Below are positions 1 through 64,000 of a stretch of DNA of 64,000 nt, in pieces (within the stretch, counting starts at the first letter, position 1; the number at the start of each line of letters is the position of its first letter). A program made the translations under genes and the position numbers. The notes under the pieces are model-generated. The model was not told the origin of the DNA. It was given only the letters and a program-made list of their open reading frames with translations, and made no database searches. The stretch spans positions 14,072,944 to 14,136,943 of the forward strand of contig NC_087083.1 in NCBI RefSeq assembly GCF_026151205.1, written 5' to 3'. This stretch comes from Bolinopsis microptera. Its lineage: Eukaryota > Ctenophora > Tentaculata > Lobata > Bolinopsidae.

Positions 1-462
1 CACACAGTGGTCACACAGAGGTCACACAGTGGTCACACAGAGGTCACACAGTGGTCACACAGTGGTCACACAGTGGTCACACAGAGGTCACACAGAGGTC
101 ACACAGAGGTCAATAAGTGGTCACACAGTGGTCACACAGAGGTCACACAGAGGTCAATAAGTGGTCACACAGTGCTCACACAGAGGTCACACAGGGGTCA
201 CACAGGGGTCACACAGTGGTCACACAGTGGTCACACAGTGGTCACACAGAGGTCACACAGTGGTCACACAGAGGTCACACAGTGGTCACACAGAGGTCAC
301 ACAGTGGTCACACAGTGGTCACACAGTGGTCACACAGAGGTCACACAGAGGTCACACAGAGGTCAATAAGTGGTCACACAGTGGTCACACAGAGGTCACA
401 CAGAGGTCAATAAGTGGTCACACAGTGGTCAAACAGAGGTCACACAGAGGTCACACAGTGGT
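1..462. repeat. 11-bp minisatellite
   Basis: About 42 head-to-tail copies of an 11-bp unit of the form TCACACAGTGG or TCACACAGAGG, with occasional CAATAAG variants. The array begins at or before the window edge. All three forward frames stay open only because 11-bp units cycle through the frames; these are not genes. Confidence 0.95.
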
Positions 463-639
463 CTATAACACGGCCTCAATCCTCATCTGTCCTTGTTCAT
501 GTTTAAAAACTGGTCGGTTTGCGTTATCAGTTACTCATTCAGCTCCTGAAATTCTGTAATCCAAATCTAAATTAGCTGATAATTTGATATATTTGTGCCG
601 ATACAAAACGTGCTCCCGGAGTCTGAATCTGATGACTGG

Positions 640-760
640 CCGATGTGTGCACGTGACCTTATATGGGCATCACGTGGTACACGTGACCTTATATGGGCAT
701 CACGTGGTACAATGTGACATTTCTTTGTTATCTGGCGCGTCACTGCAATTATCATCATTT
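640..760. repeat. Dispersed repeat, copy 1 (related to 5275-5400)
   Basis: Two direct 30-bp copies containing CCTTATATGGGCATCACGTG lie at about 652-711. A related stretch with the same core occurs in intron 6 of the LAT gene (about 5283-5400), also doubled and followed by similar sequence, so this is a dispersed family. No coding capacity or termini were recognised. Confidence 0.6.
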
Positions 761-762
761 AT

Positions 763-1700
763 TAGGGTGGTATTTTCGAGTATAAACTTATTAATATTAT
801 TATTTTATTTTCATTCGAAGGAATGGAACGTTTTTTGGGCTGATTTAAGAGTTGTGATGACATTAAGATTCGTTCTTATGTATATATCACAAAATTGGAC
901 TGTAAGTTACCAGTTGCGAGATTGACTGATGAATTGAGCACTTATTTCGAAGAGACTTATTTCAAGTGTTTCACTGCCCGACCATGCGTGGTCAAGTGGG
1001 CGGGCTTTGATTACTTTACTTTCGCGGCCTCTCATTATTTTTCATAGCTTTATCTTACAAAGTGAGGCCAGTTAAAAATGATAAGGTGTGTGCACATATT
1101 AAATTACACCGTACTTCATTTTATCTAGAATGGAAGTGATCGAACATCCAAAAATATACCGCTGTCCAATCAACTTTGCCACTTTAACTGTAGGAATGAT
1201 AACGGTTTTAGAATTCAGATTTCAGTTCCCATACATTTTCTTTCTTGTAATTGTGCTTTTTTGTTCGGTTGCCCGATTTGTGTTTAAATCAATTTTTGGT
1301 TGATTATCTAATTTCTATTAGAACAACTGTGGCACAATTTTAAATATTCTTTCAGTAAAACGTTTAGTTAAACTTAACACAGAATCTATTTTAGGACGCA
1401 GTTTTTGACTGCCGTAGCGCCAGTCATTCAGAACAATAACCCGACTACAGAAAATCTCTCACAAAAATTGATTTCGCCTTGAACAAGGCGCTCACTCCAC
1501 TCGCTAACATTCAGATGTGAGTATTGTGAAACACAAGGAAATGTTTTTAAAGGAATTAAGAAAATATTTGATACCCCTTTGAAAATACCATTTCCATAAT
1601 TTGGCAAACACAAAAAATCAGTTCGTTGAAACATCATTTGAATAACAAAATTTACGATTCATTTTCAGTTTAAAACAATCTGTAAACATCAATCGACGAA
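763..1700. other. Intergenic, upstream of LAT gene
   Basis: No supported gene. A CAG acceptor-like site at about 1668 lies just before the LAT start codon, so a non-coding 5' exon may exist further upstream. No clear TATA box or other promoter could be assigned by eye. Confidence 0.5.
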
Positions 1701-4700
1701 ATGACAAAACCAACAATAATTGAACCAATCGCAAATCCTGCTGTCGTGGCAAATTTTAACGGTTTGGAGAGACAAGGGAGCTACGGATCTATTAAAACTG
1801 ACTTTGAGGGAAATGGGGTCAAGTCGTTTGCTTTAGAGTAAGTTAAGTGTAGTTGTTGTATTATTGAGCTATTGATTAATCAAATAATTATAATTCAATT
1901 TTGACCATCTTCTATGTCTTAAGGACTGATAAAATTGTTTAAAATGAAAAGGAGCCATAAAAATGAGTTCAAAAGAAAGATATCAAACACGGTATTTACT
2001 GCATGATCCCCGGTCAGTCATTCCTAACTGTGTGCAACAATCTCGAAATGATGAATTTAAAAATATTATAACTGATTAGTGATAAAAATGGTTGTTAAAA
2101 GTAAAAATCTATTGCATTGACAACTTCAGGACCTCCCATGTGGAAATAGCTGTGCCGGACCTTGAAAGAACACTGACTCTGTTTCATACTGTCTCTATCG
2201 CTGTCGGACAAATCATCGGGTCAGGTAAGATTGTAAATGTAAATGTTCCCTTGTGTTTTACTTCTGTCATAGGATGACTATAGTGAGCAGCAGTGAGCAG
2301 CAGTTAGCAGCAGTGAGCAGCAGTGAGCAGCAGTTTCTTTGCACTATAGTCCTCCTGTGCTGTGCATTTTACAAATATATTATTAACGAAAACTTATGAT
2401 TTATTACTAATCGGTATCAAGCATAGCATCTTCTTCAGGTATCTTTATCTCTCCAAATGTTATCCTTAAAGGGGTCGGATCTATGGGGCTATCGTTAATC
2501 ATCTGGACTCTTGGCGGGCTACTTTCACTCTGCGGTAATACAATTTCTAAGATATGTGTGCCTGTAAATTCCTCGCAATACTATAACTACTTAACTGTAA
2601 TTACCATATGTTTTAGTCACCTAGTGGTTAGCAATTTGATTTGCTTAGTTAAAAAAATGCAAATGCATGAGATTTTATCAAATCATCGAACGTGTACTTC
2701 TTTTTTCATCATCTCTGTGAGTTGCGTAAAGACATGGTATAGATACAATTAAAAATCAAAAATTGTATCTATACCATTTTAAAATGTAGTAGTAGTAGTA
2801 GTAGTAAACCCGCGATGGGGTGGCATGTGCCTCAATAAAAATATTACAATCATTTATTATTATATCAATTTATCATTAAATATTTCAACAATAAAGAAAA
2901 TAAATGAATGTGATTATAAAACCGTTGTGCGCGCAGGAGCACTGTGTTTCGGAGAACTGGGAGCTATTTGTCCTAAAGCCGGTGGGGAGTATCAGTACAT
3001 TAAGATGACTTACGGGAGAATGGCTTCTTTTGCTAACCTCTGGGTTTTGCTTATTGTGAACTCCATGGGTAGGTGCCTGTGTTATTCAATCATTAATTAT
3101 CATTAATTATCATTATGGGTAGGTGCCTGTGTTATTCAATCATTAATTATCATTAATTATCATTATGGGTAGGTGCCTGTGTTATTCAATCATTAATTAT
3201 CATTATAGGTAGGTGACTGTGTTATTCAATCATTAATTATCATTATAGGTAGGTGACTGTGTTATTCAATCATTAATTATCATTAATTATCATTATGGGT
3301 AGGTGCCTGTGTTATTCAATCATTAATTATCATTATAGGTAGGTGACTGTGTTATTCAATCATTAATTATCATTATAGGTAGGTGACTGTGTTATTCAAT
3401 CATTAATTATCATTAATTATCATTATGGGTAGGTGCCTGTGTTATTCAATCATTAATTATCATTAATTATCATTATGGGTAGGTGCCTGTGTTATTCAAT
3501 CATTAATTATCATTAATTATCACTATGGGTAGGTGCCTGTGTTATTCAATCATTAATTATCATTAATTATCATTATGGGTAGGTGCCTGTGTTATTCAAT
3601 CATTATCATTAATTATCATTAATTATCATTAATTATCACTATGGGTAGGTGCCTGTGTTATTCAATCATTATCATTAATTATCATTAATTATCATTAATT
3701 ATCATTAATTATCATTAATTATCACTATGGGTAGGTGCCTGTGTTATTCAATCATTATCATTAATTATCATTAATTATCATTAATTATCATTAATTATCA
3801 CTATGGGTAGGTGCCTGTGTTATTCAATCATTATCATTAATTATCATTAATTATCATTAATTATCACTATGGGTAGGTGCCTGTGTTATTCAATCATTAT
3901 CATTAATTATCATTAATTATCATTAATTATCACTATGGGTAGGTGCCTGTGATATTCAATCAATAATTATCATTAATTATCACTATGGGTAGGTGCAGCT
4001 GTGTTATTCAATCATTAATTATCATTAATTATCATTATGGGTAGGTGCAGCTGTGTTATTCAATCATTAATTATCATTAATTATCATTATGGGTAGGTGC
4101 AGCTGTGTTATTCAATCATTAATTATCATTAATTATCATTATGGGTAGGTGCAGCTGTGTTATTCAATCATTAATTATCATTAATTATCATTATGGGTAG
4201 GTGCAGCTGTGTTATTCAATCATTAATTATCATTAATTATCATTATAGGTAGGTGCAGCTGTGTTATTCAATCATTAATTATCATTAATTATCATTATGG
4301 GTAGGTGCCTGTGTTATTCAATCATTAATTATCATTAATTATCATTATGGGTAGGTGCCTGTGTTATTCAATTAATTATCATTAATTATGTGCATTATTT
4401 CCTTCCAATAATAAAACTATGATATTGTAACTTTGTAAGGAGTCTTAGGATTAGAAATTATTGCTATGGCATCTTATGCACCATTTGCTAATTATTTGTT
4501 AATAAATCGTTAATTGCAGCAGTTATTTTCTAATTAATCTTTAATTGCAGCAGTTATTTTATAATTAACTGTTAATTGCAGCAGTGGCAGTGATTTCTCT
4601 CACTTTCTCAACCTACTTCCTATCCCTATTCATGGACCCGGGCTATGCTCACTTTGAATTCATCAAGAAAGTCGTCTCTGCACTAGCCATATGTGAGTGT

Positions 4701-7700
4701 CTAACTTTCAAGGTCTGAAGTTGAAGTGAAGTTCAAGTTTGAAGTTCAAGTTTTTATTAGATTACAAAAATCAATAACGATCCACCACCAAGATAACATT
4801 GGACGATAAACAGATGGCATTTTGGATAATCTTCTGTAATTAATTATAATCACGCCCTGCTGCAGACCTTAAACATGAACAGTCTCATATTTCATACTTC
4901 AAACACGCTTCTTATTCAAACGGTACTCCTAAGGTATTCCTAAGGTATTCCTAAGGTATTCCTAAGGTATTCCTAATGTATTCCTAATGTATTCCTAAGG
5001 TATTCCTAAGGTATTCCTAAGGTATTCCTAAGGTATTCCTAAGGTATTCCTAAGGTATTCCTAAGGTATTCCTAAGGTATTCCTAAGGTATTCCTAAGGT
5101 ATTCCTAAGGTATTCCTGAAGTATTCCTGAAGTGACCCTTATTTTTTCAGTGACAGTGGTTTCTATCTGTATGTACGGGACCAAGGCTGGTGTATGGGTA
5201 CAGAATGGGTTCACGATAACGAAGTTTGTGGCCCTTATTTTCCTGGTTTTTCTGGCCATCGCCTATCTGTGCCAAGGTCAGTCGTGTTTACCTTATATGG
5301 ACATTGAGCATCACGTGTTTACCTTATATGGGCATTACGTGGTACAGCGTGCATGTGGCGTTTACTGTTACCTGGTAGTTAATTTAGTCTTGCAATTATC
5401 CAAAACTAGCGAGTGGTGGATTCTGGATGATAATTTGTATAATTACAATCGGGAAACGTTTATGTTTGTGTTAGGAAGGTTACTGATTAGTTCAATTTGA
5501 AGTAAATTAGTAGAATTTGTAAACTAATGAATTCTAAAAAGGATGAATTATTATCATTATCTCAGTAATACGACTGAAACTAAATATCAACTTGCAGATA
5601 CTTCTGTAAGTCTACATAAAACTTCAATTTCATAAGTAGTCATCAAATCCAAAATTTACGACCAATTTCGCTAACATCTTTTGTTAATAAATATTAGATT
5701 CCACTTGAAACATATTTCAGTTAATCTTAAACCGTTGATTTGATGTATCTGCACGTAAATCAAAAAAGGAGAAATACAAATTCAGTAAATAAGGAACATT
5801 TACAGACTATAAAAATAATATTTTTAATTTTATATTTTATAAATTTAAACATCTCTCCCAGGACACACCGAGAATATTACGGCAGGATTTAAAGGTTCTA
5901 ATTTGAATGTTAGCGAATGGAGTGGAGCGTTACTGACCTCGCTGTGGGCTTATAACGGCTGGTAGGTACCACTTGTAACGGCTGGTAGGTACCACTTGTA
6001 ACGGCTGGTAGGTACCACTTGTAACGGCTGGTAGGTACCACTTGTAACGGCTGGTAGGTACCACTTGTAACGGCTGGTAAGTACCACTTGTAACGGCTGG
6101 TAGGTACCACTTGTAACGGCTGGTAGGTACCACTTGTAACGGCTGGTAGGTACCACTTGTAACGGCTGGTAGGTACCACTTGTAACGGCTGGTAGGTACC
6201 ACTTGTAACGGCTGGTAGGTACCACTTGTAACGGCTGGTAGGTACCACTTGTAACGGCTGGTAGGTACCACTTGTAACGGCTGGTAGGTACCACTTGTAA
6301 CGGCTGGTAGGTACCACTTGTAACGGCTGGTAGGTACCACTTGTAACGGCTGGTAGGTACCACTTGTAACGGCTGGTAGGTACCACTTGTAACGGCTGGT
6401 AGGTACCACTTGTAACGGCTGGTAGGTACCACTTATAACGGCTGGTAGGTACCACTTATAACGGCTGGTAGGTACCACTTGTAACTGCTGGTAGGTACCA
6501 CTTATAACGGCTGGTAGGTACCACTTATAACGGCTGGTAGGTACCACTTGTAACGGCTGGTAAGTACCACTTGTAACGGCTGGTAGGTACCACTTATAAC
6601 GGCTGGTAGGTACCACTTGTAACGGCTGGTAGGTACCACTTGTAACGGCTGGTAGCTACCACTTGTAACGGCTGGTAGGTACCACTTGTAACGGCTGGTA
6701 GGTACCACTTGTAACGGCTGGTAGGTACCACTTGTAACGGCCGGTAGGTACCACTTGTAACGGCTGGTAGGTACCACTTGTAACGGCTGGTAGGTTCCAA
6801 TGAAGGTACGGTTCCCAGTTGGAACCAGCCGAGTCTTATTCTAAAACTAAAAAATAAAAAGGACCCATGCGAGGACAATCTCTTCCTCTTCCACACCCTG
6901 AACCAGCTGCCACTTAAGGGGAGATACACCAAAAACGTTTTTGCTCCGAACATCGATTTTATTTTATATTATGGTTAAATAGACAAAAAGAATAAGATTA
7001 CACACCTTCAAAATTTTCAAAAAATATTCCCTCATCGAGAAAAAAAATATTTTTCTTTTTCGAAAATTTTTAAAATTTGGAGAAGTCTGTCACTGTAATA
7101 CCGATAGTTCGGCCATTTTTAAAGTTTTTTGGCTGATTTTTTTACTGAACATTACTTACAATCCGTACAAGAAGCCTTCAAAAGAATTATATAATTGAAC
7201 GATAAATGACGAAGTTACAGACCAAACAAGGTCGAAAAAATAAAAATTGAAATTTTTCCCACTTCTAAAGTTGTACATTTCACCAATCACCCGGGTCAGC
7301 AGATATCGCTTCAAAAATTCTTGTGAGTGTAGCTGATGATCATATCGAATTTTTCTCAGATTTGAGTTTTAAACTATGCAATGTGGCCTCAAACGACTTA
7401 GTAAAATTCATCGTAAAAAAGGGCAAAAAAAGGCAGATTTAAGGCTTAAAATGCCTATAACTCAAAAAGTATCAGTTTTTTTGAAATAATTTTTACAGAA
7501 TCGTAATCAGCTTGGTAAAACGAAAATATATTTTTTTCTCGATGAGGGAATATTTTTAGAAAATTGTGAAGGTGTGTAATCTTATTCTTTTTGTCTATTT
7601 AACCATAATATAAAATAAAATCGATGTTCGGAGCAAAAACGTTTTTGGTGTATCTCCCCTTAAGCGTTCATACACGACACATCTTACAACACTTACCATC

Positions 7701-10700
7701 ATCCGACATTACACATTCTGATTCCTCCGGCATCCTCCCACAGGAGTCAGGACTCAAGGACTGCCATACCCCAGAGGTAGACAAAGCATCCACATGCCAC
7801 CAGGCCCATACCAGCCTCTCTTATAAAAAAATAAAAAAAGGAAAAGCTCTTATCAATCAAGTAATTTATTTTTTCATTTGTTTCTTGGTTGCTCGATAAT
7901 GATACCGTAATTTTATTACAGGAACCATATCAGTATTGTCGCAAGCGAAGTAAAGAATCCTGAAAAGTAAGTTTAAGCATGTTAATGATTCATCTAAGTT
8001 TAAATTGTCATAACCAATGTATTTACCGTCACGTGCACGTCATTATAATTTAAGTCAAATTTTAGCACCAACCTCAAGAATGAAACATCTGACTTTAGTA
8101 TAGTAAACTCATTACGATATTTAAAATATATTTTCTTTCTATCTTTAGGAATGTACCACGAGCTTTACGATATTTAAAATATATTTTCTTTCTACCTCTA
8201 GAAATGTACCGCGGGCTCTGGTGACGTCCATGGTGTTGGTAACAATCACCTACATTATCATTAACCTGGCTTACCACACGCTCCTCTCACCTGCAGATCT
8301 CATCAGGTCCGAGTCAATCGCCGTGGTGAGCAAACTTACTATTTACCACTTTTCTATTTACCACTTTTCTATATTTACCAGTTTAATTTAAAACTTTATT
8401 TTACCAGCTTTATTTTGCCAGTTTTAATCCACCATTTTACTTCATTTTGCCACTTTGCTATTTATCAATTTACTATCAACCATGAACCATTTCGTTGGAA
8501 ATTAAAAAATGTTGTGTAAGTTTGACAAACAACATAATACATATAAATACAATAAATATACTTAAAATAATAAAACTCATCAGTACGCCGGTGAAAAGTT
8601 TTTCGCTGAGTACAGTGAGGGATGGCTGACATTTGCTCGGTACTTTTTCGGCGCTAGTGTGGCTATTTCTACTTTTGGAGCTCTTCTCTCCATCACTCTC
8701 TCCTCATCAAGGTAATATTTTTATTCAAGATTTGATTGATTTATGTTTTGTAATTACAATTATGTAATAAATATTCTATATACCTATTATATATTTATTA
8801 TTCACGAGTAAACATTGGCTGGTTACAATAATCCAGAACCAAATCAATCACGCTTGCCAGGTAGCCTTTTTCATTATCGCAGAGCTATATAATTCTATTA
8901 TTGATTATAAAATGAGATTTTGTACGATCTATTGGTTTGAATTCTACAAATCTGTTGTTGAGAGCAGAGTTATGGCTCCGTGAAGATTCTTGGTTTTGCG
9001 CTGTTCGTATTGTCGCGACCAGAAGTGACGAATATATATGTCCACACACTGCATGATACGGACAGGATCCTGTCAGGAAGTGATAAATAAATGTAATTAA
9101 TTTAGTTAATTAATTAATTAATCTGCAGGCTCCCGTACGCTGGGGCAGTGGAGGGAATGATGCCTACCTTGTTCGGTCTAGTATCAAAACGTAGCAAGAC
9201 CCCAGTTACCAGTCTGGCCTTCCTCGTAAGTTTTATCGTAAGTATTCATAAAAAGAGAAGGGAAAAGAAGTTGGTTGTAAATGAATAACACAGGTATATT
9301 CATAAAAAGAAGGGGACGAAGAAGTCTTTAATAAATGAATAACACAAGTATTCATACAAAGAGAGGGAACAAGAAATTTTTTCGTGAATATTTAATTACT
9401 GACTTAATGAATTAATAACGCAAGTATGAATAATATTTGGTTGTTGAATGTTTTATCGTAATTATTCATAAACAAAAGGGGAAAATTAAGTTTTTTTGTA
9501 TAAAAATATTTAATAACTGATTTAACAAATTTATTTAATAAATTAATAAAGCAAGTAGCTTGATGTAATGGAAGTATTCTTATACATGGTCATTCGCCAG
9601 ATTAGGTTAAAATATTATCATTCATTAAAATGATATAACATTCTTACCCATAGTTATGAATTCATTGACTTAAAAAATTACCAGAATTTGTTTAATTGTT
9701 GCTTGACGTCAACAAGATCTTGAACTAAATTAACTAATATATCAATAATTTAATTAAAAAATATCTCACCAGGGAAGCTGCTCATTTGTGTGTGTCTGGC
9801 CTAGCAACATTGGGGATCTTATCCAGTACGTGGGTTTCATGTCCTGGACATTCTGGGGTCTGTGCTTTGTGGCTGTTATTGTGCTGCGCTATAAGTTACC
9901 TGACATACCCCGTCCCTTCAAGGTATGTTAACAAGTTATCTGACATACCCCGCCCCTTCAATGTATGTTAACAAGTTACCTGACATACCCCGCCCCTTCA
10001 AGGTATGTAAACAAGTTACCTGACATACCCCGCCCCTTCAAGGTATGTTAACAAGTTACCTGACATACCCCGCCCCTTCAAGGTATGTTAACAAGTTACC
10101 TGACATACCCCGCCCCTTCAATGTATGTTAACAAGTTACCTGACATACCCCGCCCCTTCAAGGTATGTAAACAAGTTACCTGACATACCCCGCCCCTTCA
10201 AGGTATGTTAACAAGTTACCTGACATACCCCGCCCCTTCAAGGTATGTTAACAAGTTACCTGACATACCCCACCCCTTCAAGGTATGTTAACAAGTTACC
10301 TGACATACCCCGCCCCTTCAAGGTATGTTAACAAGTTACCTGACATACCCCGCCCCTTCAATGTATGTTAACAAGTTACCTGACATACCCCGCCCCTTCA
10401 ATGTATGTTAACAAGTTACCTGACATACCCCGCCCCTTCAAGGTATGTAAACAAGTTACCTGACATATCCCGCCCCTTCAAGGTATGTTAACAAGTTACC
10501 TGACATACCCCGCCCCTTCAAGGTATGTTAACAAGTTACCTGACATACCCCGCCCCTTCAAGGTATGTTAACAAGTTACCTGACATACCCCGCCTCTTCA
10601 AGGTATGTTAACAAGTTACCTGACATACCCCGCCCCTTCAATGTATGTTAACAAGTTACCTGACATACCCCGCCCCTTCAAGGTATGTTAACAAGTTACC

Positions 10701-13700
10701 TGACATACCCCGCCCCTTCAAGGTATGTTAACAAGTTACCTGACATACCCCGTCCCTTCAAGGTATGTTAACAAGTTACCTGACATACCCCGCTCCTTCA
10801 AGGTATTTTAACAAGTTACCTGACATACCCCGCCCCTTCAAGGTATGTTAACAAGTTACCTTACATACCCCGCCCCTTCAAGGTATGTTAACAAGTTACC
10901 TGACATACCCCGCCCCTTCAAGGTACGTAAACAAGTTACCTGACATACCCCACCCCTTCAAGGTACGTTAACAAGTTACCTGACATACCCCGCCCCTTCA
11001 AGGTATTTTAACAAGTTACCTGACATACCCCGCCCCTTCAAGGTATGTTAACAAGTTACCTGACATACCCCGCCCCTTCAAGGTATGTTAACAAGTTACC
11101 TGACATACCCCGCCCCTTCAAGGTATGTTAACAAGTTACCTGACATACCCCGCCCCTTCAAGGTATGTTAACAAGTTATCTGACATACCCCACCCCTTCA
11201 AGGTATTTTAACAAGTTACCTGACATACCCCGCCCCTTCAAGGTATGTTAACAAGTTACCTGACATACCCCGCCCCTTCAAGGTACGTCAACAAGTTACC
11301 TGACATACCCCACCCCTTCAAGGTATGTTAACAAGTTACCTGACATACCCCACCCCTTCAAGGTATGTTAACAAGTTACCTGACATACCCCACCCCTTCA
11401 AGGTATGTTAACTAAAAACGTCTCTTAAAACACTCTAAAACACTCTAAACACTCTAAAACACTCTAAACATTCTAAAACACTCTAAAACACTCTAAACAT
11501 TAACCAATTTATTGGAATTCCGCACGTTACAATTTACAAAGTGCCCTCCCAGATCCCCCTGATTATACCGGTAGTAGCGAGCCTGACCTCCCTCTACCTG
11601 GTTGTAGGCTCCCTCTACGCTAACCCTCCTCCCCAGATCCCCCTGATAATACCGGTAGTAGCGAGCCTGACCTCCCTCTACCTGGTTGTAGGCTCCCTCT
11701 ACGCTAACCCTCCTCCCCAGATCCCCCTGATAATACCGGTAGTAGCGAGCCTGACCTCCCTCTACCTGGTTGTAGGCTCCCTCTACGCTAACCCTCCTCC
11801 CCAGATCCCCCTGATAATACCGGTAGTAGCGAGCCTGACCTCCCTCTACCTGGTTGTAGGCTCCCTCTACGCTAACCCTCCTCCCCAGATCCCCCTGATA
11901 ATACCGGTAGTAGCGAGCCTGACCTCCCTCTACCTGGTTGTAGGCTCCCTCTACGCTAACCCTCCTCCCCAGATCCCCCTGATAATACCGGTAGTAGCGA
12001 GCCTGACCTCCCTCTACCTGGTTGTAGGCTCCCTCTACGCTAACCCTCCTCCCCAGATCCCCCTGATAATACCGGTAGTAGCGAGCCTGACCTCCCTCTA
12101 CCTGGTTGTAGGCTCCCTCTACGCTAACCCTCCTCCCCAGATCCCCCTGATAATACCGGTAGTAGCGAGCCTGACCTCCCTCTACCTGGTTGTAGGCTCC
12201 CTCTACGCTAACCCTCCTCCCCAGATCCCCCTGATAATACCGGTAGTAGCGAGCCTGACCTCCCTCTACCTGGTTGTAGGCTCCCTCTACGCTAACCCTC
12301 CTCCCCAGATCCCCCTGATAATACCGGTAGTAGCGAGCCTGACCTCCCTCTACCTGGTTGTAGGCTCCCTCTACGCTAACCCTCCTCCCCAGATCCCCCT
12401 GATAATACCGGTAGTAGCGAGCCTGACCTCCCTCTACCTGGTTGTAGGCTCCCTCTACGCTAACCCTCCTCCCCAGATCCCCCTGATAATACCGGTAGTA
12501 GCGAGCCTGACCTCCCTCTACCTGGTTGTAGGCTCCCTCTACGCTAACCCTCCTCCCCAGATCCCCCTGATAATACCGGTAGTAGCGAGCCTGACCTCCC
12601 TCTACCTGGTTGTAGGCTCCCTCTACGCTAACCCTCCTCCCCAGATCCCCCTGATAATACCGGTAGTAGCGAGCCTGACCTCCCTCTACCTGGTTGTAGG
12701 CTCCCTCTACGCTAACCCTCCTCCCCAGATCCCCCTGATAATACCGGTAGTAGCGAGCCTGACCTCCCTCTACCTGGTTGTAGGCTCCCTCTACGCTAAC
12801 CCTCCTCCCCAGATCCCCCTGATAATACCGGTAGTAGCGAGCCTGACCTCCCTCTACCTGGTTGTAGGCTCCCTCTACGCTAACCCTCCTCCCCAGATCC
12901 CCCTGATAATACCGGTAGTAGCGAGCCTGACCTCCCTCTACCTGGTTGTAGGCTCCCTCTACGCTAACCCTCCTCCCCAGATCCCCCTGATAATACCGGT
13001 AGTAGCGAGCCTGACCTCCCTCTACCTGGTTGTAGGCTCCCTCTACGCTAACCCTCCTCCCCAGATCCCCCTGATAATACCGGTAGTAGCGAGCCTGACC
13101 TCCCTCTACCTGGTTGTAGGCTCCCTCTACGCTAACCCTCCTCCCCAGATCCCCCTGATAATACCGGTAGTAGCGAGCCTGACCTCCCTCTACCTGGTTG
13201 TAGGCTCCCTCTACGCTAACCCTCCTCCCCAGATCCCCCTGATAATACCGGTAGTAGCGAGCCTGACCTCCCTCTACCTGGTTGTAGGCTCCCTCTACGC
13301 TAACCCTCCTCCCCAGATCCCCCTGATAATACCGGTAGTAGCGAGCCTGACCTCCCTCTACCTGGTTGTAGGCTCCCTCTACGCTAACCCTCCTCCCCAG
13401 ATCCCCCTGATAATACCGGTAGTAGCGAGCCTGACCTCCCTCTACCTGGTTGTAGGCTCCCTCTACGCTAACCCTCCTCCCCAGATCCCCCTGATAATAC
13501 CGGTAGTAGCGAGCCTGACCTCCCTCTACCTGGTTGTAGGCTCCCTCTACGCTAACCCTCCTCCCCAGATCCCCCTGATAATACCGGTAGTAGCGAGCCT
13601 GACCTCCCTCTACCTGGTTGTAGGCTCCCTCTACGCTAACCCTCCTCCCCAGATCCCCCTGATAATACCGGTAGTAGCGAGCCTGACCTCCCTCTACCTG

Positions 13701-16700
13701 GTTGTAGGCTCCCTCTACGCTAACCCTCCTCCCCAGATCCCCCTGATAATACCGGTAGTAGCGAGCCTGACCTCCCTCTACCTGGTTGTAGGCTCCCTCT
13801 ACGCTAACCCTCCTCCCCAGATCCCCCTGATAATACCGGTAGTAGCGAGCCTGACCTCCCTCTACCTGGTTGTAGGCTCCCTCTACGCTAACCCTCCTCC
13901 CCAGATCCCCCTGATAATACCGGTAGTAGCGAGCCTGACCTCCCTCTACCTGGTTGTAGGCTCCCTCTACGCTAACCCTCCTCCCCAGATCCCCCTGATA
14001 ATACCGGTAGTAGCGAGCCTGACCTCCCTCTACCTGGTTGTAGGCTCCCTCTACGCTAACCCTCCTCCCCAGATCCCCCTGATAATACCGGTAGTAGCGA
14101 GCCTGACCTCCCTCTACCTGGTTGTAGGCTCCCTCTACGCTAACCCTCCTCCCCAGATCCCCCTGATAATACCGGTAGTAGCGAGCCTGACCTCCCTCTA
14201 CCTGGTTGTAGGCTCCCTCTACGCTAACCCTCCTCCCCAGATCCCCCTGATAATACCGGTAGTAGCGAGCCTGACCTCCCTCTACCTGGTTGTAGGCTCC
14301 CTCTACGCTAACCCTCCTCCCCAGATCCCCCTGATAATACCGGTAGTAGCGAGCCTGACCTCCCTCTACCTGGTTGTAGGCTCCCTCTACGCTAACCCTC
14401 CTCCCCAGATCCCCCTGATAATACCGGTAGTAGCGAGCCTGACCTCCCTCTACCTGGTTGTAGGCTCCCTCTACGCTAACCCTCCTCCCCAGATCCCCCT
14501 GATAATACCGGTAGTAGCGAGCCTGACCTCCCTCTACCTGGTTGTAGGCTCCCTCTACGCTAACCCTCCTCCCCAGATCCCCCTGATAATACCGGTAGTA
14601 GCGAGCCTGACCTCCCTCTACCTGGTTGTAGGCTCCCTCTACGCTAACCCTCCTCCCCAGATCCCCCTGATAATACCGGTAGTAGCGAGCCTGACCTCCC
14701 TCTACCTGGTTGTAGGCTCCCTCTACGCTAACCCTCCTCCCCAGATCCCCCTGATAATACCGGTAGTAGCGAGCCTGACCTCCCTCTACCTGGTTGTAGG
14801 CTCCCTCTACGCTAACCCTCCTCCCCAGATCCCCCTGATAATACCGGTAGTAGCGAGCCTGACCTCCCTCTACCTGGTTGTAGGCTCCCTCTACGCTAAC
14901 CCTCCTCCCCAGATCCCCCTGATAATACCGGTAGTAGCGAGCCTGACCTCCCTCTACCTGGTTGTAGGCTCCCTCTACGCTAACCCTCCTCCCCAGATCC
15001 CCCTGATAATACCGGTAGTAGCGAGCCTGACCTCCCTCTACCTGGTTGTAGGCTCCCTCTACGCTAACCCTCCTCCCCAGATCCCCCTGATAATACCGGT
15101 AGTAGCGAGCCTGACCTCCCTCTACCTGGTTGTAGGCTCCCTCTACGCTAACCCTCCTCCCCAGATCCCCCTGATAATACCGGTAGTAGCGAGCCTGACC
15201 TCCCTCTACCTGGTTGTAGGCTCCCTCTACGCTAACCCTCCTCCCCAGATCCCCCTGATAATACCGGTAGTAGCGAGCCTGACCTCCCTCTACCTGGTTG
15301 TAGGCTCCCTCTACGCTAACCCTCCTCCCCAGATCCCCCTGATAATACCGGTAGTAGCGAGCCTGACCTCCCTCTACCTGGTTGTAGGCTCCCTCTACGC
15401 TAACCCTCCTCCCCAGATCCCCCTGATAATACCGGTAGTAGCGAGCCTGACCTCCCTCTACCTGGTTGTAGGCTCCCTCTACGCTAACCCTCCTCCCCAG
15501 ATCCCCCTGATAATACCGGTAGTAGCGAGCCTGACCTCCCTCTACCTGGTTGTAGGCTCCCTCTACGCTAACCCTCCTCCCCAGATCCCCCTGATAATAC
15601 CGGTAGTAGCGAGCCTGACTTCCCTCTACCTGGTTGTAGGCTCCCTCTACGCTAACCCTCCTCCCCAGATCCCCCTGATAATACCGGTAGTAGCGAGCCT
15701 GACCTCCCTCTACCTGGTTGTAGGCTCCCTCTACGCTAACCCTCCTCCCCAGATCCCCCTGATAATACCGGTAGTAGCGAGCCTGACCTCCCTCTACCTG
15801 GTTGTAGGCCCCCTCTACGCTAACCCTCCTCCCCAGATCCCCCTGATAATACCGGTAGTAGCGAGCCTGACTTCCCTCTACCTGGTTGTAGGCTCCCTCT
15901 ACGCTAACCCTCCTCCCCAGATCCCCCTGATAATACCGGTAGTAGCGAGCCTGACTTCTCTCTACCTGGTTGTAGGCTCCCTCTACGCGAACCCTCTCCC
16001 AAGTCTTATCTGGATCGTGGCTTGCCTGGTGGCTGTTCCTGTGTACTACGGATACGTGGACAACGAGAAGATGTGTCATCTTTGGATGGGTGGGTGGTTT
16101 TTAATACTCTGTATTTTAGTCACCAGCCTTGCTACACTCTTTATTCTTTTATTATAGTTGTGGTTTAACTTCACTTTATGTTTTACCACACTCTTTATTT
16201 TGTTTTAGTCTATAAAACTCTTTAAGTCTTCTAGATTATCGTTTGAACGAACGCTTAAGAACTTATTCAGGCACATTCGTTTTGTTCCTTAATTTTTGTG
16301 TACATGTGTCAGAAGGAATCTCCCTCAAATATTGCTAATCATTAAACAGTGGTTTATTATTTTATTGTATTTTGAGCTTAATTAATACAACCCTCACGTG
16401 ATTGCATGACGCGTATTGTACTCCTTTATAATATTGTACTCCTTGATGATAAGGGTTAATAAGCAGCCCTGATCTGAACTTCAGACCACAGTTATAATGA
16501 GTAATTATGTAGGGCCCTCAATTGAGTTACAAAATCTGGTATAACTTATTATTATCAGCAGCTGGGGAACACGTCTTCTTTTTCTTGTAGATAAGAGAAT
16601 TATGTTGAGATATTCCTACAAACATTCCGGGACACTTTCCCTCATACGTACAATTAGTGAATCTATAAATAGAAGATCGAGTAATTGTGTTTTATTTCAG

Positions 16701-16756
16701 ATAAGCTGACCAACAAACTTTTGCACTACCTGGACGCTGGAGACGTCAAACAGTAG
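1701..16756 (+). CDS. LAT-type (SLC7 light chain) amino-acid transporter, 14 exons
   Basis: Exons: 1701-1837, 2130-2224, 2439-2534, 2937-3068, 4582-4692, 5151-5276, 5862-5961, 7922-7966, 8202-8325, 8584-8711, 9129-9225, 9773-9922, 15921-16089, 16701-16756. All junctions are GT-AG, the phases agree, and the sum is 1566 nt (521 aa), normal for the family. The protein starts MTKPTIIEP. Hallmarks are VGQIIGSGIF in TM1, the PKAGGEYQYI stretch before TM3, NGWNHISIVASEVKNP, the STFGALLSITLSSSR region and LRYKLPDIPRPFK. Family knowledge: these 12-TM exchangers of large neutral or cationic amino acids work at the plasma membrane, paired with an SLC3 heavy chain. The y+LAT/LAT/b0,+AT subtype and substrate cannot be assigned. 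Introns 4, 7 and 12 are filled with tandem copies of their own splice junctions. The exon-13 donor (16090) was chosen because it alone gives a phase-compatible join to the last exon. An in-frame stop at 16155-16157 would end an unspliced variant. Confidence 0.92.
2279..2352. repeat. GAGCAGCAGT decamer repeat within a dispersed element
   Basis: Five GAGCAGCAGT-like 10-bp units are bracketed by ACTATAGT motifs. The reverse complement of the whole block, including GGACTATAGTGCA and the decamers, occurs at 22465-22555. It is therefore a mobile or dispersed family rather than a simple local expansion. Located in LAT intron 2. Confidence 0.7.
2734..2777. repeat. Perfect small hairpin in LAT intron 3
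   Basis: ATGGTATAGATACAATT (2734-2750) is followed after 10 bases by its exact reverse complement (2761-2777). It is probably a remnant inverted repeat; no function is implied. Confidence 0.85.
3061..4375 (+). repeat. Tandem array of the exon-4 splice donor
   Basis: About 25 units of 40-86 bp begin with ATGGGTAGGTGCCTGTG, then TTATTCAATC and a variable number of ATTAATTATC blocks. The first unit spans the genuine exon-4/intron-4 junction (ATGG|GTAGGT at 3068/3069), so every unit carries a copy of the last exon bases plus the donor. Sub-variants (AGCTGTG insertion, ATAGGTAGGTGAC) cluster, as expected from stepwise local amplification. Confidence 0.93.
4510..4584 (+). repeat. Three-copy repeat of the exon-5 acceptor
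   Basis: TTAATTGCAGCAG occurs at 4510, 4541 and 4572, exactly 31 bp apart. The third copy is the working acceptor of exon 5, and GCAGCAG makes it a NAGNAG site, so one alanine could be included or skipped. Confidence 0.85.
4926..5128 (+). repeat. 11-bp minisatellite in LAT intron 5
   Basis: About 18 copies of AAGGTATTCCT with a few AATGTATTCCT and GAAGTATTCCT variants. It ends about 20 bp before the exon-6 acceptor. The unit holds an AAG|GTATTC donor-like core, but it does not match the end of exon 5. Confidence 0.93.
5951..6796 (+). repeat. Tandem array of the exon-7 splice donor (23 bp)
   Basis: About 37 copies of a 23-bp unit containing TAACGGCTGGTAGGTACC. The first copy covers the end of exon 7 (AACGGCTG|GTAGGT at 5961/5962), so each unit is a copy of that junction. 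A few units have TATAACGG or GGTAAG variants. The long minus-strand frames here come from 23-bp periodicity and are not genes. Confidence 0.95.
6914..7663. mobile_element. TTAA-flanked MITE with long terminal inverted repeats
   Basis: A 742-bp element (6918-7659) starts GGGGAGATACACC and ends with its reverse complement. The inverted repeats extend for about 130 bp. It is flanked by TTAA at 6914-6917 and 7660-7663. A TTAA duplication is typical of piggyBac- and Kolobok-type transposases, so a non-autonomous member of such a family is likely. There is no transposase. It lies in LAT intron 7. Confidence 0.88.
8112..8217 (+). repeat. 53-bp tandem duplication across the exon-9 acceptor
   Basis: Intron 8 ends with two diverged copies of a 53-bp unit: TTACGATATTTAAAATATA, a pyrimidine tract, a TAG acceptor (8148 and 8201), then exon-like ATGTACC. 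The second copy contains the acceptor used by exon 9. This resembles the first step of the larger junction arrays. Confidence 0.85.
9893..11412 (+). repeat. Tandem array of the exon-12 splice donor (40 bp)
   Basis: About 38 copies of a 40-bp unit comprising the last about 30 bases of exon 12 plus donor TTCAAG|GTATGTTAAC. The first copy contains the real junction at 9922/9923. Read in the coding frame, each added unit meets TAA soon after GTATGT, so using a downstream donor would truncate the protein. Confidence 0.95.
11413..11500. repeat. CACTCTAAAA short tandem repeat
   Basis: About eight 9-10-bp copies of the ACACTCTAAA type separate the donor array from the acceptor array within LAT intron 12. 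Confidence 0.85.
11553..16000 (+). repeat. 53-copy, 84-bp in-frame array of the exon-13 acceptor and exon start
   Basis: Exactly 52 repeats of 84 bp separate 11553 from the chosen exon-13 start at 15921. Each unit is the first coding stretch of exon 13 (IPLIIPVVASLTSLYLVVGS and on) followed by a CCTCCTCCCCAG acceptor. Because 84 is divisible by three and no unit has a stop, the coding frame stays open for about 1500 codons; the minus strand is open as well. Units are almost identical, with variants only near the ends (for example GATTATACC in the first, GACTTC in late units). Confidence 0.96.
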
Positions 16757-17200
16757 ATATTGTCGGCGGTATATCTGCGGCGTCTGATGGTATTTGGCGG
16801 CGTCTGGCGGCGTCTGATGGTATCTGGCGGCGATGGTTTCTGTGGCGCCTGGCATTGATCCTGGTGGTGGCTTTGTTGGGTTATTACCACTATAACATGA
16901 GAGAGGGCTTCAATTACTCAATAAGTGGAACAATAAGCCACAGTAATTATACTTAACAGGTTAACGATACTTTACGATATGTTATACAGTAATTATACTT
17001 AACAGGTTAACGATACTTTACGATATGGCTGAAAATTATTATTTTTATATTGCATGTATGATGCTGATTCTCCATTTTGCTGAGGATCAGGAATAATTAA
17101 CGTCAATAGGGTTTATAATTCTGACTTGTTTTAAAGATTTCATTCTCAGACTTCAGTGCTTTTCTATGCTAAGTTTAGTGATACTGGTATGTTCTTTTGA

Positions 17201-17206
17201 AATAAA
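17201..17206 (+). terminator. Candidate LAT poly(A) signal
   Basis: AATAAA 445 nt after the LAT stop codon. Further AATAAA copies at 17754, 17784 and 17791 are equally possible sites. Confidence 0.35.
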
Positions 17207-17259
17207 ACATGGGGCGAATGGGGTGAATTAAAAACTTTTTATGATGACATGGCTAAATT

Positions 17260-18316
17260 TTTAATCTAATCTTTAAATTTAATTTCTATTGTTATTGTTG
17301 CAATTAATTTTGGGCTGTTCCACAAAAATTGGAACAATATTAATTTGCGAGTCAGGCTTATTGGATGTTGCCAGCATTCTAGCATATTGAATTTATTTAC
17401 CGGGCCTCTATTTACCGGGTCCTGTGTTTAACCGGGATATATTTTAATATTTAGTCTACCCCGAGAGGCCCTCTTTTATAGAAGTTGATTTGATTTTGTA
17501 AGCAGAATTATAAAAGTAAAATATTTGCCAACGCATTTGGGGCACATGTTTAAGTTCATTCCATGTTGCATGTGCTGTCATGGGTACTTGTATAACTATA
17601 AGAAAATTTGAAAGTTTGAAACAGTTTAAATGTTAAAACAAATTCTTATTGAAAAATCGTTATCATATTGCTTTGTACGAATTATTTTGAATCACTATTA
17701 CGATTTAAAGTTTACTTCTATATATTACTCAATCTAGTAAACATTTGTCAAACAATAAAAAGTTAATTTTGACATTCACTGAAAATAAAAAATAAAGTTT
17801 TGAAATATTATAGATTCTTTATTCTCTAAAATTCTGAATTATATCCGAAACTCTGAAAGCAGCGATTTGACGCAACAAAACTCGACGAATAACATAAATA
17901 AATTAAATGTAATGGAAGTGCTATCCATAATAATATAATTTGGCACCAAAATTTATGAAGATGACCTTCTTTAAGGAGTATCACTGGTTTAAGCTTTAAT
18001 CATAACAGTTAATTTTGGCTTTTGTTAACGATAATTATATTTCCCTTATTCAAGATATCCAACTGCCATGGTCCCTGGGGCCAGGACAAATCTTGTTTGT
18101 GTTTGTTTGTTTGTTTATAGAACCCGTCCCCAATCTCGTATAGGGAAATGACTAAACTAAGGTCTGAGTGTGAATACGGGTGGTACCTGCAAGAGTGTTC
18201 ATTAAGCATTTAGAGTTCTGTGAAACTGCAGTTACAATTGTGCTAGAGTATTTTTAGTATATACGATTGGTATCAGATATATATCCCTTAATCCCTACAT
18301 GCTTCCAAAATTTGTA
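17260..18316. other. Intergenic, no gene seen
   Basis: AT-rich sequence downstream of the LAT gene with no convincing coding frame. The region just after the LAT stop has short imperfect repeats: GGCGGCGTCTG around 16770-16840, and a duplicated block ending TTACGATATG at about 16940-17030. Confidence 0.5.
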
Positions 18317-18493
18317 AAGCCGTAGTACATACATATCACATTACACCGGAGCCTACAAAGTGCAATCTCCTCTAGTCGCGTCGATCTGCGCGTTGTATAT
18401 TTATAAGTTTATATAAGCGCGCGGCCCAGATTGGAGGAAACCACACTCTGCAAGTTCGATCCAGTGCAATGCTACATGTACGTACTACGGCTT
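18317..18493. mobile_element. Small TA-flanked MITE
   Basis: A 177-bp element starts AAGCCGTAGTAC and ends GTACTACGGCTT, flanked on both sides by TA. The inverted repeats continue imperfectly for about 40 bp. TA duplication with short inverted termini fits a Tc1/mariner-like non-autonomous element. It contains no coding sequence. Confidence 0.7.
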
Positions 18494-18981
18494 TATCTCC
18501 AACTTTCTGCACAATGTACTCAGTACTGGAATGTTTTGAAGGAAAAAAAAAAACTAAAATCAGCTTCTTTAAAAAAAAAATAATAAAGTATGTAACGTCG
18601 ATACCAAACCGATTATTGAGCGATGGTAACTGAGTAGTGGATTCCTGGGTTGCAGAGTCATTCAGATGTTTCAGTCTTCGAATGTGGTTCTTGTTCAGTT
18701 TTGTCCATGTTTCCTCGTGTTATGTTCAAAGTTTTAGGTGTCATGTTGTCCTTGACCAGAAGTGTCTAATGAAGTAAGTCAGTCAAGCAAACTCTTCCTT
18801 AAATGCTGATATGTGTTGTCTCCATCCCAGAAAATATGAAGATGACCCAGTGAAAAAATGCAGAAATCGGCCGAAAATAACAAATACTAGTGACAGTTAA
18901 AAAGTTAAAAAGTGACAGAATTCAAACACAAGGAAAATTTATAACATAGTAATAAATCGTAATAGGAAATATCTCCAAACG

Positions 18982-19265
18982 GAGTTTTCTAAGAGGGTGA
19001 GATGTTCTTTAATAAGTCCTCATGATTAAATGAGAAGTTACCTAGAGGTACTTATAAATTAACCGGACTGCTAGCGAGGATTTCTAAGAGGGTGAGATGT
19101 TCTTTAATAAGTCCTCATGATTAAATGAGAAGTAACCTAAAGGTACTAAATTAACCGGACTGCTAGCGAGGATTTCTAAGAGGGTGAGATGTTCTTTAAT
19201 AAGTCCTCATGATTAAATGAGAAGTTACATAGAGGTACTAAATTAACCGGACTGCTAGCGAGGAT
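18982..19265. repeat. Three-copy repeat of about 90 bp
   Basis: Three direct copies beginning near TTCTAAGAGGGTGAGATG and ending CCGGACTGCTAGCGAGGA, differing by small indels and substitutions. It ends about 330 bp upstream of the membrane-protein gene start. Confidence 0.9.
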
Positions 19266-19590
19266 TGACCAGCAAACCAATTTGACGCTCGTAATAATTG
19301 ACTCAAACTCTTTTCTACAGCATATATATTCTGAAGTCCACATTTTTTGGCAGCTATTTGACCTTAGGAATAACAGATAAGCCGGAGATAGCAATTATTT
19401 GACAATATTTTATTGCTATGAACCTTCCGACTCTAGACCAAGTCGCGCGATGGGCAGTGTTTCGAGTTTGGCGTGTGCACGTGGACGCCGCGGTTACCAT
19501 GGGGATGTTGGCTGCAATGTATGCGCGGTACGCGTGCACGCTCATTTATTTATCTTTCACTTCCAATTGCTCTTTAACTTATAAAAAACA

Positions 19591-20811
19591 ATGGTCGACT
19601 TAAATACAAGTGCAGCAGTGCTCACAGGAAATGAGATCAATCAGTTATCTGCAGCTGTGATTCTTCTAGGAGTATTGGTATTGGCTCTAGGATTCCTCGT
19701 CATCGGACTTCACATTCGTACAGTGAACAAAATTTCGAAGGTCTTCGACGAAATTGACTTGGAAGGGGGACTACAAGTTCCTAAAGAAAAGCCACCACAA
19801 CAAGGCCCCTTACAACAGGGATTGCCAGACTCAAGGTTTCCTGCTTCAAGGACTCTCGACAGCACTAGCAGGTCAAAAATATGGAAGACGAGAACGGAAA
19901 GGGATAGATCAGCGCGTTCAAAGGTAAAATTTTAGAATGATTCAGCTTCGTTTTCAATTTTATTTCACAACACTTCAAATTGATTCAAGGTTTCATCACT
20001 TTTTTGATGCAATTTAATCTCTTCATGAACACTATTTGGAACTTAAATATTGTTAGTTGTTATATGCCTAATATAAATTGTAAAACAGTAATTTCTTTTA
20101 GGTAGGTTTGGGTGCCCGCAAACACAAATACGTGTCTTCGAGTATCTTCCCAGATGAACTCGTTTTCATCTCCGAGAGTGAAGATTCCATACGGGTGAAG
20201 AAATTCATAATGGTGGGTAGAGAAGTCGTCAAAAAAGAAGTGCCTCCAAAAGGGGAGGATGGAATAAACTCCTGTGGAAACAATGAAGTTGAGAAGAAAA
20301 CTGACAAAGGGGATCAAAGTGTCTCTGAATATTTAACATCAAATGAATCAGAAAGCGAACTAAACACCTACCCAAATGGAGCAGGGACAGTGACATTTGC
20401 TTCAAATAACACAACAGAGGAGTTACCGAGAAATCGTAAATCTATCTCAGAAAATAATCTGCTAATCAGAGACAATACATCTCGCGGAGCTGGCCAGTTC
20501 CCGAAACAGCTTGTAACGAGATCTCGTGACCAGGTAAATGGATAGTTAAACAAATGAACTTTTCATAAGTCATTTGGTACACGAATTAAGTTTGTTGAAT
20601 CTTGTAACACCTTCGCATTTGTGATACAGTCACTTATAGTTTTTCCTTGAAAGCTAATCAACTGATCTGAAAATATGTAACTGCAATCTATAAAAATCAA
20701 TTGAAGCAACACTGATCTTATTGCAAAGGGGGGGATCGGATCTTAGCCTAATTTAATCTCATTTTATCTCTGCAGAATCAGGGGGATCAGGATAATTGCC
20801 TTACTGTTTGA
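19591..20811 (+). CDS. Unknown single-pass membrane protein, 3 exons
   Basis: Exons 19591-19923, 20102-20533 and 20776-20811, all phase 0 with GT-AG ends, give 266 aa. The start is MVDLNTSAAVLTG. One hydrophobic segment (about residues 20-42, ILLGVLVLALGFLVIGL) gives a type I or III single-pass topology with a short outside N-terminus. The rest is a long polar, Ser/Lys/Arg/Glu-rich and probably disordered cytoplasmic tail ending QDNCLTV. The last four residues, LTV preceded by Cys, could act as a PDZ-binding C-terminus (inference). Just upstream, 19418-19600 is unusually CpG-rich and contains a 61-codon frame (MNLPTLDQ...) in another frame that could be a uORF or part of an alternative 5' exon. 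I do not recognise the family. Confidence 0.7.
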
Positions 20812-20821
20812 AAAGTCGCCC

Positions 20822-21462
20822 GGAAACACGCTCTGACACACGCTCTGACATACGCTCTGACATACGCCCGGACACACGCTCTGACATACGCTCTGACACA
20901 CGCTCTGACACATGGTCTGACACACGCTCTGATATACGCTCTGACACACGCTCTGACATACGCCCGGACACACGCTCTGACATACGCTTTGACACACGCT
21001 TTGACACACGCTCTGACATACGTTCGGGCACACGCTCAGACACACGCTCTGAAATACGCTCTGACACACGCTCGGACAATCGGCCAGACATACGCTCTGA
21101 CACACGCTCTGAAATACGCTCTGACACACGCTCGCTTACTCGGACATAACACTCGGACACACGGTCTGACATACGCTCTGACACACGCTCGGACATAACG
21201 CTCGGACACACGGTCGCGGTCTGACACACACTGACATACTGCATACGCTCTGACACATGCTATGAAATACGCTCGGACACACGCTCGGACACACGCTCGG
21301 ACACACGCTCTGACACATGCTATGAAATACGCTCGGACACACGGTCGGGCACACGGTCTGACACACACACACTGACATACGCTCTGAAATATGCTCTGAC
21401 ACACGCTTGGGCACACGGTATGACACACACACATACACACTGACATACGCTCTGACACGCTC
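20822..21462. repeat. 12-bp minisatellite downstream of the membrane-protein gene
   Basis: About 50 degenerate copies of ACGCTCTGACAC and ACGCTCTGACAT begin 11 bp after the stop codon. They would lie in the 3' UTR if transcribed. Open frames on both strands (RSDT and VCQS periodic peptides) are artefacts of the 12-bp period. Confidence 0.93.
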
Positions 21463-21787
21463 TGCAGCAGCAACTGCAGACACCACAGTCATGGGATAGG
21501 ATTCATTAATCGTTGCTTGTTATTATTCATAAACCAGAAAAAAACCAAAAAAAATGTTAAAAGAGGCAAAAACAAAGAAAAAACAAAAAAAAACCAAAAT
21601 CCAAAAAAATTACTTTATAATGCGGTTGTTCCTTTTTACAACAGCATTCATTAATTCGATATCATTTTTTCCGATATCAAAAAGCCCAATGAGCTTGTTT
21701 CACTTGTATAAAATTTATGTGTTTCTTAGAACTTCACGAATTATTTTATAAAATAAAATAATATTATCTTTTAAAATACATATTTAC

Positions 21788-21910
21788 CTGTTGGACTTCT
21801 TCCTCGTCTTCCTCAGCTTCTTCTCCGAACGACAAAAGTTTGAAATTTTTTGTAGCCTTCATCTGTCTTTTCTTCTTCTTTTCTTTCTTCTTCTCTTCGC
21901 CAGTTTTATG
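21788..21910 (-). CDS. CWC27: Isolated exon of a CWC27-like spliceosome cyclophilin
   Basis: Read on the minus strand, 41 codons end in a good donor (CAG|GTAAATA). They encode a Lys-rich stretch followed by KATKNFKLLSFGEEAEEDEEE. From family knowledge, the KATKNF-LLSFGEEAEE signature lies in the linker after the cyclophilin domain of CWC27, a peptidyl-prolyl-isomerase-like protein of the spliceosome. The acceptor at 21911 (ATATCAAG) is weak, and the frame stays open a little further upstream, with a CTAAC branch-like motif beyond it. I could not find the cyclophilin domain upstream (higher coordinates) or the C-terminal exons downstream. It may be one exon of a gene with very long introns, or a captured or orphaned fragment. 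Confidence 0.6.
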
Positions 21911-21959
21911 CTTGATATGCAGGACAAATCTTAGTTAGAATACAATTATCTTGTTCTAG

Positions 21960-22464
21960 AAACACCTGCCGCGCCCTAACAGCAGTTTTTCAGTTTTACA
22001 CCTCAGTGCTATGATTTTGTATCCTTCTTATAGTTATACAATATATCTTGGTATACGTTATTCGCCATATCAAATTCAATAGAAGCAACATAGTAATATA
22101 CAGAATTGAGGGCTGTAACTGTTTAACGGAGCTAACAGCTGTGCAGTGGTCCATAATATTCTAATTAAGCTCAGGAGCTCCTTCTTTTTGTGGTCATTTT
22201 CTGTTTTTATATACTTTAGCTTTCTCCTCTAAATATAAAAATTCGAATTTTAATTAACTAATTGTCATTTCAAGGCTCACTAGTTTTACAAATAGCACTA
22301 ATTTCATCAGTATACTTATTAATTTCTGCATTTGAATTTCGTGAAGAAGATTGTGCCAACTAAACAGCTTTTATATTATTTACCGGACCATTACTTTTAA
22401 GCATTAAGGACCAAAAGTCGGGTTTAAAAAGGGCCAACGCTTCTAGTATTATCCTACACACAGA
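21960..22464. other. Intergenic or intronic, no gene seen
   Basis: AT-rich sequence with no coding signature. It could be intron of the CWC27-like gene. Confidence 0.4.
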
Positions 22465-22555
22465 AGGACTATAGTGCAAAAAAACTGCTGCTAACTGCTA
22501 CTCACTGCTGCTCACTGCTGCTTACTGTTGCTAACTGCTGCATGTTATAATCTGA
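22465..22555. repeat. Inverted copy of the decamer-repeat element at 2279
   Basis: GGACTATAGTGCA followed by ACTGCTGCTAACTGCTACTC-type 10-bp units is the reverse complement of the block at 2279-2352. It sits directly beside the left arm of the 22563/26225 inverted repeat. Confidence 0.7.
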
Positions 22556-22562
22556 CTACACA

Positions 22563-22990
22563 CACTGCAGTACTCCAGTATAGCTGCAGGGAGGAGTTGA
22601 GTGTCAGTGTGCACTTCGCTGTATAGAGATTTTTGCTACTGGATAGGGTTGAATAGGTCATTGGTAACTCAAATCCCCGAGGGCCGCATGTTGTGTCGCT
22701 AGTCCCAACCCTATGGAGCCACGCACACGCCCATATTTCATATCAGGTGCGTATATGGGAAATTTGTATCAAAGCTTCTGAAGGTCTTAGAGACTCAAAC
22801 TAGAGTTTAAAATGACCGCAATGCACATGTTTATATTGCAGCACTGTGATGGTCACGAAAGCCCAAAATGCTTATTTTTGGAAAAAATTAGAAAAACTGA
22901 TTTTCACTTGGGTGCGAGTAAAACATCTACTCTAGAAATTAAGTGAAATTAAGTATGAAGTTCAGTGTCTACAACGTTTATATAAACACG
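22563..22990. repeat. Left arm of an inverted repeat pair (with 26225-26545)
   Basis: Blocks such as GCACTTCGCTGTATAGAG, AGCCCAAAATGCTTATTTTT and ACATCTACTCTAGAAATTAA recur in reverse complement at 26225-26545. The left arm holds about 125 extra bases (about 22675-22800) absent from the right arm. The pair could be the ends of one roughly 4-kb element or two oppositely oriented copies of a repeat. Confidence 0.85.
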
Positions 22991-25805
22991 GGGTCAGTCT
23001 ACCATCTAATCTCAACCGGCCTACCTGGATTACCATCTACCTCTTCTTTTCCTCAATAATTAGACCGAGTTGTGCAAGAAATGTGATTTATCATTTTAAT
23101 GACGGATTTGTCTGTACTAGTAACCAGTAAAATAGAAAATCAGAGAATAATGAGTGATTAGGTATGGCCACCATATTGCTGTGTTGAAGCCACCATATGG
23201 CTTCTGAAAGGCCACCATACATTTGACCTCAAAGTTCTTTGTAAGTAGTGATTATCGATTTATTTCGCAACGAAACAGAGCCTTTAAATTATAACGTTCT
23301 ACTTTCGATACGGTAGTGCTCGAACTTTTTGCTTTAATTAAAGATTTAAATAGTACAACGATGCGCCAAAAACTGATTTAAACTGTTCGAGTAGGATAAT
23401 CTATTTCTTAGGCTGATAATTGTCGAGACCATTAAATATTTATATAGTTTATCCGCAGTGCGCAGCTGGTAAATTTTATTTTGAAATTGACTACTTTATG
23501 AAGGAAAATAAGGCTTTTTGGTAAAATCGAAAATATTAACAATCCGGTTGCGATCATTCATCTATTACTTTATTATAGACAAAATCTGCCATTGTTAAGC
23601 AGGTCATAGTCCGGCATTACTGTGCAGACGTTTGTGTTTGTGGATTACTTGTGGAATATAGTATCTAAAATAATAGCTTGACGATTAGAAAATGACTCAT
23701 CCTGCATCTGCAGCAATGTCTTGGATCGGCACAGTCAGAATTGAGCACAAGGTTTTTTTGTTGTTGTTTAGTACTGCAATATTATTAATAATATATTTTT
23801 TATTTTGACCCGTGATGTTCAAACCAATTTTCGAAATTATTTATTGGGTTTACTTGAAGTACTGAAACACTCTTAGGACTTAGGAAAGGACCGTTTTGCG
23901 TTTTGCTCTTGTGTTTTGTTCTATACTATTACTGTGATCATATTATTATTAACAAGGGCTACTCACGTCTCACAACGTGAGCCTCCCACATTCTGGGATG
24001 ATAATTATGTCCAATCATAATTTTTTCCTAAAAATATTTATGCCTACACAATATTATATAATATACTCTCATATCATTGCCTCACTTGTATCGTTTTGCC
24101 TGTATAAGTATTGTATATTCCATGGCTGAAAAAACTGATAACGATTTACGGCCACAAGGAGGGCCACTGGGCCAGAAAAAGTATGGAAAAAATGTTAAGT
24201 CAGCGATTTTCAATGACGTCTTATGAAATTGATGCCTGAAGTACAACCCGTAAAAAATATCCATTCACATTTAAGAATATAATCATGATCAAATAGGCTC
24301 TTTAATAACTTGAGTTCAGGTCTTTTGCACGATTGAAGGTACAGACTCAGAGAGGTTTTATTTATTACATATTATGCGATTATCGTAGTACAGCAGGCTA
24401 TCGGTTCGATCTTAAATGTGCCTTTGGTGCAGTTTCTGTGAAAATCGAAATGAGGTCAAAAGTGGTAAAGTGGCCTTAAGACACGTGGAAAAGTTTGGAA
24501 AGCCGTAAAGGGCACCTAATGGAACTCAAAAACGTCAAAAATCCTTAGAAAGCTTCTTGTGTCGGCAGATCGATTTTTTCAGACAGATTTGTCTGTACTA
24601 TACTTCGGCTACCACTAAAGTTCCTCCAACTTCTGCTATTTCTAGCAACCTTAGCTTAGGCTAGTGGGCTACTTCTTGTCCTGTCTAGCAACCATCAGCA
24701 ACATTTTATTCTGGCGTTTAGAGGTTGCTAGAAACAGCAAGTTTACTTTTCCTTAATGAGCTAGAAATCGTTGGATGCAGCCGGGAGGTAGCAGTAGCAC
24801 TCATTGTTGGCATGGAGTTAGCAGAAGGTAGCCAGAAGTAGATTCTGCTACATGAGGTTGGATTCGAGTTGATTAGCCATAATAGCCAAGCAGTACTGGA
24901 TAGAGCCCCGAGAGGGAGCTGAAGGCAGCCTAAGATAGCTGGAAGGAGCTTCTGACACTGAGTATTTTCGCAGTTATACCAAAATTGAAGTTAGGTGGTA
25001 TGTGCTGCTCCATGAATGTTATCCGAATGTGTTCATGTTGAACGTTTTACTGTGCTGCAAAAGTCTCTAAATATTTTTTAGCCCGAGATACCATAATTAA
25101 GTACGTCATGTTTGATGTTATTATTTGTTACATTTTGTTTTCTGACAACTTAAAAGCTCAAAAATCTATCATGCGATATTGCGGAATCCTTATTAGAGGC
25201 CATTCTATTTCTACTGTGTGGATTTGACTATTAAGTTTTTATAAAGGAGGTGATTGGCAGAACCACTTGTATTTGATTGCTATTGTTAGAGTAGTATTCT
25301 ACCAGCTACCTTCACAAACTTTATAATGTCATTTTATTTAAATATCACTATGATTTTAGCTAATCTACAAGCACTTACCTGGGGACCCCAGGCTAAGATT
25401 CGGCGGAATGGCAGGCTGAGCGCGGCCCAGTGAACAAGCACCTGCTCAAATTGCCTTTTGAATTCGATCATATTAAATCGATTCAATGATTTCTCTCCCA
25501 ACAGCAGAATAGGCATTAGTGCCATAATATATTTGATTTTGTTGCCATCACAAATATACATATACTAATACAGTAACAAGTAGTTTATTTCGTGAACTCT
25601 CACATAATTAAAGGTCTATGTAGCATATTATTTGCAGCTGACAAACCTGGTAATGAACACACCTAACTCAGATTTGTAATCTTTGACAATAAAAAGAGTA
25701 ATTTTTCTTTGCCAATTATACATAGTGTACATGGTAAGCCAGTTAAGTTTCTGTGCAATTCGAAATTGCATCAATTAATATTTTATTTTTGTTATTTTTT
25801 ATTTA
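22991..25805. other. No gene seen
   Basis: AT-rich sequence between the two inverted-repeat arms with no convincing coding frame on either strand. A donor-like CAG|GTAAGTG on the minus strand at about 25374-25380 follows 75 open codons with no recognisable product. Confidence 0.4.
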
Positions 25806-26076
25806 GGGGTCGTTCACATATTATTACGTAATCAGCGGAGGGGGGAGGGGGTTTAGTTCCCAAGTTTAGTCCTTTTGGCGGCCAAATTCTGAAAAATGCC
25901 CGGCAAATTTCAGAATTTGGTCGCCAAATTTAAAGGCCTAACTCAAAATGTCACTTAAGGTCATCAGGCAATTCTACGTTGATTCTGAAAATTTCATGAA
26001 CAAATATTGATTACGGAGGGGGGGGGGGGGGGGAGGAGGGGTAAAAATATTGATTACGTAATATGTGAACGACCCC
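25806..26076. mobile_element. TA-flanked MITE
   Basis: A 271-bp element starts GGGGTCGTTCACATATT and ends with near-perfect reverse complement AATATGTGAACGACCCC, flanked by TA on both sides. Arms of about 28 bp include TTACGTAATCA. Two G-runs lie just inside the arms (25837-25851 and 26018-26040). There is no coding content. Confidence 0.82.
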
Positions 26077-26224
26077 TAACTTAGTTAGTTTGAACTCAAA
26101 GAAAGCTGAGATAGAAAAGTTATATACTTGCGCATGGGAGTAATTTAGAAGTTTTGCACCCTTGGGTTGAAACTACTAGTAGAATTTGCGTGCTTTATCA
26201 ATTCTGATGCAGAATGACCCTACA

Positions 26225-26545
26225 AAGGATCCTGTGCATTTATATAAACGCTGTAGACACTGAAATTCATATTTTAATTCACTTAATTTCTAGAGTAGAT
26301 GTTTAATCGCACCCAAGTGGAAATCAGTTTTTCTGAATTTTTTCCAAAAATAAGCATTTTGGGCTTTCATGACTATCACAGTGCCAATATAAACATGTGC
26401 ATTGCGATCATTTTAAACTCAAGTTTGAGTTACCACTTACCAATGACCTATTTAACCATATCCAGTAGCAAAAAACTCTATACAGCGAAGTGCATACTCA
26501 ACTCCTCTATGCTAATGGTAACTGGAGTACTGGTTTCAAACTCTG
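26225..26545. repeat. Right arm of the inverted repeat pair, abutting the GPCR start
   Basis: Reverse complement of most of 22563-22990. It ends about 43 bp before the GPCR start codon, so the promoter or 5' UTR of that gene is probably made of repeat sequence. The 87-codon frame here (26299-26562) is not supported as a gene. Confidence 0.85.
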
Positions 26546-26587
26546 AATCCTTCAACAATTAACAAAACTAATAGACACTAAACAGCT

Positions 26588-29500
26588 ATGTCAAACGAAC
26601 GAGAACATGCACAAGTAGTGGGAATAGTTATAGTGATAGTGTCCCTTATCTCCTTCGTTCAGACATCAGTTATTCTATCCGTTATCTGCTCCAACAAAGA
26701 CATGTTCAGGAGTTCGTATCATGTTCTTATTGGTAAGATAAAACATTAAACATTACTTTATTTAATAAAAACTGGAGTAGAAAAATAAATATGTGAATCA
26801 TGTTTAACATCCCTCAGGGAACCTAATGATAGCAGACTTGATAGTCATCATGTTTAACATCCCTCAGGGAACCTAATGATAGCAGACTTGATAGTCATCA
26901 TGTTTAACATCCCTCAGGGAACCTAATGATAGCAGACTTGATAGTCATCATGTTTAACATCCCTCAGGGAACCTAATGATAGCAGACTTGATAGTCATCG
27001 TGTTTAACATCCCTCAGGGAACCTAATGATAGCAGACTTGATAGTCATCATGTTTAACATCCCTCAGGGAACCTAGTGATAGCAGACTTGATAGTCATCA
27101 TGTTTAACATCCCTCAGGGAACCTAATGATAGCAGACTTGATAGTCATCATGTTTAACATCCCTCAGGGAACTTAATGATAGCAGACTTGATAGTCATCA
27201 TGATTAACATCCCTCAGGGAACCTAATGATAGCTGACTTGATAGTCATCATGTTTAACATCCCTCAGGGAACCTTATGATAGCAGACTTGATAGTCATCA
27301 TGTTTAACATCCCTCAGGGAACCTAATGATAGCAGACTTGATAATCATCATGTTTAACATCCCTCAGGGAACCTAATGATAGCAGACTTGATAGTCATCA
27401 TGTTTAACATCCCTCAGGGAACCTAGTGATAGCAGACTTGATAGTCATCATGTTTAACATCCCTCAGGGAACCTAATGATAGCAGACTTGATAGTCATCA
27501 TGTTTAACATCCCTCAGGGAACCTAATGATAGCAGACTTGATAGTCATCATGTTTAACATCCCTCAGGGAACCTAATGATAGCAGACTTGATAGTCATCA
27601 TGTTTAACATCCCTCAGGGAACCTAATGATAGCAGACTTGATAGTCATCATGTTTAACATCCCTCAGGGAACCTAATGATAGCAGACTTGATAGTCATCA
27701 TGTTTAACATCCCTCAGGGAACCTAATGATAGCAGACTTGATAGTCATCATGTTTAACATCCCTCAGGGAACCTAATGATAGCAGACTTGATAATCATCA
27801 TGTTTAACATCCCTCAGGGAACCTAATGATAGCAGACTTGATAGTCATCATGTTTAACATCCCTCAGGGAACCTAATGATAGCAGACTTTATAGTAATCA
27901 TGTTTAACATCCCTCAGGGAACCTAATGATAGCAGACTTGATACTCATCATGTTTAACATCCCTCAGGGAACCTAATAATAGCAGACTTGATAGTCATCA
28001 TGTTTAACATCCCTCAGGGAACCTAATGATAGCAGACTTGATAGTCATCATGTTTAACATCCCTCAGGGAACCTAATGATAGCAGACTTGATAGTCATCA
28101 TGTTTAACATCCCTCAGGGAACCTAATGATAGCAGACTTGATAGTCATCATGTTTAACATCCCTCAGGGAACCTAATGATAGCAGACCTGATAGTCATCA
28201 TGTTTAACATCCCTCAGGGAACCTAGTGATAGCAGACTTGATAGTCATCATGTTTAACATCCCTCAGGAAACCTAATGATAGCAGACTTGATAGTCATCA
28301 TGTTTAACATCCCTCAGGGAACCTAATGATAGCAGACTTGATAGTCATCATGTTTAACATCCCTCAGGGAACCTAATGATAGCAGACTTGATAGTCATCA
28401 TGTTTAACATCCCTCAGGGAACCTAATGATAGCAGACTTGATAGTCATCATGTTTAACATCCCTCAGGGAACCTAATGATAGCAGACTTGATAGTCATCA
28501 TGTTTAACATCCCTCAGGGAACCTAATGATAGCAGACCTTGATAGTCATCATGTTTAACATCCCTCAGGGAACCTAATGATAGCAGACTTGATAGTCATC
28601 ATGTTTAACATCCCTCAGGGAACCTAATGATAGCAGACTTGATAGTCATCATGTTTAACATCCCTCAGGGAACCTAATGATAGCAGACTTGATAGTCATC
28701 ATGTTTAACATCCCTCAGGGAACCTAATGATAGCAGACTTGATAGTCATCATGTTTAACATCCCTCAGGGAACCTAATGATAGCAGACTTGATAGTCATC
28801 ATGTTTAACATCCCTCAGGGAACCTAATGATAGCAGACTTGATAGTCATCATGTTTAACATCCCTCAGGGAACCTAATGATAGCAGACTTGATAGTCATC
28901 ATGTTTAACATCCCTCAGGGAACCTAATGATAGCAGACTTGATAGTCATCATGTTTAACATCCCTCAGGGAACCTAATGATAGCAGACTTGATAGTCATC
29001 ATGTTTAACATCCCTCAGGGAACCTAATGATAGCAGACTTGATAGTCATCATGTTTAACATCCCTCAGGGAACCTAATGATAGCAGACTTGATAGTCATC
29101 ATGTTTAACATCCCTCAGGGAACCTAATGATAGCAGACCTGATAGTCATCATGTTTAACATCCCTCAGGGAACCTAATGATAGCAGACTTGATAGTCATC
29201 ATGTTTAACATCCCTCAGGGAACCTAATGATAGCAGACTTGATAGTCATCATGTTTAACATCCCTCAGGGAACCTAATGATAGCAGACTTGATAGTCATC
29301 ATGTTTAACATCCCTCAGGGAACCTAATGATAGCAGACTTGATAGTCATCATGTTTAACATCCCTCAGGGAACCTAATGATAGCAGACTTGATAGTCATC
29401 ATGTTTAACATCCCTCAGGGAACCTAATGATAGCAGACTTGATAGTCATCATGTTTAACATCCCTCAGGGAACCTAATGATAGCAGACTTGATAGTCATC

Positions 29501-32500
29501 ATGTTTAACATCCCTCAGGGAACCTAATGATAGCAGACTTGATAGTCATCATGTTTAACATCCCTCAGGGAACCTAATGATAGCAGACTTGATAGTCATC
29601 ATGTTTAACATCCCTCAGGGAACCTAATGATAGCAGACTTGATAGTCATCATGTTTAACATCCCTCAGGGAACTAATGATAGCAGACTTGATAGTCATCA
29701 TGTTTAACATCCCTCAGGGAACCTAATGATAGCAGACTTGATAGTCATCATGTTTAACATCCCTCAGGGAACCTAATGATAGCAGACTTGATAGTCATCA
29801 TGTTTAACATCCCTCAGGGAACCTAATGATAGCAGACTTGATAGTCATCATGTTTAACATCCCTCAGGGAACCTAATGATAGCAGACTTGATAGTCATCA
29901 TGTTTAACATCCCTCAGGGAACTTAATGATAGCAGACTTGATAGTCATCATGTTTAACATCCCTCAGGGAATCCTAATGATAGCAGACTTGATAGTCATC
30001 ATGTTTAACATCCCTCAGGGAACCTAATGATAGCAGACTTGATAGTCATCATGTTTAACATCCCTCAGGGAACCTAATGATAGCAGACTTGATAGTCATC
30101 ATGTTTAACATCCCTCAGGGAACCTAATGATAGCAGACTTGATAGTCATCATGTTTAACATCCCTCAGGGAACCTAGTGATAGCAGACTTGATAGTCATC
30201 ATGTTTAACATCCCTCAGGGAACCTAATGATAGCAGACTTGATAGTCATCATGTTTAACATCCCTCAGGGAACCTAATGATAGCAGACTTGATAGTCATC
30301 ATGTTTAACATCCCTCAGGGAACCTAATGATAGCAGACTTGATAGTCATCATGTTTAACATCCCTCAGGGAACCTAATGATAGCAGACTTGATAGTCATC
30401 ATGTTTAACATCCCTCAGGGAACCTAATGATAGCAGACTTGGTAGTCATCATGTTTAACATCCTCAGGGAACCTAATGATAGCAGACTTGATAGTCATCA
30501 TGTTTAACATCCCTCAGGGAACCTAATGATAGCAGACTTGATAGTCATCATGTTTAACATCCCTCAGGGAACCTAATGATAGCAGACTTGATAGTCATCA
30601 TGTTTAACATCCCTCAGGGAACCTAATGATAGCAGACTTGATAGTCATCATGTTTAACATCTCTCAGGGAACCTAATGATAGCAGACTTGATAGTCATCA
30701 TGTTTAACATCCCTCAGGGAACCTTATGATAGCAGACTTGATAGTCATCATGTTTAACATCCCTCAGGGAACCTTATGATAGCAGACTTGATAGTCATCA
30801 TGTTTAACATCCCTCAGGGAACCTAATGATAGCAGACTTGATAGTCATCATGTTTAACATCCCTCAGGGAACCTAATGATAGCAGACTTGATAGTCATCA
30901 TGTTTAACATCCCTCAGGGAACCTAATGATAGCAGACCTGATAGTCATCATGTTTAACATCCCTCAGGGAACCTAATGATAGCACACTTGATAGTCATTA
31001 TGTTTAACATCCCTCAGGGAACCTAATGATAGCAGACTTGATAGTCATCATGTTTAACATCCCTCAGGGAACCTAATGATAGCAGACTTGATAGTCATCA
31101 TGTTTAACATCCCTCAGGGAACCTAATGATAGCAGACTTGATAGTCATCATGTTTAACATCCCTCAGGGAACCTAATGATAGCAGACTTGATAGTCATCA
31201 TGTTTAACATCCCTCAGGGAACCTAATGATAGCAGACTTGATAGTCATCACGTTTAACATCCCTCAGGGAACCTAATGATAGCAGACTTGATAGTCATCA
31301 TGTTTAACATCCCTCAGGGAACCTAATGATAGCAGACTTGATAGTCATCATGTTTAACATCCCTCAGGGAACCTAATGATAGCAGACTTGATAGTCATCA
31401 TGTTTAACATCCCTCAGGGAACTTAATGATAGCAGACTTGATAGTCATCATGTTTAACATCCCTCAGGGAACCTAATGATAGCAGACTTGATAGTCATCA
31501 TGTTGAACGGCCAGGTAGCGTAGTTGGTTAATCATCGGATTTGTAATCGTGAGATTGCGAGTTCGAAACCCACTGCCTGCCTAGTCGTGGGGTGAGTGTC
31601 GTCGACATTCAGCTAAAGATCCTGAGTGGTCTATGCAGTCCCCGGTCTACTCAGCCGAATATTCGAGAAATCGTGTGTGAGGGTTAAATGAGGAGCTGTC
31701 CATTGCAGCGAAGTCTCGGGCGAAGAAAGTATGGTACACACTACCTTAACCGTCACTGGCCTAATTAAATCCTTCGGCTTCCTGTAATTGGCTAGTTACA
31801 CTTGTGTAACATTGTGGCTGTTGGAATACTCCGAAGTAAAATAAGTGTGAGATTAAAAAAATAGCAGACTTGATAGTCATCATGTTTAACATCCCTCAGG
31901 GAACCTAATGATAGCAGACTTGATAGTCATCATGTTTAACATTCCTCAGGGAACCTAATGATAGCAGACTTGATAGTCATCATGTTTAACATCCCCCAGG
32001 GAACCTAATGATAGCAGACTTGATAGTCATCATGTTTAACATCCCTCAGGGAACCTAATGATAGCAGACTTGATAGTCATCATGTTTAACATCCCTCAGG
32101 GAACCTAATGATAGCAGACTTGATAGTCATCATGTTTAACATCCCTCAGGGAACCTAATGATAGCAGACTTGATAGTCATCATGTTTAACATCCCTCAGG
32201 GAACCTAATGATAGCAGACTTGATAGTCATCATGTTTAATATCCCTCAGGGAACCTAATGATAGCAGACTTGATAGTCATCATGTTTAACATCCCTCAGG
32301 GAACCTAATGATAGCAGACTTGATAGTCATCATGTTTAACATCCCTCAGGGAACCTAATGATAGCAGACTTGATAGTCATCATGTTTAACATCCCTCAGG
32401 GAACCTAATGATAGCAGACTTGATAGTCATCATGTTTAACATCCCTCAGGGAACCTAATGATAGCAGACTTGATAGTCATCATGTTTAACATCCCTCAGG

Positions 32501-35500
32501 GAACCTAATGATAGCAGACTTGATAGTCATCATGTTTAACATCCCTCAGGGAACCTAATGATAGCAGACTTGATAGTCATCATGTTTAACATCCCTCAGG
32601 GAACCTAATGATAGCAGACTTGATAGTCATCACGTTTAACATCCCTCAGGGAACCTAATGATAGCAGACTTGATAGTCATCATGTTTAACATCCCTCAGG
32701 GAACCTAATGATAGCAGACTTGATAGTCATCATGTTTAACATCCCTCAGGGAACCTAATGATAGCAGACTTGATAGTCATCATGTTTAACATCCCTCAGG
32801 GAACCTAATGATAGCAGACTTGATAGTCATCATGTTTAACATCCCTCAGGGAACCTAATGATAGCAGACTTGATAGTCATCATGTTTAACATCCCTCAGG
32901 GAACCTAATGATAGCAGACTTGATAGTCATCATGTTTAACATCCCTCAGGGAACCTAATGATAGCAGACTTGATAGTCATCATGTTTAACATCCCTCAGG
33001 GAACCTAATGATAGCAGACTTGATAGTCATCATGTTTAACATCCCTCAGGGAACCTAATGATAGCAGACTTGATAGTCATCATGTTTAACATCCCTCAGG
33101 GAACCTAATGATAGCAGACTTGATAGTCATCATGTTTAACATCCCTCAGGGAACCTAATGATAGCAGACTTGATAGTCATCATGTTTAACATCCCTCAGG
33201 GAACCTAATGATAACAGACTTGATAGTCATCATGTTTAACATCCCTCAAGGAACCTAATGATAGCAGACTTGATAGTCATCATGTTTAACATCCCTCAGG
33301 GAACCTAATGATAGCAGACTTGATAGTCATCATGTTTAACATCCCTCAGGGAACCTAATGATAGCAGACTTGATAGTCATCATGTTTAACATCCCTCAGG
33401 GAACCTAATGATAGCAGACTTGATAGTCATCATGTTTAACATCCCTCAGGGAACCTAATGATAGCAGACTTGATAGTCATCATGTTTAACATCCCTCAGG
33501 GAACCTAATGATAGCAGACTTGATAGTCATCATGTTTAACATCCCTCAGGGAACCTAATGATAGCAGACTTGATAGTCATCATGTTCAACATCCCTCAGG
33601 GAACCTAATGATAGCAGACTTGATAGTCATCATGTTTAACATCCCTCAGGGAACCTAATGATAGCAGACTTGATAGTCATCATGTTTCAACATCCCTCAG
33701 GGAACCTAATGATAGCAGACTTGATAGTCATCATGTTTAACATCCCTCAGGGAACCTAATGATAGCAGACTTGATAGTCATCATGTTTAACATCCCTCAG
33801 GGAACCTAATGATAGCAGACTTGATAGTCATCATGTTTAACATCCCTCAGGGAACCTAATGATAGCAGACTTGATAGTCATCATGTTTAACATCCCTCAG
33901 GGAACCTAATGATAGCAGACTTGATAGTCATCATGTTTAACATCCCTCAGGGAACCTAATGATAGCAGACTTGATAGTCATCATGTTTAACATCCCTCAG
34001 GGAACCTAATGATAGCAGACTTGATAGTCATCATGTTTAACATCCCTCAGGGAACCTAATGATAGCAGACTTGATAGTCATCATGTTTAACATCCCTCAG
34101 GGAACCTAATGATAGCAGACTTGATAGTCATCATGTTTAACATCCCTCAGGGAACCTAATGATAGCAGACTTGATAGTCATCATGTTTAACATCCCTCAG
34201 GGAACCTAATGATAGCAGACTTGATAGTCATCATGTTTAACATCCCTCAGGGAACCTAATGATAGCAGACTTGATAGTCATCATGTTTAACATCCCTCAG
34301 GGAACCTAATGATAGCAGACTTGATAGTCATCATGTTTAACATCCCTCAGGGAACCTAATGATAGCAGACTTGATAGTCATCATGTTTAACATCCCTCAG
34401 GGAACCTAATGATAGCAGACTTGATAGTCATCATGTTTAACATCCTCAGGGAACCTAATGATAGCAGACTTGATAGTCATCATGTTTAACATCCCTCAGG
34501 GAACCTAATGATAGCAGACTTGATAGTCATCATGTTTAACATCCCTCAGGGAACCTAATGATAGCAGACTTGATAGTCATCATGTTTAACATCCCTCAGG
34601 GAACCTAATGATAGCAGACTTGATAGTCATCATGTTTAACATCCCTCAGGGAACCTAATGATAGCAGACTTGATAGTCATCATGTTTAACATCCCTCAGG
34701 GAACCTAATGATAGCAGACTTGATAGTCATCATGTTTAACATCCCTCAGGGAACCTAATGATAGCAGACTTGATAGTCATCATGTTTAACATCCCTCAGG
34801 GAACCTAATGATAGCAGACTTGATAGTCATCATGTTTAACATCCCTCAGGGAACCTAATGATAGCAGACTTGATAGTCATCATGTTTAACATCCCTCAGG
34901 GAACCTAATGATAGCAGACTTGATAGTCATCATGTTTAACATCCCTCAGGGAACCTAATGATAGCAGACTTGATAGTCATCATGTTTAACATCCCTCAGG
35001 GAACCTAATGATAGCAGACTTGATAGTCATCATGTTTAACATCCCTCAGGGAACCTAATGATAGCAGACTTGATAGTCATCATGTTTAACATCCCTCAGG
35101 GAACCTAATGATAGCAGACTTGATAGTCATCATGTTTAACATCCCTCAGGGAACCTAATGATAGCAGACTTGATAGTCATCACGTTTAACATCCCTCAGG
35201 GAACCTAATGATAGCAGACTTGATAGTCATCATGTTTAACATCCCTCAGGGAACCTAATGATAGCAGACTTGATAGTCATCACGTTTAACATCCCTCAGG
35301 GAACCTAATGATAGCAGACTTGATAGTCATCATGTTTAACATCCCTCAGGGAACCTAATGATAGCAGACTTGATAGTCATCATGTTTAACATCCCTCAGG
35401 GAACCTAATGATAGCAGACTTGATATTTATCATGTTTAACATCCCTCAGGGAACCTAATGATAGCTGGTTACTATGGTTACTATGGTTACTATGGTTACT

Positions 35501-38500
35501 ATGGTTACTAATGATAGCAGACTTGATAGTTTCGATAATGGGACTCTTCTTCAGAGGACCGGGTCTGATAGTAGAAAGCTATGCTAAGGGTTCCTTCCTG
35601 TCCAGCTTGTGTGATATTGTTCCTTTTGTTACATGGAGCGCACTTTACTGTGCCTCTCTCGCAGGTATTATACCTCACTTTACCTCCCTTTGCCTCTCTC
35701 GCAGGTATTTAATTAATTAACCTTAATACGATTATTATTTAAGGAGTTTAATTACTTACAGTTTTATAGTATAGTTGCTTTATATTGTTTGATGTCAACC
35801 TTTTCCACTGCAACTGATCATGATTATTAACAATTGAGGACAGCTGCACTGTAATTCGGACCTTTAGGCTTTTAGGGTCTGCCCACACTACGCCTCTATT
35901 CCCCGAATGTCTGCCCACACTATGCCATGTTTTGACGGGCCACATGGCGTGGGTCAAAAAAACCGGATTCACACAACGAGGCGCGTAGTGTGGGCAGAGC
36001 TCCCGCCAGTTGGTGTGGAAACTCTCGGGGAATTCTGGTACGGATTTTAAAAATCCTTGCCTCTATGTGTGAATCCGGTTTTTTGACCCACGCCATGTGG
36101 CCCGTCAAAACATGGCGTAGTGTGGGCAGACATTCGGGGAATAGAGGCGTAGTGTGGGCAGACCCTTACCGATAGTTGAAATTCGACATTTAGCGTCATC
36201 TAGCGCTATCTGGCGACATTGGAAAGGTGCCACGCAATTAGCGGCATTGTCGCTAATTGGCGCTATCTAGCGTCATCTAGCGTCATCTATCATCATTTGG
36301 CGTCATTTCACGCCAGATGACGCTAGATGACGCTAAATTTCGAATTTCAACTATCGGTAAAGGCAAAGGTCCTCATTTGTTAAGAATTCTGCTATGGAGG
36401 TTCTTAACAAGATACATACGATAGTAAGTTAATTAGCTGATTAATTAAATTGTATAAATTAATAGAAATGTTTATAAAATGTTAAATAATTACTGCTCAG
36501 TGCTGTGTATTACTTACAACAGAATGTTGGCACTAACGAACCCGCTGCAGTACAAAGTCAATGTTACGATAACTAACTCTATGAAATTGGTAAATATGTT
36601 TTATCGTTTTAAACGCTGGTAACTAGATCTCCTAGGCAAATTAAATAACTAGGCTGTTACGAGGATTATCTGCTCGATACACACTTTGGAATCATAAAAC
36701 CCATCTTTATAGATGTATTTTTGACCGTTGAAGCGATTAAAAGTTGTCTCATGTAATTTGTAGTCAATTTTCACGGTCAAACCGCTAAAATTGGTTTCAT
36801 TTTGATGTTTTTTGACATTTTAACATAAAAATTTGACCAAACCCATAATCATGGGTAGAGTGGACCGCTGCCAGTGTCTCTCTTTTCCAAACAAAATGAA
36901 ATGATATTAATTTGAATAACCGTCCGCAAATGCAAATTGATACCGAGATTGAAATCGGTCGCTCGCTTTTCCCATTCATTTACAATTGTAATAGATTAAG
37001 AAGAACTACCCGAAGGCAGCTGTACTCGGCAATAAAGATTGGGAAAAGAGAGACACTGGCAGCGGTCTACTCTACCCATGATTATGGGTTTTGATTAAAT
37101 AGTATAGTATAGAATGTATAATTAAGAGGCACGGTCATGCTTGCCAGCACTGTGATAGACGCTTTGGTAGTCAATTATTGCCTACATTCAAGTGTCCGTA
37201 GAATCAGAAGCTTTAAAGATACAGCCATTTCAGACCACAGGTCTTAAAGATAATTGTTAAGACTTTAGTTTACATTATATCAAAAAAATAATTTAACGTC
37301 ATCATCACCACTTGATGACGTCATCAAATTAACCGTTTTTAAAACTTGATTTTTGACAAAGTAATAATACCTTTTCAAATCGATTTTACATCATTAAGGA
37401 GCAATTTTATTCAAAATTTGAGGGGAAATTGAAGTTAGATAATTGTTCAAGCATTCTGAAAATCTACCGTAAAGTTTTCCTACCTTGCTCCTTTATAAAG
37501 ATATTCGCTATTGAAGTGCTTTTCTAAAGAATAATTTCACAAAAATACAAAAGTTATGATTTAGTATTCTCTGGTGTTGGGCCATGCCTTGTCGAGTTGT
37601 GGACTGTGGAGCTCAGTTCTGCTTCCTATAGGTCTAAATTGTGCATTAGGCTGGTTTAAAAGTTGAAAATAGAAAAGGACACGCCCAAATTGATATAAAA
37701 TCGCTAAAATCACTGAAAATTGCTATTTTCACCATTTGTCATCTTTGGAGTCCCGTTGTAATCCAAGTTCTTTTTGAAATCTTTTGAAACTTTGCATGCT
37801 TATCAATCAATTTATAAAACACCAATATGCAAAACTTTACGGTGATTCAATATTGAATGCGCACGCAACGTCCGCTCAAAGTTTGCACGTGCGAAAGGTG
37901 AGAATTCTGCTCATTCGTGAATTCGAACAAATTCTGCTTTCCCACGACAGTTAAATGGCATTATATATGAATTTAATGTTAACTTGAATGAGTATATAGT
38001 GGCATATTCAGTCAGATATGCTTACCTAAACACAAGTCTAAATAGATCTGGAATTCGCCGTTTCCGTTCATACTGTATAAACTACAATTTAGGTTCTTTA
38101 CGCAGTATTCTAACTTTGACTTAACTCGTAAAATTATTACTTGTTTCCATTTTTTTCTAAATTAAATCTGAAGCTTTAAAAAACACATAAACTTGATGAA
38201 ACACGTAAATTAAATGAAAAACTTAAATTTGAAAGGTTCTGATCACTTTAAAGTTTGTGCGCCCTTTTCCATCTCCTCTTCTTGCACCTACCCCATCTCA
38301 CCTTCTTGCACCTCTGTCATAGAGAAAAGTACCAGTATCTGAACAGCAGAGAGCACCAAAGCAGTGCTTATAACAGACGACGTGGGAGCAAAAGCGACCA
38401 TTGCCGACCCGGTCATCCCTCCTATCATACCTAATGAGGAGGCGGTGCTACTCCCTAGAGCAAAGTCTTTTGTTCCAAAGTAGTTCACGTCGTAGAGTAC

Positions 38501-41500
38501 GTAACATATGTTCAAGGCAGTGATCCCGTACACAAACTTAGCTACGAAGTTGGTTAAAATCGCTATAACGAGGCTTTCTTGTGAGAGCATAAGTGCAAAA
38601 TTTCCTATGTATATCAAGGCAATTACACCCTGTAGTTTACGAAATCCTATCTTTCCTTTAATACAGTAGGTGAGCAGTGTAGAGGGTATGGCTGCGAAGT
38701 TAACGAGTCCCAGTAACAAGAGTTCCGGCCCTCGAGTCATGGTCACAGAGCAATCACTACTAGATCCTGCTTCCTTGATATTGAACATTTTGATCAGGGC
38801 TGGAACGAGGAGGGTGGTAAGCCAGCCATTGAAAGTTATACAAGCAAAGAGCAACCCTAGTTTGGTGGTTCGGCCAACAAAGTTAGGGACGGTCACTGTT
38901 TCTTTCTCATCACTGTATTCTATCTGTGGGCCTACTCTCTCTGTGAAACAGCAGTGAAGCATGAAGATTGGTGGAATGAGTATGGGTAATGACGCACAAA
39001 GAAAGAACATTCTCCATCCAATCAGGTCGAGAAGGAGGAACCCCAACACCGACGACCACATTTCCCCCGCATAGTACACTATGGACTGTACCATTAATAT
39101 CTTAGCTAGAATCTGTTGACTGGAAACCATCTCAGCGACCCAAACATAAAGCAGGGTGTGTCTCAGTCCAAGACAAAAGCCAAGGAGTATTCGGGAAAGA
39201 AGGAGAGTGTTAAAGTCTGCAACTATAGCACAGACTATTGTACTCATTGCACTCAGGTAGAGCGAGATTATAATCAACTTCCGTCTTCCAAACCTGAGAT
39301 AAAACTTTATAACCTACACATTTTGAATTTCTGTACCTATTAGCAGATAAACAGTTACAATCATAATCATCGGGCTATTAGTATTATAGTATAGCCTAGT
39401 ATAGTATAGCCTAGTATAGTATAGCCTAGTATAGCCTATTTATAGTATTATAGTATAGTATAGCCTAGTATAACCTAGTATAGTATAGCCTAGTATAGCC
39501 TATTTATAGTATTATAGTATAGCCTAGTATAGTATAGCCTAGTATAGCCTATTTATAGTATTATAGTATTAGCCTATAAACAGCAATTTGCGACGCTTAC
39601 CTTATTGACAGTGGTCCGGCAATGAAAGTTGAAATTACTAATGCGATATATAAACTACATTTCAGTAATCCTTCCTTCCAGGGAGACAGTTCAATGTCAC
39701 ACGAAACTTGTTGTGTCAGCATTCCTGAGGAGACGACGGATGTTTATCAGGCTTCTACTGTCTACACTTATTCACTAGTTGCCTCAATTATAAGTTAAAA
39801 CTTTAAACGTTGTACAAACCAGGTAGGTCAATTTCTGTTCCATCTGCAAAATCGCACAGGGCACAAAACATCAACAAGAGCTTATCGATTCTCGTCCAAG
39901 ATCTAAGATGTCCTCCTGTATCGTTCAATATATCATCTTCACCAAGTATGACTTCATAATCATTGTTCATCTTGTTTAAGGACGTATATGTTACCGAGTG
40001 AAATATAGCAAATATCAAATGAAACACAATGATATACTGTCTGTTCAATCCACACTACTTTTGAATGAAATTAATATGTTTTGTGGCCAGCTGATGAAGT
40101 AAAAGTTTAAAGTAAAGATTTGTAAAACTATTTTTTTGCTATAAAGTCCGTCTATAACAGTAACTAAAATTACAGACAAATTATCTAACTAACTTAATGC
40201 CTCTGATAACAAATTTAATCACTCCTTAATGGTATAGAAAACCGAGTTTCTGGGGTTTAGTGTATGCTAGTCAAGCTCTAGTCACGTAACACGAACGGCA
40301 GGGCGTATACCGTATGATAGAAATGAAACGAGTAAATGAAAGGGAGAAACTATAAAATAGAAAAGTAATACAAAGTGAACGTCAACAGATAAAAACTCCT
40401 TAGTTCGCTCCAAACGATTGAAGTGAATATAAATCACTTGACGTGTCTAATCACAGAGGATATAGTGCTCAGTCAAACTGGCTATCGACAATCGGATCCC
40501 TTAAAATGATTAAGGGGCAACTAGAGGTTATACTCTCAAAAGCTGTCACGCCATAATGCGTGACGGCACAACGCATCTGCTTGCACCACGTGACTCACAG
40601 TTTCGCCAATGAGCACTCCACTAGCAGTCACCCTGTGGCCGCGAGGACCAACCACAGGCCTGGCTGTAAGTCAGGTGCAAAAGTGAGCGGACGGCTCATT
40701 TCTGACAGTTGGTCTGCCAGTCAACCAATCTTACACTCAAAATGTGTAACTCCCGAATACGAACATATAAAAGCATTGGTTATCTATATACCCGGAAACA
40801 CATACTAAATTCTACGTCCTTTAAACGTTATACTAAAACTAAGATATCCTAAAAGATATCTCAAAATACCATTATATTACAACAACGGTGTAAAATTGAT
40901 TTGAAAAGTTATTACTTTGTCAAAAATCAATTTTTAAACGGTTAACTTGATGACGTCATGAAGTGGTGATGATGACGTTAAATTATTTTTTCATATAACG
41001 TAAACTAAAGTCTATAACGTAAACTAACGTAAACGATTATTTTCATAACTTGTGGTCCAAGACGGCTGTATCTTTAAATCTTTTGAATCTACGGATGCAC
41101 TTGAATGCAACCTATAATTGACTGCCAAAGCGTCTATCTATCTATGTATCAGTATATATTATCTTATATTATATACTTCACGACAATCTGTTGTAAAACA
41201 GGGGTTCCAAAAAACCCACTTCCTGCGAAGTGGGCCCGATACTCCTGAAACTTGATTTTTTGCAGTCGATTTGGTCAACGTCTAGACGCCCTGCAAAATG
41301 TCAGATCTCTGACTCAATTTCAACATGGTTTTTAAGGCACCTGAATATGGCGATTTTGTGTTTTTTAACGAATTTTGTATAACAGTGTTGGCGCGTATTT
41401 TGCGCAAATTACTTAAATTTAACCTCCACATAACTATTTCTTATTCCTGTCATCTTTGACATCGAATTAGAATGTTTATGTTTTTCAACTAAAAATAAAC

Positions 41501-44500
41501 CTGCTGATAACCTACGATAGTGTTAATATACATGTAATGTATATATAATGTATATAATGTATATAATGTATATAATGTATATAATGTATATAATGTATAT
41601 AATGTATATAATATATATAATGTATATAATGTATATAATGTATATAATGTATATAATGTATATAATGTATATAATGTATATAATGTATATAATGTATATA
41701 ATGTATATAATGTATATAATGTATATAATGTATATAATGTATATAATGTATATAATGTATATAATGTATATAATGTATATAATGTATATAATGTATATAA
41801 TGTATATAATGTATATAATGTATATAATGTATATAATGTATATAATGTATATAATGTATATAATGTATATAATGTATATAATGTATATAATGTATATAAT
41901 GTATATAATGTATATAATGTATATAATGTATATAATGTATATAATGTATATAATGTATATAATGTATATAATGTATATAATGTATATAATGTATATAATG
42001 TATATAATGTATATAATGTATATAATGTATATAATGTATACAATGTATATAATGTATATAATGTATACAATGTATATAATGTATAATATAATGTATATAA
42101 TGTATATAATCTATATAATGTATATAATGTATATAATGTATATAATGTATATAATGTATATAATGCATATAATGTATACAATGTATATAATGTATATAAT
42201 GTATATAATGTATATAATGTATATAATGTATATAATGTATATAATGTATATAATGTATAATATAATGTATATAATGTATATAATGTATATAATGTATATA
42301 ATGTATATAATGTATGTAATGTATATAATGTATATAATGTATATAATGTATATAATGTATATAATGTATATAATGTATATAATGTATATAATGTATATAA
42401 TGTATATACATGTGTCCCAGGTGGTGATGACATGGCTATCAGTGATACTCTACTTTGTGATATCTGTTGTTACTTTTCACATAGGTTTCCAACATGTCAC
42501 CTTTATGGACCGGTCAGTCTTTACTCTTCGAATTTTCGTAAATTATCAATATAATAACTGTTAAATTTGGATCAATAATCAATACTATTAGTATTAAGGG
42601 CTGCAGTAAAAAGAGCATAACAATACGTCATAAAATTAGCCTAAAACTTCACTTCACTGTTTATTGGTTAATAATTACCATAATTACCATAATTACCATA
42701 ATTACCATAATCACCATAATTACCATAATTACCATAATTACCATAATTACCATAATTACCATAATTACCATAATTACCATAATTACCATAATTACCATAA
42801 TTACCATAATTACCATAATTACCATAATTACCATAATTACCATAATTACCATAATTACCATAATTACCATAATTACCATAATTACCATAATCACCATAAT
42901 CACCATAATTACCATAATTACATTAATTACCATAATTACCATAATTACCAACACCATACTTTTCAGCTGTTTTTTTGACTCTGGCTCACACGGAAAGATA
43001 TTCATCATTGCTTGTGACACTGTCTTCTTCCTTCTCCCCCTCACAGTGAGATATCTCTTTAAAATATTGTAATTACTTTGCACAATACCACCATACTGTA
43101 ATACTGTGTTGTATTCGTAACATTACCGTAGCTGTAAATAAAATCCGGATTGGAATATTATTTATGAGTCGCATAGTTGAAATTTTTTCTTGGGTAAATT
43201 CCTATTGATTCCGTTCAATGCGACAAAGAAAAGGCTCTTATCAGGAAAGAAATTGTTCAACGTTTCAATGTGACAACATCGTAACCATCATAAAAATACT
43301 AGTCACATAACAGATATACCACGTGGTCACTACACGTGGTCACTACACGTGGTCACTACACGTGGTCACTACACGTGGTCACTACACGTGGTCACTACAC
43401 GTGGTTTGTGACGTCACATAACAGATATACCACGTGGTCACTACACGTGGTTTGTGACGTCACATAACAGATATACCACGTGGTCACTACACGTGGTTTG
43501 TGACGTCACATAACAGATATACCACGTGGTCACTACACGTGGTTTGTGACGTCACATAACAGATATACCACGTGGTCACTACACGTGGTTTGTGACGTCA
43601 CATAACAGATATACCACGTGGTCACTACACGTGGTTTGTGACGTCACATAACAGATATACCACGTGGTCACTACACGTGGTTTGTGACGTCACATAACAG
43701 ATATACCACGTGGTCACTACACGTGGTTTGTGACGTCACATAACAGATATACCACGTGGTCACTACACGTTGTTTGTGACGTCACATAACAGATATACCA
43801 CGTGGTCCCCAAGATACGACTATTTTCACCTCTAATCCTGCCTACCTGCCTAGCTAGGTCACCACCTTTAATAACTTTATCTTACACTTGAAGCTACAAC
43901 CTCAGGGAACATGTAATACCGTGAGTGTGGTTTGTGACGTCATTACACGTGGTTTGTGACGTCATTACACGTGGTTTGTGATGTCATTACACGTGGTTTG
44001 TGTCGTCACTACACGTGGTTTGTGACGTCATTACACGTGGTTTGTGACGTCATTACACGTGGTTTGTGATGTCATTACACGTGGTTTGTGTCGTCACTAC
44101 ACGTGGTTTGTGACGTCATTACACGTGGTTTGTGACGTCATGACACGTGGTTTGTGATGTCACTACACGTGGTTTGTGATGTCACTACACGTGGTTTGTG
44201 ACGTCATTACACGTGGTTTGTGATGTCATTACACGTGGTTTGTGACGTCATTACACGTGGTTTGTGACGTCATTACACGTGGTTTGTGATGTCATTACAC
44301 GTGGTTTGTGACGTCATTACACGTGGTTTGTGACGTCATTACACGTGGTTTGTGATGTCACTACACGTGGTATGTGATGTCACTTCACTATCAATTACTC
44401 TGCAGGGGATACTATACATGTACTACCGCATAGTAAGAGTGGTGAGAAGAGAGCGGGTGGCAAATAAAAACAGAGCAGCCATTGATAGAATCAGGGAGGC

Positions 44501-45393
44501 GGTATTCAAGAACATTTCTTTTCTTCTCTTCTTTTTCACGCTCTCTTGGTTCCCCAACTACGCCATTGAGGTCAAAGTTTTATTTTCCCCTGGTAAGCTT
44601 ATATTAATTGATCATTTAGATTTTATGATTCACTTTTAAGACATGAAAATTTCAAAGTGGGAATATCGTCGACTTTCATATGAATAGAATGCTGAATGAA
44701 ATGTTTGCTGAATGATATGTTTGCCGAATGACATGTTTGCTGAATGACATGTTTAATGTTTATCAACGAAACAAGGTCCAGCAAGAAACTTTACTGTGGA
44801 AGACATTGTGGTCATCATGTTCTATTCCAACCTAGTCCTTGATCCGTTAGTTTACGGTGTAGGGTCCCGAGACTTCCGAGGTAAAATAGGTAAACCTAAT
44901 TTACATATTGAAATGGTTTACATACTGATTTATTGAAATGGTTTACATACTGATTTATTGAAATGGTTACATATTGATTTATTGAAATGGTTTACATATT
45001 GAAATGGTTCACGCATTAACAGTAACAAAATATGGTTTATTCGAGCTTTTCATTCAGAATTAAAACAAGTCCTTCACAATTAATATGGAGCCATATTTTT
45101 TCTTTTAAAAAATCATTTGCGTTGTTTCCTCAACGTTTAATGTATATCATCAATGACCATTTTCTTGCACTCTAATCCTTGATGATATAAATTCTTTCTT
45201 AGCCCTCTTAATAATCTGCCTCCCTGTTTCAGGTCGTGTGTTCCATAAGCTGGGACTCAGGCTGAAGTTATGGAGGTGTAGTGAAGAAGTACCAGGCAGG
45301 AAAACGAGAAAAGTGGGTATACAAGTTGGGAAAACTCCATTGTTTTTTCATGACAATAAATCGTGGAGATTTTCGTTTCCGACTATATTGTAA
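26588..45393 (+). CDS. Rhodopsin-class (class A) orphan GPCR, 8 exons
   Basis: Exons: 26588-26732, about 35521-35664, 36501-36589, 42421-42512, 42967-43045, 44406-44592, 44776-44880, 45233-45393. Phases agree and the sum is 1002 nt (333 aa). TM1 lies in exon 1. TM2 reads (NLMIA)DLIVSIMGLFF with the conserved Asp. TM3 follows a conserved Cys and ends CITYNRM, an NRM variant of the DRY motif. TM6 has SFLLFFFTLSWFPNY, keeping F...W.P. TM7 has DPLVYG in place of NPxxY. The last exon gives a basic cytoplasmic tail. Family knowledge: a seven-helix plasma-membrane receptor signalling through G proteins; the ligand is unknown. The 5' end of exon 2 is disturbed: the last CCTCAG acceptor (35449) leads into GGTTACTAT repeats and an in-frame TAA. 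Only an ATAGCAG site at 35520 keeps the frame, and it loses about six residues of TM2. The gene may therefore be damaged here, or the assembly wrong. Intron 3 contains a complete MFS gene on the other strand. Confidence 0.85.
26798..35465 (+). repeat. 8.6-kb array of the GPCR exon-2 acceptor (50 bp, about 165 copies)
   Basis: The 50-bp unit is intron end TTTAACATCCCTCAG, then exon start GGAACCTAATGATAGCAGAC and TTGATAGTCATCATG. Translated from the CAG it gives GNLMIADLIV, the start of TM2, so each unit copies the intron-1/exon-2 junction. Units are mostly identical, with scattered single-base changes and a few 1-bp indels. The array is interrupted once by a SINE (31505-31860). The unit is not a multiple of three and TAA follows in the next copy, so partial inclusion would break the frame. 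Confidence 0.97.
31505..31860 (+). mobile_element. tRNA-derived SINE inside the 50-bp array
   Basis: About 355 bp unrelated to the array. The head has a Pol III A-box-like TAGCGTAGTTGG and a B-box-like GAGTTCGAAACC about 40 bp later, with an intervening anticodon-arm-like TTTGTAA. A tRNA-unrelated body follows and the 3' end is a short A-tail (TTAAAAAAA). It is in the same orientation as the gene. About 24 bp of the array unit are missing across the insertion, and no clean target duplication is visible. The tRNA of origin cannot be fixed; a Thr-like anticodon is possible. Confidence 0.85.
35466..35508 (+). repeat. GGTTACTAT repeat interrupting GPCR exon 2
   Basis: Five copies (the last partial) of the 9-bp GGTTACTAT lie between two copies of ATGATAGC. 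They add 53 bp relative to the array unit and shift the frame. The same 9-mer forms a 51-copy array downstream of the gene at 45484. Confidence 0.9.
35648..35710 (+). repeat. Two-copy duplication of the GPCR exon-2 donor
   Basis: TGCCTCTCTCGCAG|GTATT occurs at 35651 and again about 39 bp downstream. The first is the exon-2 donor (35664/35665). Using the second would add a short insert. Confidence 0.85.
35858..36372. mobile_element. Foldback element hosting a nested MITE
   Basis: Termini GGACCTTT...TTACCGATAGTTGAAATTCG and its reverse complement ending AAAGGTCC (36372). The interior is made of TAGCGTCATC-type short inverted units. The left terminus is split by the element at 35875-36165, so this one is older. 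No transposase. Confidence 0.8.
35875..36165. mobile_element. PIF/Harbinger-like MITE nested in another element
   Basis: A 291-bp element starts GGGTCTGCCCACACTACG and ends with its reverse complement, flanked by TTA on both sides (35872-35874, 36166-36168). The arms extend about 115 bp and contain an internal repeat of TCTGCCCACACTA. A 3-bp TTA duplication with GGG termini is typical of Harbinger-type MITEs. It is inserted in the left terminus of the foldback element 35858-36372. Confidence 0.85.
36839..37091. mobile_element. MITE-like foldback
   Basis: The arms start AAACCCATAATCATGGGTAG and run about 48 bp, to TCTCTCTTTTCC. The 3' end is the reverse complement with one mismatch. No clear target duplication was identified. 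It lies in GPCR intron 3. Confidence 0.8.
37152..37395. repeat. Left inverted repeat flanking the nested MFS gene
   Basis: About 245 bp, starting GATAGACGCTTTGG and including TTTAACGTCATCATCACCAC and GATTTTTGACAAAGTAATAA. It recurs in reverse complement at 40885-41143 with moderate divergence and a few small indels. Confidence 0.88.
37396..38287. other. GPCR intron 3 sequence, no gene seen
   Basis: AT-rich, no coding signature. It would contain the 3' UTR of the minus-strand MFS gene; no unambiguous poly(A) signal was found for it. Confidence 0.4.
38288..39970 (-). CDS. SV2/SVOP-like major facilitator transporter nested in the GPCR intron
   Basis: Minus-strand exons 39820-39970, 39601-39724 and 38288-39293; phases agree and the product is 426 aa. 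Start chosen at MNNDYEVILGEDD; an in-frame ATG at 40048 would add 26 hydrophobic residues and is less likely. Key features are CDFADGTEIDLPG in TM1, LSPWKEGLLKC, RFGRRK (MFS motif A after TM2, its first Arg codon split by intron 2) and SRILLGFCLGL in TM4. The remaining helices fill exon 3, ending EVQEGEMG. The pattern fits the SVOP/SV2/SLC22-like branch of MFS transporters, secondary carriers of organic solutes; the substrate is not predictable. Length is slightly below the about 500 aa usual for the branch. The gene is complete, lies wholly within intron 3 of the GPCR on the opposite strand, and is bracketed by inverted repeats at 37152 and 40885. Confidence 0.85.
39375..39580. repeat. TATAGTATAGCCTAG repeat in the MFS intron 2
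   Basis: Irregular higher-order repeat of TAGTATAGCC and CCTATTTATAGTATTATAG blocks, filling most of the intron between exons 2 and 3 of the MFS gene. Confidence 0.9.
40049..40884. other. Upstream region of the nested MFS gene
   Basis: No gene seen. It contains the probable promoter of the minus-strand MFS gene. The 82-codon forward frame at 40560 has no recognisable features. Confidence 0.4.
40885..41143. repeat. Right inverted repeat flanking the nested MFS gene
   Basis: Reverse complement of 37152-37395, ending CCAAAGCGTCTATC. It holds a small internal duplication of AACGTAAACTAA not present in the left copy. Confidence 0.88.
41530..42412. repeat. 9-bp ATGTATATA array in GPCR intron 3
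   Basis: About 97 copies of the 9-bp unit ATGTATATA, almost perfect. It ends 8 bp before the exon-4 acceptor CAG at 42420. Long open frames in every register are artefacts of the 9-bp period. Confidence 0.97.
42672..42950. repeat. 9-bp ACCATAATT array in GPCR intron 4
   Basis: About 31 copies of ACCATAATT ending 16 bp before the exon-5 acceptor at 42966. Confidence 0.96.
43316..43805. repeat. 46-bp array carrying CACGTG and TGACGTCA motifs
   Basis: Begins with six short TACACGTGGTCAC copies. About nine higher-order units then follow: ACAGATATACCACGTGGTCA, CTACACGTGGTTTG, TGACGTCACATA. Each unit holds two CACGTG palindromes and one CRE-like TGACGTCA. GPCR intron 5. Confidence 0.95.
43925..44390. 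repeat. 21-bp array carrying CACGTG and TGACGTCA motifs
   Basis: About 22 copies of TTACACGTGGTTTGTGACGTC-type units, with TGATGTCA and TGTCGTCA variants. It ends shortly before the exon-6 acceptor at 44405. It shares its core with the 46-bp array upstream, so the two arrays have a common origin. Confidence 0.95.
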
Positions 45394-45454
45394 TCTTTAA
45401 AAGCTTAAAGATATGATTTTTCTAATTCCAAGTTGGTGATCACACCAGCAGGAT

Positions 45455-45460
45455 AATAAA
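45455..45460 (+). terminator. GPCR poly(A) signal
   Basis: AATAAA 62 nt after the GPCR stop codon, just before the GGTTACTAT array. Confidence 0.65.
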
Positions 45461-45483
45461 GTATAGCAAGAATTGTGCCGCAG

Positions 45484-45942
45484 TTACTATGGTTACTATG
45501 GTTACTATGGTTACTATGGTTACTATGGTTACTATGGTTACTATGGTTACTATGGTTACTATGGTTACCATGGTTACTATGGTTACTATGGTTACTATGG
45601 TTACTATGGTTACTATGGTTTCTATGGTTACTATGGTTACTATGGTTACTATGGTTACTATTGTTACTATGGTTACTATGGTTACTATGGTTACTATGGT
45701 TTCTATGGTTACTATGGTTACTATGGTTACTATGGTTACTATTGTTACTATGGTTACTATGGTTACTATGGTTACTATGGTTACTATGGTTACTATGGTT
45801 TCTATGGTTACTATGGTTACTATGGTTACTATGGTTACTATGGTTACTATGGTTACTATGGTTACTATGGTTACTATGGTTACTATGGTTACTATGGTTA
45901 CTATGGTTACTATGGTTACTATGGTTACTATGGTTACTATAT
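45484..45942. repeat. 9-bp GGTTACTAT array
   Basis: About 51 copies with a few GGTTTCTAT, TGTTACTAT and GGTTACCAT variants. It lies between the GPCR 3' end and the LINE. All ORFs here are periodic artefacts. Confidence 0.97.
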
Positions 45943-46057
45943 ACACCAGGCACCATCATAACTCATTACAATGTAGTTGTAGGGAGTTATTATTATAAGT
46001 GGAAAGTATTAATGTATACTTGCGTCCTAAAGTATTCATTCACTACTAAAATTCAAA

Positions 46058-46588
46058 ATGTTGATGCTTACTCGATACTCGTACGATATAAAATTTTTTA
46101 TGTTGCAATCATACTTGCGAAACACAAAACCAGATGTCGTGTTCGTGCATACAGGTTTTCAAGATCTATTCTGGCTCAAACTTTCTGCTGACGATCTTTT
46201 CGGTAAATATAAACAGATGGTCTACAACATCCTCGAATCGACAACGGCTAAACTCTGCCTATCAGCGATCATCCCAATCCCTGGCTACCCTCATCTGACC
46301 GAGGAGATTGAATCCTTTAATGGCTTGCTGTCAACTTTTGTGAGCAACCTCAGATCAGGACAAAAATACCGAAACCGTGTCTTTACATCGTGTAATCGTA
46401 ATCTCGGTGGATTCATAAACAAAGGGACAGGAAAAAATGGCGTAGAACTGTTCCTCTCAGAAAGAGGCCAACGGAAAACCTGGCTGATGTTTCGTGATTC
46501 TCTTTATAGAACTGTAGACATGGAGACCAGTCACGGGAATTACGAGGACGAAACTGGATACAAACCGAAAAGGAAGCGCAATGATTAA
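46058..46588 (+). CDS. LINE ORF1 C-terminal part, SGNH/GDSL-esterase-like
   Basis: A 176-codon frame; the coding part from about residue 22 reads TKPDVVFVHTGFQDLFWLKL, resembling the PDVVVV..G.NDL block of SGNH hydrolase domains found in ORF1 of CR1-type LINEs. FINKGTGKNGVELFLSERGQ recalls the later conserved part. It ends KRKRND* in a basic tail. The N-terminal half is missing, so this is a truncated ORF1; the first about 20 codons are probably flanking DNA. Its stop overlaps the ORF2 start by 8 nt in the +1 frame. Confidence 0.7.
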   Translation: MLMLTRYSYDIKFFMLQSYLRNTKPDVVFVHTGFQDLFWLKLSADDLFGKYKQMVYNILESTTAKLCLSAIIPIPGYPHLTEEIESFNGLLSTFVSNLRSGQKYRNRVFTSCNRNLGGFINKGTGKNGVELFLSERGQRKTWLMFRDSLYRTVDMETSHGNYEDETGYKPKRKRND

Positions 46589-49500
46589 TTCTATACCTGA
46601 TAGGACTACGAGCCACCAACAAGACCTTATGAGGATCTTGTCGTGGAACATTCATGACGCAATGTCCTTCAAAGAGGGCCCCAAGGCCGATGATGAGGAC
46701 TTCGTCAAACTTCTCATTGGGTGTAACATATTCTGCCTGCAGGAAACGAAGGCTGAGTTCCACCTTCCAAACTTCAAATGCTACAATAGCCTTAGAACCG
46801 GCTCGCGCTCCGGTGGGCTATGTGTGGGGGTCCATCGATCCCTGTCAGGAGACTTCAAGCCTGTAAAAAGCTCCCATCCAGATATTCAAGCGGTGACTTT
46901 TTGCCCCGCCACTGATGATACTCTTAAGTTCACAATAATCAACGTATACGACTCCCCAGAGCAGTCATCCTACAAAAAGAGACTGAAAAACAGCAATGGT
47001 GGACCAACCCAGTCAACACTCGAATCCATTATTGACTTTGTTGCTGAAAACACAGATCTCGGCGAGAAACTGGTTCTAGGAGACTTCAATGCAAGAACAG
47101 GGGACCTCAACTTTAACTTTGATGATGAACCTCCAGCTGACATCGAGGCTTTCTCAACAATCGCAAGCTTTCCAGAAAAGTCAACAAGATCAAGCAAAGA
47201 CTCTGTGGTAAACCCAAGGGGAAAACTTTTTCTGGACTTCATATCCAGTCTGAACCTTAGCATTCTTAATGGTGATACACTAGGAGATATCTTTGGGGAA
47301 CCCACCTCAATTAATTACAATGGACACAGCGTTGTAGACTACGTAACAGCATCCCCCATGCTAAGGGAATCGGTGCAAAGTCTTAAGGTCTTAGATCTTA
47401 CGAAATTCTCAGACCACCGCCCATGCTTATGCACACTGAAACTGAGTCATAATTATATAATTGATCCGGACGAAATTCTATCCTCACTCCAGCCAGCCCC
47501 AATGAAACACAAATGGGACGAGAATGCTTCAGAGAATAAACAGCAGTTCCTAGATGTCCAAAAAGAACCCCAGTTTGCAAGCAGAATCGCGGAACTGGTT
47601 GAAGCTGTTTGCGTTAAAAAGGAGGATGTCATTAAGCTCAATGAAAACATCGTCGGCATTTATCGTGATATGGCTGATCAGGCCCTACCAAGACCTAGAA
47701 AACATAAACAAAAACCCCTCAATAGGAAAACTCGGGGATACAAAAGGGCAAAACCGAAGTCTCCATGGTTTGATATTACCTGCATCATCGAAAAACGTGA
47801 ACTAAATCGATTAGCTAAAACATACGGTAAAAGTCCTCTTGATAAAGAACTGAGAGACAGCTACTACAACAAACGCCGCGAATATCGAAAGCTCGTGAGA
47901 CAGAAGAAGGCCAAGTTCGTGGAATCTCTTTGTCGTGATGTTGACGAGGGGCGCGACATAAACTGGAGTCGCTTTAAGAAACTTAAAAGCTTCTCCTCAA
48001 ATGGCACAAAGCTGGACGTTTTCGATATGATGAACTTCTGTAAATTCTTCAAAGAGCTGTACTCAAAACCTTCCCCCCCGAATGAAGAAACTGCTGACTT
48101 CACGGAACGCAGAAAGACTGAACTTCGTGTTCATGAACTCGTGGAAGTTCTGGACAAAGATATCGAAATAGAGGAACTTCGGACCGCCATCAAAGGCCTT
48201 AAGAAAGGGAAAGCCATCGCCGAAGATAAAATCCTGAATGAGTTCCTCATTTCGTCAGATGAACCAATGCTGTCAGCTGTTCTTAACCTGTTCAACCACT
48301 GTTTGAAACTCGGGGAGTATCCATGGACGACCTCTCTAGTTACCCCCTTGCACAAAAAGGGGAGTGTATACGATCCGAACAACTACCGGGCGATAGCCGT
48401 GGCGAGCAATGTTGGGAAGCTGTTTTCAACTATCTTATTACAGCGCCTACTCACATTCCGGTCACTGAACTGTCCAGACACCATAAACCAGCTAGGGTTC
48501 TGTAAAAAAGCACAGACGAGTGACCACATACTAACACTCTCAACTTGCATCCAAAAGTATGTAACGCAACGGAAAAAGAGGCTATATGGATGCTTCGTCG
48601 ACTACGCGAAGGCGTTCGACTCTGTGTGCCGAGATGCCATGCTCTATAAACTCTGGGAGCTAGGAGTAAGAGGTCGATACTTTCAATGTATCGAGCAGAT
48701 GTATTCACATTCCTCAGCAAAAATCAAACTGTTGAACAGATTGTCAGAGACAATCGACATTCACTGTGGGACTGAGCAAGGTCACCCGATGTCTCCTGAG
48801 CTGTTCAAGTGTTTCATCCACCAACTCTCCCTAGATCTGGATAACGCTGAGGAAGTCAACGTCCCTGAACTGAATAATGTTAATATCACTCATCTCCTCT
48901 GGGCTGATGATCTTATACTTCTTGCCCTTGATCATACTGGACTACAGAAACTTCTAAACGTTTTACACAGTTACTGTATCGAATGGGGACTAACCGTTAA
49001 CATCGGAAAAACGGCAGTGATGGTGTTCAACCGTTCCGGGAGGCTCCTTAAAGAGAGCCTGACATTCCAACTCGGCGAAACCAACATCACATCAGTTCGA
49101 GAATATTGCTACCTCGGGATAACCTTTACCCTCAACGGTTCTTCAGCAGTAGCACAGAACAAACTGAAGCAAAAAGGTCTCAGAAGCTACTTCGCGCTAA
49201 AAAGCAGTATTGACTTAAGACACTTCAGGCGAACAATCGTATTCAAGCTATTCGACGCGCTTGTGGTACCGATTGTGACATACGGATGTCAGGTGTGGCT
49301 CCCAGAGACTCTCTTTGTCAGAAACTATCAAGATAATATCAACACCAAATCTCTCCTGAAGGAGACTGCAAGAGATCCTCTCGAAAAGCTTCATCTCTCA
49401 TTCCTCAAGTGGACCTTAGGAGTGGGCAGAAAAACCTCAAATGCGAGTGTATGGGGTGATACAGGCCGCTGCCCCCTAGTGATAAAGGCATCAAAGCAAG

Positions 49501-50207
49501 TATTTGGGTATTTCAACCGACTTGAGCAAATGGACAGAGCTGGTTGCACAAGTCTAGCCAGACAGGCGTTCATAGAACAACGCACACTCAATCTGCCATG
49601 GTACAAAGGTATAGAAGATCTCCGACAAAGCCTTCAGTCAGTATCATCTCGCAGGTTGACCTACCCCAACCAATTCAAAACAGCACTACGTAGTACTTTT
49701 ATTAACAGTTGGAACGAGGAGCGGCAAAACAACCGGAAGCTCAGTTTCTACAACACTATCAAAAGTGAATTTACAGCTGAAGCGTACCTGAACCTGCAGC
49801 TCAGTGAAGAAGAGGTGAAGCGGCTGGCGCAGTTCAGAATGAGTGCTCATAAGTTCAACATCGAGACCGGTAGATACGCCATCAACCGTGAAAATCCGCT
49901 CAGTCGCATTTGTAAGCACTGTTCTTCATCAGACCTTGAAGTTGTCGGTATACTGGCCGAACTACCAATGTTTGAGCCGATCATTGAAGATGAGAAACAC
50001 GTTCTCACGGATTGTTCGCTTTACGACGACCTGAGGCGAAACATAGGTCAGCAGGCGAGAACCATGATCACCTCTGGAGCGGAGACCTTTGCCGACCTCT
50101 TCAAGGATATCCTATTGATCAGAGAAACTGCCAGATTCTTGAGTAAAGTGAACAAGCGGAGGTTCCCCCCGAGTGACAGAAAAGAAAAGGAAGGACTAAC
50201 AACATGA
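46581..50207 (+). CDS. LINE ORF2: AP endonuclease + reverse transcriptase
   Basis: An uninterrupted frame of 1208 codons. The endonuclease (about residues 14-275) shows ILSWNIHDA, FCLQETKAE, LVLGDFNARTG, SVVDYVTASP and FSDHRPCLC, covering the expected catalytic residues. The reverse transcriptase (about 560-850) shows NNYRAIAVAS, FVDYAKAFDSV, GTEQGHPMSPELF and LLWADDLILLA. The usual LINE forms are RQG-PLSP and ADD preceded by Y or F, so GTEQGHP and WADD are variants, but the Asp pair is intact. Near the C-terminus CKHCSSSD and, after PIIEDEKH, LTDC make a CCHC-like zinc-binding motif. It makes the protein that nicks and copies the element into the genome. The lack of stops or frameshifts suggests recent insertion. 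Confidence 0.95.
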   Translation: MINSIPDRTTSHQQDLMRILSWNIHDAMSFKEGPKADDEDFVKLLIGCNIFCLQETKAEFHLPNFKCYNSLRTGSRSGGLCVGVHRSLSGDFKPVKSSHPDIQAVTFCPATDDTLKFTIINVYDSPEQSSYKKRLKNSNGGPTQSTLESIIDFVAENTDLGEKLVLGDFNARTGDLNFNFDDEPPADIEAFSTIASFPEKSTRSSKDSVVNPRGKLFLDFISSLNLSILNGDTLGDIFGEPTSINYNGHSVVDYVTASPMLRESVQSLKVLDLTKFSDHRPCLCTLKLSHNYIIDPDEILSSLQPAPMKHKWDENASENKQQFLDVQKEPQFASRIAELVEAVCVKKEDVIKLNENIVGIYRDMADQALPRPRKHKQKPLNRKTRGYKRAKPKSPWFDITCIIEKRELNRLAKTYGKSPLDKELRDSYYNKRREYRKLVRQKKAKFVESLCRDVDEGRDINWSRFKKLKSFSSNGTKLDVFDMMNFCKFFKELYSKPSPPNEETADFTERRKTELRVHELVEVLDKDIEIEELRTAIKGLKKGKAIAEDKILNEFLISSDEPMLSAVLNLFNHCLKLGEYPWTTSLVTPLHKKGSVYDPNNYRAIAVASNVGKLFSTILLQRLLTFRSLNCPDTINQLGFCKKAQTSDHILTLSTCIQKYVTQRKKRLYGCFVDYAKAFDSVCRDAMLYKLWELGVRGRYFQCIEQMYSHSSAKIKLLNRLSETIDIHCGTEQGHPMSPELFKCFIHQLSLDLDNAEEVNVPELNNVNITHLLWADDLILLALDHTGLQKLLNVLHSYCIEWGLTVNIGKTAVMVFNRSGRLLKESLTFQLGETNITSVREYCYLGITFTLNGSSAVAQNKLKQKGLRSYFALKSSIDLRHFRRTIVFKLFDALVVPIVTYGCQVWLPETLFVRNYQDNINTKSLLKETARDPLEKLHLSFLKWTLGVGRKTSNASVWGDTGRCPLVIKASKQVFGYFNRLEQMDRAGCTSLARQAFIEQRTLNLPWYKGIEDLRQSLQSVSSRRLTYPNQFKTALRSTFINSWNEERQNNRKLSFYNTIKSEFTAEAYLNLQLSEEEVKRLAQFRMSAHKFNIETGRYAINRENPLSRICKHCSSSDLEVVGILAELPMFEPIIEDEKHVLTDCSLYDDLRRNIGQQARTMITSGAETFADLFKDILLIRETARFLSKVNKRRFPPSDRKEKEGLTT

Positions 50208-50624
50208 CTCACGGACTCAACATGCGTGGATCCGACAGTGTGTTATTTTTCGTGTGCGTTTCACACTTTTGATTTAGTGTGGAATTTATGTGTGGATCTT
50301 AGGCATGGACACAAAGGACTGGTTGTTCGCGTCATGAACATTCCTTTTTAGAATAGCTCGGTTTTTAAACTCTTTAGACTATAACCGTCAACCGTGCATT
50401 TTTCAGGACAGGTTTCGGTTTTTTCGTTTTTGACTTTCATTTTATCTTTATTTTTTAAAATTTAGATCCGACACAATGTTTATTGTAATGATCATTTTAT
50501 TTTGAAATCCTTTGAAATCCTTTGAATACTTGCAGATTTGCTTCCTGAATTTAAATGCTAAGTAAGATCCGTTTTCAACCATATATTCGCTTTTTACCAT
50601 TCTGCACTGCAGAATCTGCAGTGC

Positions 50625-51018
50625 CGAACTGAAATAATCAGCCATAAGTTTATCAGCTAATATTATAATGGAATTTGTTTTGATACATCTGAACTTGAAC
50701 ACCGGATAATTCATCAGGCTTGTTTCACTAAAATAACACGTGCATTGACGATTCCGTTCAAATACCTGATACTCTATATTCCTGAATTCGAGTGAAATAT
50801 AAGTCCGACTACTTATTCCTTAAAACCTTTTTGCCTTTGGCAATGGTTGGGAAAATTAATTGAAATTTGAAGGTACAAATTTGAGCTGCCATTAATCATA
50901 CAAATTGTGAACCATGATACCCATAATATTCGTTCTCATTAATATTACTTCAGATTAGAGCACAGGTGCAAAGTGGGAGCATGCAGGCCACCATCTCTCT
51001 CGACATTTCCAAAACTAC
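50625..51018. repeat. Direct repeat A, copy 1
   Basis: About 390 bp from GAACTGAAATAATCAGCCAT to CATTTCCAAAACT, repeated in the same orientation at 55522-55900 with about 10% difference and small indels. Copy 2 is followed closely by a LINE fragment; copy 1 lies just after the full LINE. Confidence 0.9.
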
Positions 51019-51039
51019 AGTATAAATACTGTACACTAC

Positions 51040-51692
51040 GATGCAGTTCCCTGAGTAATATTGTATACTACGATGCAGTTCCCTGAGTAATATTGTATAC
51101 TACGATGCAGTTCCCTGAGTAATATTGTATACTACGATGCAGTTCCCGGAGTAATATTGTATACTACGACATGCAGTTCCCGGAGTAATATTGTATACTA
51201 CGATGCAGTTCCCGGAGTAATATTGTATACTACGATGCAGTTCCCTGAGTAATATTGTATACTACGATGCAGTTCCCTGAGTAATATTGTATACTACGAT
51301 GCAGTTCCCTGAGTAATATTGTATACTACGATGCAGTTCCCTGAGTAATATTGTATACTACGACATGCAGTTCCCGGAGTAATATTGTATACTACGATGC
51401 AGTTCCCGGAGTAATATTGTATACTACGATGCAGTTCCCGGAGTAATATTGTATACTACGATGCAGTTCCCTGAGTAATATTGTATACTACGATGCAGTT
51501 CCCTGAGTAATATTGTATACTACGATGCAGTTCCCTGAGTAATATTGTATACTACGATGCAGTTCCCTGAGTAATATTGTATACTACGATGCAGTTCCCG
51601 GAGTAATATTGTATACTACGATGCAGTTCCCTGAGTAATATTGTATACTACGATGCAGTTCCCGGAGTAATATTGTATACTACGACATGCAG
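51040..51692. repeat. 32-bp minisatellite
   Basis: About 20 copies of a 32-bp unit containing GTAATATTGTATACTACG and ATGCAGTTCCCTGA. CCTGA/CCGGA and ACGAT/ACGACAT variants occur in blocks, which shows a higher-order duplication. Confidence 0.96.
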
Positions 51693-51699
51693 TTCGCGT

Positions 51700-52013
51700 T
51701 CCAATCTTACAAGTATCTTACAAGTATCATGAGATACAGAAACTCATTCTATAGACATTACTCGGTTTGATTAACATTTTTACTCACAAACAGTTATCAA
51801 TTTTCAGGATAAATCAGATTCCTAAAATTTGTATTAAAGATTAATATTTTGATGAACTGTTGTCTTTCTTGTCTCCTACTAAATCAAAGATACTAAAGAC
51901 AAAGTAAAGTGCACAACAAAAGTTAAACCGTGTAGATGTAAGATTGTCCACAAGGACGAACCTGGGAAAACAACTAAACACTGGGCAGTGCCTTTAAGAC
52001 AATGAAGACCTAA
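51700..52013. other. No gene seen
   Basis: Unremarkable AT-rich DNA between the minisatellite and a foldback element. Confidence 0.4.
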
Positions 52014-52361
52014 AGATGTGGATACTGGCGGGGAGGTGAAACACATTTGTTTACGTTTTAACTTTTAAGTGGCGCCTTTATTCAGCAGGTTGAAGAGGTG
52101 AAACACATTTGTTTACGTTTTAAGAGTTTAAGTGGCGCCTCTATTCAGCAGGTTGAAGAGGTATTATAGAAGGCTTGTAACACTTGTAACTCCTTCTTGT
52201 TACCCCCCTTTGAAGGAAATAATTCGGGACCTTCAAAGGGGGGTAACAAGAAGGAGTTAGAAGGAGCGTTACAAGCCTTCTATAATACCTCTTCAACCTG
52301 CTGAATAGAGGCGCCACTACGTAAACAAATGTGTTTCACCTCCCCGCCAGTATCCACATCT
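52014..52361. mobile_element. Foldback element with asymmetric arm
   Basis: The left end AGATGTGGATACTGGCGG is matched by its reverse complement at the right end. The arms meet in a short loop around 52210-52225, flanked by inverted copies of TTGTTACCCCCCTTTGAAGG. The left arm contains a tandem duplication of about 70 bp (GAGGTGAAACACATTTGTTT to CAGCAGGTTGAA) that the right arm has only once. No coding content. Confidence 0.88.
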
Positions 52362-52680
52362 ATAAAGTTAAGAATAAATAATACTGCTTCAACATAAGAT
52401 ACACTACAAAGCGTTTGTTCATTGATAATGTCAGAGTGAACAGTAATTTGGATATTCTATTAGTATTATCAGATGCCGAACATTGGGTCCTAGTATTAAT
52501 CAAACTATTCGGTGGCGCCCACTCTTCCTCCATGTCCATAGAGGCCACATCAAATGGTCATGGTGAAGTCTACTGAAGTCTCTAAAGTTTCCCCCGGTGG
52601 CCGGTTGCGGTGTAGGACACAAGTGTCAAGTAAGTCACCTTACTATCCGAGATAGTATCTAGCCTTACCTTATACTGTTA

Positions 52681-53344
52681 TAGTCAGTGTAATAAGCGCC
52701 AAGCGCGAGCACAGAACTTTTTTTCTCCGATTTCGATAAATTTGGTACCAAAAGTTGTCTAAAAATGTGAATAAAATAAATCCGCCGTGTAGCAATTTTC
52801 GCTAAAAATGCTACACGGCGCTTGTTCGCCGCGCGTGCTTTTTTCGCGCAAATTTTTAGTTTTTGGCCTATAACTTTCACATTTTCAGTTATTATCACAT
52901 AATTATTATGGCATCGTAATCAGCTCATCGAGACAAAACTTTTAGTACTAATATTTTAAGATTTAAAGGAAAATTATTTTCAAAAATTTTTAATCTGAAC
53001 ACAAGGGTGTGAAATTTTGAACAAATTTTTGAAAATTTTTGTGCCTTACATATTATAATCTTGGTACTAAAAGTTGCGTCTGACTAAGCTCATTACGATC
53101 CTGTCTGAATTATTTCAAAATATTTAACATTATAGGAGTTATAGGCATTTTAAGCAATAAATTACCCATTTTTCGTCCTTTGTACACTCTTGCGATGCAC
53201 AAAAGGCCCACATACAGCTCGACGTTATCGTGCTACACGGTGAATTTTCATTATTCACACTTAGATGCAACTTTTGGTACCAAATTTATCAAAATCAGAC
53301 CCAAAAAATTCTGTGCCAGCTCATGGCGCTTATTACATAGACTA
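52681..53344. mobile_element. TTA-flanked foldback MITE
   Basis: Termini TAGTCAGTGTAATAAGCGCC and near reverse complement GGCGCTTATTACATAGACTA, flanked by TTA (52678-52680 and 53345-53347). Arms of about 95 bp include TTTGGTACCAAA. The interior has a hairpin around GCCGTGTAGCA. A 3-bp TTA duplication suggests a PIF/Harbinger-type MITE. 664 bp, no transposase. Confidence 0.78.
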
Positions 53345-53602
53345 TTAGGACTAAGCCTGTTGAGGGTGATCCTATTAATAGGAGAAAATACCACATGCTG
53401 ACAAAGACACGGCTGTCGGGGGATACATTTGGAGCTGTTTGACACGTGAGACGCCTTGATTAAAAGAATTCTATCAATCAATTGGCATTGTGTCTATAAA
53501 ATTATTATTAAGAAACTGTTTACACCATTAAAATATTCAAAACCCCTAAAAGAAATCAAGTCATCCTAAAATGGTGATCAGTACAGATCAAGACAGCTAG
53601 AG

Positions 53603-53968
53603 TTAAAATTTGTTTCTCCAAGCAACTCTATCATCGGCTAATATCTTAAGCTTATTAAGATCATTCAAAGAGTTAAGTTTTAAACCTATACGGGTCAAAT
53701 CATTCACAATAATCTTGAACAAATTCTTACGATGCGCACCGACGCGCCCTTTACAGTTTGTTGTGACAGCAAACTTTAACGCTAATGCAGCGGGGGAGTC
53801 ATCAGCACTACGCAAGATATGACCTATAAGGAGCTTCCACCTTGCTTTAGGGACACGATCTGATAGCTTTACTGAGTTACATCTTAGGTATAAGTTTGCA
53901 TTGGATATTGTTCCATGAGGCCAATAAATGTTTAGTAATGATCTAAGGTGTTTTCTATGAAATAACAT
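53603..53968 (-). pseudogene. LINE ORF2 C-terminal remnant
   Basis: 121 codons on the minus strand resemble the C-terminal domain after LINE reverse transcriptases: RWKLLIGHILRSADDSPA, ALKF, GRVGAHRKNLFK, then LKILADDRVAWRNKF. This matches the known pattern W.LLGH.LR ... G..G ... LA.DR..WR. No RT core is present nearby, so it is a 5'-truncated fragment. It is a different family from the intact LINE at 46 kb. Confidence 0.72.
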
Positions 53969-53996
53969 TTCAAATTGTACTTAAAAGAAGTACGTA

Positions 53997-54761
53997 TCAA
54001 AAAGTGTAGATAAGAGCGACGAGGGGGAGGAAGAGGAAGGCAGTGATGGTAGTGGCAGAGTTACATCCATCTCCTTTACGCTCATGACATGTGCTGTTAG
54101 CTGCACAGGGGCCACATCCAGCGTTGGGGCTGGTGTAGGTGGGCATGGCAATGTCGTCCGGACTGAAATTGTTAATGGAAATTTAAATAAAATTGCTATT
54201 CATGATAGACGTTGCTTCGGCGATATCTATCATACAAATATTGATAAAATTCAGTCTCATCGTAAACAATGACAGACTGTGAAAATACTTTTATACTAGA
54301 CTGAAGAGTTCATTTTGATCCACCCTGATTTTAGTTTAATTTAGATTAGATCTCAAAACAAGCTAAAATTCAATCGTTATAAACTAACGTGTTGCACTTG
54401 CAAACAGGATAATCGTCTATTTGGCAAGTTGTGGGGATGACTGCTTGGACGAACTCCCTCGTTTTTGGGTCAAATGAGAAATCGTAGCACATGAAGCTCT
54501 TGCTGGCTGCTTGAGGAACATTGCAAGGTAGATTAGTTGGAATTGTAGATAATAATTGAGATTAAGTTCAGACGAGTAAATAACAAAATAAGTGATATTA
54601 CTATTTCAAATTCAATTAGCAAGTTTTATTGATAATAATATGTTGTATAAACTGAAAAAATAATGCACATATAGTTAGTTACCTTGGGTGAGACTAATCA
54701 GAACCGTGAGGGATAGCGCAAACATCATAGATCTCATTTTGGATTGGGTTGAACTGTTCAT
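53997..54761 (-). CDS. Small secreted, probably GPI-anchored Cys-rich protein, 3 exons
   Basis: Minus-strand exons 54683-54761, 54389-54509 and 53997-54162, all GT-AG with matching phases, give 121 aa. The N-terminus MNSSTQSKMRSMMFALSLTV... is a signal peptide, cleaved near LTQA|A (inference). The mature part has eight Cys (FMCYD, TTC, VCKCN, GCGPC, STC, GCN). The C-terminus after GCNSA is a hydrophobic 20-residue tail (TAFLFLPLVALIYTF), typical of a GPI-anchor signal. Signal peptide, Cys-rich core with CN near the end and a GPI tail recall Ly6/uPAR-like proteins, but the spacing has not been matched to that fold. Not assigned to a named family. The LINE remnant starts 29 bp downstream. Confidence 0.7.
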
Positions 54762-54799
54762 GTTGAAGCTGTTGCTAGAATCATATTTATATTATATTA

Positions 54800-55521
54800 T
54801 ATTTAAAACTTTAGCTTAAAACTCCGTTACAAATTAAACTGGGATTTGGTAATACTACACCTTAGATCAATAAAATATGATAAAGTAATGTATGGTAATA
54901 AAGTAATGTTTGGTCATGCTTGTACAGGAGTTGCATCTGCACTCGATATCTGTGTTTTGGTGACCCACAAGTCATTTTATTACATAAATTTTAAGTATTT
55001 TGCATAGTTAACTAGCTTGCAAATCTCCACTTTCTCTCAAGGTGTATTTTGTAGTTTATTCCATTGTATACTTTGTATGTATAAATTGATTGATATAAAG
55101 GATTTCAATAAAAATAAATAAAACGAGGCATAACACACACATTCACTAGATCACTAGCATACGAGCTGACCTGCCCAACTGGTCCAGTGAGCGGGAAACG
55201 GAGAAAAAGCTCTGGTGACGTCATAATCACGTGACCTTAGACCCAATAAACTGGGTTCTGGCCTGGTAAGCTCCCTGTTAACTGATCGTGAGGTGACATC
55301 TTGTTAACCCAATCAATGTCTGGAAGGCTGCAAATTTTCACATGCCAAGCTCTTAAGATTTTTAAGGAGTTGTGCGAGATGACGATACATAGAGGCCGCA
55401 GAATTATGAGGAATACCAGATCCTGGTAGAACCTAAGCGATCCATGATATCACAACAGGCCCTAAACACACAGCAACACTAACAAGATCGAGCGAAGTGA
55501 GCTCATCCAGGAAATGGCGCG
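54800..55521. other. Intergenic, no gene seen
   Basis: Upstream of the minus-strand GPI-protein gene. It includes TGACGTCA followed by TCACGTGA (about 55214-55234), but no coding frame. Confidence 0.4.
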
Positions 55522-55900
55522 GAACTGAAATAATCAGCCATGAGTTTATCAGCTAATGTTATAATGGAATTTGTTTTGATATAGCTGAACTTGAGCACAG
55601 GATAATTCATCAGGCTTTTTTCACAAAAATAACACGTGCAATGACGATTCCGTTCAAATACCTAATAAGCTATATTCCTGAATTCGAGAAAAATGTAAGT
55701 CCGACTACTTATTCCTTAAAACCTTTTTGCCTTGGTTGGGAAAAATTGAAAGTTGAAGGTACAAATTTGAGCTGCCATTATAATCATACATTTTAAACTA
55801 TGATACCCATAATATTTGTTCTTATTAATATTACTTCAGATTAGAGCACAGGTGTAGTAGGAGCAGGGAGGCCAACATCTCTCTCAACATTTCCAAAACT
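55522..55900. repeat. Direct repeat A, copy 2
   Basis: Second copy of the repeat at 50625-51018, same orientation. It is followed by a G-rich stretch (GGGGGAGGGGG) and then a LINE fragment. Confidence 0.9.
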
Positions 55901-56063
55901 GGAAATCCGGACGTTCGGGGGAGGGGGTGGTTTTGAAAATTCGGACACACCCGGAGTCCGGACAGGGGGAGGGGGGTGGTATGAAAATCTGTGATTTTTT
56001 GGCGGACGTCCTAAGTTATATAGACTCGACGAGAACAAACTTGAACATCAACTTTACAACCCA

Positions 56064-56770
56064 TTGTTATGTCAGGAAAGGGCACATAACCGATTTATCA
56101 ATCTATGGGAAACAGAAAGACAAAGCAATAAGAAGCTTACGTTCTATAATAAAGTTAAAGGTGCTTTCGAGCAGGAGCCGTACCTCACGCTACCGTCGAG
56201 AACTGGAAGCAACTTAGTGGCTAGGATCCGAATGAGCGGACATAAGCTAAACGTAGAAACTGGAAGATATGGGAGCAGAACTGGAAGTCAACATCACAGA
56301 ATTTGTGAATTCTGCAGCGAAAAGTCCATGATGGAGCTCTTTGTTAATCTTCCTTGTGTTGATCCGATAATAGAAGATGAAGAACACTTCCTTAGAACAT
56401 GTCCCAGGTACCATTCCAGTAGGACTAACATGAAGGAGCCCACAAAGTCATTACTATTTCATGACATGAAGAGCCTCTTTCTACCGGAGCACATAGTGGA
56501 ATTCACCAAGTTCGTCGCTCAGCTATGCAGAACACGATTCCCTATAAAGAAGAAACACGAACATTAGTGTCTCAGTACGGGATATCACATTTTCTCCACA
56601 GCCCCTTCATTTTCACTTTTTCTTTACACTCATCAAACACCTTAATGGTAACGGATTTTCTATTTGGATTTCGGACTTTGACCTTTAGCTATGCTGATCT
56701 GACATTATCTCACTGTAATATAGATCTATTTTTTGTAAACCTTGTAAACCTTGTAAACCTTGTAGACTAG
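56064..56770 (+). pseudogene. LINE ORF2 C-terminal fragment related to the 46-kb LINE
   Basis: 167 codons (56064-56567) align with the end of the intact ORF2: RFINLWETERQSNKKLTFYN against TFINSWNEERQNNRKLSFYN, RMSGHKLNVETGRYG against RMSAHKFNIETGRYA, and a CEFC...PIIEDEEHFLRTC zinc-like motif. Identity is moderate, so it is a separate subfamily. It has no endonuclease or RT. The 3' UTR ends with three copies of TTGTAAACC around 56735-56762, a likely element terminus. Confidence 0.85.
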
Positions 56771-57889
56771 CAGGAACCCGTCTAACCCTAAAGCGGTGTC
56801 AAGACTCGAGAGACTAAAATAATTATTACCTATTTAATTCGCGTTTTTGACACCACTTGAGAGTCCAAATTTTGGGCACTAAAATTATTATTCCTTGGCC
56901 AATTTTTTATTTTTTCATGCTGATTTGAAGGCCATTAAAGCATTTGACCCAGTCAAAAAAGTTTCAGTTGTATATGTTTTACGGTTTTTGCGGAAAGTCG
57001 CGTTAAAGTTGATGCCGTGGTGTCAGTAAAATGGCACGGATATATACACATTATATATATATATATCGTCTCGCTTTATATATAGTAAGATGGCCCCTTA
57101 TTTGACTCAATGATGAACGTCTGATATCATACAACTTTAACATCTACAGGATGTAAAATATTGTATAAATATAATAATTGTATAATATAAGCAAGTTTTT
57201 GACCTCGATGAATTCAAGAATGCTGTACAATATTATTTTCACAGCAGCTAAATATACCTTCCTTTTGTGTGTGCCACCTTCGTTCTAGCGACACATTTGT
57301 TGACAACAAGGAAAAATATTTCCATTTTATAGGTGTCAGGATTTTAACGGTTGAATATTCATTATTTACATTGTTAACGTATTATGTGTAGCATAATGTA
57401 TATTTTATGCTTTGTAGAGTTTTGTTTGGCCTTCAATATTAACCTTGTTATTTAGATAGTTTACTTTATTTTGTTCGTCAGCTGTATTCGATGTGAATTT
57501 TGGTTGGGAGGGGATGCATATTTTTAACCAATCAGCACTCACTAATGACCAATCATACTCTAGAATCACATCACGTGTCTAATTTATATGTTTCACCTCC
57601 CCAACATAACAATTGTTATTGAAGTAAAAGTGCTGGCAAGCATTTATCTCAGGAAGCGTACAATTTGTTCATTTATAATGTCAGAGTGAAATATCTGAAA
57701 TTCTTAAATTAAAATCAGGAGAAGTCTTAATTTCCCTAGTCGAGGTTTGAGGTTTGAGGTTTGAGGTTTCAGGGTTCAGGTTTGAGGTTTGAGGGTGCAA
57801 TTGCCCTTAAAGATTTTATATTTTCTGCTGAAACCCTGAAAACACAGAACCTTATCAGCGGGAATCAAGTTACCAGTATTACCGTAATA
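56771..57889. other. No gene seen
   Basis: AT-rich DNA with a TATATA run at about 57050 and a short 7-bp GGTTTGA repeat at about 57743-57790. The block TTTCACCTCCCC ... TTCATTTATAATGTCAGAGTG (57590-57690) also occurs near 52335-52435, so a dispersed repeat is present. Confidence 0.45.
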
Positions 57890-58670
57890 TAAATATCTCC
57901 GGGATTTCGACGCGGGATCATATTATCACTCAGCCCGGCCCGCTGTTAGATAAACATCTCAAGGTGATATCATCCCGCCCCGGAAATTTGTATAAACCCG
58001 GCCCGCTTTTTAGTCGTAACTGATGTTTATCATTCAATTCTCCGACTTACAATAATCAATGATACTGCTGATTAGAACTCGATAATAGTAGAACAGTTAG
58101 ACGCGCGATCACGTGGGCGCGTCACGTGCGTACCACGTGCCACCAATAGCATACGCCGAGTCTATACCACGTGACACGAAAGCGCACCACGTGATATGAA
58201 ACATCGTAACCGTCCACTTCTTTTACACGCAAATTCCTGGGAACGTTGCCAAAGCAGCTAATTCTTGGAATTTCTCCAACGCGTGGCGTGAGAAGTTGGC
58301 GATTAGCCAGCTACCCTTGTCCGTGCCCTAAAAATAGTATTGTTTTGCTTGCTCTCCTTCCAGCTCTTGTTCCTGCTAACGTTCAAGCTATTGCTCCACT
58401 ATGACAGATCGGTTTGACATTCAGATTGATGAACTGCTTTCCAATCGTGTTCCGAAATCCCTTGTCGAAATCGCCGGAGATAATTATAATCCATAAACAC
58501 TTCACGCTCAGGGCTAAATAAATGTAATCCCTCAGCTGGCGCTTCGGGATTACATATTAACACAAAACTCGTGCGCTGCGCGCACTCGTATGTGTTTATC
58601 AGATCATCCCGCTAGCGCGGGATGATCTGTTATATAAACCCTTTGCGTGGCGGGTTTATGTTATTATGGC
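57890..58670. other. Hairpin-rich block with CACGTG cluster
   Basis: Contains several GC-rich inverted repeats. CAGATCATCCCGC with its exact reverse complement around TAGC (58601-58630) is the strongest; GTAATCCC/GGGATTAC and TAAACCC/GGGTTTA are others. Two copies of GCCCGGCCCGCT lie at about 57934 and 58006. Five CACGTG boxes occur in 58110-58194, beside a CCAATAG box. A 31-codon frame starting MTDRFDIQIDELL (58400-58495) follows but is unsupported. It may be a mobile element of unrecognised type or a promoter-like region. Confidence 0.5.
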
Positions 58671-59014
58671 TACTCTGAGAACCAACCAACCGTTACCTAG
58701 CAGCAGAGATAATAGTGTGCCAGATGTAACGAATGGGAGGGCTCTACAGAGTGACGCAAGAGCAATGACTTAACTTTAGGCCTTACTCCGTCTACAGTTA
58801 TAGAGCTCAAATTTCACATTTCATTATATGTCAGGACCATGATCACAACGGTTTGTGTGTTATACTGTGATGCTGTCGTTTGGAAAATTTCAGTTTCGTT
58901 CTGGTAAATTAAATAAACACCTTCTAGGTTTACTAGCTGGTGTTTTACTGATTTAACTTGTTCTCGTTAATTCTTTAAGTCAAGTCAGGGACATTTTCTT
59001 CGAAAAAAGTGCAC

Positions 59015-59195
59015 ATTTAGAGGTACATTTAGAGGTACATTTAGAGGTACATTTAGAGGTACATTTAGAGGTACATTTAGAGGTACATTTAGAGGTATAT
59101 TTAGAGGTATATCTAGAGGTATATTTAGAGGTATATTTAGAGGTACATTTAGAGGTACATTTAGAGGTACATTTAGAGGTACATTTAGAGGTAAA
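59015..59195. repeat. 12-bp ACATTTAGAGGT array
   Basis: About 15 copies of the 12-bp ACATTTAGAGGT, with ATATTTAGAGGT variants in the middle. Confidence 0.95.
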
Positions 59196-59219
59196 TTTCA
59201 ATGTACACAGTCAGTCCCT

Positions 59220-60028
59220 TTGTAAACTTATTAATATTAATGGCTAGAGTGATTGATAACAATAACATGTACATTGTACATTATAGTTGAAGGTTGTACC
59301 TATGAAATTATTCTGTTTGTTGGAGTATTGAGAGCAACTATACCATGAGGCCTATAAGAGTATAAGCCAGGAGTATACATGAGATGAGCTGTTTAGAGTC
59401 TTGTTGCTTTATAAGGTATAGTTTTACACTATGTGTAGTGTTCATTCCTTCAGTCGTTATGATCAAACTAAAGAATCGATTCTCTCATTCAATACCACCT
59501 AAACTAGACCGAAACCTCTAACTAGTGCGATGTTTATACCCCCTTCTGACACCATAATCGCTATACTTACTGTCCGATGAGCAGGGGCTTTTAGGAAGTT
59601 CAATTGCTATACTTGATAATCACGTTAATTAAGTTTGACTTTAGTTCCTAACCATATTAAAGTACACACTTCCGATACAACCAAATTGTAGAGGCACACT
59701 TCTCTCCTTTACATATTTATTGTTGAAGTAAAGTAAGGCACACTCCTTACTGTTGTATCAGACACGCTTCTGATACAACCAAATTGCACTTCTCTCCTTT
59801 TTTTGTTCTTGATATCGGGGCACACTTTCCGATCGTTTGATACTAGTGAGTGTAGACTGTCATAGATAGGAACGCCCACTTTCTCGCCACGTAGACCACG
59901 TAAAGTTATACTAGTTAGTTTACTAAGACCAGTTTACAACAATGTTGAGTTCTTAACTGAAAGCGTTCTCATTTTATGACAACAATAGCGAAAGAAGGAG
60001 TGGCGTGCCACACCCACTGTTATCTATG
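59220..60028. other. No gene seen
   Basis: AT-rich DNA with diverged direct repeats of CTTCCGATACAACCAAATTG type between about 59660 and 59800. Confidence 0.4.
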
Positions 60029-63000
60029 AAATTTTAGGCACTATCCGTCGCGGAGTCGAGTCCGCGGCGGAGCCGCCGGACTCCGAGCGGACTCCGGCGG
60101 AGCCGCCGGACTCCGAGCGGACTCCGGCGGTGCTCCGCCAAAATGTATTTACAGTGGACTTGAGTACATTTTGGCGGACTCCGAGCGGAGCCGAGCGGAC
60201 TCCGAGCGGACTTTAAAGTCCGCCGCGGACTCCGAGCGGCTCCGCGGCGGCTCGGCGGAGTGTCCGCCGCGGACTAAGCCACTAGGCGGACTCCGGTCCG
60301 CCGCGGACTCCGGCGGAGTGCTTGGCGGACTCCGCCGGACCTCTCCGCCAGACTTGAATCCGGCGGAGCTTGGCGGAGTCCGCCAGCTCGGCGGACTCCG
60401 CTCGGAGTCCGCCGGACTCCAACAGAGTCCACTGACTTCCGACCTCCGTCTTCCGACCCTCGGCTAAATTTGTCACGTGACATACAACATAGCATTTTGC
60501 AATATTGTGGTCAGATGAAAAGGTCGCTAGTGATAAACCTTAACCATTACCCTCACAATGTCAATAGTGTACAACTCTAGTCCTAACTTTGACCCTATAA
60601 TGTATAAACGTTGACCCTAACCCTCCACCAAACCGTCCGCAGCGAAATATCAATGTCATTGACTGGTCACGTGACCAAAACAATTTTTGTCATATTATCT
60701 CATATGGGGAAGCGTTTTTAGTTTTACCCTACACGTTGCATGTGGCGTCATTCGGCCGGATCCCAGCAAGCAAAAATACGTCGACCATCACAGGACGACG
60801 CCAGCCAGCACTCTCTACGCTCTTCGAGCTCCGATCGTCCTGTGACGAAGTAAGGACGAAGCCTGAGGTCCTCAGGTAACATCGACCACCGATTGAAAAT
60901 TCAAAGATTTTTTGACATAAAGGTCAAATGTAAAACTAAAATCTTGATGCTGATTGATTGACGACGTCAATTTTTGAGCACAGCGCGAGCGCATGCGGAA
61001 AAGGACCGCGTAGCTAGTCAAGATGTTGATAAATATTTGGCTTGTGGCGCGATGTGTTGCTCTAACTATAGCCCTTTCGCTTGCAGTAGCGCGCGACCAA
61101 ATTATCTTTTGGTGCATCAAAAATTAGTGCCTCAGACGATTGCATCAGATACATTGGTTTTTGATGTAGTGCCTCAAGGGCCCCAGACGAGTGCCCCAAG
61201 TTCCCCAAACAAGTGCCCCAAACGAGTGCCCCAGTCTTGATCTTGATATGATTCAATTTTTAAAAATTTCTCAGTTATTAAGTCAATAATTGCCACATGT
61301 TATGTGTCCCTCACTGCGCGCGCAGTGAGGTATATCTGATATCAGCTCATAAACTTTATTGTTTATGATAAATAAATTATATTATCAAACTACGCCAAGT
61401 TGGTACGGTGGAGTTTAGTTTATACTAGACTCTAGTGGGCGTTATAGAAGAAACCTTACAGTTACTTAGCCAGCTAATCTCAAGGTCGTTTCTCTCACCA
61501 GAGGCGCGGCAAAATTCACCGAGCATTAAGGAACGCGCGCTGGGTAAGAAGTAGGTAGTGCGCCATCGACAGTGAGCCGCGCGTGCCGACTGAAGGATGG
61601 TTTTTTAGCGCTAATTTCGGCCAGCACAATTTTCTTCAAACAAATAGATATAGAGTATCCTTCCCGACCTCCAATTGCAACAAAAATTGGTAAGCTTACT
61701 CATAAACTTACAAGGAAAGTGTCCGAAAAATTTAAAGCATATCCAACCATCACACATTATGTTACAGCTAAAAGCAGCGTATTTTGCCCCATTTTTATTA
61801 CTATATCAACTCCGATATCCACCAAATTTTTCGGACAGTTGTGAAAGCCCAATTGGAAGGTCGTCGCCAATTTCCAGAATGATCTCATTTAAGGAACTGA
61901 AGATAAATCCGAATAATACGACAAAAATGGTCAAATTTGGACGAATTTGGTCAAATTACGCGACTTTTACAGCTACTTTTGCTCCAAAAGCCGCGCACCA
62001 TCAAATATGGCACCTAGGCGAAACTCACTGATCTTTCCAAAAAGGTATAACAAATTTGGTATTGTGAAAATTCTCACAGTCTCTAGAAAACAGTGGTACA
62101 AAAATTTTTTAAATCCAAGCAACTTTATTTTTATCGTGCACCCCCTATAAGAAGAAACCTAGCCAGAGTGGAAGTCGGCGCCCTCATTAAATTTTTGGAG
62201 AAAATCGCTCGCGCTCGCCAAAATTTGGACCAGGACGATGTCCTAGCCTGGCAGCTCATTGCGCGTCGCAACGAGCTTTGTTGTTCGTCGACGTGCGACG
62301 AGCAACGAGAAAAATTGCGTGGCGCGTCGGGTGGCACATCTTAACGGGTGATACGCGTATAAATTTCGATCGCTGACGTACTACAGCGAACATCACAGCT
62401 GCGAGTGGCGTCAGCTAGTAGGATTTCATCCTACAATGCAAGGCACATCGCGTTCATTTAGCTAACCAGGTGCTTTCGCGCCGCTGCGGGCGCGCTTGTT
62501 CCACAAGTCATTTCCGGCGGTCGCGCGCTACTGCAAGCGAGAGGGCTATAGTTAGAGCAACACATCGCGCCACAAGCCAAATATTTATCAACATCTTGAC
62601 TAGCTACGCGGTCCTTTTCCGCATGCGCTCGCGCTGTGCTCAAAAATTGACGTCGTCAATCAATCAGCATCAAGATTTTAGTTTTACATTTGACCTTTAT
62701 GTCAAAAAATCTTTGAATTTTCAATCGGTGGTCGATGTTACCTGAGGACCTCAGGCTTCGTCCTTACTTCGTCACAGGACGATCGGAGCTCGAAGAGCGT
62801 AGAGAGTGCTGGCTGGCGTCGTCCTGTGATGGTCGACGTATTTTTGCTTGCTGGGATCCGGCCGAATGACGCCACATGCAACGTGTAGGGTAAAAATTGT
62901 TTTGGTCACGTGACCAGTCAATGACATTGATATTTCGCTGCGGACGGTTTGGTGGAGGGTTAGGGTCAACGTTTATACATTATAGGGTCAAAGTTAGGAC

Positions 63001-63456
63001 TAGAGTTGTACACTATTGACATTGTGAGGGTAATGGTTAAGGTTTATCACTAGCGACCTTTTCATCTGACCACAATATTGCAAAATGCTATGTTGTATGT
63101 CACGTGACAAATTTAGCCGAGGGTCGGAAGACGGAGGTCGGAAGTCAGTGGACTCTGTTGGAGTCCGGCGGACTCCGAGCGGAGTCCGCCGAGCTGGCGG
63201 ACTCCGCCAAGCTCCGCCGGACTCCGCCGGATTCAAGTCTGGCGGAGAGGTCCGGCGGAGTCCGCCAAGCACTCCGCCGGAGTCCGCGGCGGACCGGAGT
63301 CCGCCTAGTGGCTTAGTCCACTAGTCCACATTTTGGCGGAGCACCGCCGGAGTCCGCTCGGAATCCGGCGGCTCCGCCGGAGTCCGCTCGGAGTCCGCTC
63401 GGAGTCCGGCGGCTCCGCCGCGGACTCGACTCCGCGACGGATAGTGCCAAATTTTA
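60029..63456. mobile_element. 3.4-kb foldback transposon with 8-bp target duplication
   Basis: The element (60037-63448) starts GGCACTATCCGTCGCGG and ends with the reverse complement. AAATTTTA flanks both sides exactly (60029-60036 and 63449-63456). The left arm is 60037-61098 and the right arm 62519-63448, nearly identical except for indels in the GC-rich outer part made of GGACTCCGAGCGGACTCCGG-type units. The spacer (61099-62518) has a CCTCACTGCGCGCGCAGTGAGG palindrome and only short frames; no transposase was recognised. An 8-bp duplication is used by hAT, P, Merlin and a few other superfamilies; the GGC start does not clearly fit one. Probably mobilised in trans. Confidence 0.88.
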
Positions 63457-64000
63457 CGCAACTTTTAGAAAATCTAAGTTTACGGTAATTTTTAGCATCT
63501 GGGTACCAGAAATTTCACCCATTTTAACTTAAATCCCTGACACGTTTGGGTTGGCCATAGACTATAAAGTTTAAAATGAAGTTGGGGTAAAGTTAGGGTT
63601 AGATGTGTTCGTAAAGTCACATGCTCAGGTTGGAATGTGGTGTAGATTATAGTTGTAGTTGTACATTAGCAGCTGAGCATTAGTTATTAGCTTGAACATT
63701 GCCAACCTCCAGTGACTTTAGAAATATTTTGGTTGAAGTTACCGAGCTTGCAGTAGCAGAGAATTATTCCATATTCATACAGTGAACTAAAAAATATTGC
63801 GTTAAATCATCTCGTAATCAGTAATAACATTATGTAAAATATTTCATCTCCGTCAGACAAACCAGATAATGTTCACTTTTCTCGACTTGTTAACGGTACA
63901 TTCTGTTACGCTAATGTTTGCTGGTGGCCCAGTAATATTACTGATTTTGTAAATTTAACTTTGTATCAATTAAAAGTAATAAAACCATGGAGCCTTGTTA
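63457..64000. other. No gene seen
   Basis: AT-rich flank of the foldback element, with no convincing coding frame to the window end. Confidence 0.4.

Follow-up and report, generated by a model that had tools for sequence, protein, structure and literature searches.

Minisatellites spanning exon-intron boundaries in genes of the ctenophore Bolinopsis microptera, with a possible donor-linked octamer satellite

Several genes of Bolinopsis microptera carry minisatellites whose units contain one of the gene's own splice junctions. We think it probable that tandem duplications crossing exon-intron boundaries founded these minisatellites, which lengthen the introns, and that a donor-linked octamer satellite possibly contributed as well. 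The window, meaning the whole stretch analysed, is 64,000 nucleotides of contig NC_087083.1 (positions 14,072,944 to 14,136,943), and contains an SLC7/LAT-type transporter gene (LAT) and a GPCR gene. Tandem arrays made up 37% of the window; in a randomly drawn 50-kb block their share was 16%. A sequence-only reading of the window had placed eight junctions within repeats (LAT donors 4, 7 and 12, LAT acceptors 5, 9 and 13, and the acceptor and donor of GPCR exon 2), and all eight were confirmed within tandem copies by TRF and the gene model, the GPCR donor by eye.

Junction arrays of the LAT and GPCR genes

The LAT gene model, with 13 exons, a 525-aa ORF and SLC7 homology, is reliable. The product was identified as an SLC7-type transporter by Pfam (PF13520, 3e-53) and by SLC7 structures in PDB (best named 7ccs, 1.3e-92), and the arrayed junctions were gap-free in the PDB alignment shown. 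Arrays were located with TRF, junctions were taken from the gene model, and the copies were tested one by one for retention of the ORF. At the LAT and GPCR junctions TRF found head-to-tail units of 23-84 bp, inside the ~10-100 bp of minisatellites, in 2-173 copies (Table 1). Each LAT unit held both exon and intron bases of one junction. The exon share varied widely (4, 4, 13, 16, 30 and 80 bases), which fits random breakpoints.

Table 1. Features of the LAT and GPCR genes in the window (a slash marks the splice junction)
Feature	Positions	Strand	Basis
SLC7/LAT-type amino acid transporter gene, 13 exons	1701..16157	+	12/12 introns GT-AG, 525-aa ORF
LAT exons 1-7	1701-1837, 2130-2224, 2439-2534, 2937-3068, 4582-4692, 5151-5276, 5862-5961	+	
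LAT exons 8-13	7922-7966, 8202-8325, 8584-8711, 9129-9225, 9773-9922, 15921-16157	+	
LAT exon 4 donor array, 50-bp unit x~27, ~4 exon bases/unit	3065..4389	+	TRF
LAT exon 5 acceptor array, 31 bp x3, 4 exon bases	4492..4585	+	TRF
LAT exon 7 donor array, 23 bp x37, 13 exon bases	5949..6799	+	TRF
LAT exon 9 acceptor duplication, 53 bp x2, 16 exon bases	8112..8217	+	TRF
LAT exon 12 donor array, 40 bp x38, 30 exon bases	9893..11412	+	TRF
LAT exon 13 acceptor array, 84 bp x53, ~80 exon bases, unit IPLIIPVVASLTSLYLVVGSLYANPPPQ	11548..16000	+	TRF
GPCR exon 1, phase 1 end	26588..26732	+	PF00001 match
GPCR exon 2 acceptor array, 50 bp x172.7, CCCTCAG/GGAACC	26797..35465	+	TRF
(TGGTTACTA)x5 within final GPCR array copy, ATGATAGC repeats on flanks	35466..35510	+	TRF, sequence inspection
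GPCR exon 2 donor in duplicate, spacing 38 bp, GCCTCTCTCGCAG/GTATT	35653..35706	+	by eye, without TRF row
GPCR exon 3	36501..36589	+	in-frame join to donor 35664

Five LAT arrays had a single copy that kept the ORF, and it always adjoined the exon. This was one of 25 matched copies at the exon 4 donor, one of 36 at the exon 7 donor, one of 32 at the exon 12 donor, one of three copies at the exon 5 acceptor and one of two at the exon 9 acceptor. Judged by reading frame, the exon-proximal copies are probably those really spliced. The sequence-only reading had taken the terminal copy of each large array as the working junction, and this holds for these five arrays. It could not be distinguished for exon 13, where 53/53 acceptor copies keep the ORF (525-1981 aa), and it fails for the GPCR acceptor, where 0 of 160 matched copies leave the frame open as far as the end of exon 3. 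The array at exon 13 is in frame within an open frame of 1,556 codons, and its 53 copies carry 13 differences from the consensus in total.

The GPCR exons 1-3, joined via an acceptor at 35518 and with exon 2 ending at 35664, matched PF00001 at 2.1e-7 (31.1 bits, cut-off 30.5). The Cys-to-Arg spacing of TM3 in exon 3 is one that we take to match class A receptors. Because the final array copy is split by the (TGGTTACTA)x5 insert, a stop is encountered after splicing at the last array acceptor. A search for a close GPCR paralog gave, apart from the window, one weak scored match (C2:8121221, 32% identity) and no relative with a comparable acceptor.

Arrays in other genes and their placement relative to chance

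Comparable junction arrays were found in two genes predicted to encode membrane proteins, in a kinesin, in a CAT-like transporter and in an SLC7 paralog. The unit of the kinesin array (L068) held 11 exon bases by eye, and those of the CAT-like transporter (L024) and of the two predicted genes, which lie in the randomly drawn block, had both exon and intron bases. A sister relationship of the two block genes was rejected, as their similarity was weak (12 residues) and the one scanned had no Pfam family. A myosin locus (C3:9153200), fetched for its suspiciously long open frame, was also rejected: one exon region was matched twice in close succession and a duplication bordered on a donor, but there was no boundary-crossing array. 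Read by eye, the 217 Pfam match rows listed for the best-scoring candidates (myosin 73, kinesin 109, TCP1 35) contained no exon hit dozens of times in succession in the manner of LAT exon 13. Of the kinesin stretches listed, 7 of 23 were examined in sequence.

At the donor of exon 12, SLC7 paralog A has its own array with a 130-bp unit, so that two SLC7 paralogs carry differing arrays at the same donor. Paralog B has this donor, with no array in the ~270 intron bases obtained. So the LAT exon 12 intron seems to be older than its arrays. By eye, LAT introns 5, 6, 7 and 12 are common to paralog A, which suggests that they predate the arrays. Paralog A lacks introns 4 and 8, and intron 8 is missing from paralog B too (by eye, without an outgroup for polarity); intron gain at these two places is possible. 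In introns 4 and 12, where the two ends were compared by TRF, these had different units, not two copies of one duplicated segment. Intron 12 of paralog A had been chosen for its length and stands outside all counts, with ~4.2 kb between L072 and L073 left out.

Placement was compared with a null of random duplication in which only duplications that touch the intron survive. For units of length u, P(span junction) is then 2(u-1)/(I+u-1), where I stands for the length of the intron once its arrays are collapsed. Since collapsed introns are short, a unit placed at random will, if coding sequence is spared, often lie across a junction. In LAT, the discovery gene, 6/7 arrays span a junction against 2.59 expected (P=0.004). 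Outside LAT and GPCR it was 6/16 against 4.87 in a hand-made set (P=0.34), and 1/8 against 2.57 in a stricter automated count. All 24 arrays pooled gave 13 against 7.91 (P=0.015), a pool that includes LAT and GPCR, where the effect was first noticed. The sequence-only reading had argued that chance would not place minisatellites on junctions again and again; this is borne out by LAT alone and not by the other genes. Junction targeting in general is not supported beyond the discovery gene, although the samples are small and a modest excess is possible. Unit lengths were multiples of 3 in 3/14 listed junction-spanning arrays, as expected for spliced-out DNA.

The hand-made set of 16 arrays took its intron lengths mostly from the gene finder or from gaps between matches; the intron length at the L024 donor was assumed (300 nt), identity in L064 was only 78%, and the choice of the myosin locus was not blind. 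The automated count used introns whose both flanking predicted exons scored at least 6. It dropped the arrays of LAT exons 7 and 9, both junction arrays of the block, the kinesin array and the CAT donor array, and classed the GPCR array as intronic. Most of the 60 arrays with a period of at least 20 in loci L009-L075 were unclassified and lay outside those introns whose exons were supported. Training of the gene finder drew on 47 sequences (58.5 kb) and few splice sites, and one training donor was out of register.

Octamer tracts behind splice donors

At three donors of different genes, the first 4 nt of the intron are followed by a sense-strand GTTACYAG-type tract. In the CAT-like L024 gene, whose exon matches AA_permease at 3e-6, the intron begins with GTGA followed by GTTACTAG; in a predicted membrane-protein gene of the random block (coding score 18.7) with GTAA followed by GTTACCAG; and at L076 (coding score 29.6, without Pfam family) with GTCA followed by GTTACTAG, in a mixed 7/8-bp tract. 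All three repeat exon end, donor and tract together. Weaker cases are block position 20837, where the tract is at +9 and the coding signal is weak, and the innexin exon predicted first (~+17 to +20). In LAT paralog A a variant, (GTAACTTA)n, begins precisely at the donor of exon 12. Octamer tracts are dispersed in the genome, where (AGGTTACY)3 had 3,667 overlapping matches against 40 for a permuted octamer, and GTAAC/GTTAC occurred in 17/107 array units against 4.5 expected.

These observations would fit a sequence-specific process, in which an octamer satellite (AGGTTACY)n, with AG/GT in each unit, is seeded at or copied into donors and drags the exon end into composite units. The tracts at the three donors, the genome-wide excess and the variant in paralog A speak for such a process. 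Against it, the LAT arrays of the window are not octamer tracts. Moreover, among ten tracts with readable flanks, counted by hand after viewing, five lay within ~20 nt of a donor (three better supported, two weak), and the other five were not, or not evidently, near one (e.g. L077 and tracts in innexin introns). Of three tracts chosen from the genome-wide matches before flank inspection, one was at a donor, one had no donor and one was uninformative. As the explanation of the junction arrays we hold this process to be unlikely. The earlier proposal of a duplication process at splice sites is not supported as general targeting outside LAT, and keeps some support from the tracts at the three donors. 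In its broad form, a splice-donor-linked satellite (AGGTTACY)n would arise at or move into 5' splice sites, grow sense-wise, pull exon ends into composite arrays and make intron DNA genome-wide; we offer this as a speculation that is rather unlikely to be true.

Origin of the arrays and comparison with known systems

Under the reading that we favour, local tandem duplications whose breakpoints fall by chance on either side of an exon-intron boundary would found the arrays, and slippage or unequal exchange would then expand them. A wholly exonic duplication would alter the protein and tend to be purged by selection. A boundary-crossing one may be tolerated, because splicing at the exon-touching copy leaves the mRNA unaltered and the other copies become extra intron. 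In a minisatellite-rich genome with short introns, such arrays should be common. As a second ingredient, AGGT-containing (AGGTTACY)n directly after several donors may add a sequence-specific component. We favour boundary-crossing duplication because one exon-touching copy keeps the frame in five LAT arrays and because the null fits the genes outside LAT. The wide spread of the exon share, the unit lengths, the density of arrays in the window and in the random block, the apparently greater age of the exon 12 intron and the fact that substitutions in the copies do not significantly avoid GT/AG (P=0.074) also speak for it. It is weakened by the excess over the null in LAT alone and in all 24 arrays, by the GTTACYAG-type tracts 4 nt behind three donors, a placement that is not predicted by random duplication, by the enrichment of GTAAC/GTTAC in the units, and by the different arrays of two SLC7 paralogs at one donor.

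Selection could instead maintain many equivalent splice sites, as a mutation buffer, for intron lengthening or as recursive splice sites; YAG/GT in each octamer unit might serve as a ratchet site. Over six arrays, 1 mismatch fell on the GT/AG of the copies, where random dinucleotides would give 7.57 (P=0.074; the 50-bp exon 4 array was left out as its variable period broke register). For selection on the copies' splice dinucleotides this is suggestive only and not significant. Since, in addition, five LAT arrays have one productive copy each, the GPCR acceptor array has none, and donor bases -1, +4, +5 and +7 vary among copies of the 40-bp array at LAT exon 12, we regard such selection as highly improbable. 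Nearly as improbable is that the exon 13 array is coding, with upstream acceptors used and in-frame 28-residue hydrophobic repeats added, up to 1981 aa. All its copies are open, the period of 84 equals 28 codons, and CTAAC, a pyrimidine tract and CAG are all present in the consensus unit. However, the final copy alone yields an insertion-free SLC7 alignment, one period in three would be divisible by 3 by chance, and the few differences between copies are not enough for a synonymous/non-synonymous comparison. We give hardly any credit to the arrays or their copy numbers having been created by the assembler. The likely source assembly, as described in PMC10232365, combined PacBio reads and wtdbg with gap closing and short-read polishing, a procedure that can misjudge long arrays; but two- and three-copy versions, gene-specific units and inter-copy variants indicate real arrays, with uncertain exact copy numbers.

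An array of dozens of near-identical splice sites with a single productive one, next to the exon, amounts to a natural experiment on spliceosomal choice among identical sites, and the junction arrays show one route of intron growth. If the link between octamer and donor were true genome-wide, it would suggest that an early-branching lineage of animals has a sequence-specific source of intron DNA, and the old question of intron growth and gain would become testable with RNA and population long reads.

Among the titles and abstract openings listed from an open-licence library we found no description of splice-junction minisatellites in ctenophores. Intronic minisatellites and VNTRs are likewise tandem arrays with high identity between copies; here, unlike those, a splice junction of the host gene lies within the unit, and one array end is the sole productive splice site in five LAT arrays. 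In the potato RdRp gene, by the account in PMC4974935, one tandem duplication across an intron-exon boundary created a new intron. The likeness is that the duplicated segment spans an existing boundary and takes over the splice signals of that boundary; the difference is that a single duplication made a new intron there, whereas here up to ~170 copies lengthened introns at many junctions of several genes. Intron gain through duplicated AGGT-containing exon segments is described in the same source (the Rogers model, ATP2A1, and 24-bp exonic repeats in fission yeast) and, for Drosophila, in PMC2891723. As in those cases, tandem copies provide the splice sites and surplus DNA becomes intron, and every AGGTTACY unit here contains AGGT. 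In contrast to them, LAT introns 5, 6, 7 and 12 are shared with paralog A and apparently predate the arrays.

Gene models and arrays at their junctions

The window lies at C12:14072944-14136943 of an assembly of 264.65 Mb in 232 contigs; PMC10232365 places 97.23% of bases of the Bolinopsis microptera genome in 13 chromosome-scale scaffolds. According to PMC8527503, tandem repeats detected by TRF make up 13% of the Hormiphora genome. Window 18100-18900 belongs to a dispersed repeat family found on many contigs in at least dozens of copies (86-91% identity over best-matching pieces), and a long ORF at 46530-50195 (+) putatively resembles a LINE-type endonuclease and reverse transcriptase, judged by eye from its translation.

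The SLC7-type transporter gene LAT matched Pfam AA_permease_2 (3e-53) and solved SLC7 transporters (best E-value 1.3e-92); where it was displayed, the alignment with a solved SLC7 transporter ran without gaps across the arrayed junctions. Exons 1-3 of the GPCR gene, joined via acceptor 35518, matched PF00001 at 2.1e-7, barely above the cut-off. Elsewhere in the genome (L009-L021, L028-L057), many of the SLC7-type and class A GPCR matches each consist of one open frame that spans almost the entire profile, alongside intron-rich relatives such as the genes of the window.

All five large junction arrays of the sequence-only reading and two of its three small ones were recovered by TRF, and the third (GPCR exon 2 donor, two copies) was seen by eye. 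LAT introns carry seven arrays with units of at least 20 bp; six include a junction (4, 4, 13, 16, 30 and 80 exon bases per unit) and the intron 11 array does not. LAT intron 7 also holds an insert of about 0.85-0.86 kb (6835-7680); it has long inverted ends and, judged by eye, resembles a MITE.

Genes, junction arrays and octamer tracts (L numbers, stretches fetched elsewhere in the assembly)
Feature	Location	Description
LAT	window 1701-16157	13 exons; all 12 introns GT-AG; spliced ORF 525 aa
GPCR	window	exon 1 26588-26732; exon 2 end 35664; exon 3 36501-36589
Kinesin, donor	L068	53 bp x2, 11 exon bases
Predicted Cys-rich membrane-protein gene (first block gene), acceptor	random block	47 bp x42, 26 exon bases
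Second predicted membrane-protein gene, donor	random block	42 bp x25 + octamer tract
CAT-like transporter	L024	acceptor array 180-bp x1.9; donor array 149-bp x3.6
LAT paralog A, exon 12 donor	L072, L073	(GTAACTTA)x46 + 130-bp units; both intron ends read
CAT-like transporter, donor tract	L024	GTGA|GTTACTAG
Second block gene, donor tract	random block	GTAA|GTTACCAG; exon coding score 18.7
Donor tract	L076	GTCA|GTTACTAG; alternating 7- and 8-bp units

Array copies able to splice in frame

LAT was spliced computationally at each matching array copy. The frame was kept by a single copy, the one touching the exon, at the donors of exons 4 (1/25), 7 (1/36) and 12 (1/32) and the acceptors of exons 5 (1/3) and 9 (1/2). 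All 53 of 53 exon 13 acceptors gave an open frame, from 525 to 1981 aa. In the GPCR gene, none of 160 array acceptors gave an open frame through exon 3: the inner copies that were translated met stops in the following unit, and the last copy meets one because an insert containing five TGGTTACTA repeats, flanked by two ATGATAGC copies, supplies it. Candidate acceptors 35518/35521, beyond the insert, would yield an open frame with a few TM2 residues lost. The proposal that the terminal copy is the working junction was therefore right for five LAT arrays and wrong for the GPCR acceptor; at exon 13 the frame favours no single copy.

Placement of arrays against chance

As a null, a unit of length u is duplicated anywhere that it overlaps an intron of length I, so that P(span boundary) = 2(u-1)/(I+u-1), assuming loss of duplications lying inside exons. 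Once their arrays are collapsed, the LAT introns that carry them measure 121-481 nt, apart from one of 1132 nt. Six of the seven LAT arrays span a junction against 2.59 expected (P=0.004; P=0.008 with the intron 7 insert removed). Since LAT was the discovery gene, other loci were sampled: a 50-kb block placed by random number, kinesin stretches (23 shuffled, the first 7 taken), transporter loci chosen by family, one myosin locus and the MFS-like gene of the window. In these loci the junction-spanning arrays number 6/16, with 4.87 expected (P=0.34), or 5/15, with 4.81 expected, once a doubtful array is left out. When collapsed sequence was counted automatically under stricter rules, the result was 4/6 against 2.39 for LAT and GPCR (P=0.15) and 1/8 against 2.57 elsewhere. 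All 24 arrays pooled, LAT and GPCR included, gave 13 against 7.91 (P=0.015). The earlier argument that random minisatellites would not repeatedly fall on junctions is partly supported: LAT, the discovery gene, shows an excess over this null and the other loci do not. Outside LAT, random placement with purifying selection therefore accounts for the bulk, and perhaps the whole, of what is seen; with samples this small, there may still be a modest excess.

Among the sampled genes, the L024 exons matched AA_permease families. No Pfam family was found for the first block gene, and similarity between the two block genes is limited to a 12-residue match. The 130-bp units of paralog A contain 81 bases of the exon end, 79 identical to the exon in L072. 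Paralog B (L075) has the exon 12 donor, with no array in the stretch fetched. By eye, LAT introns 5, 6, 7 and 12 are common to paralog A, introns 4 and 8 are absent from A, and intron 8 is absent from B too. In the myosin locus (L070), two neighbouring matches at 812-1286 to one profile region (105-167, 102-167) resemble tandem alternative exons, and a 48-bp x2 duplication at 4084-4181 starts from intron base +2 (AACAG|GTTAGTCGG), adjoining the donor without spanning it.

Octamer satellite, probable origin of the arrays and precedents

GTAAC/GTTAC was the top enriched 5-mer, present in 17 of 107 distinct array units against 4.5 expected (binomial 2.5e-6, uncorrected for 512 words). Genome-wide, (AGGTTACY)3 had 3,667 overlapping exact matches, against 0 for the octamer read backwards and 40 for a permuted octamer. 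Octamer/nonamer arrays with a GGTTAC/GTAACC core occur in the joined L058-L062 (15.3-24.8 kb), at window 45483-45940 and across the genome; some clusters have a higher-order spacing of about 150-160 bp, e.g. C1:765532-767807.

On the gene's strand, octamer-type tracts start four bases inside the intron at three donors. One of these, L076, was chosen from a pattern list with its flank still unseen; its exon scores 29.6 for coding in one frame and looks by eye like GPCR TM1-TM2, with no GPCR family found by Pfam. Two weaker tracts lie 9 and about 17-20 bases past predicted donors, and of the remaining blind-picked tracts L077 has no evident donor and L078 is array sequence only. Counted by hand once their flanks had been inspected, 5 of the 10 tracts with readable flanks lie near donors (P=2.5e-4; the three better alone, P=0.025), chance being taken as 20/300 intron bases with 300 assumed. 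This nearness, in few cases, is the sole indication of a splice-site-linked process.

In the most likely scenario, minisatellites start throughout the genome from ordinary tandem duplications, and those crossing an exon edge would survive because the exon-proximal site still yields normal mRNA while the remaining copies become intron. The unit length is divisible by 3 in 3 of the 14 junction-spanning arrays listed, so a reading-frame constraint on the copies is not seen. Boundary-crossing duplication has been described in single cases, in potato RdRp (PMC4974935) and in related cases in Drosophila (PMC2891723). What appears to be new here is its scale, together with a possible link to the octamer.
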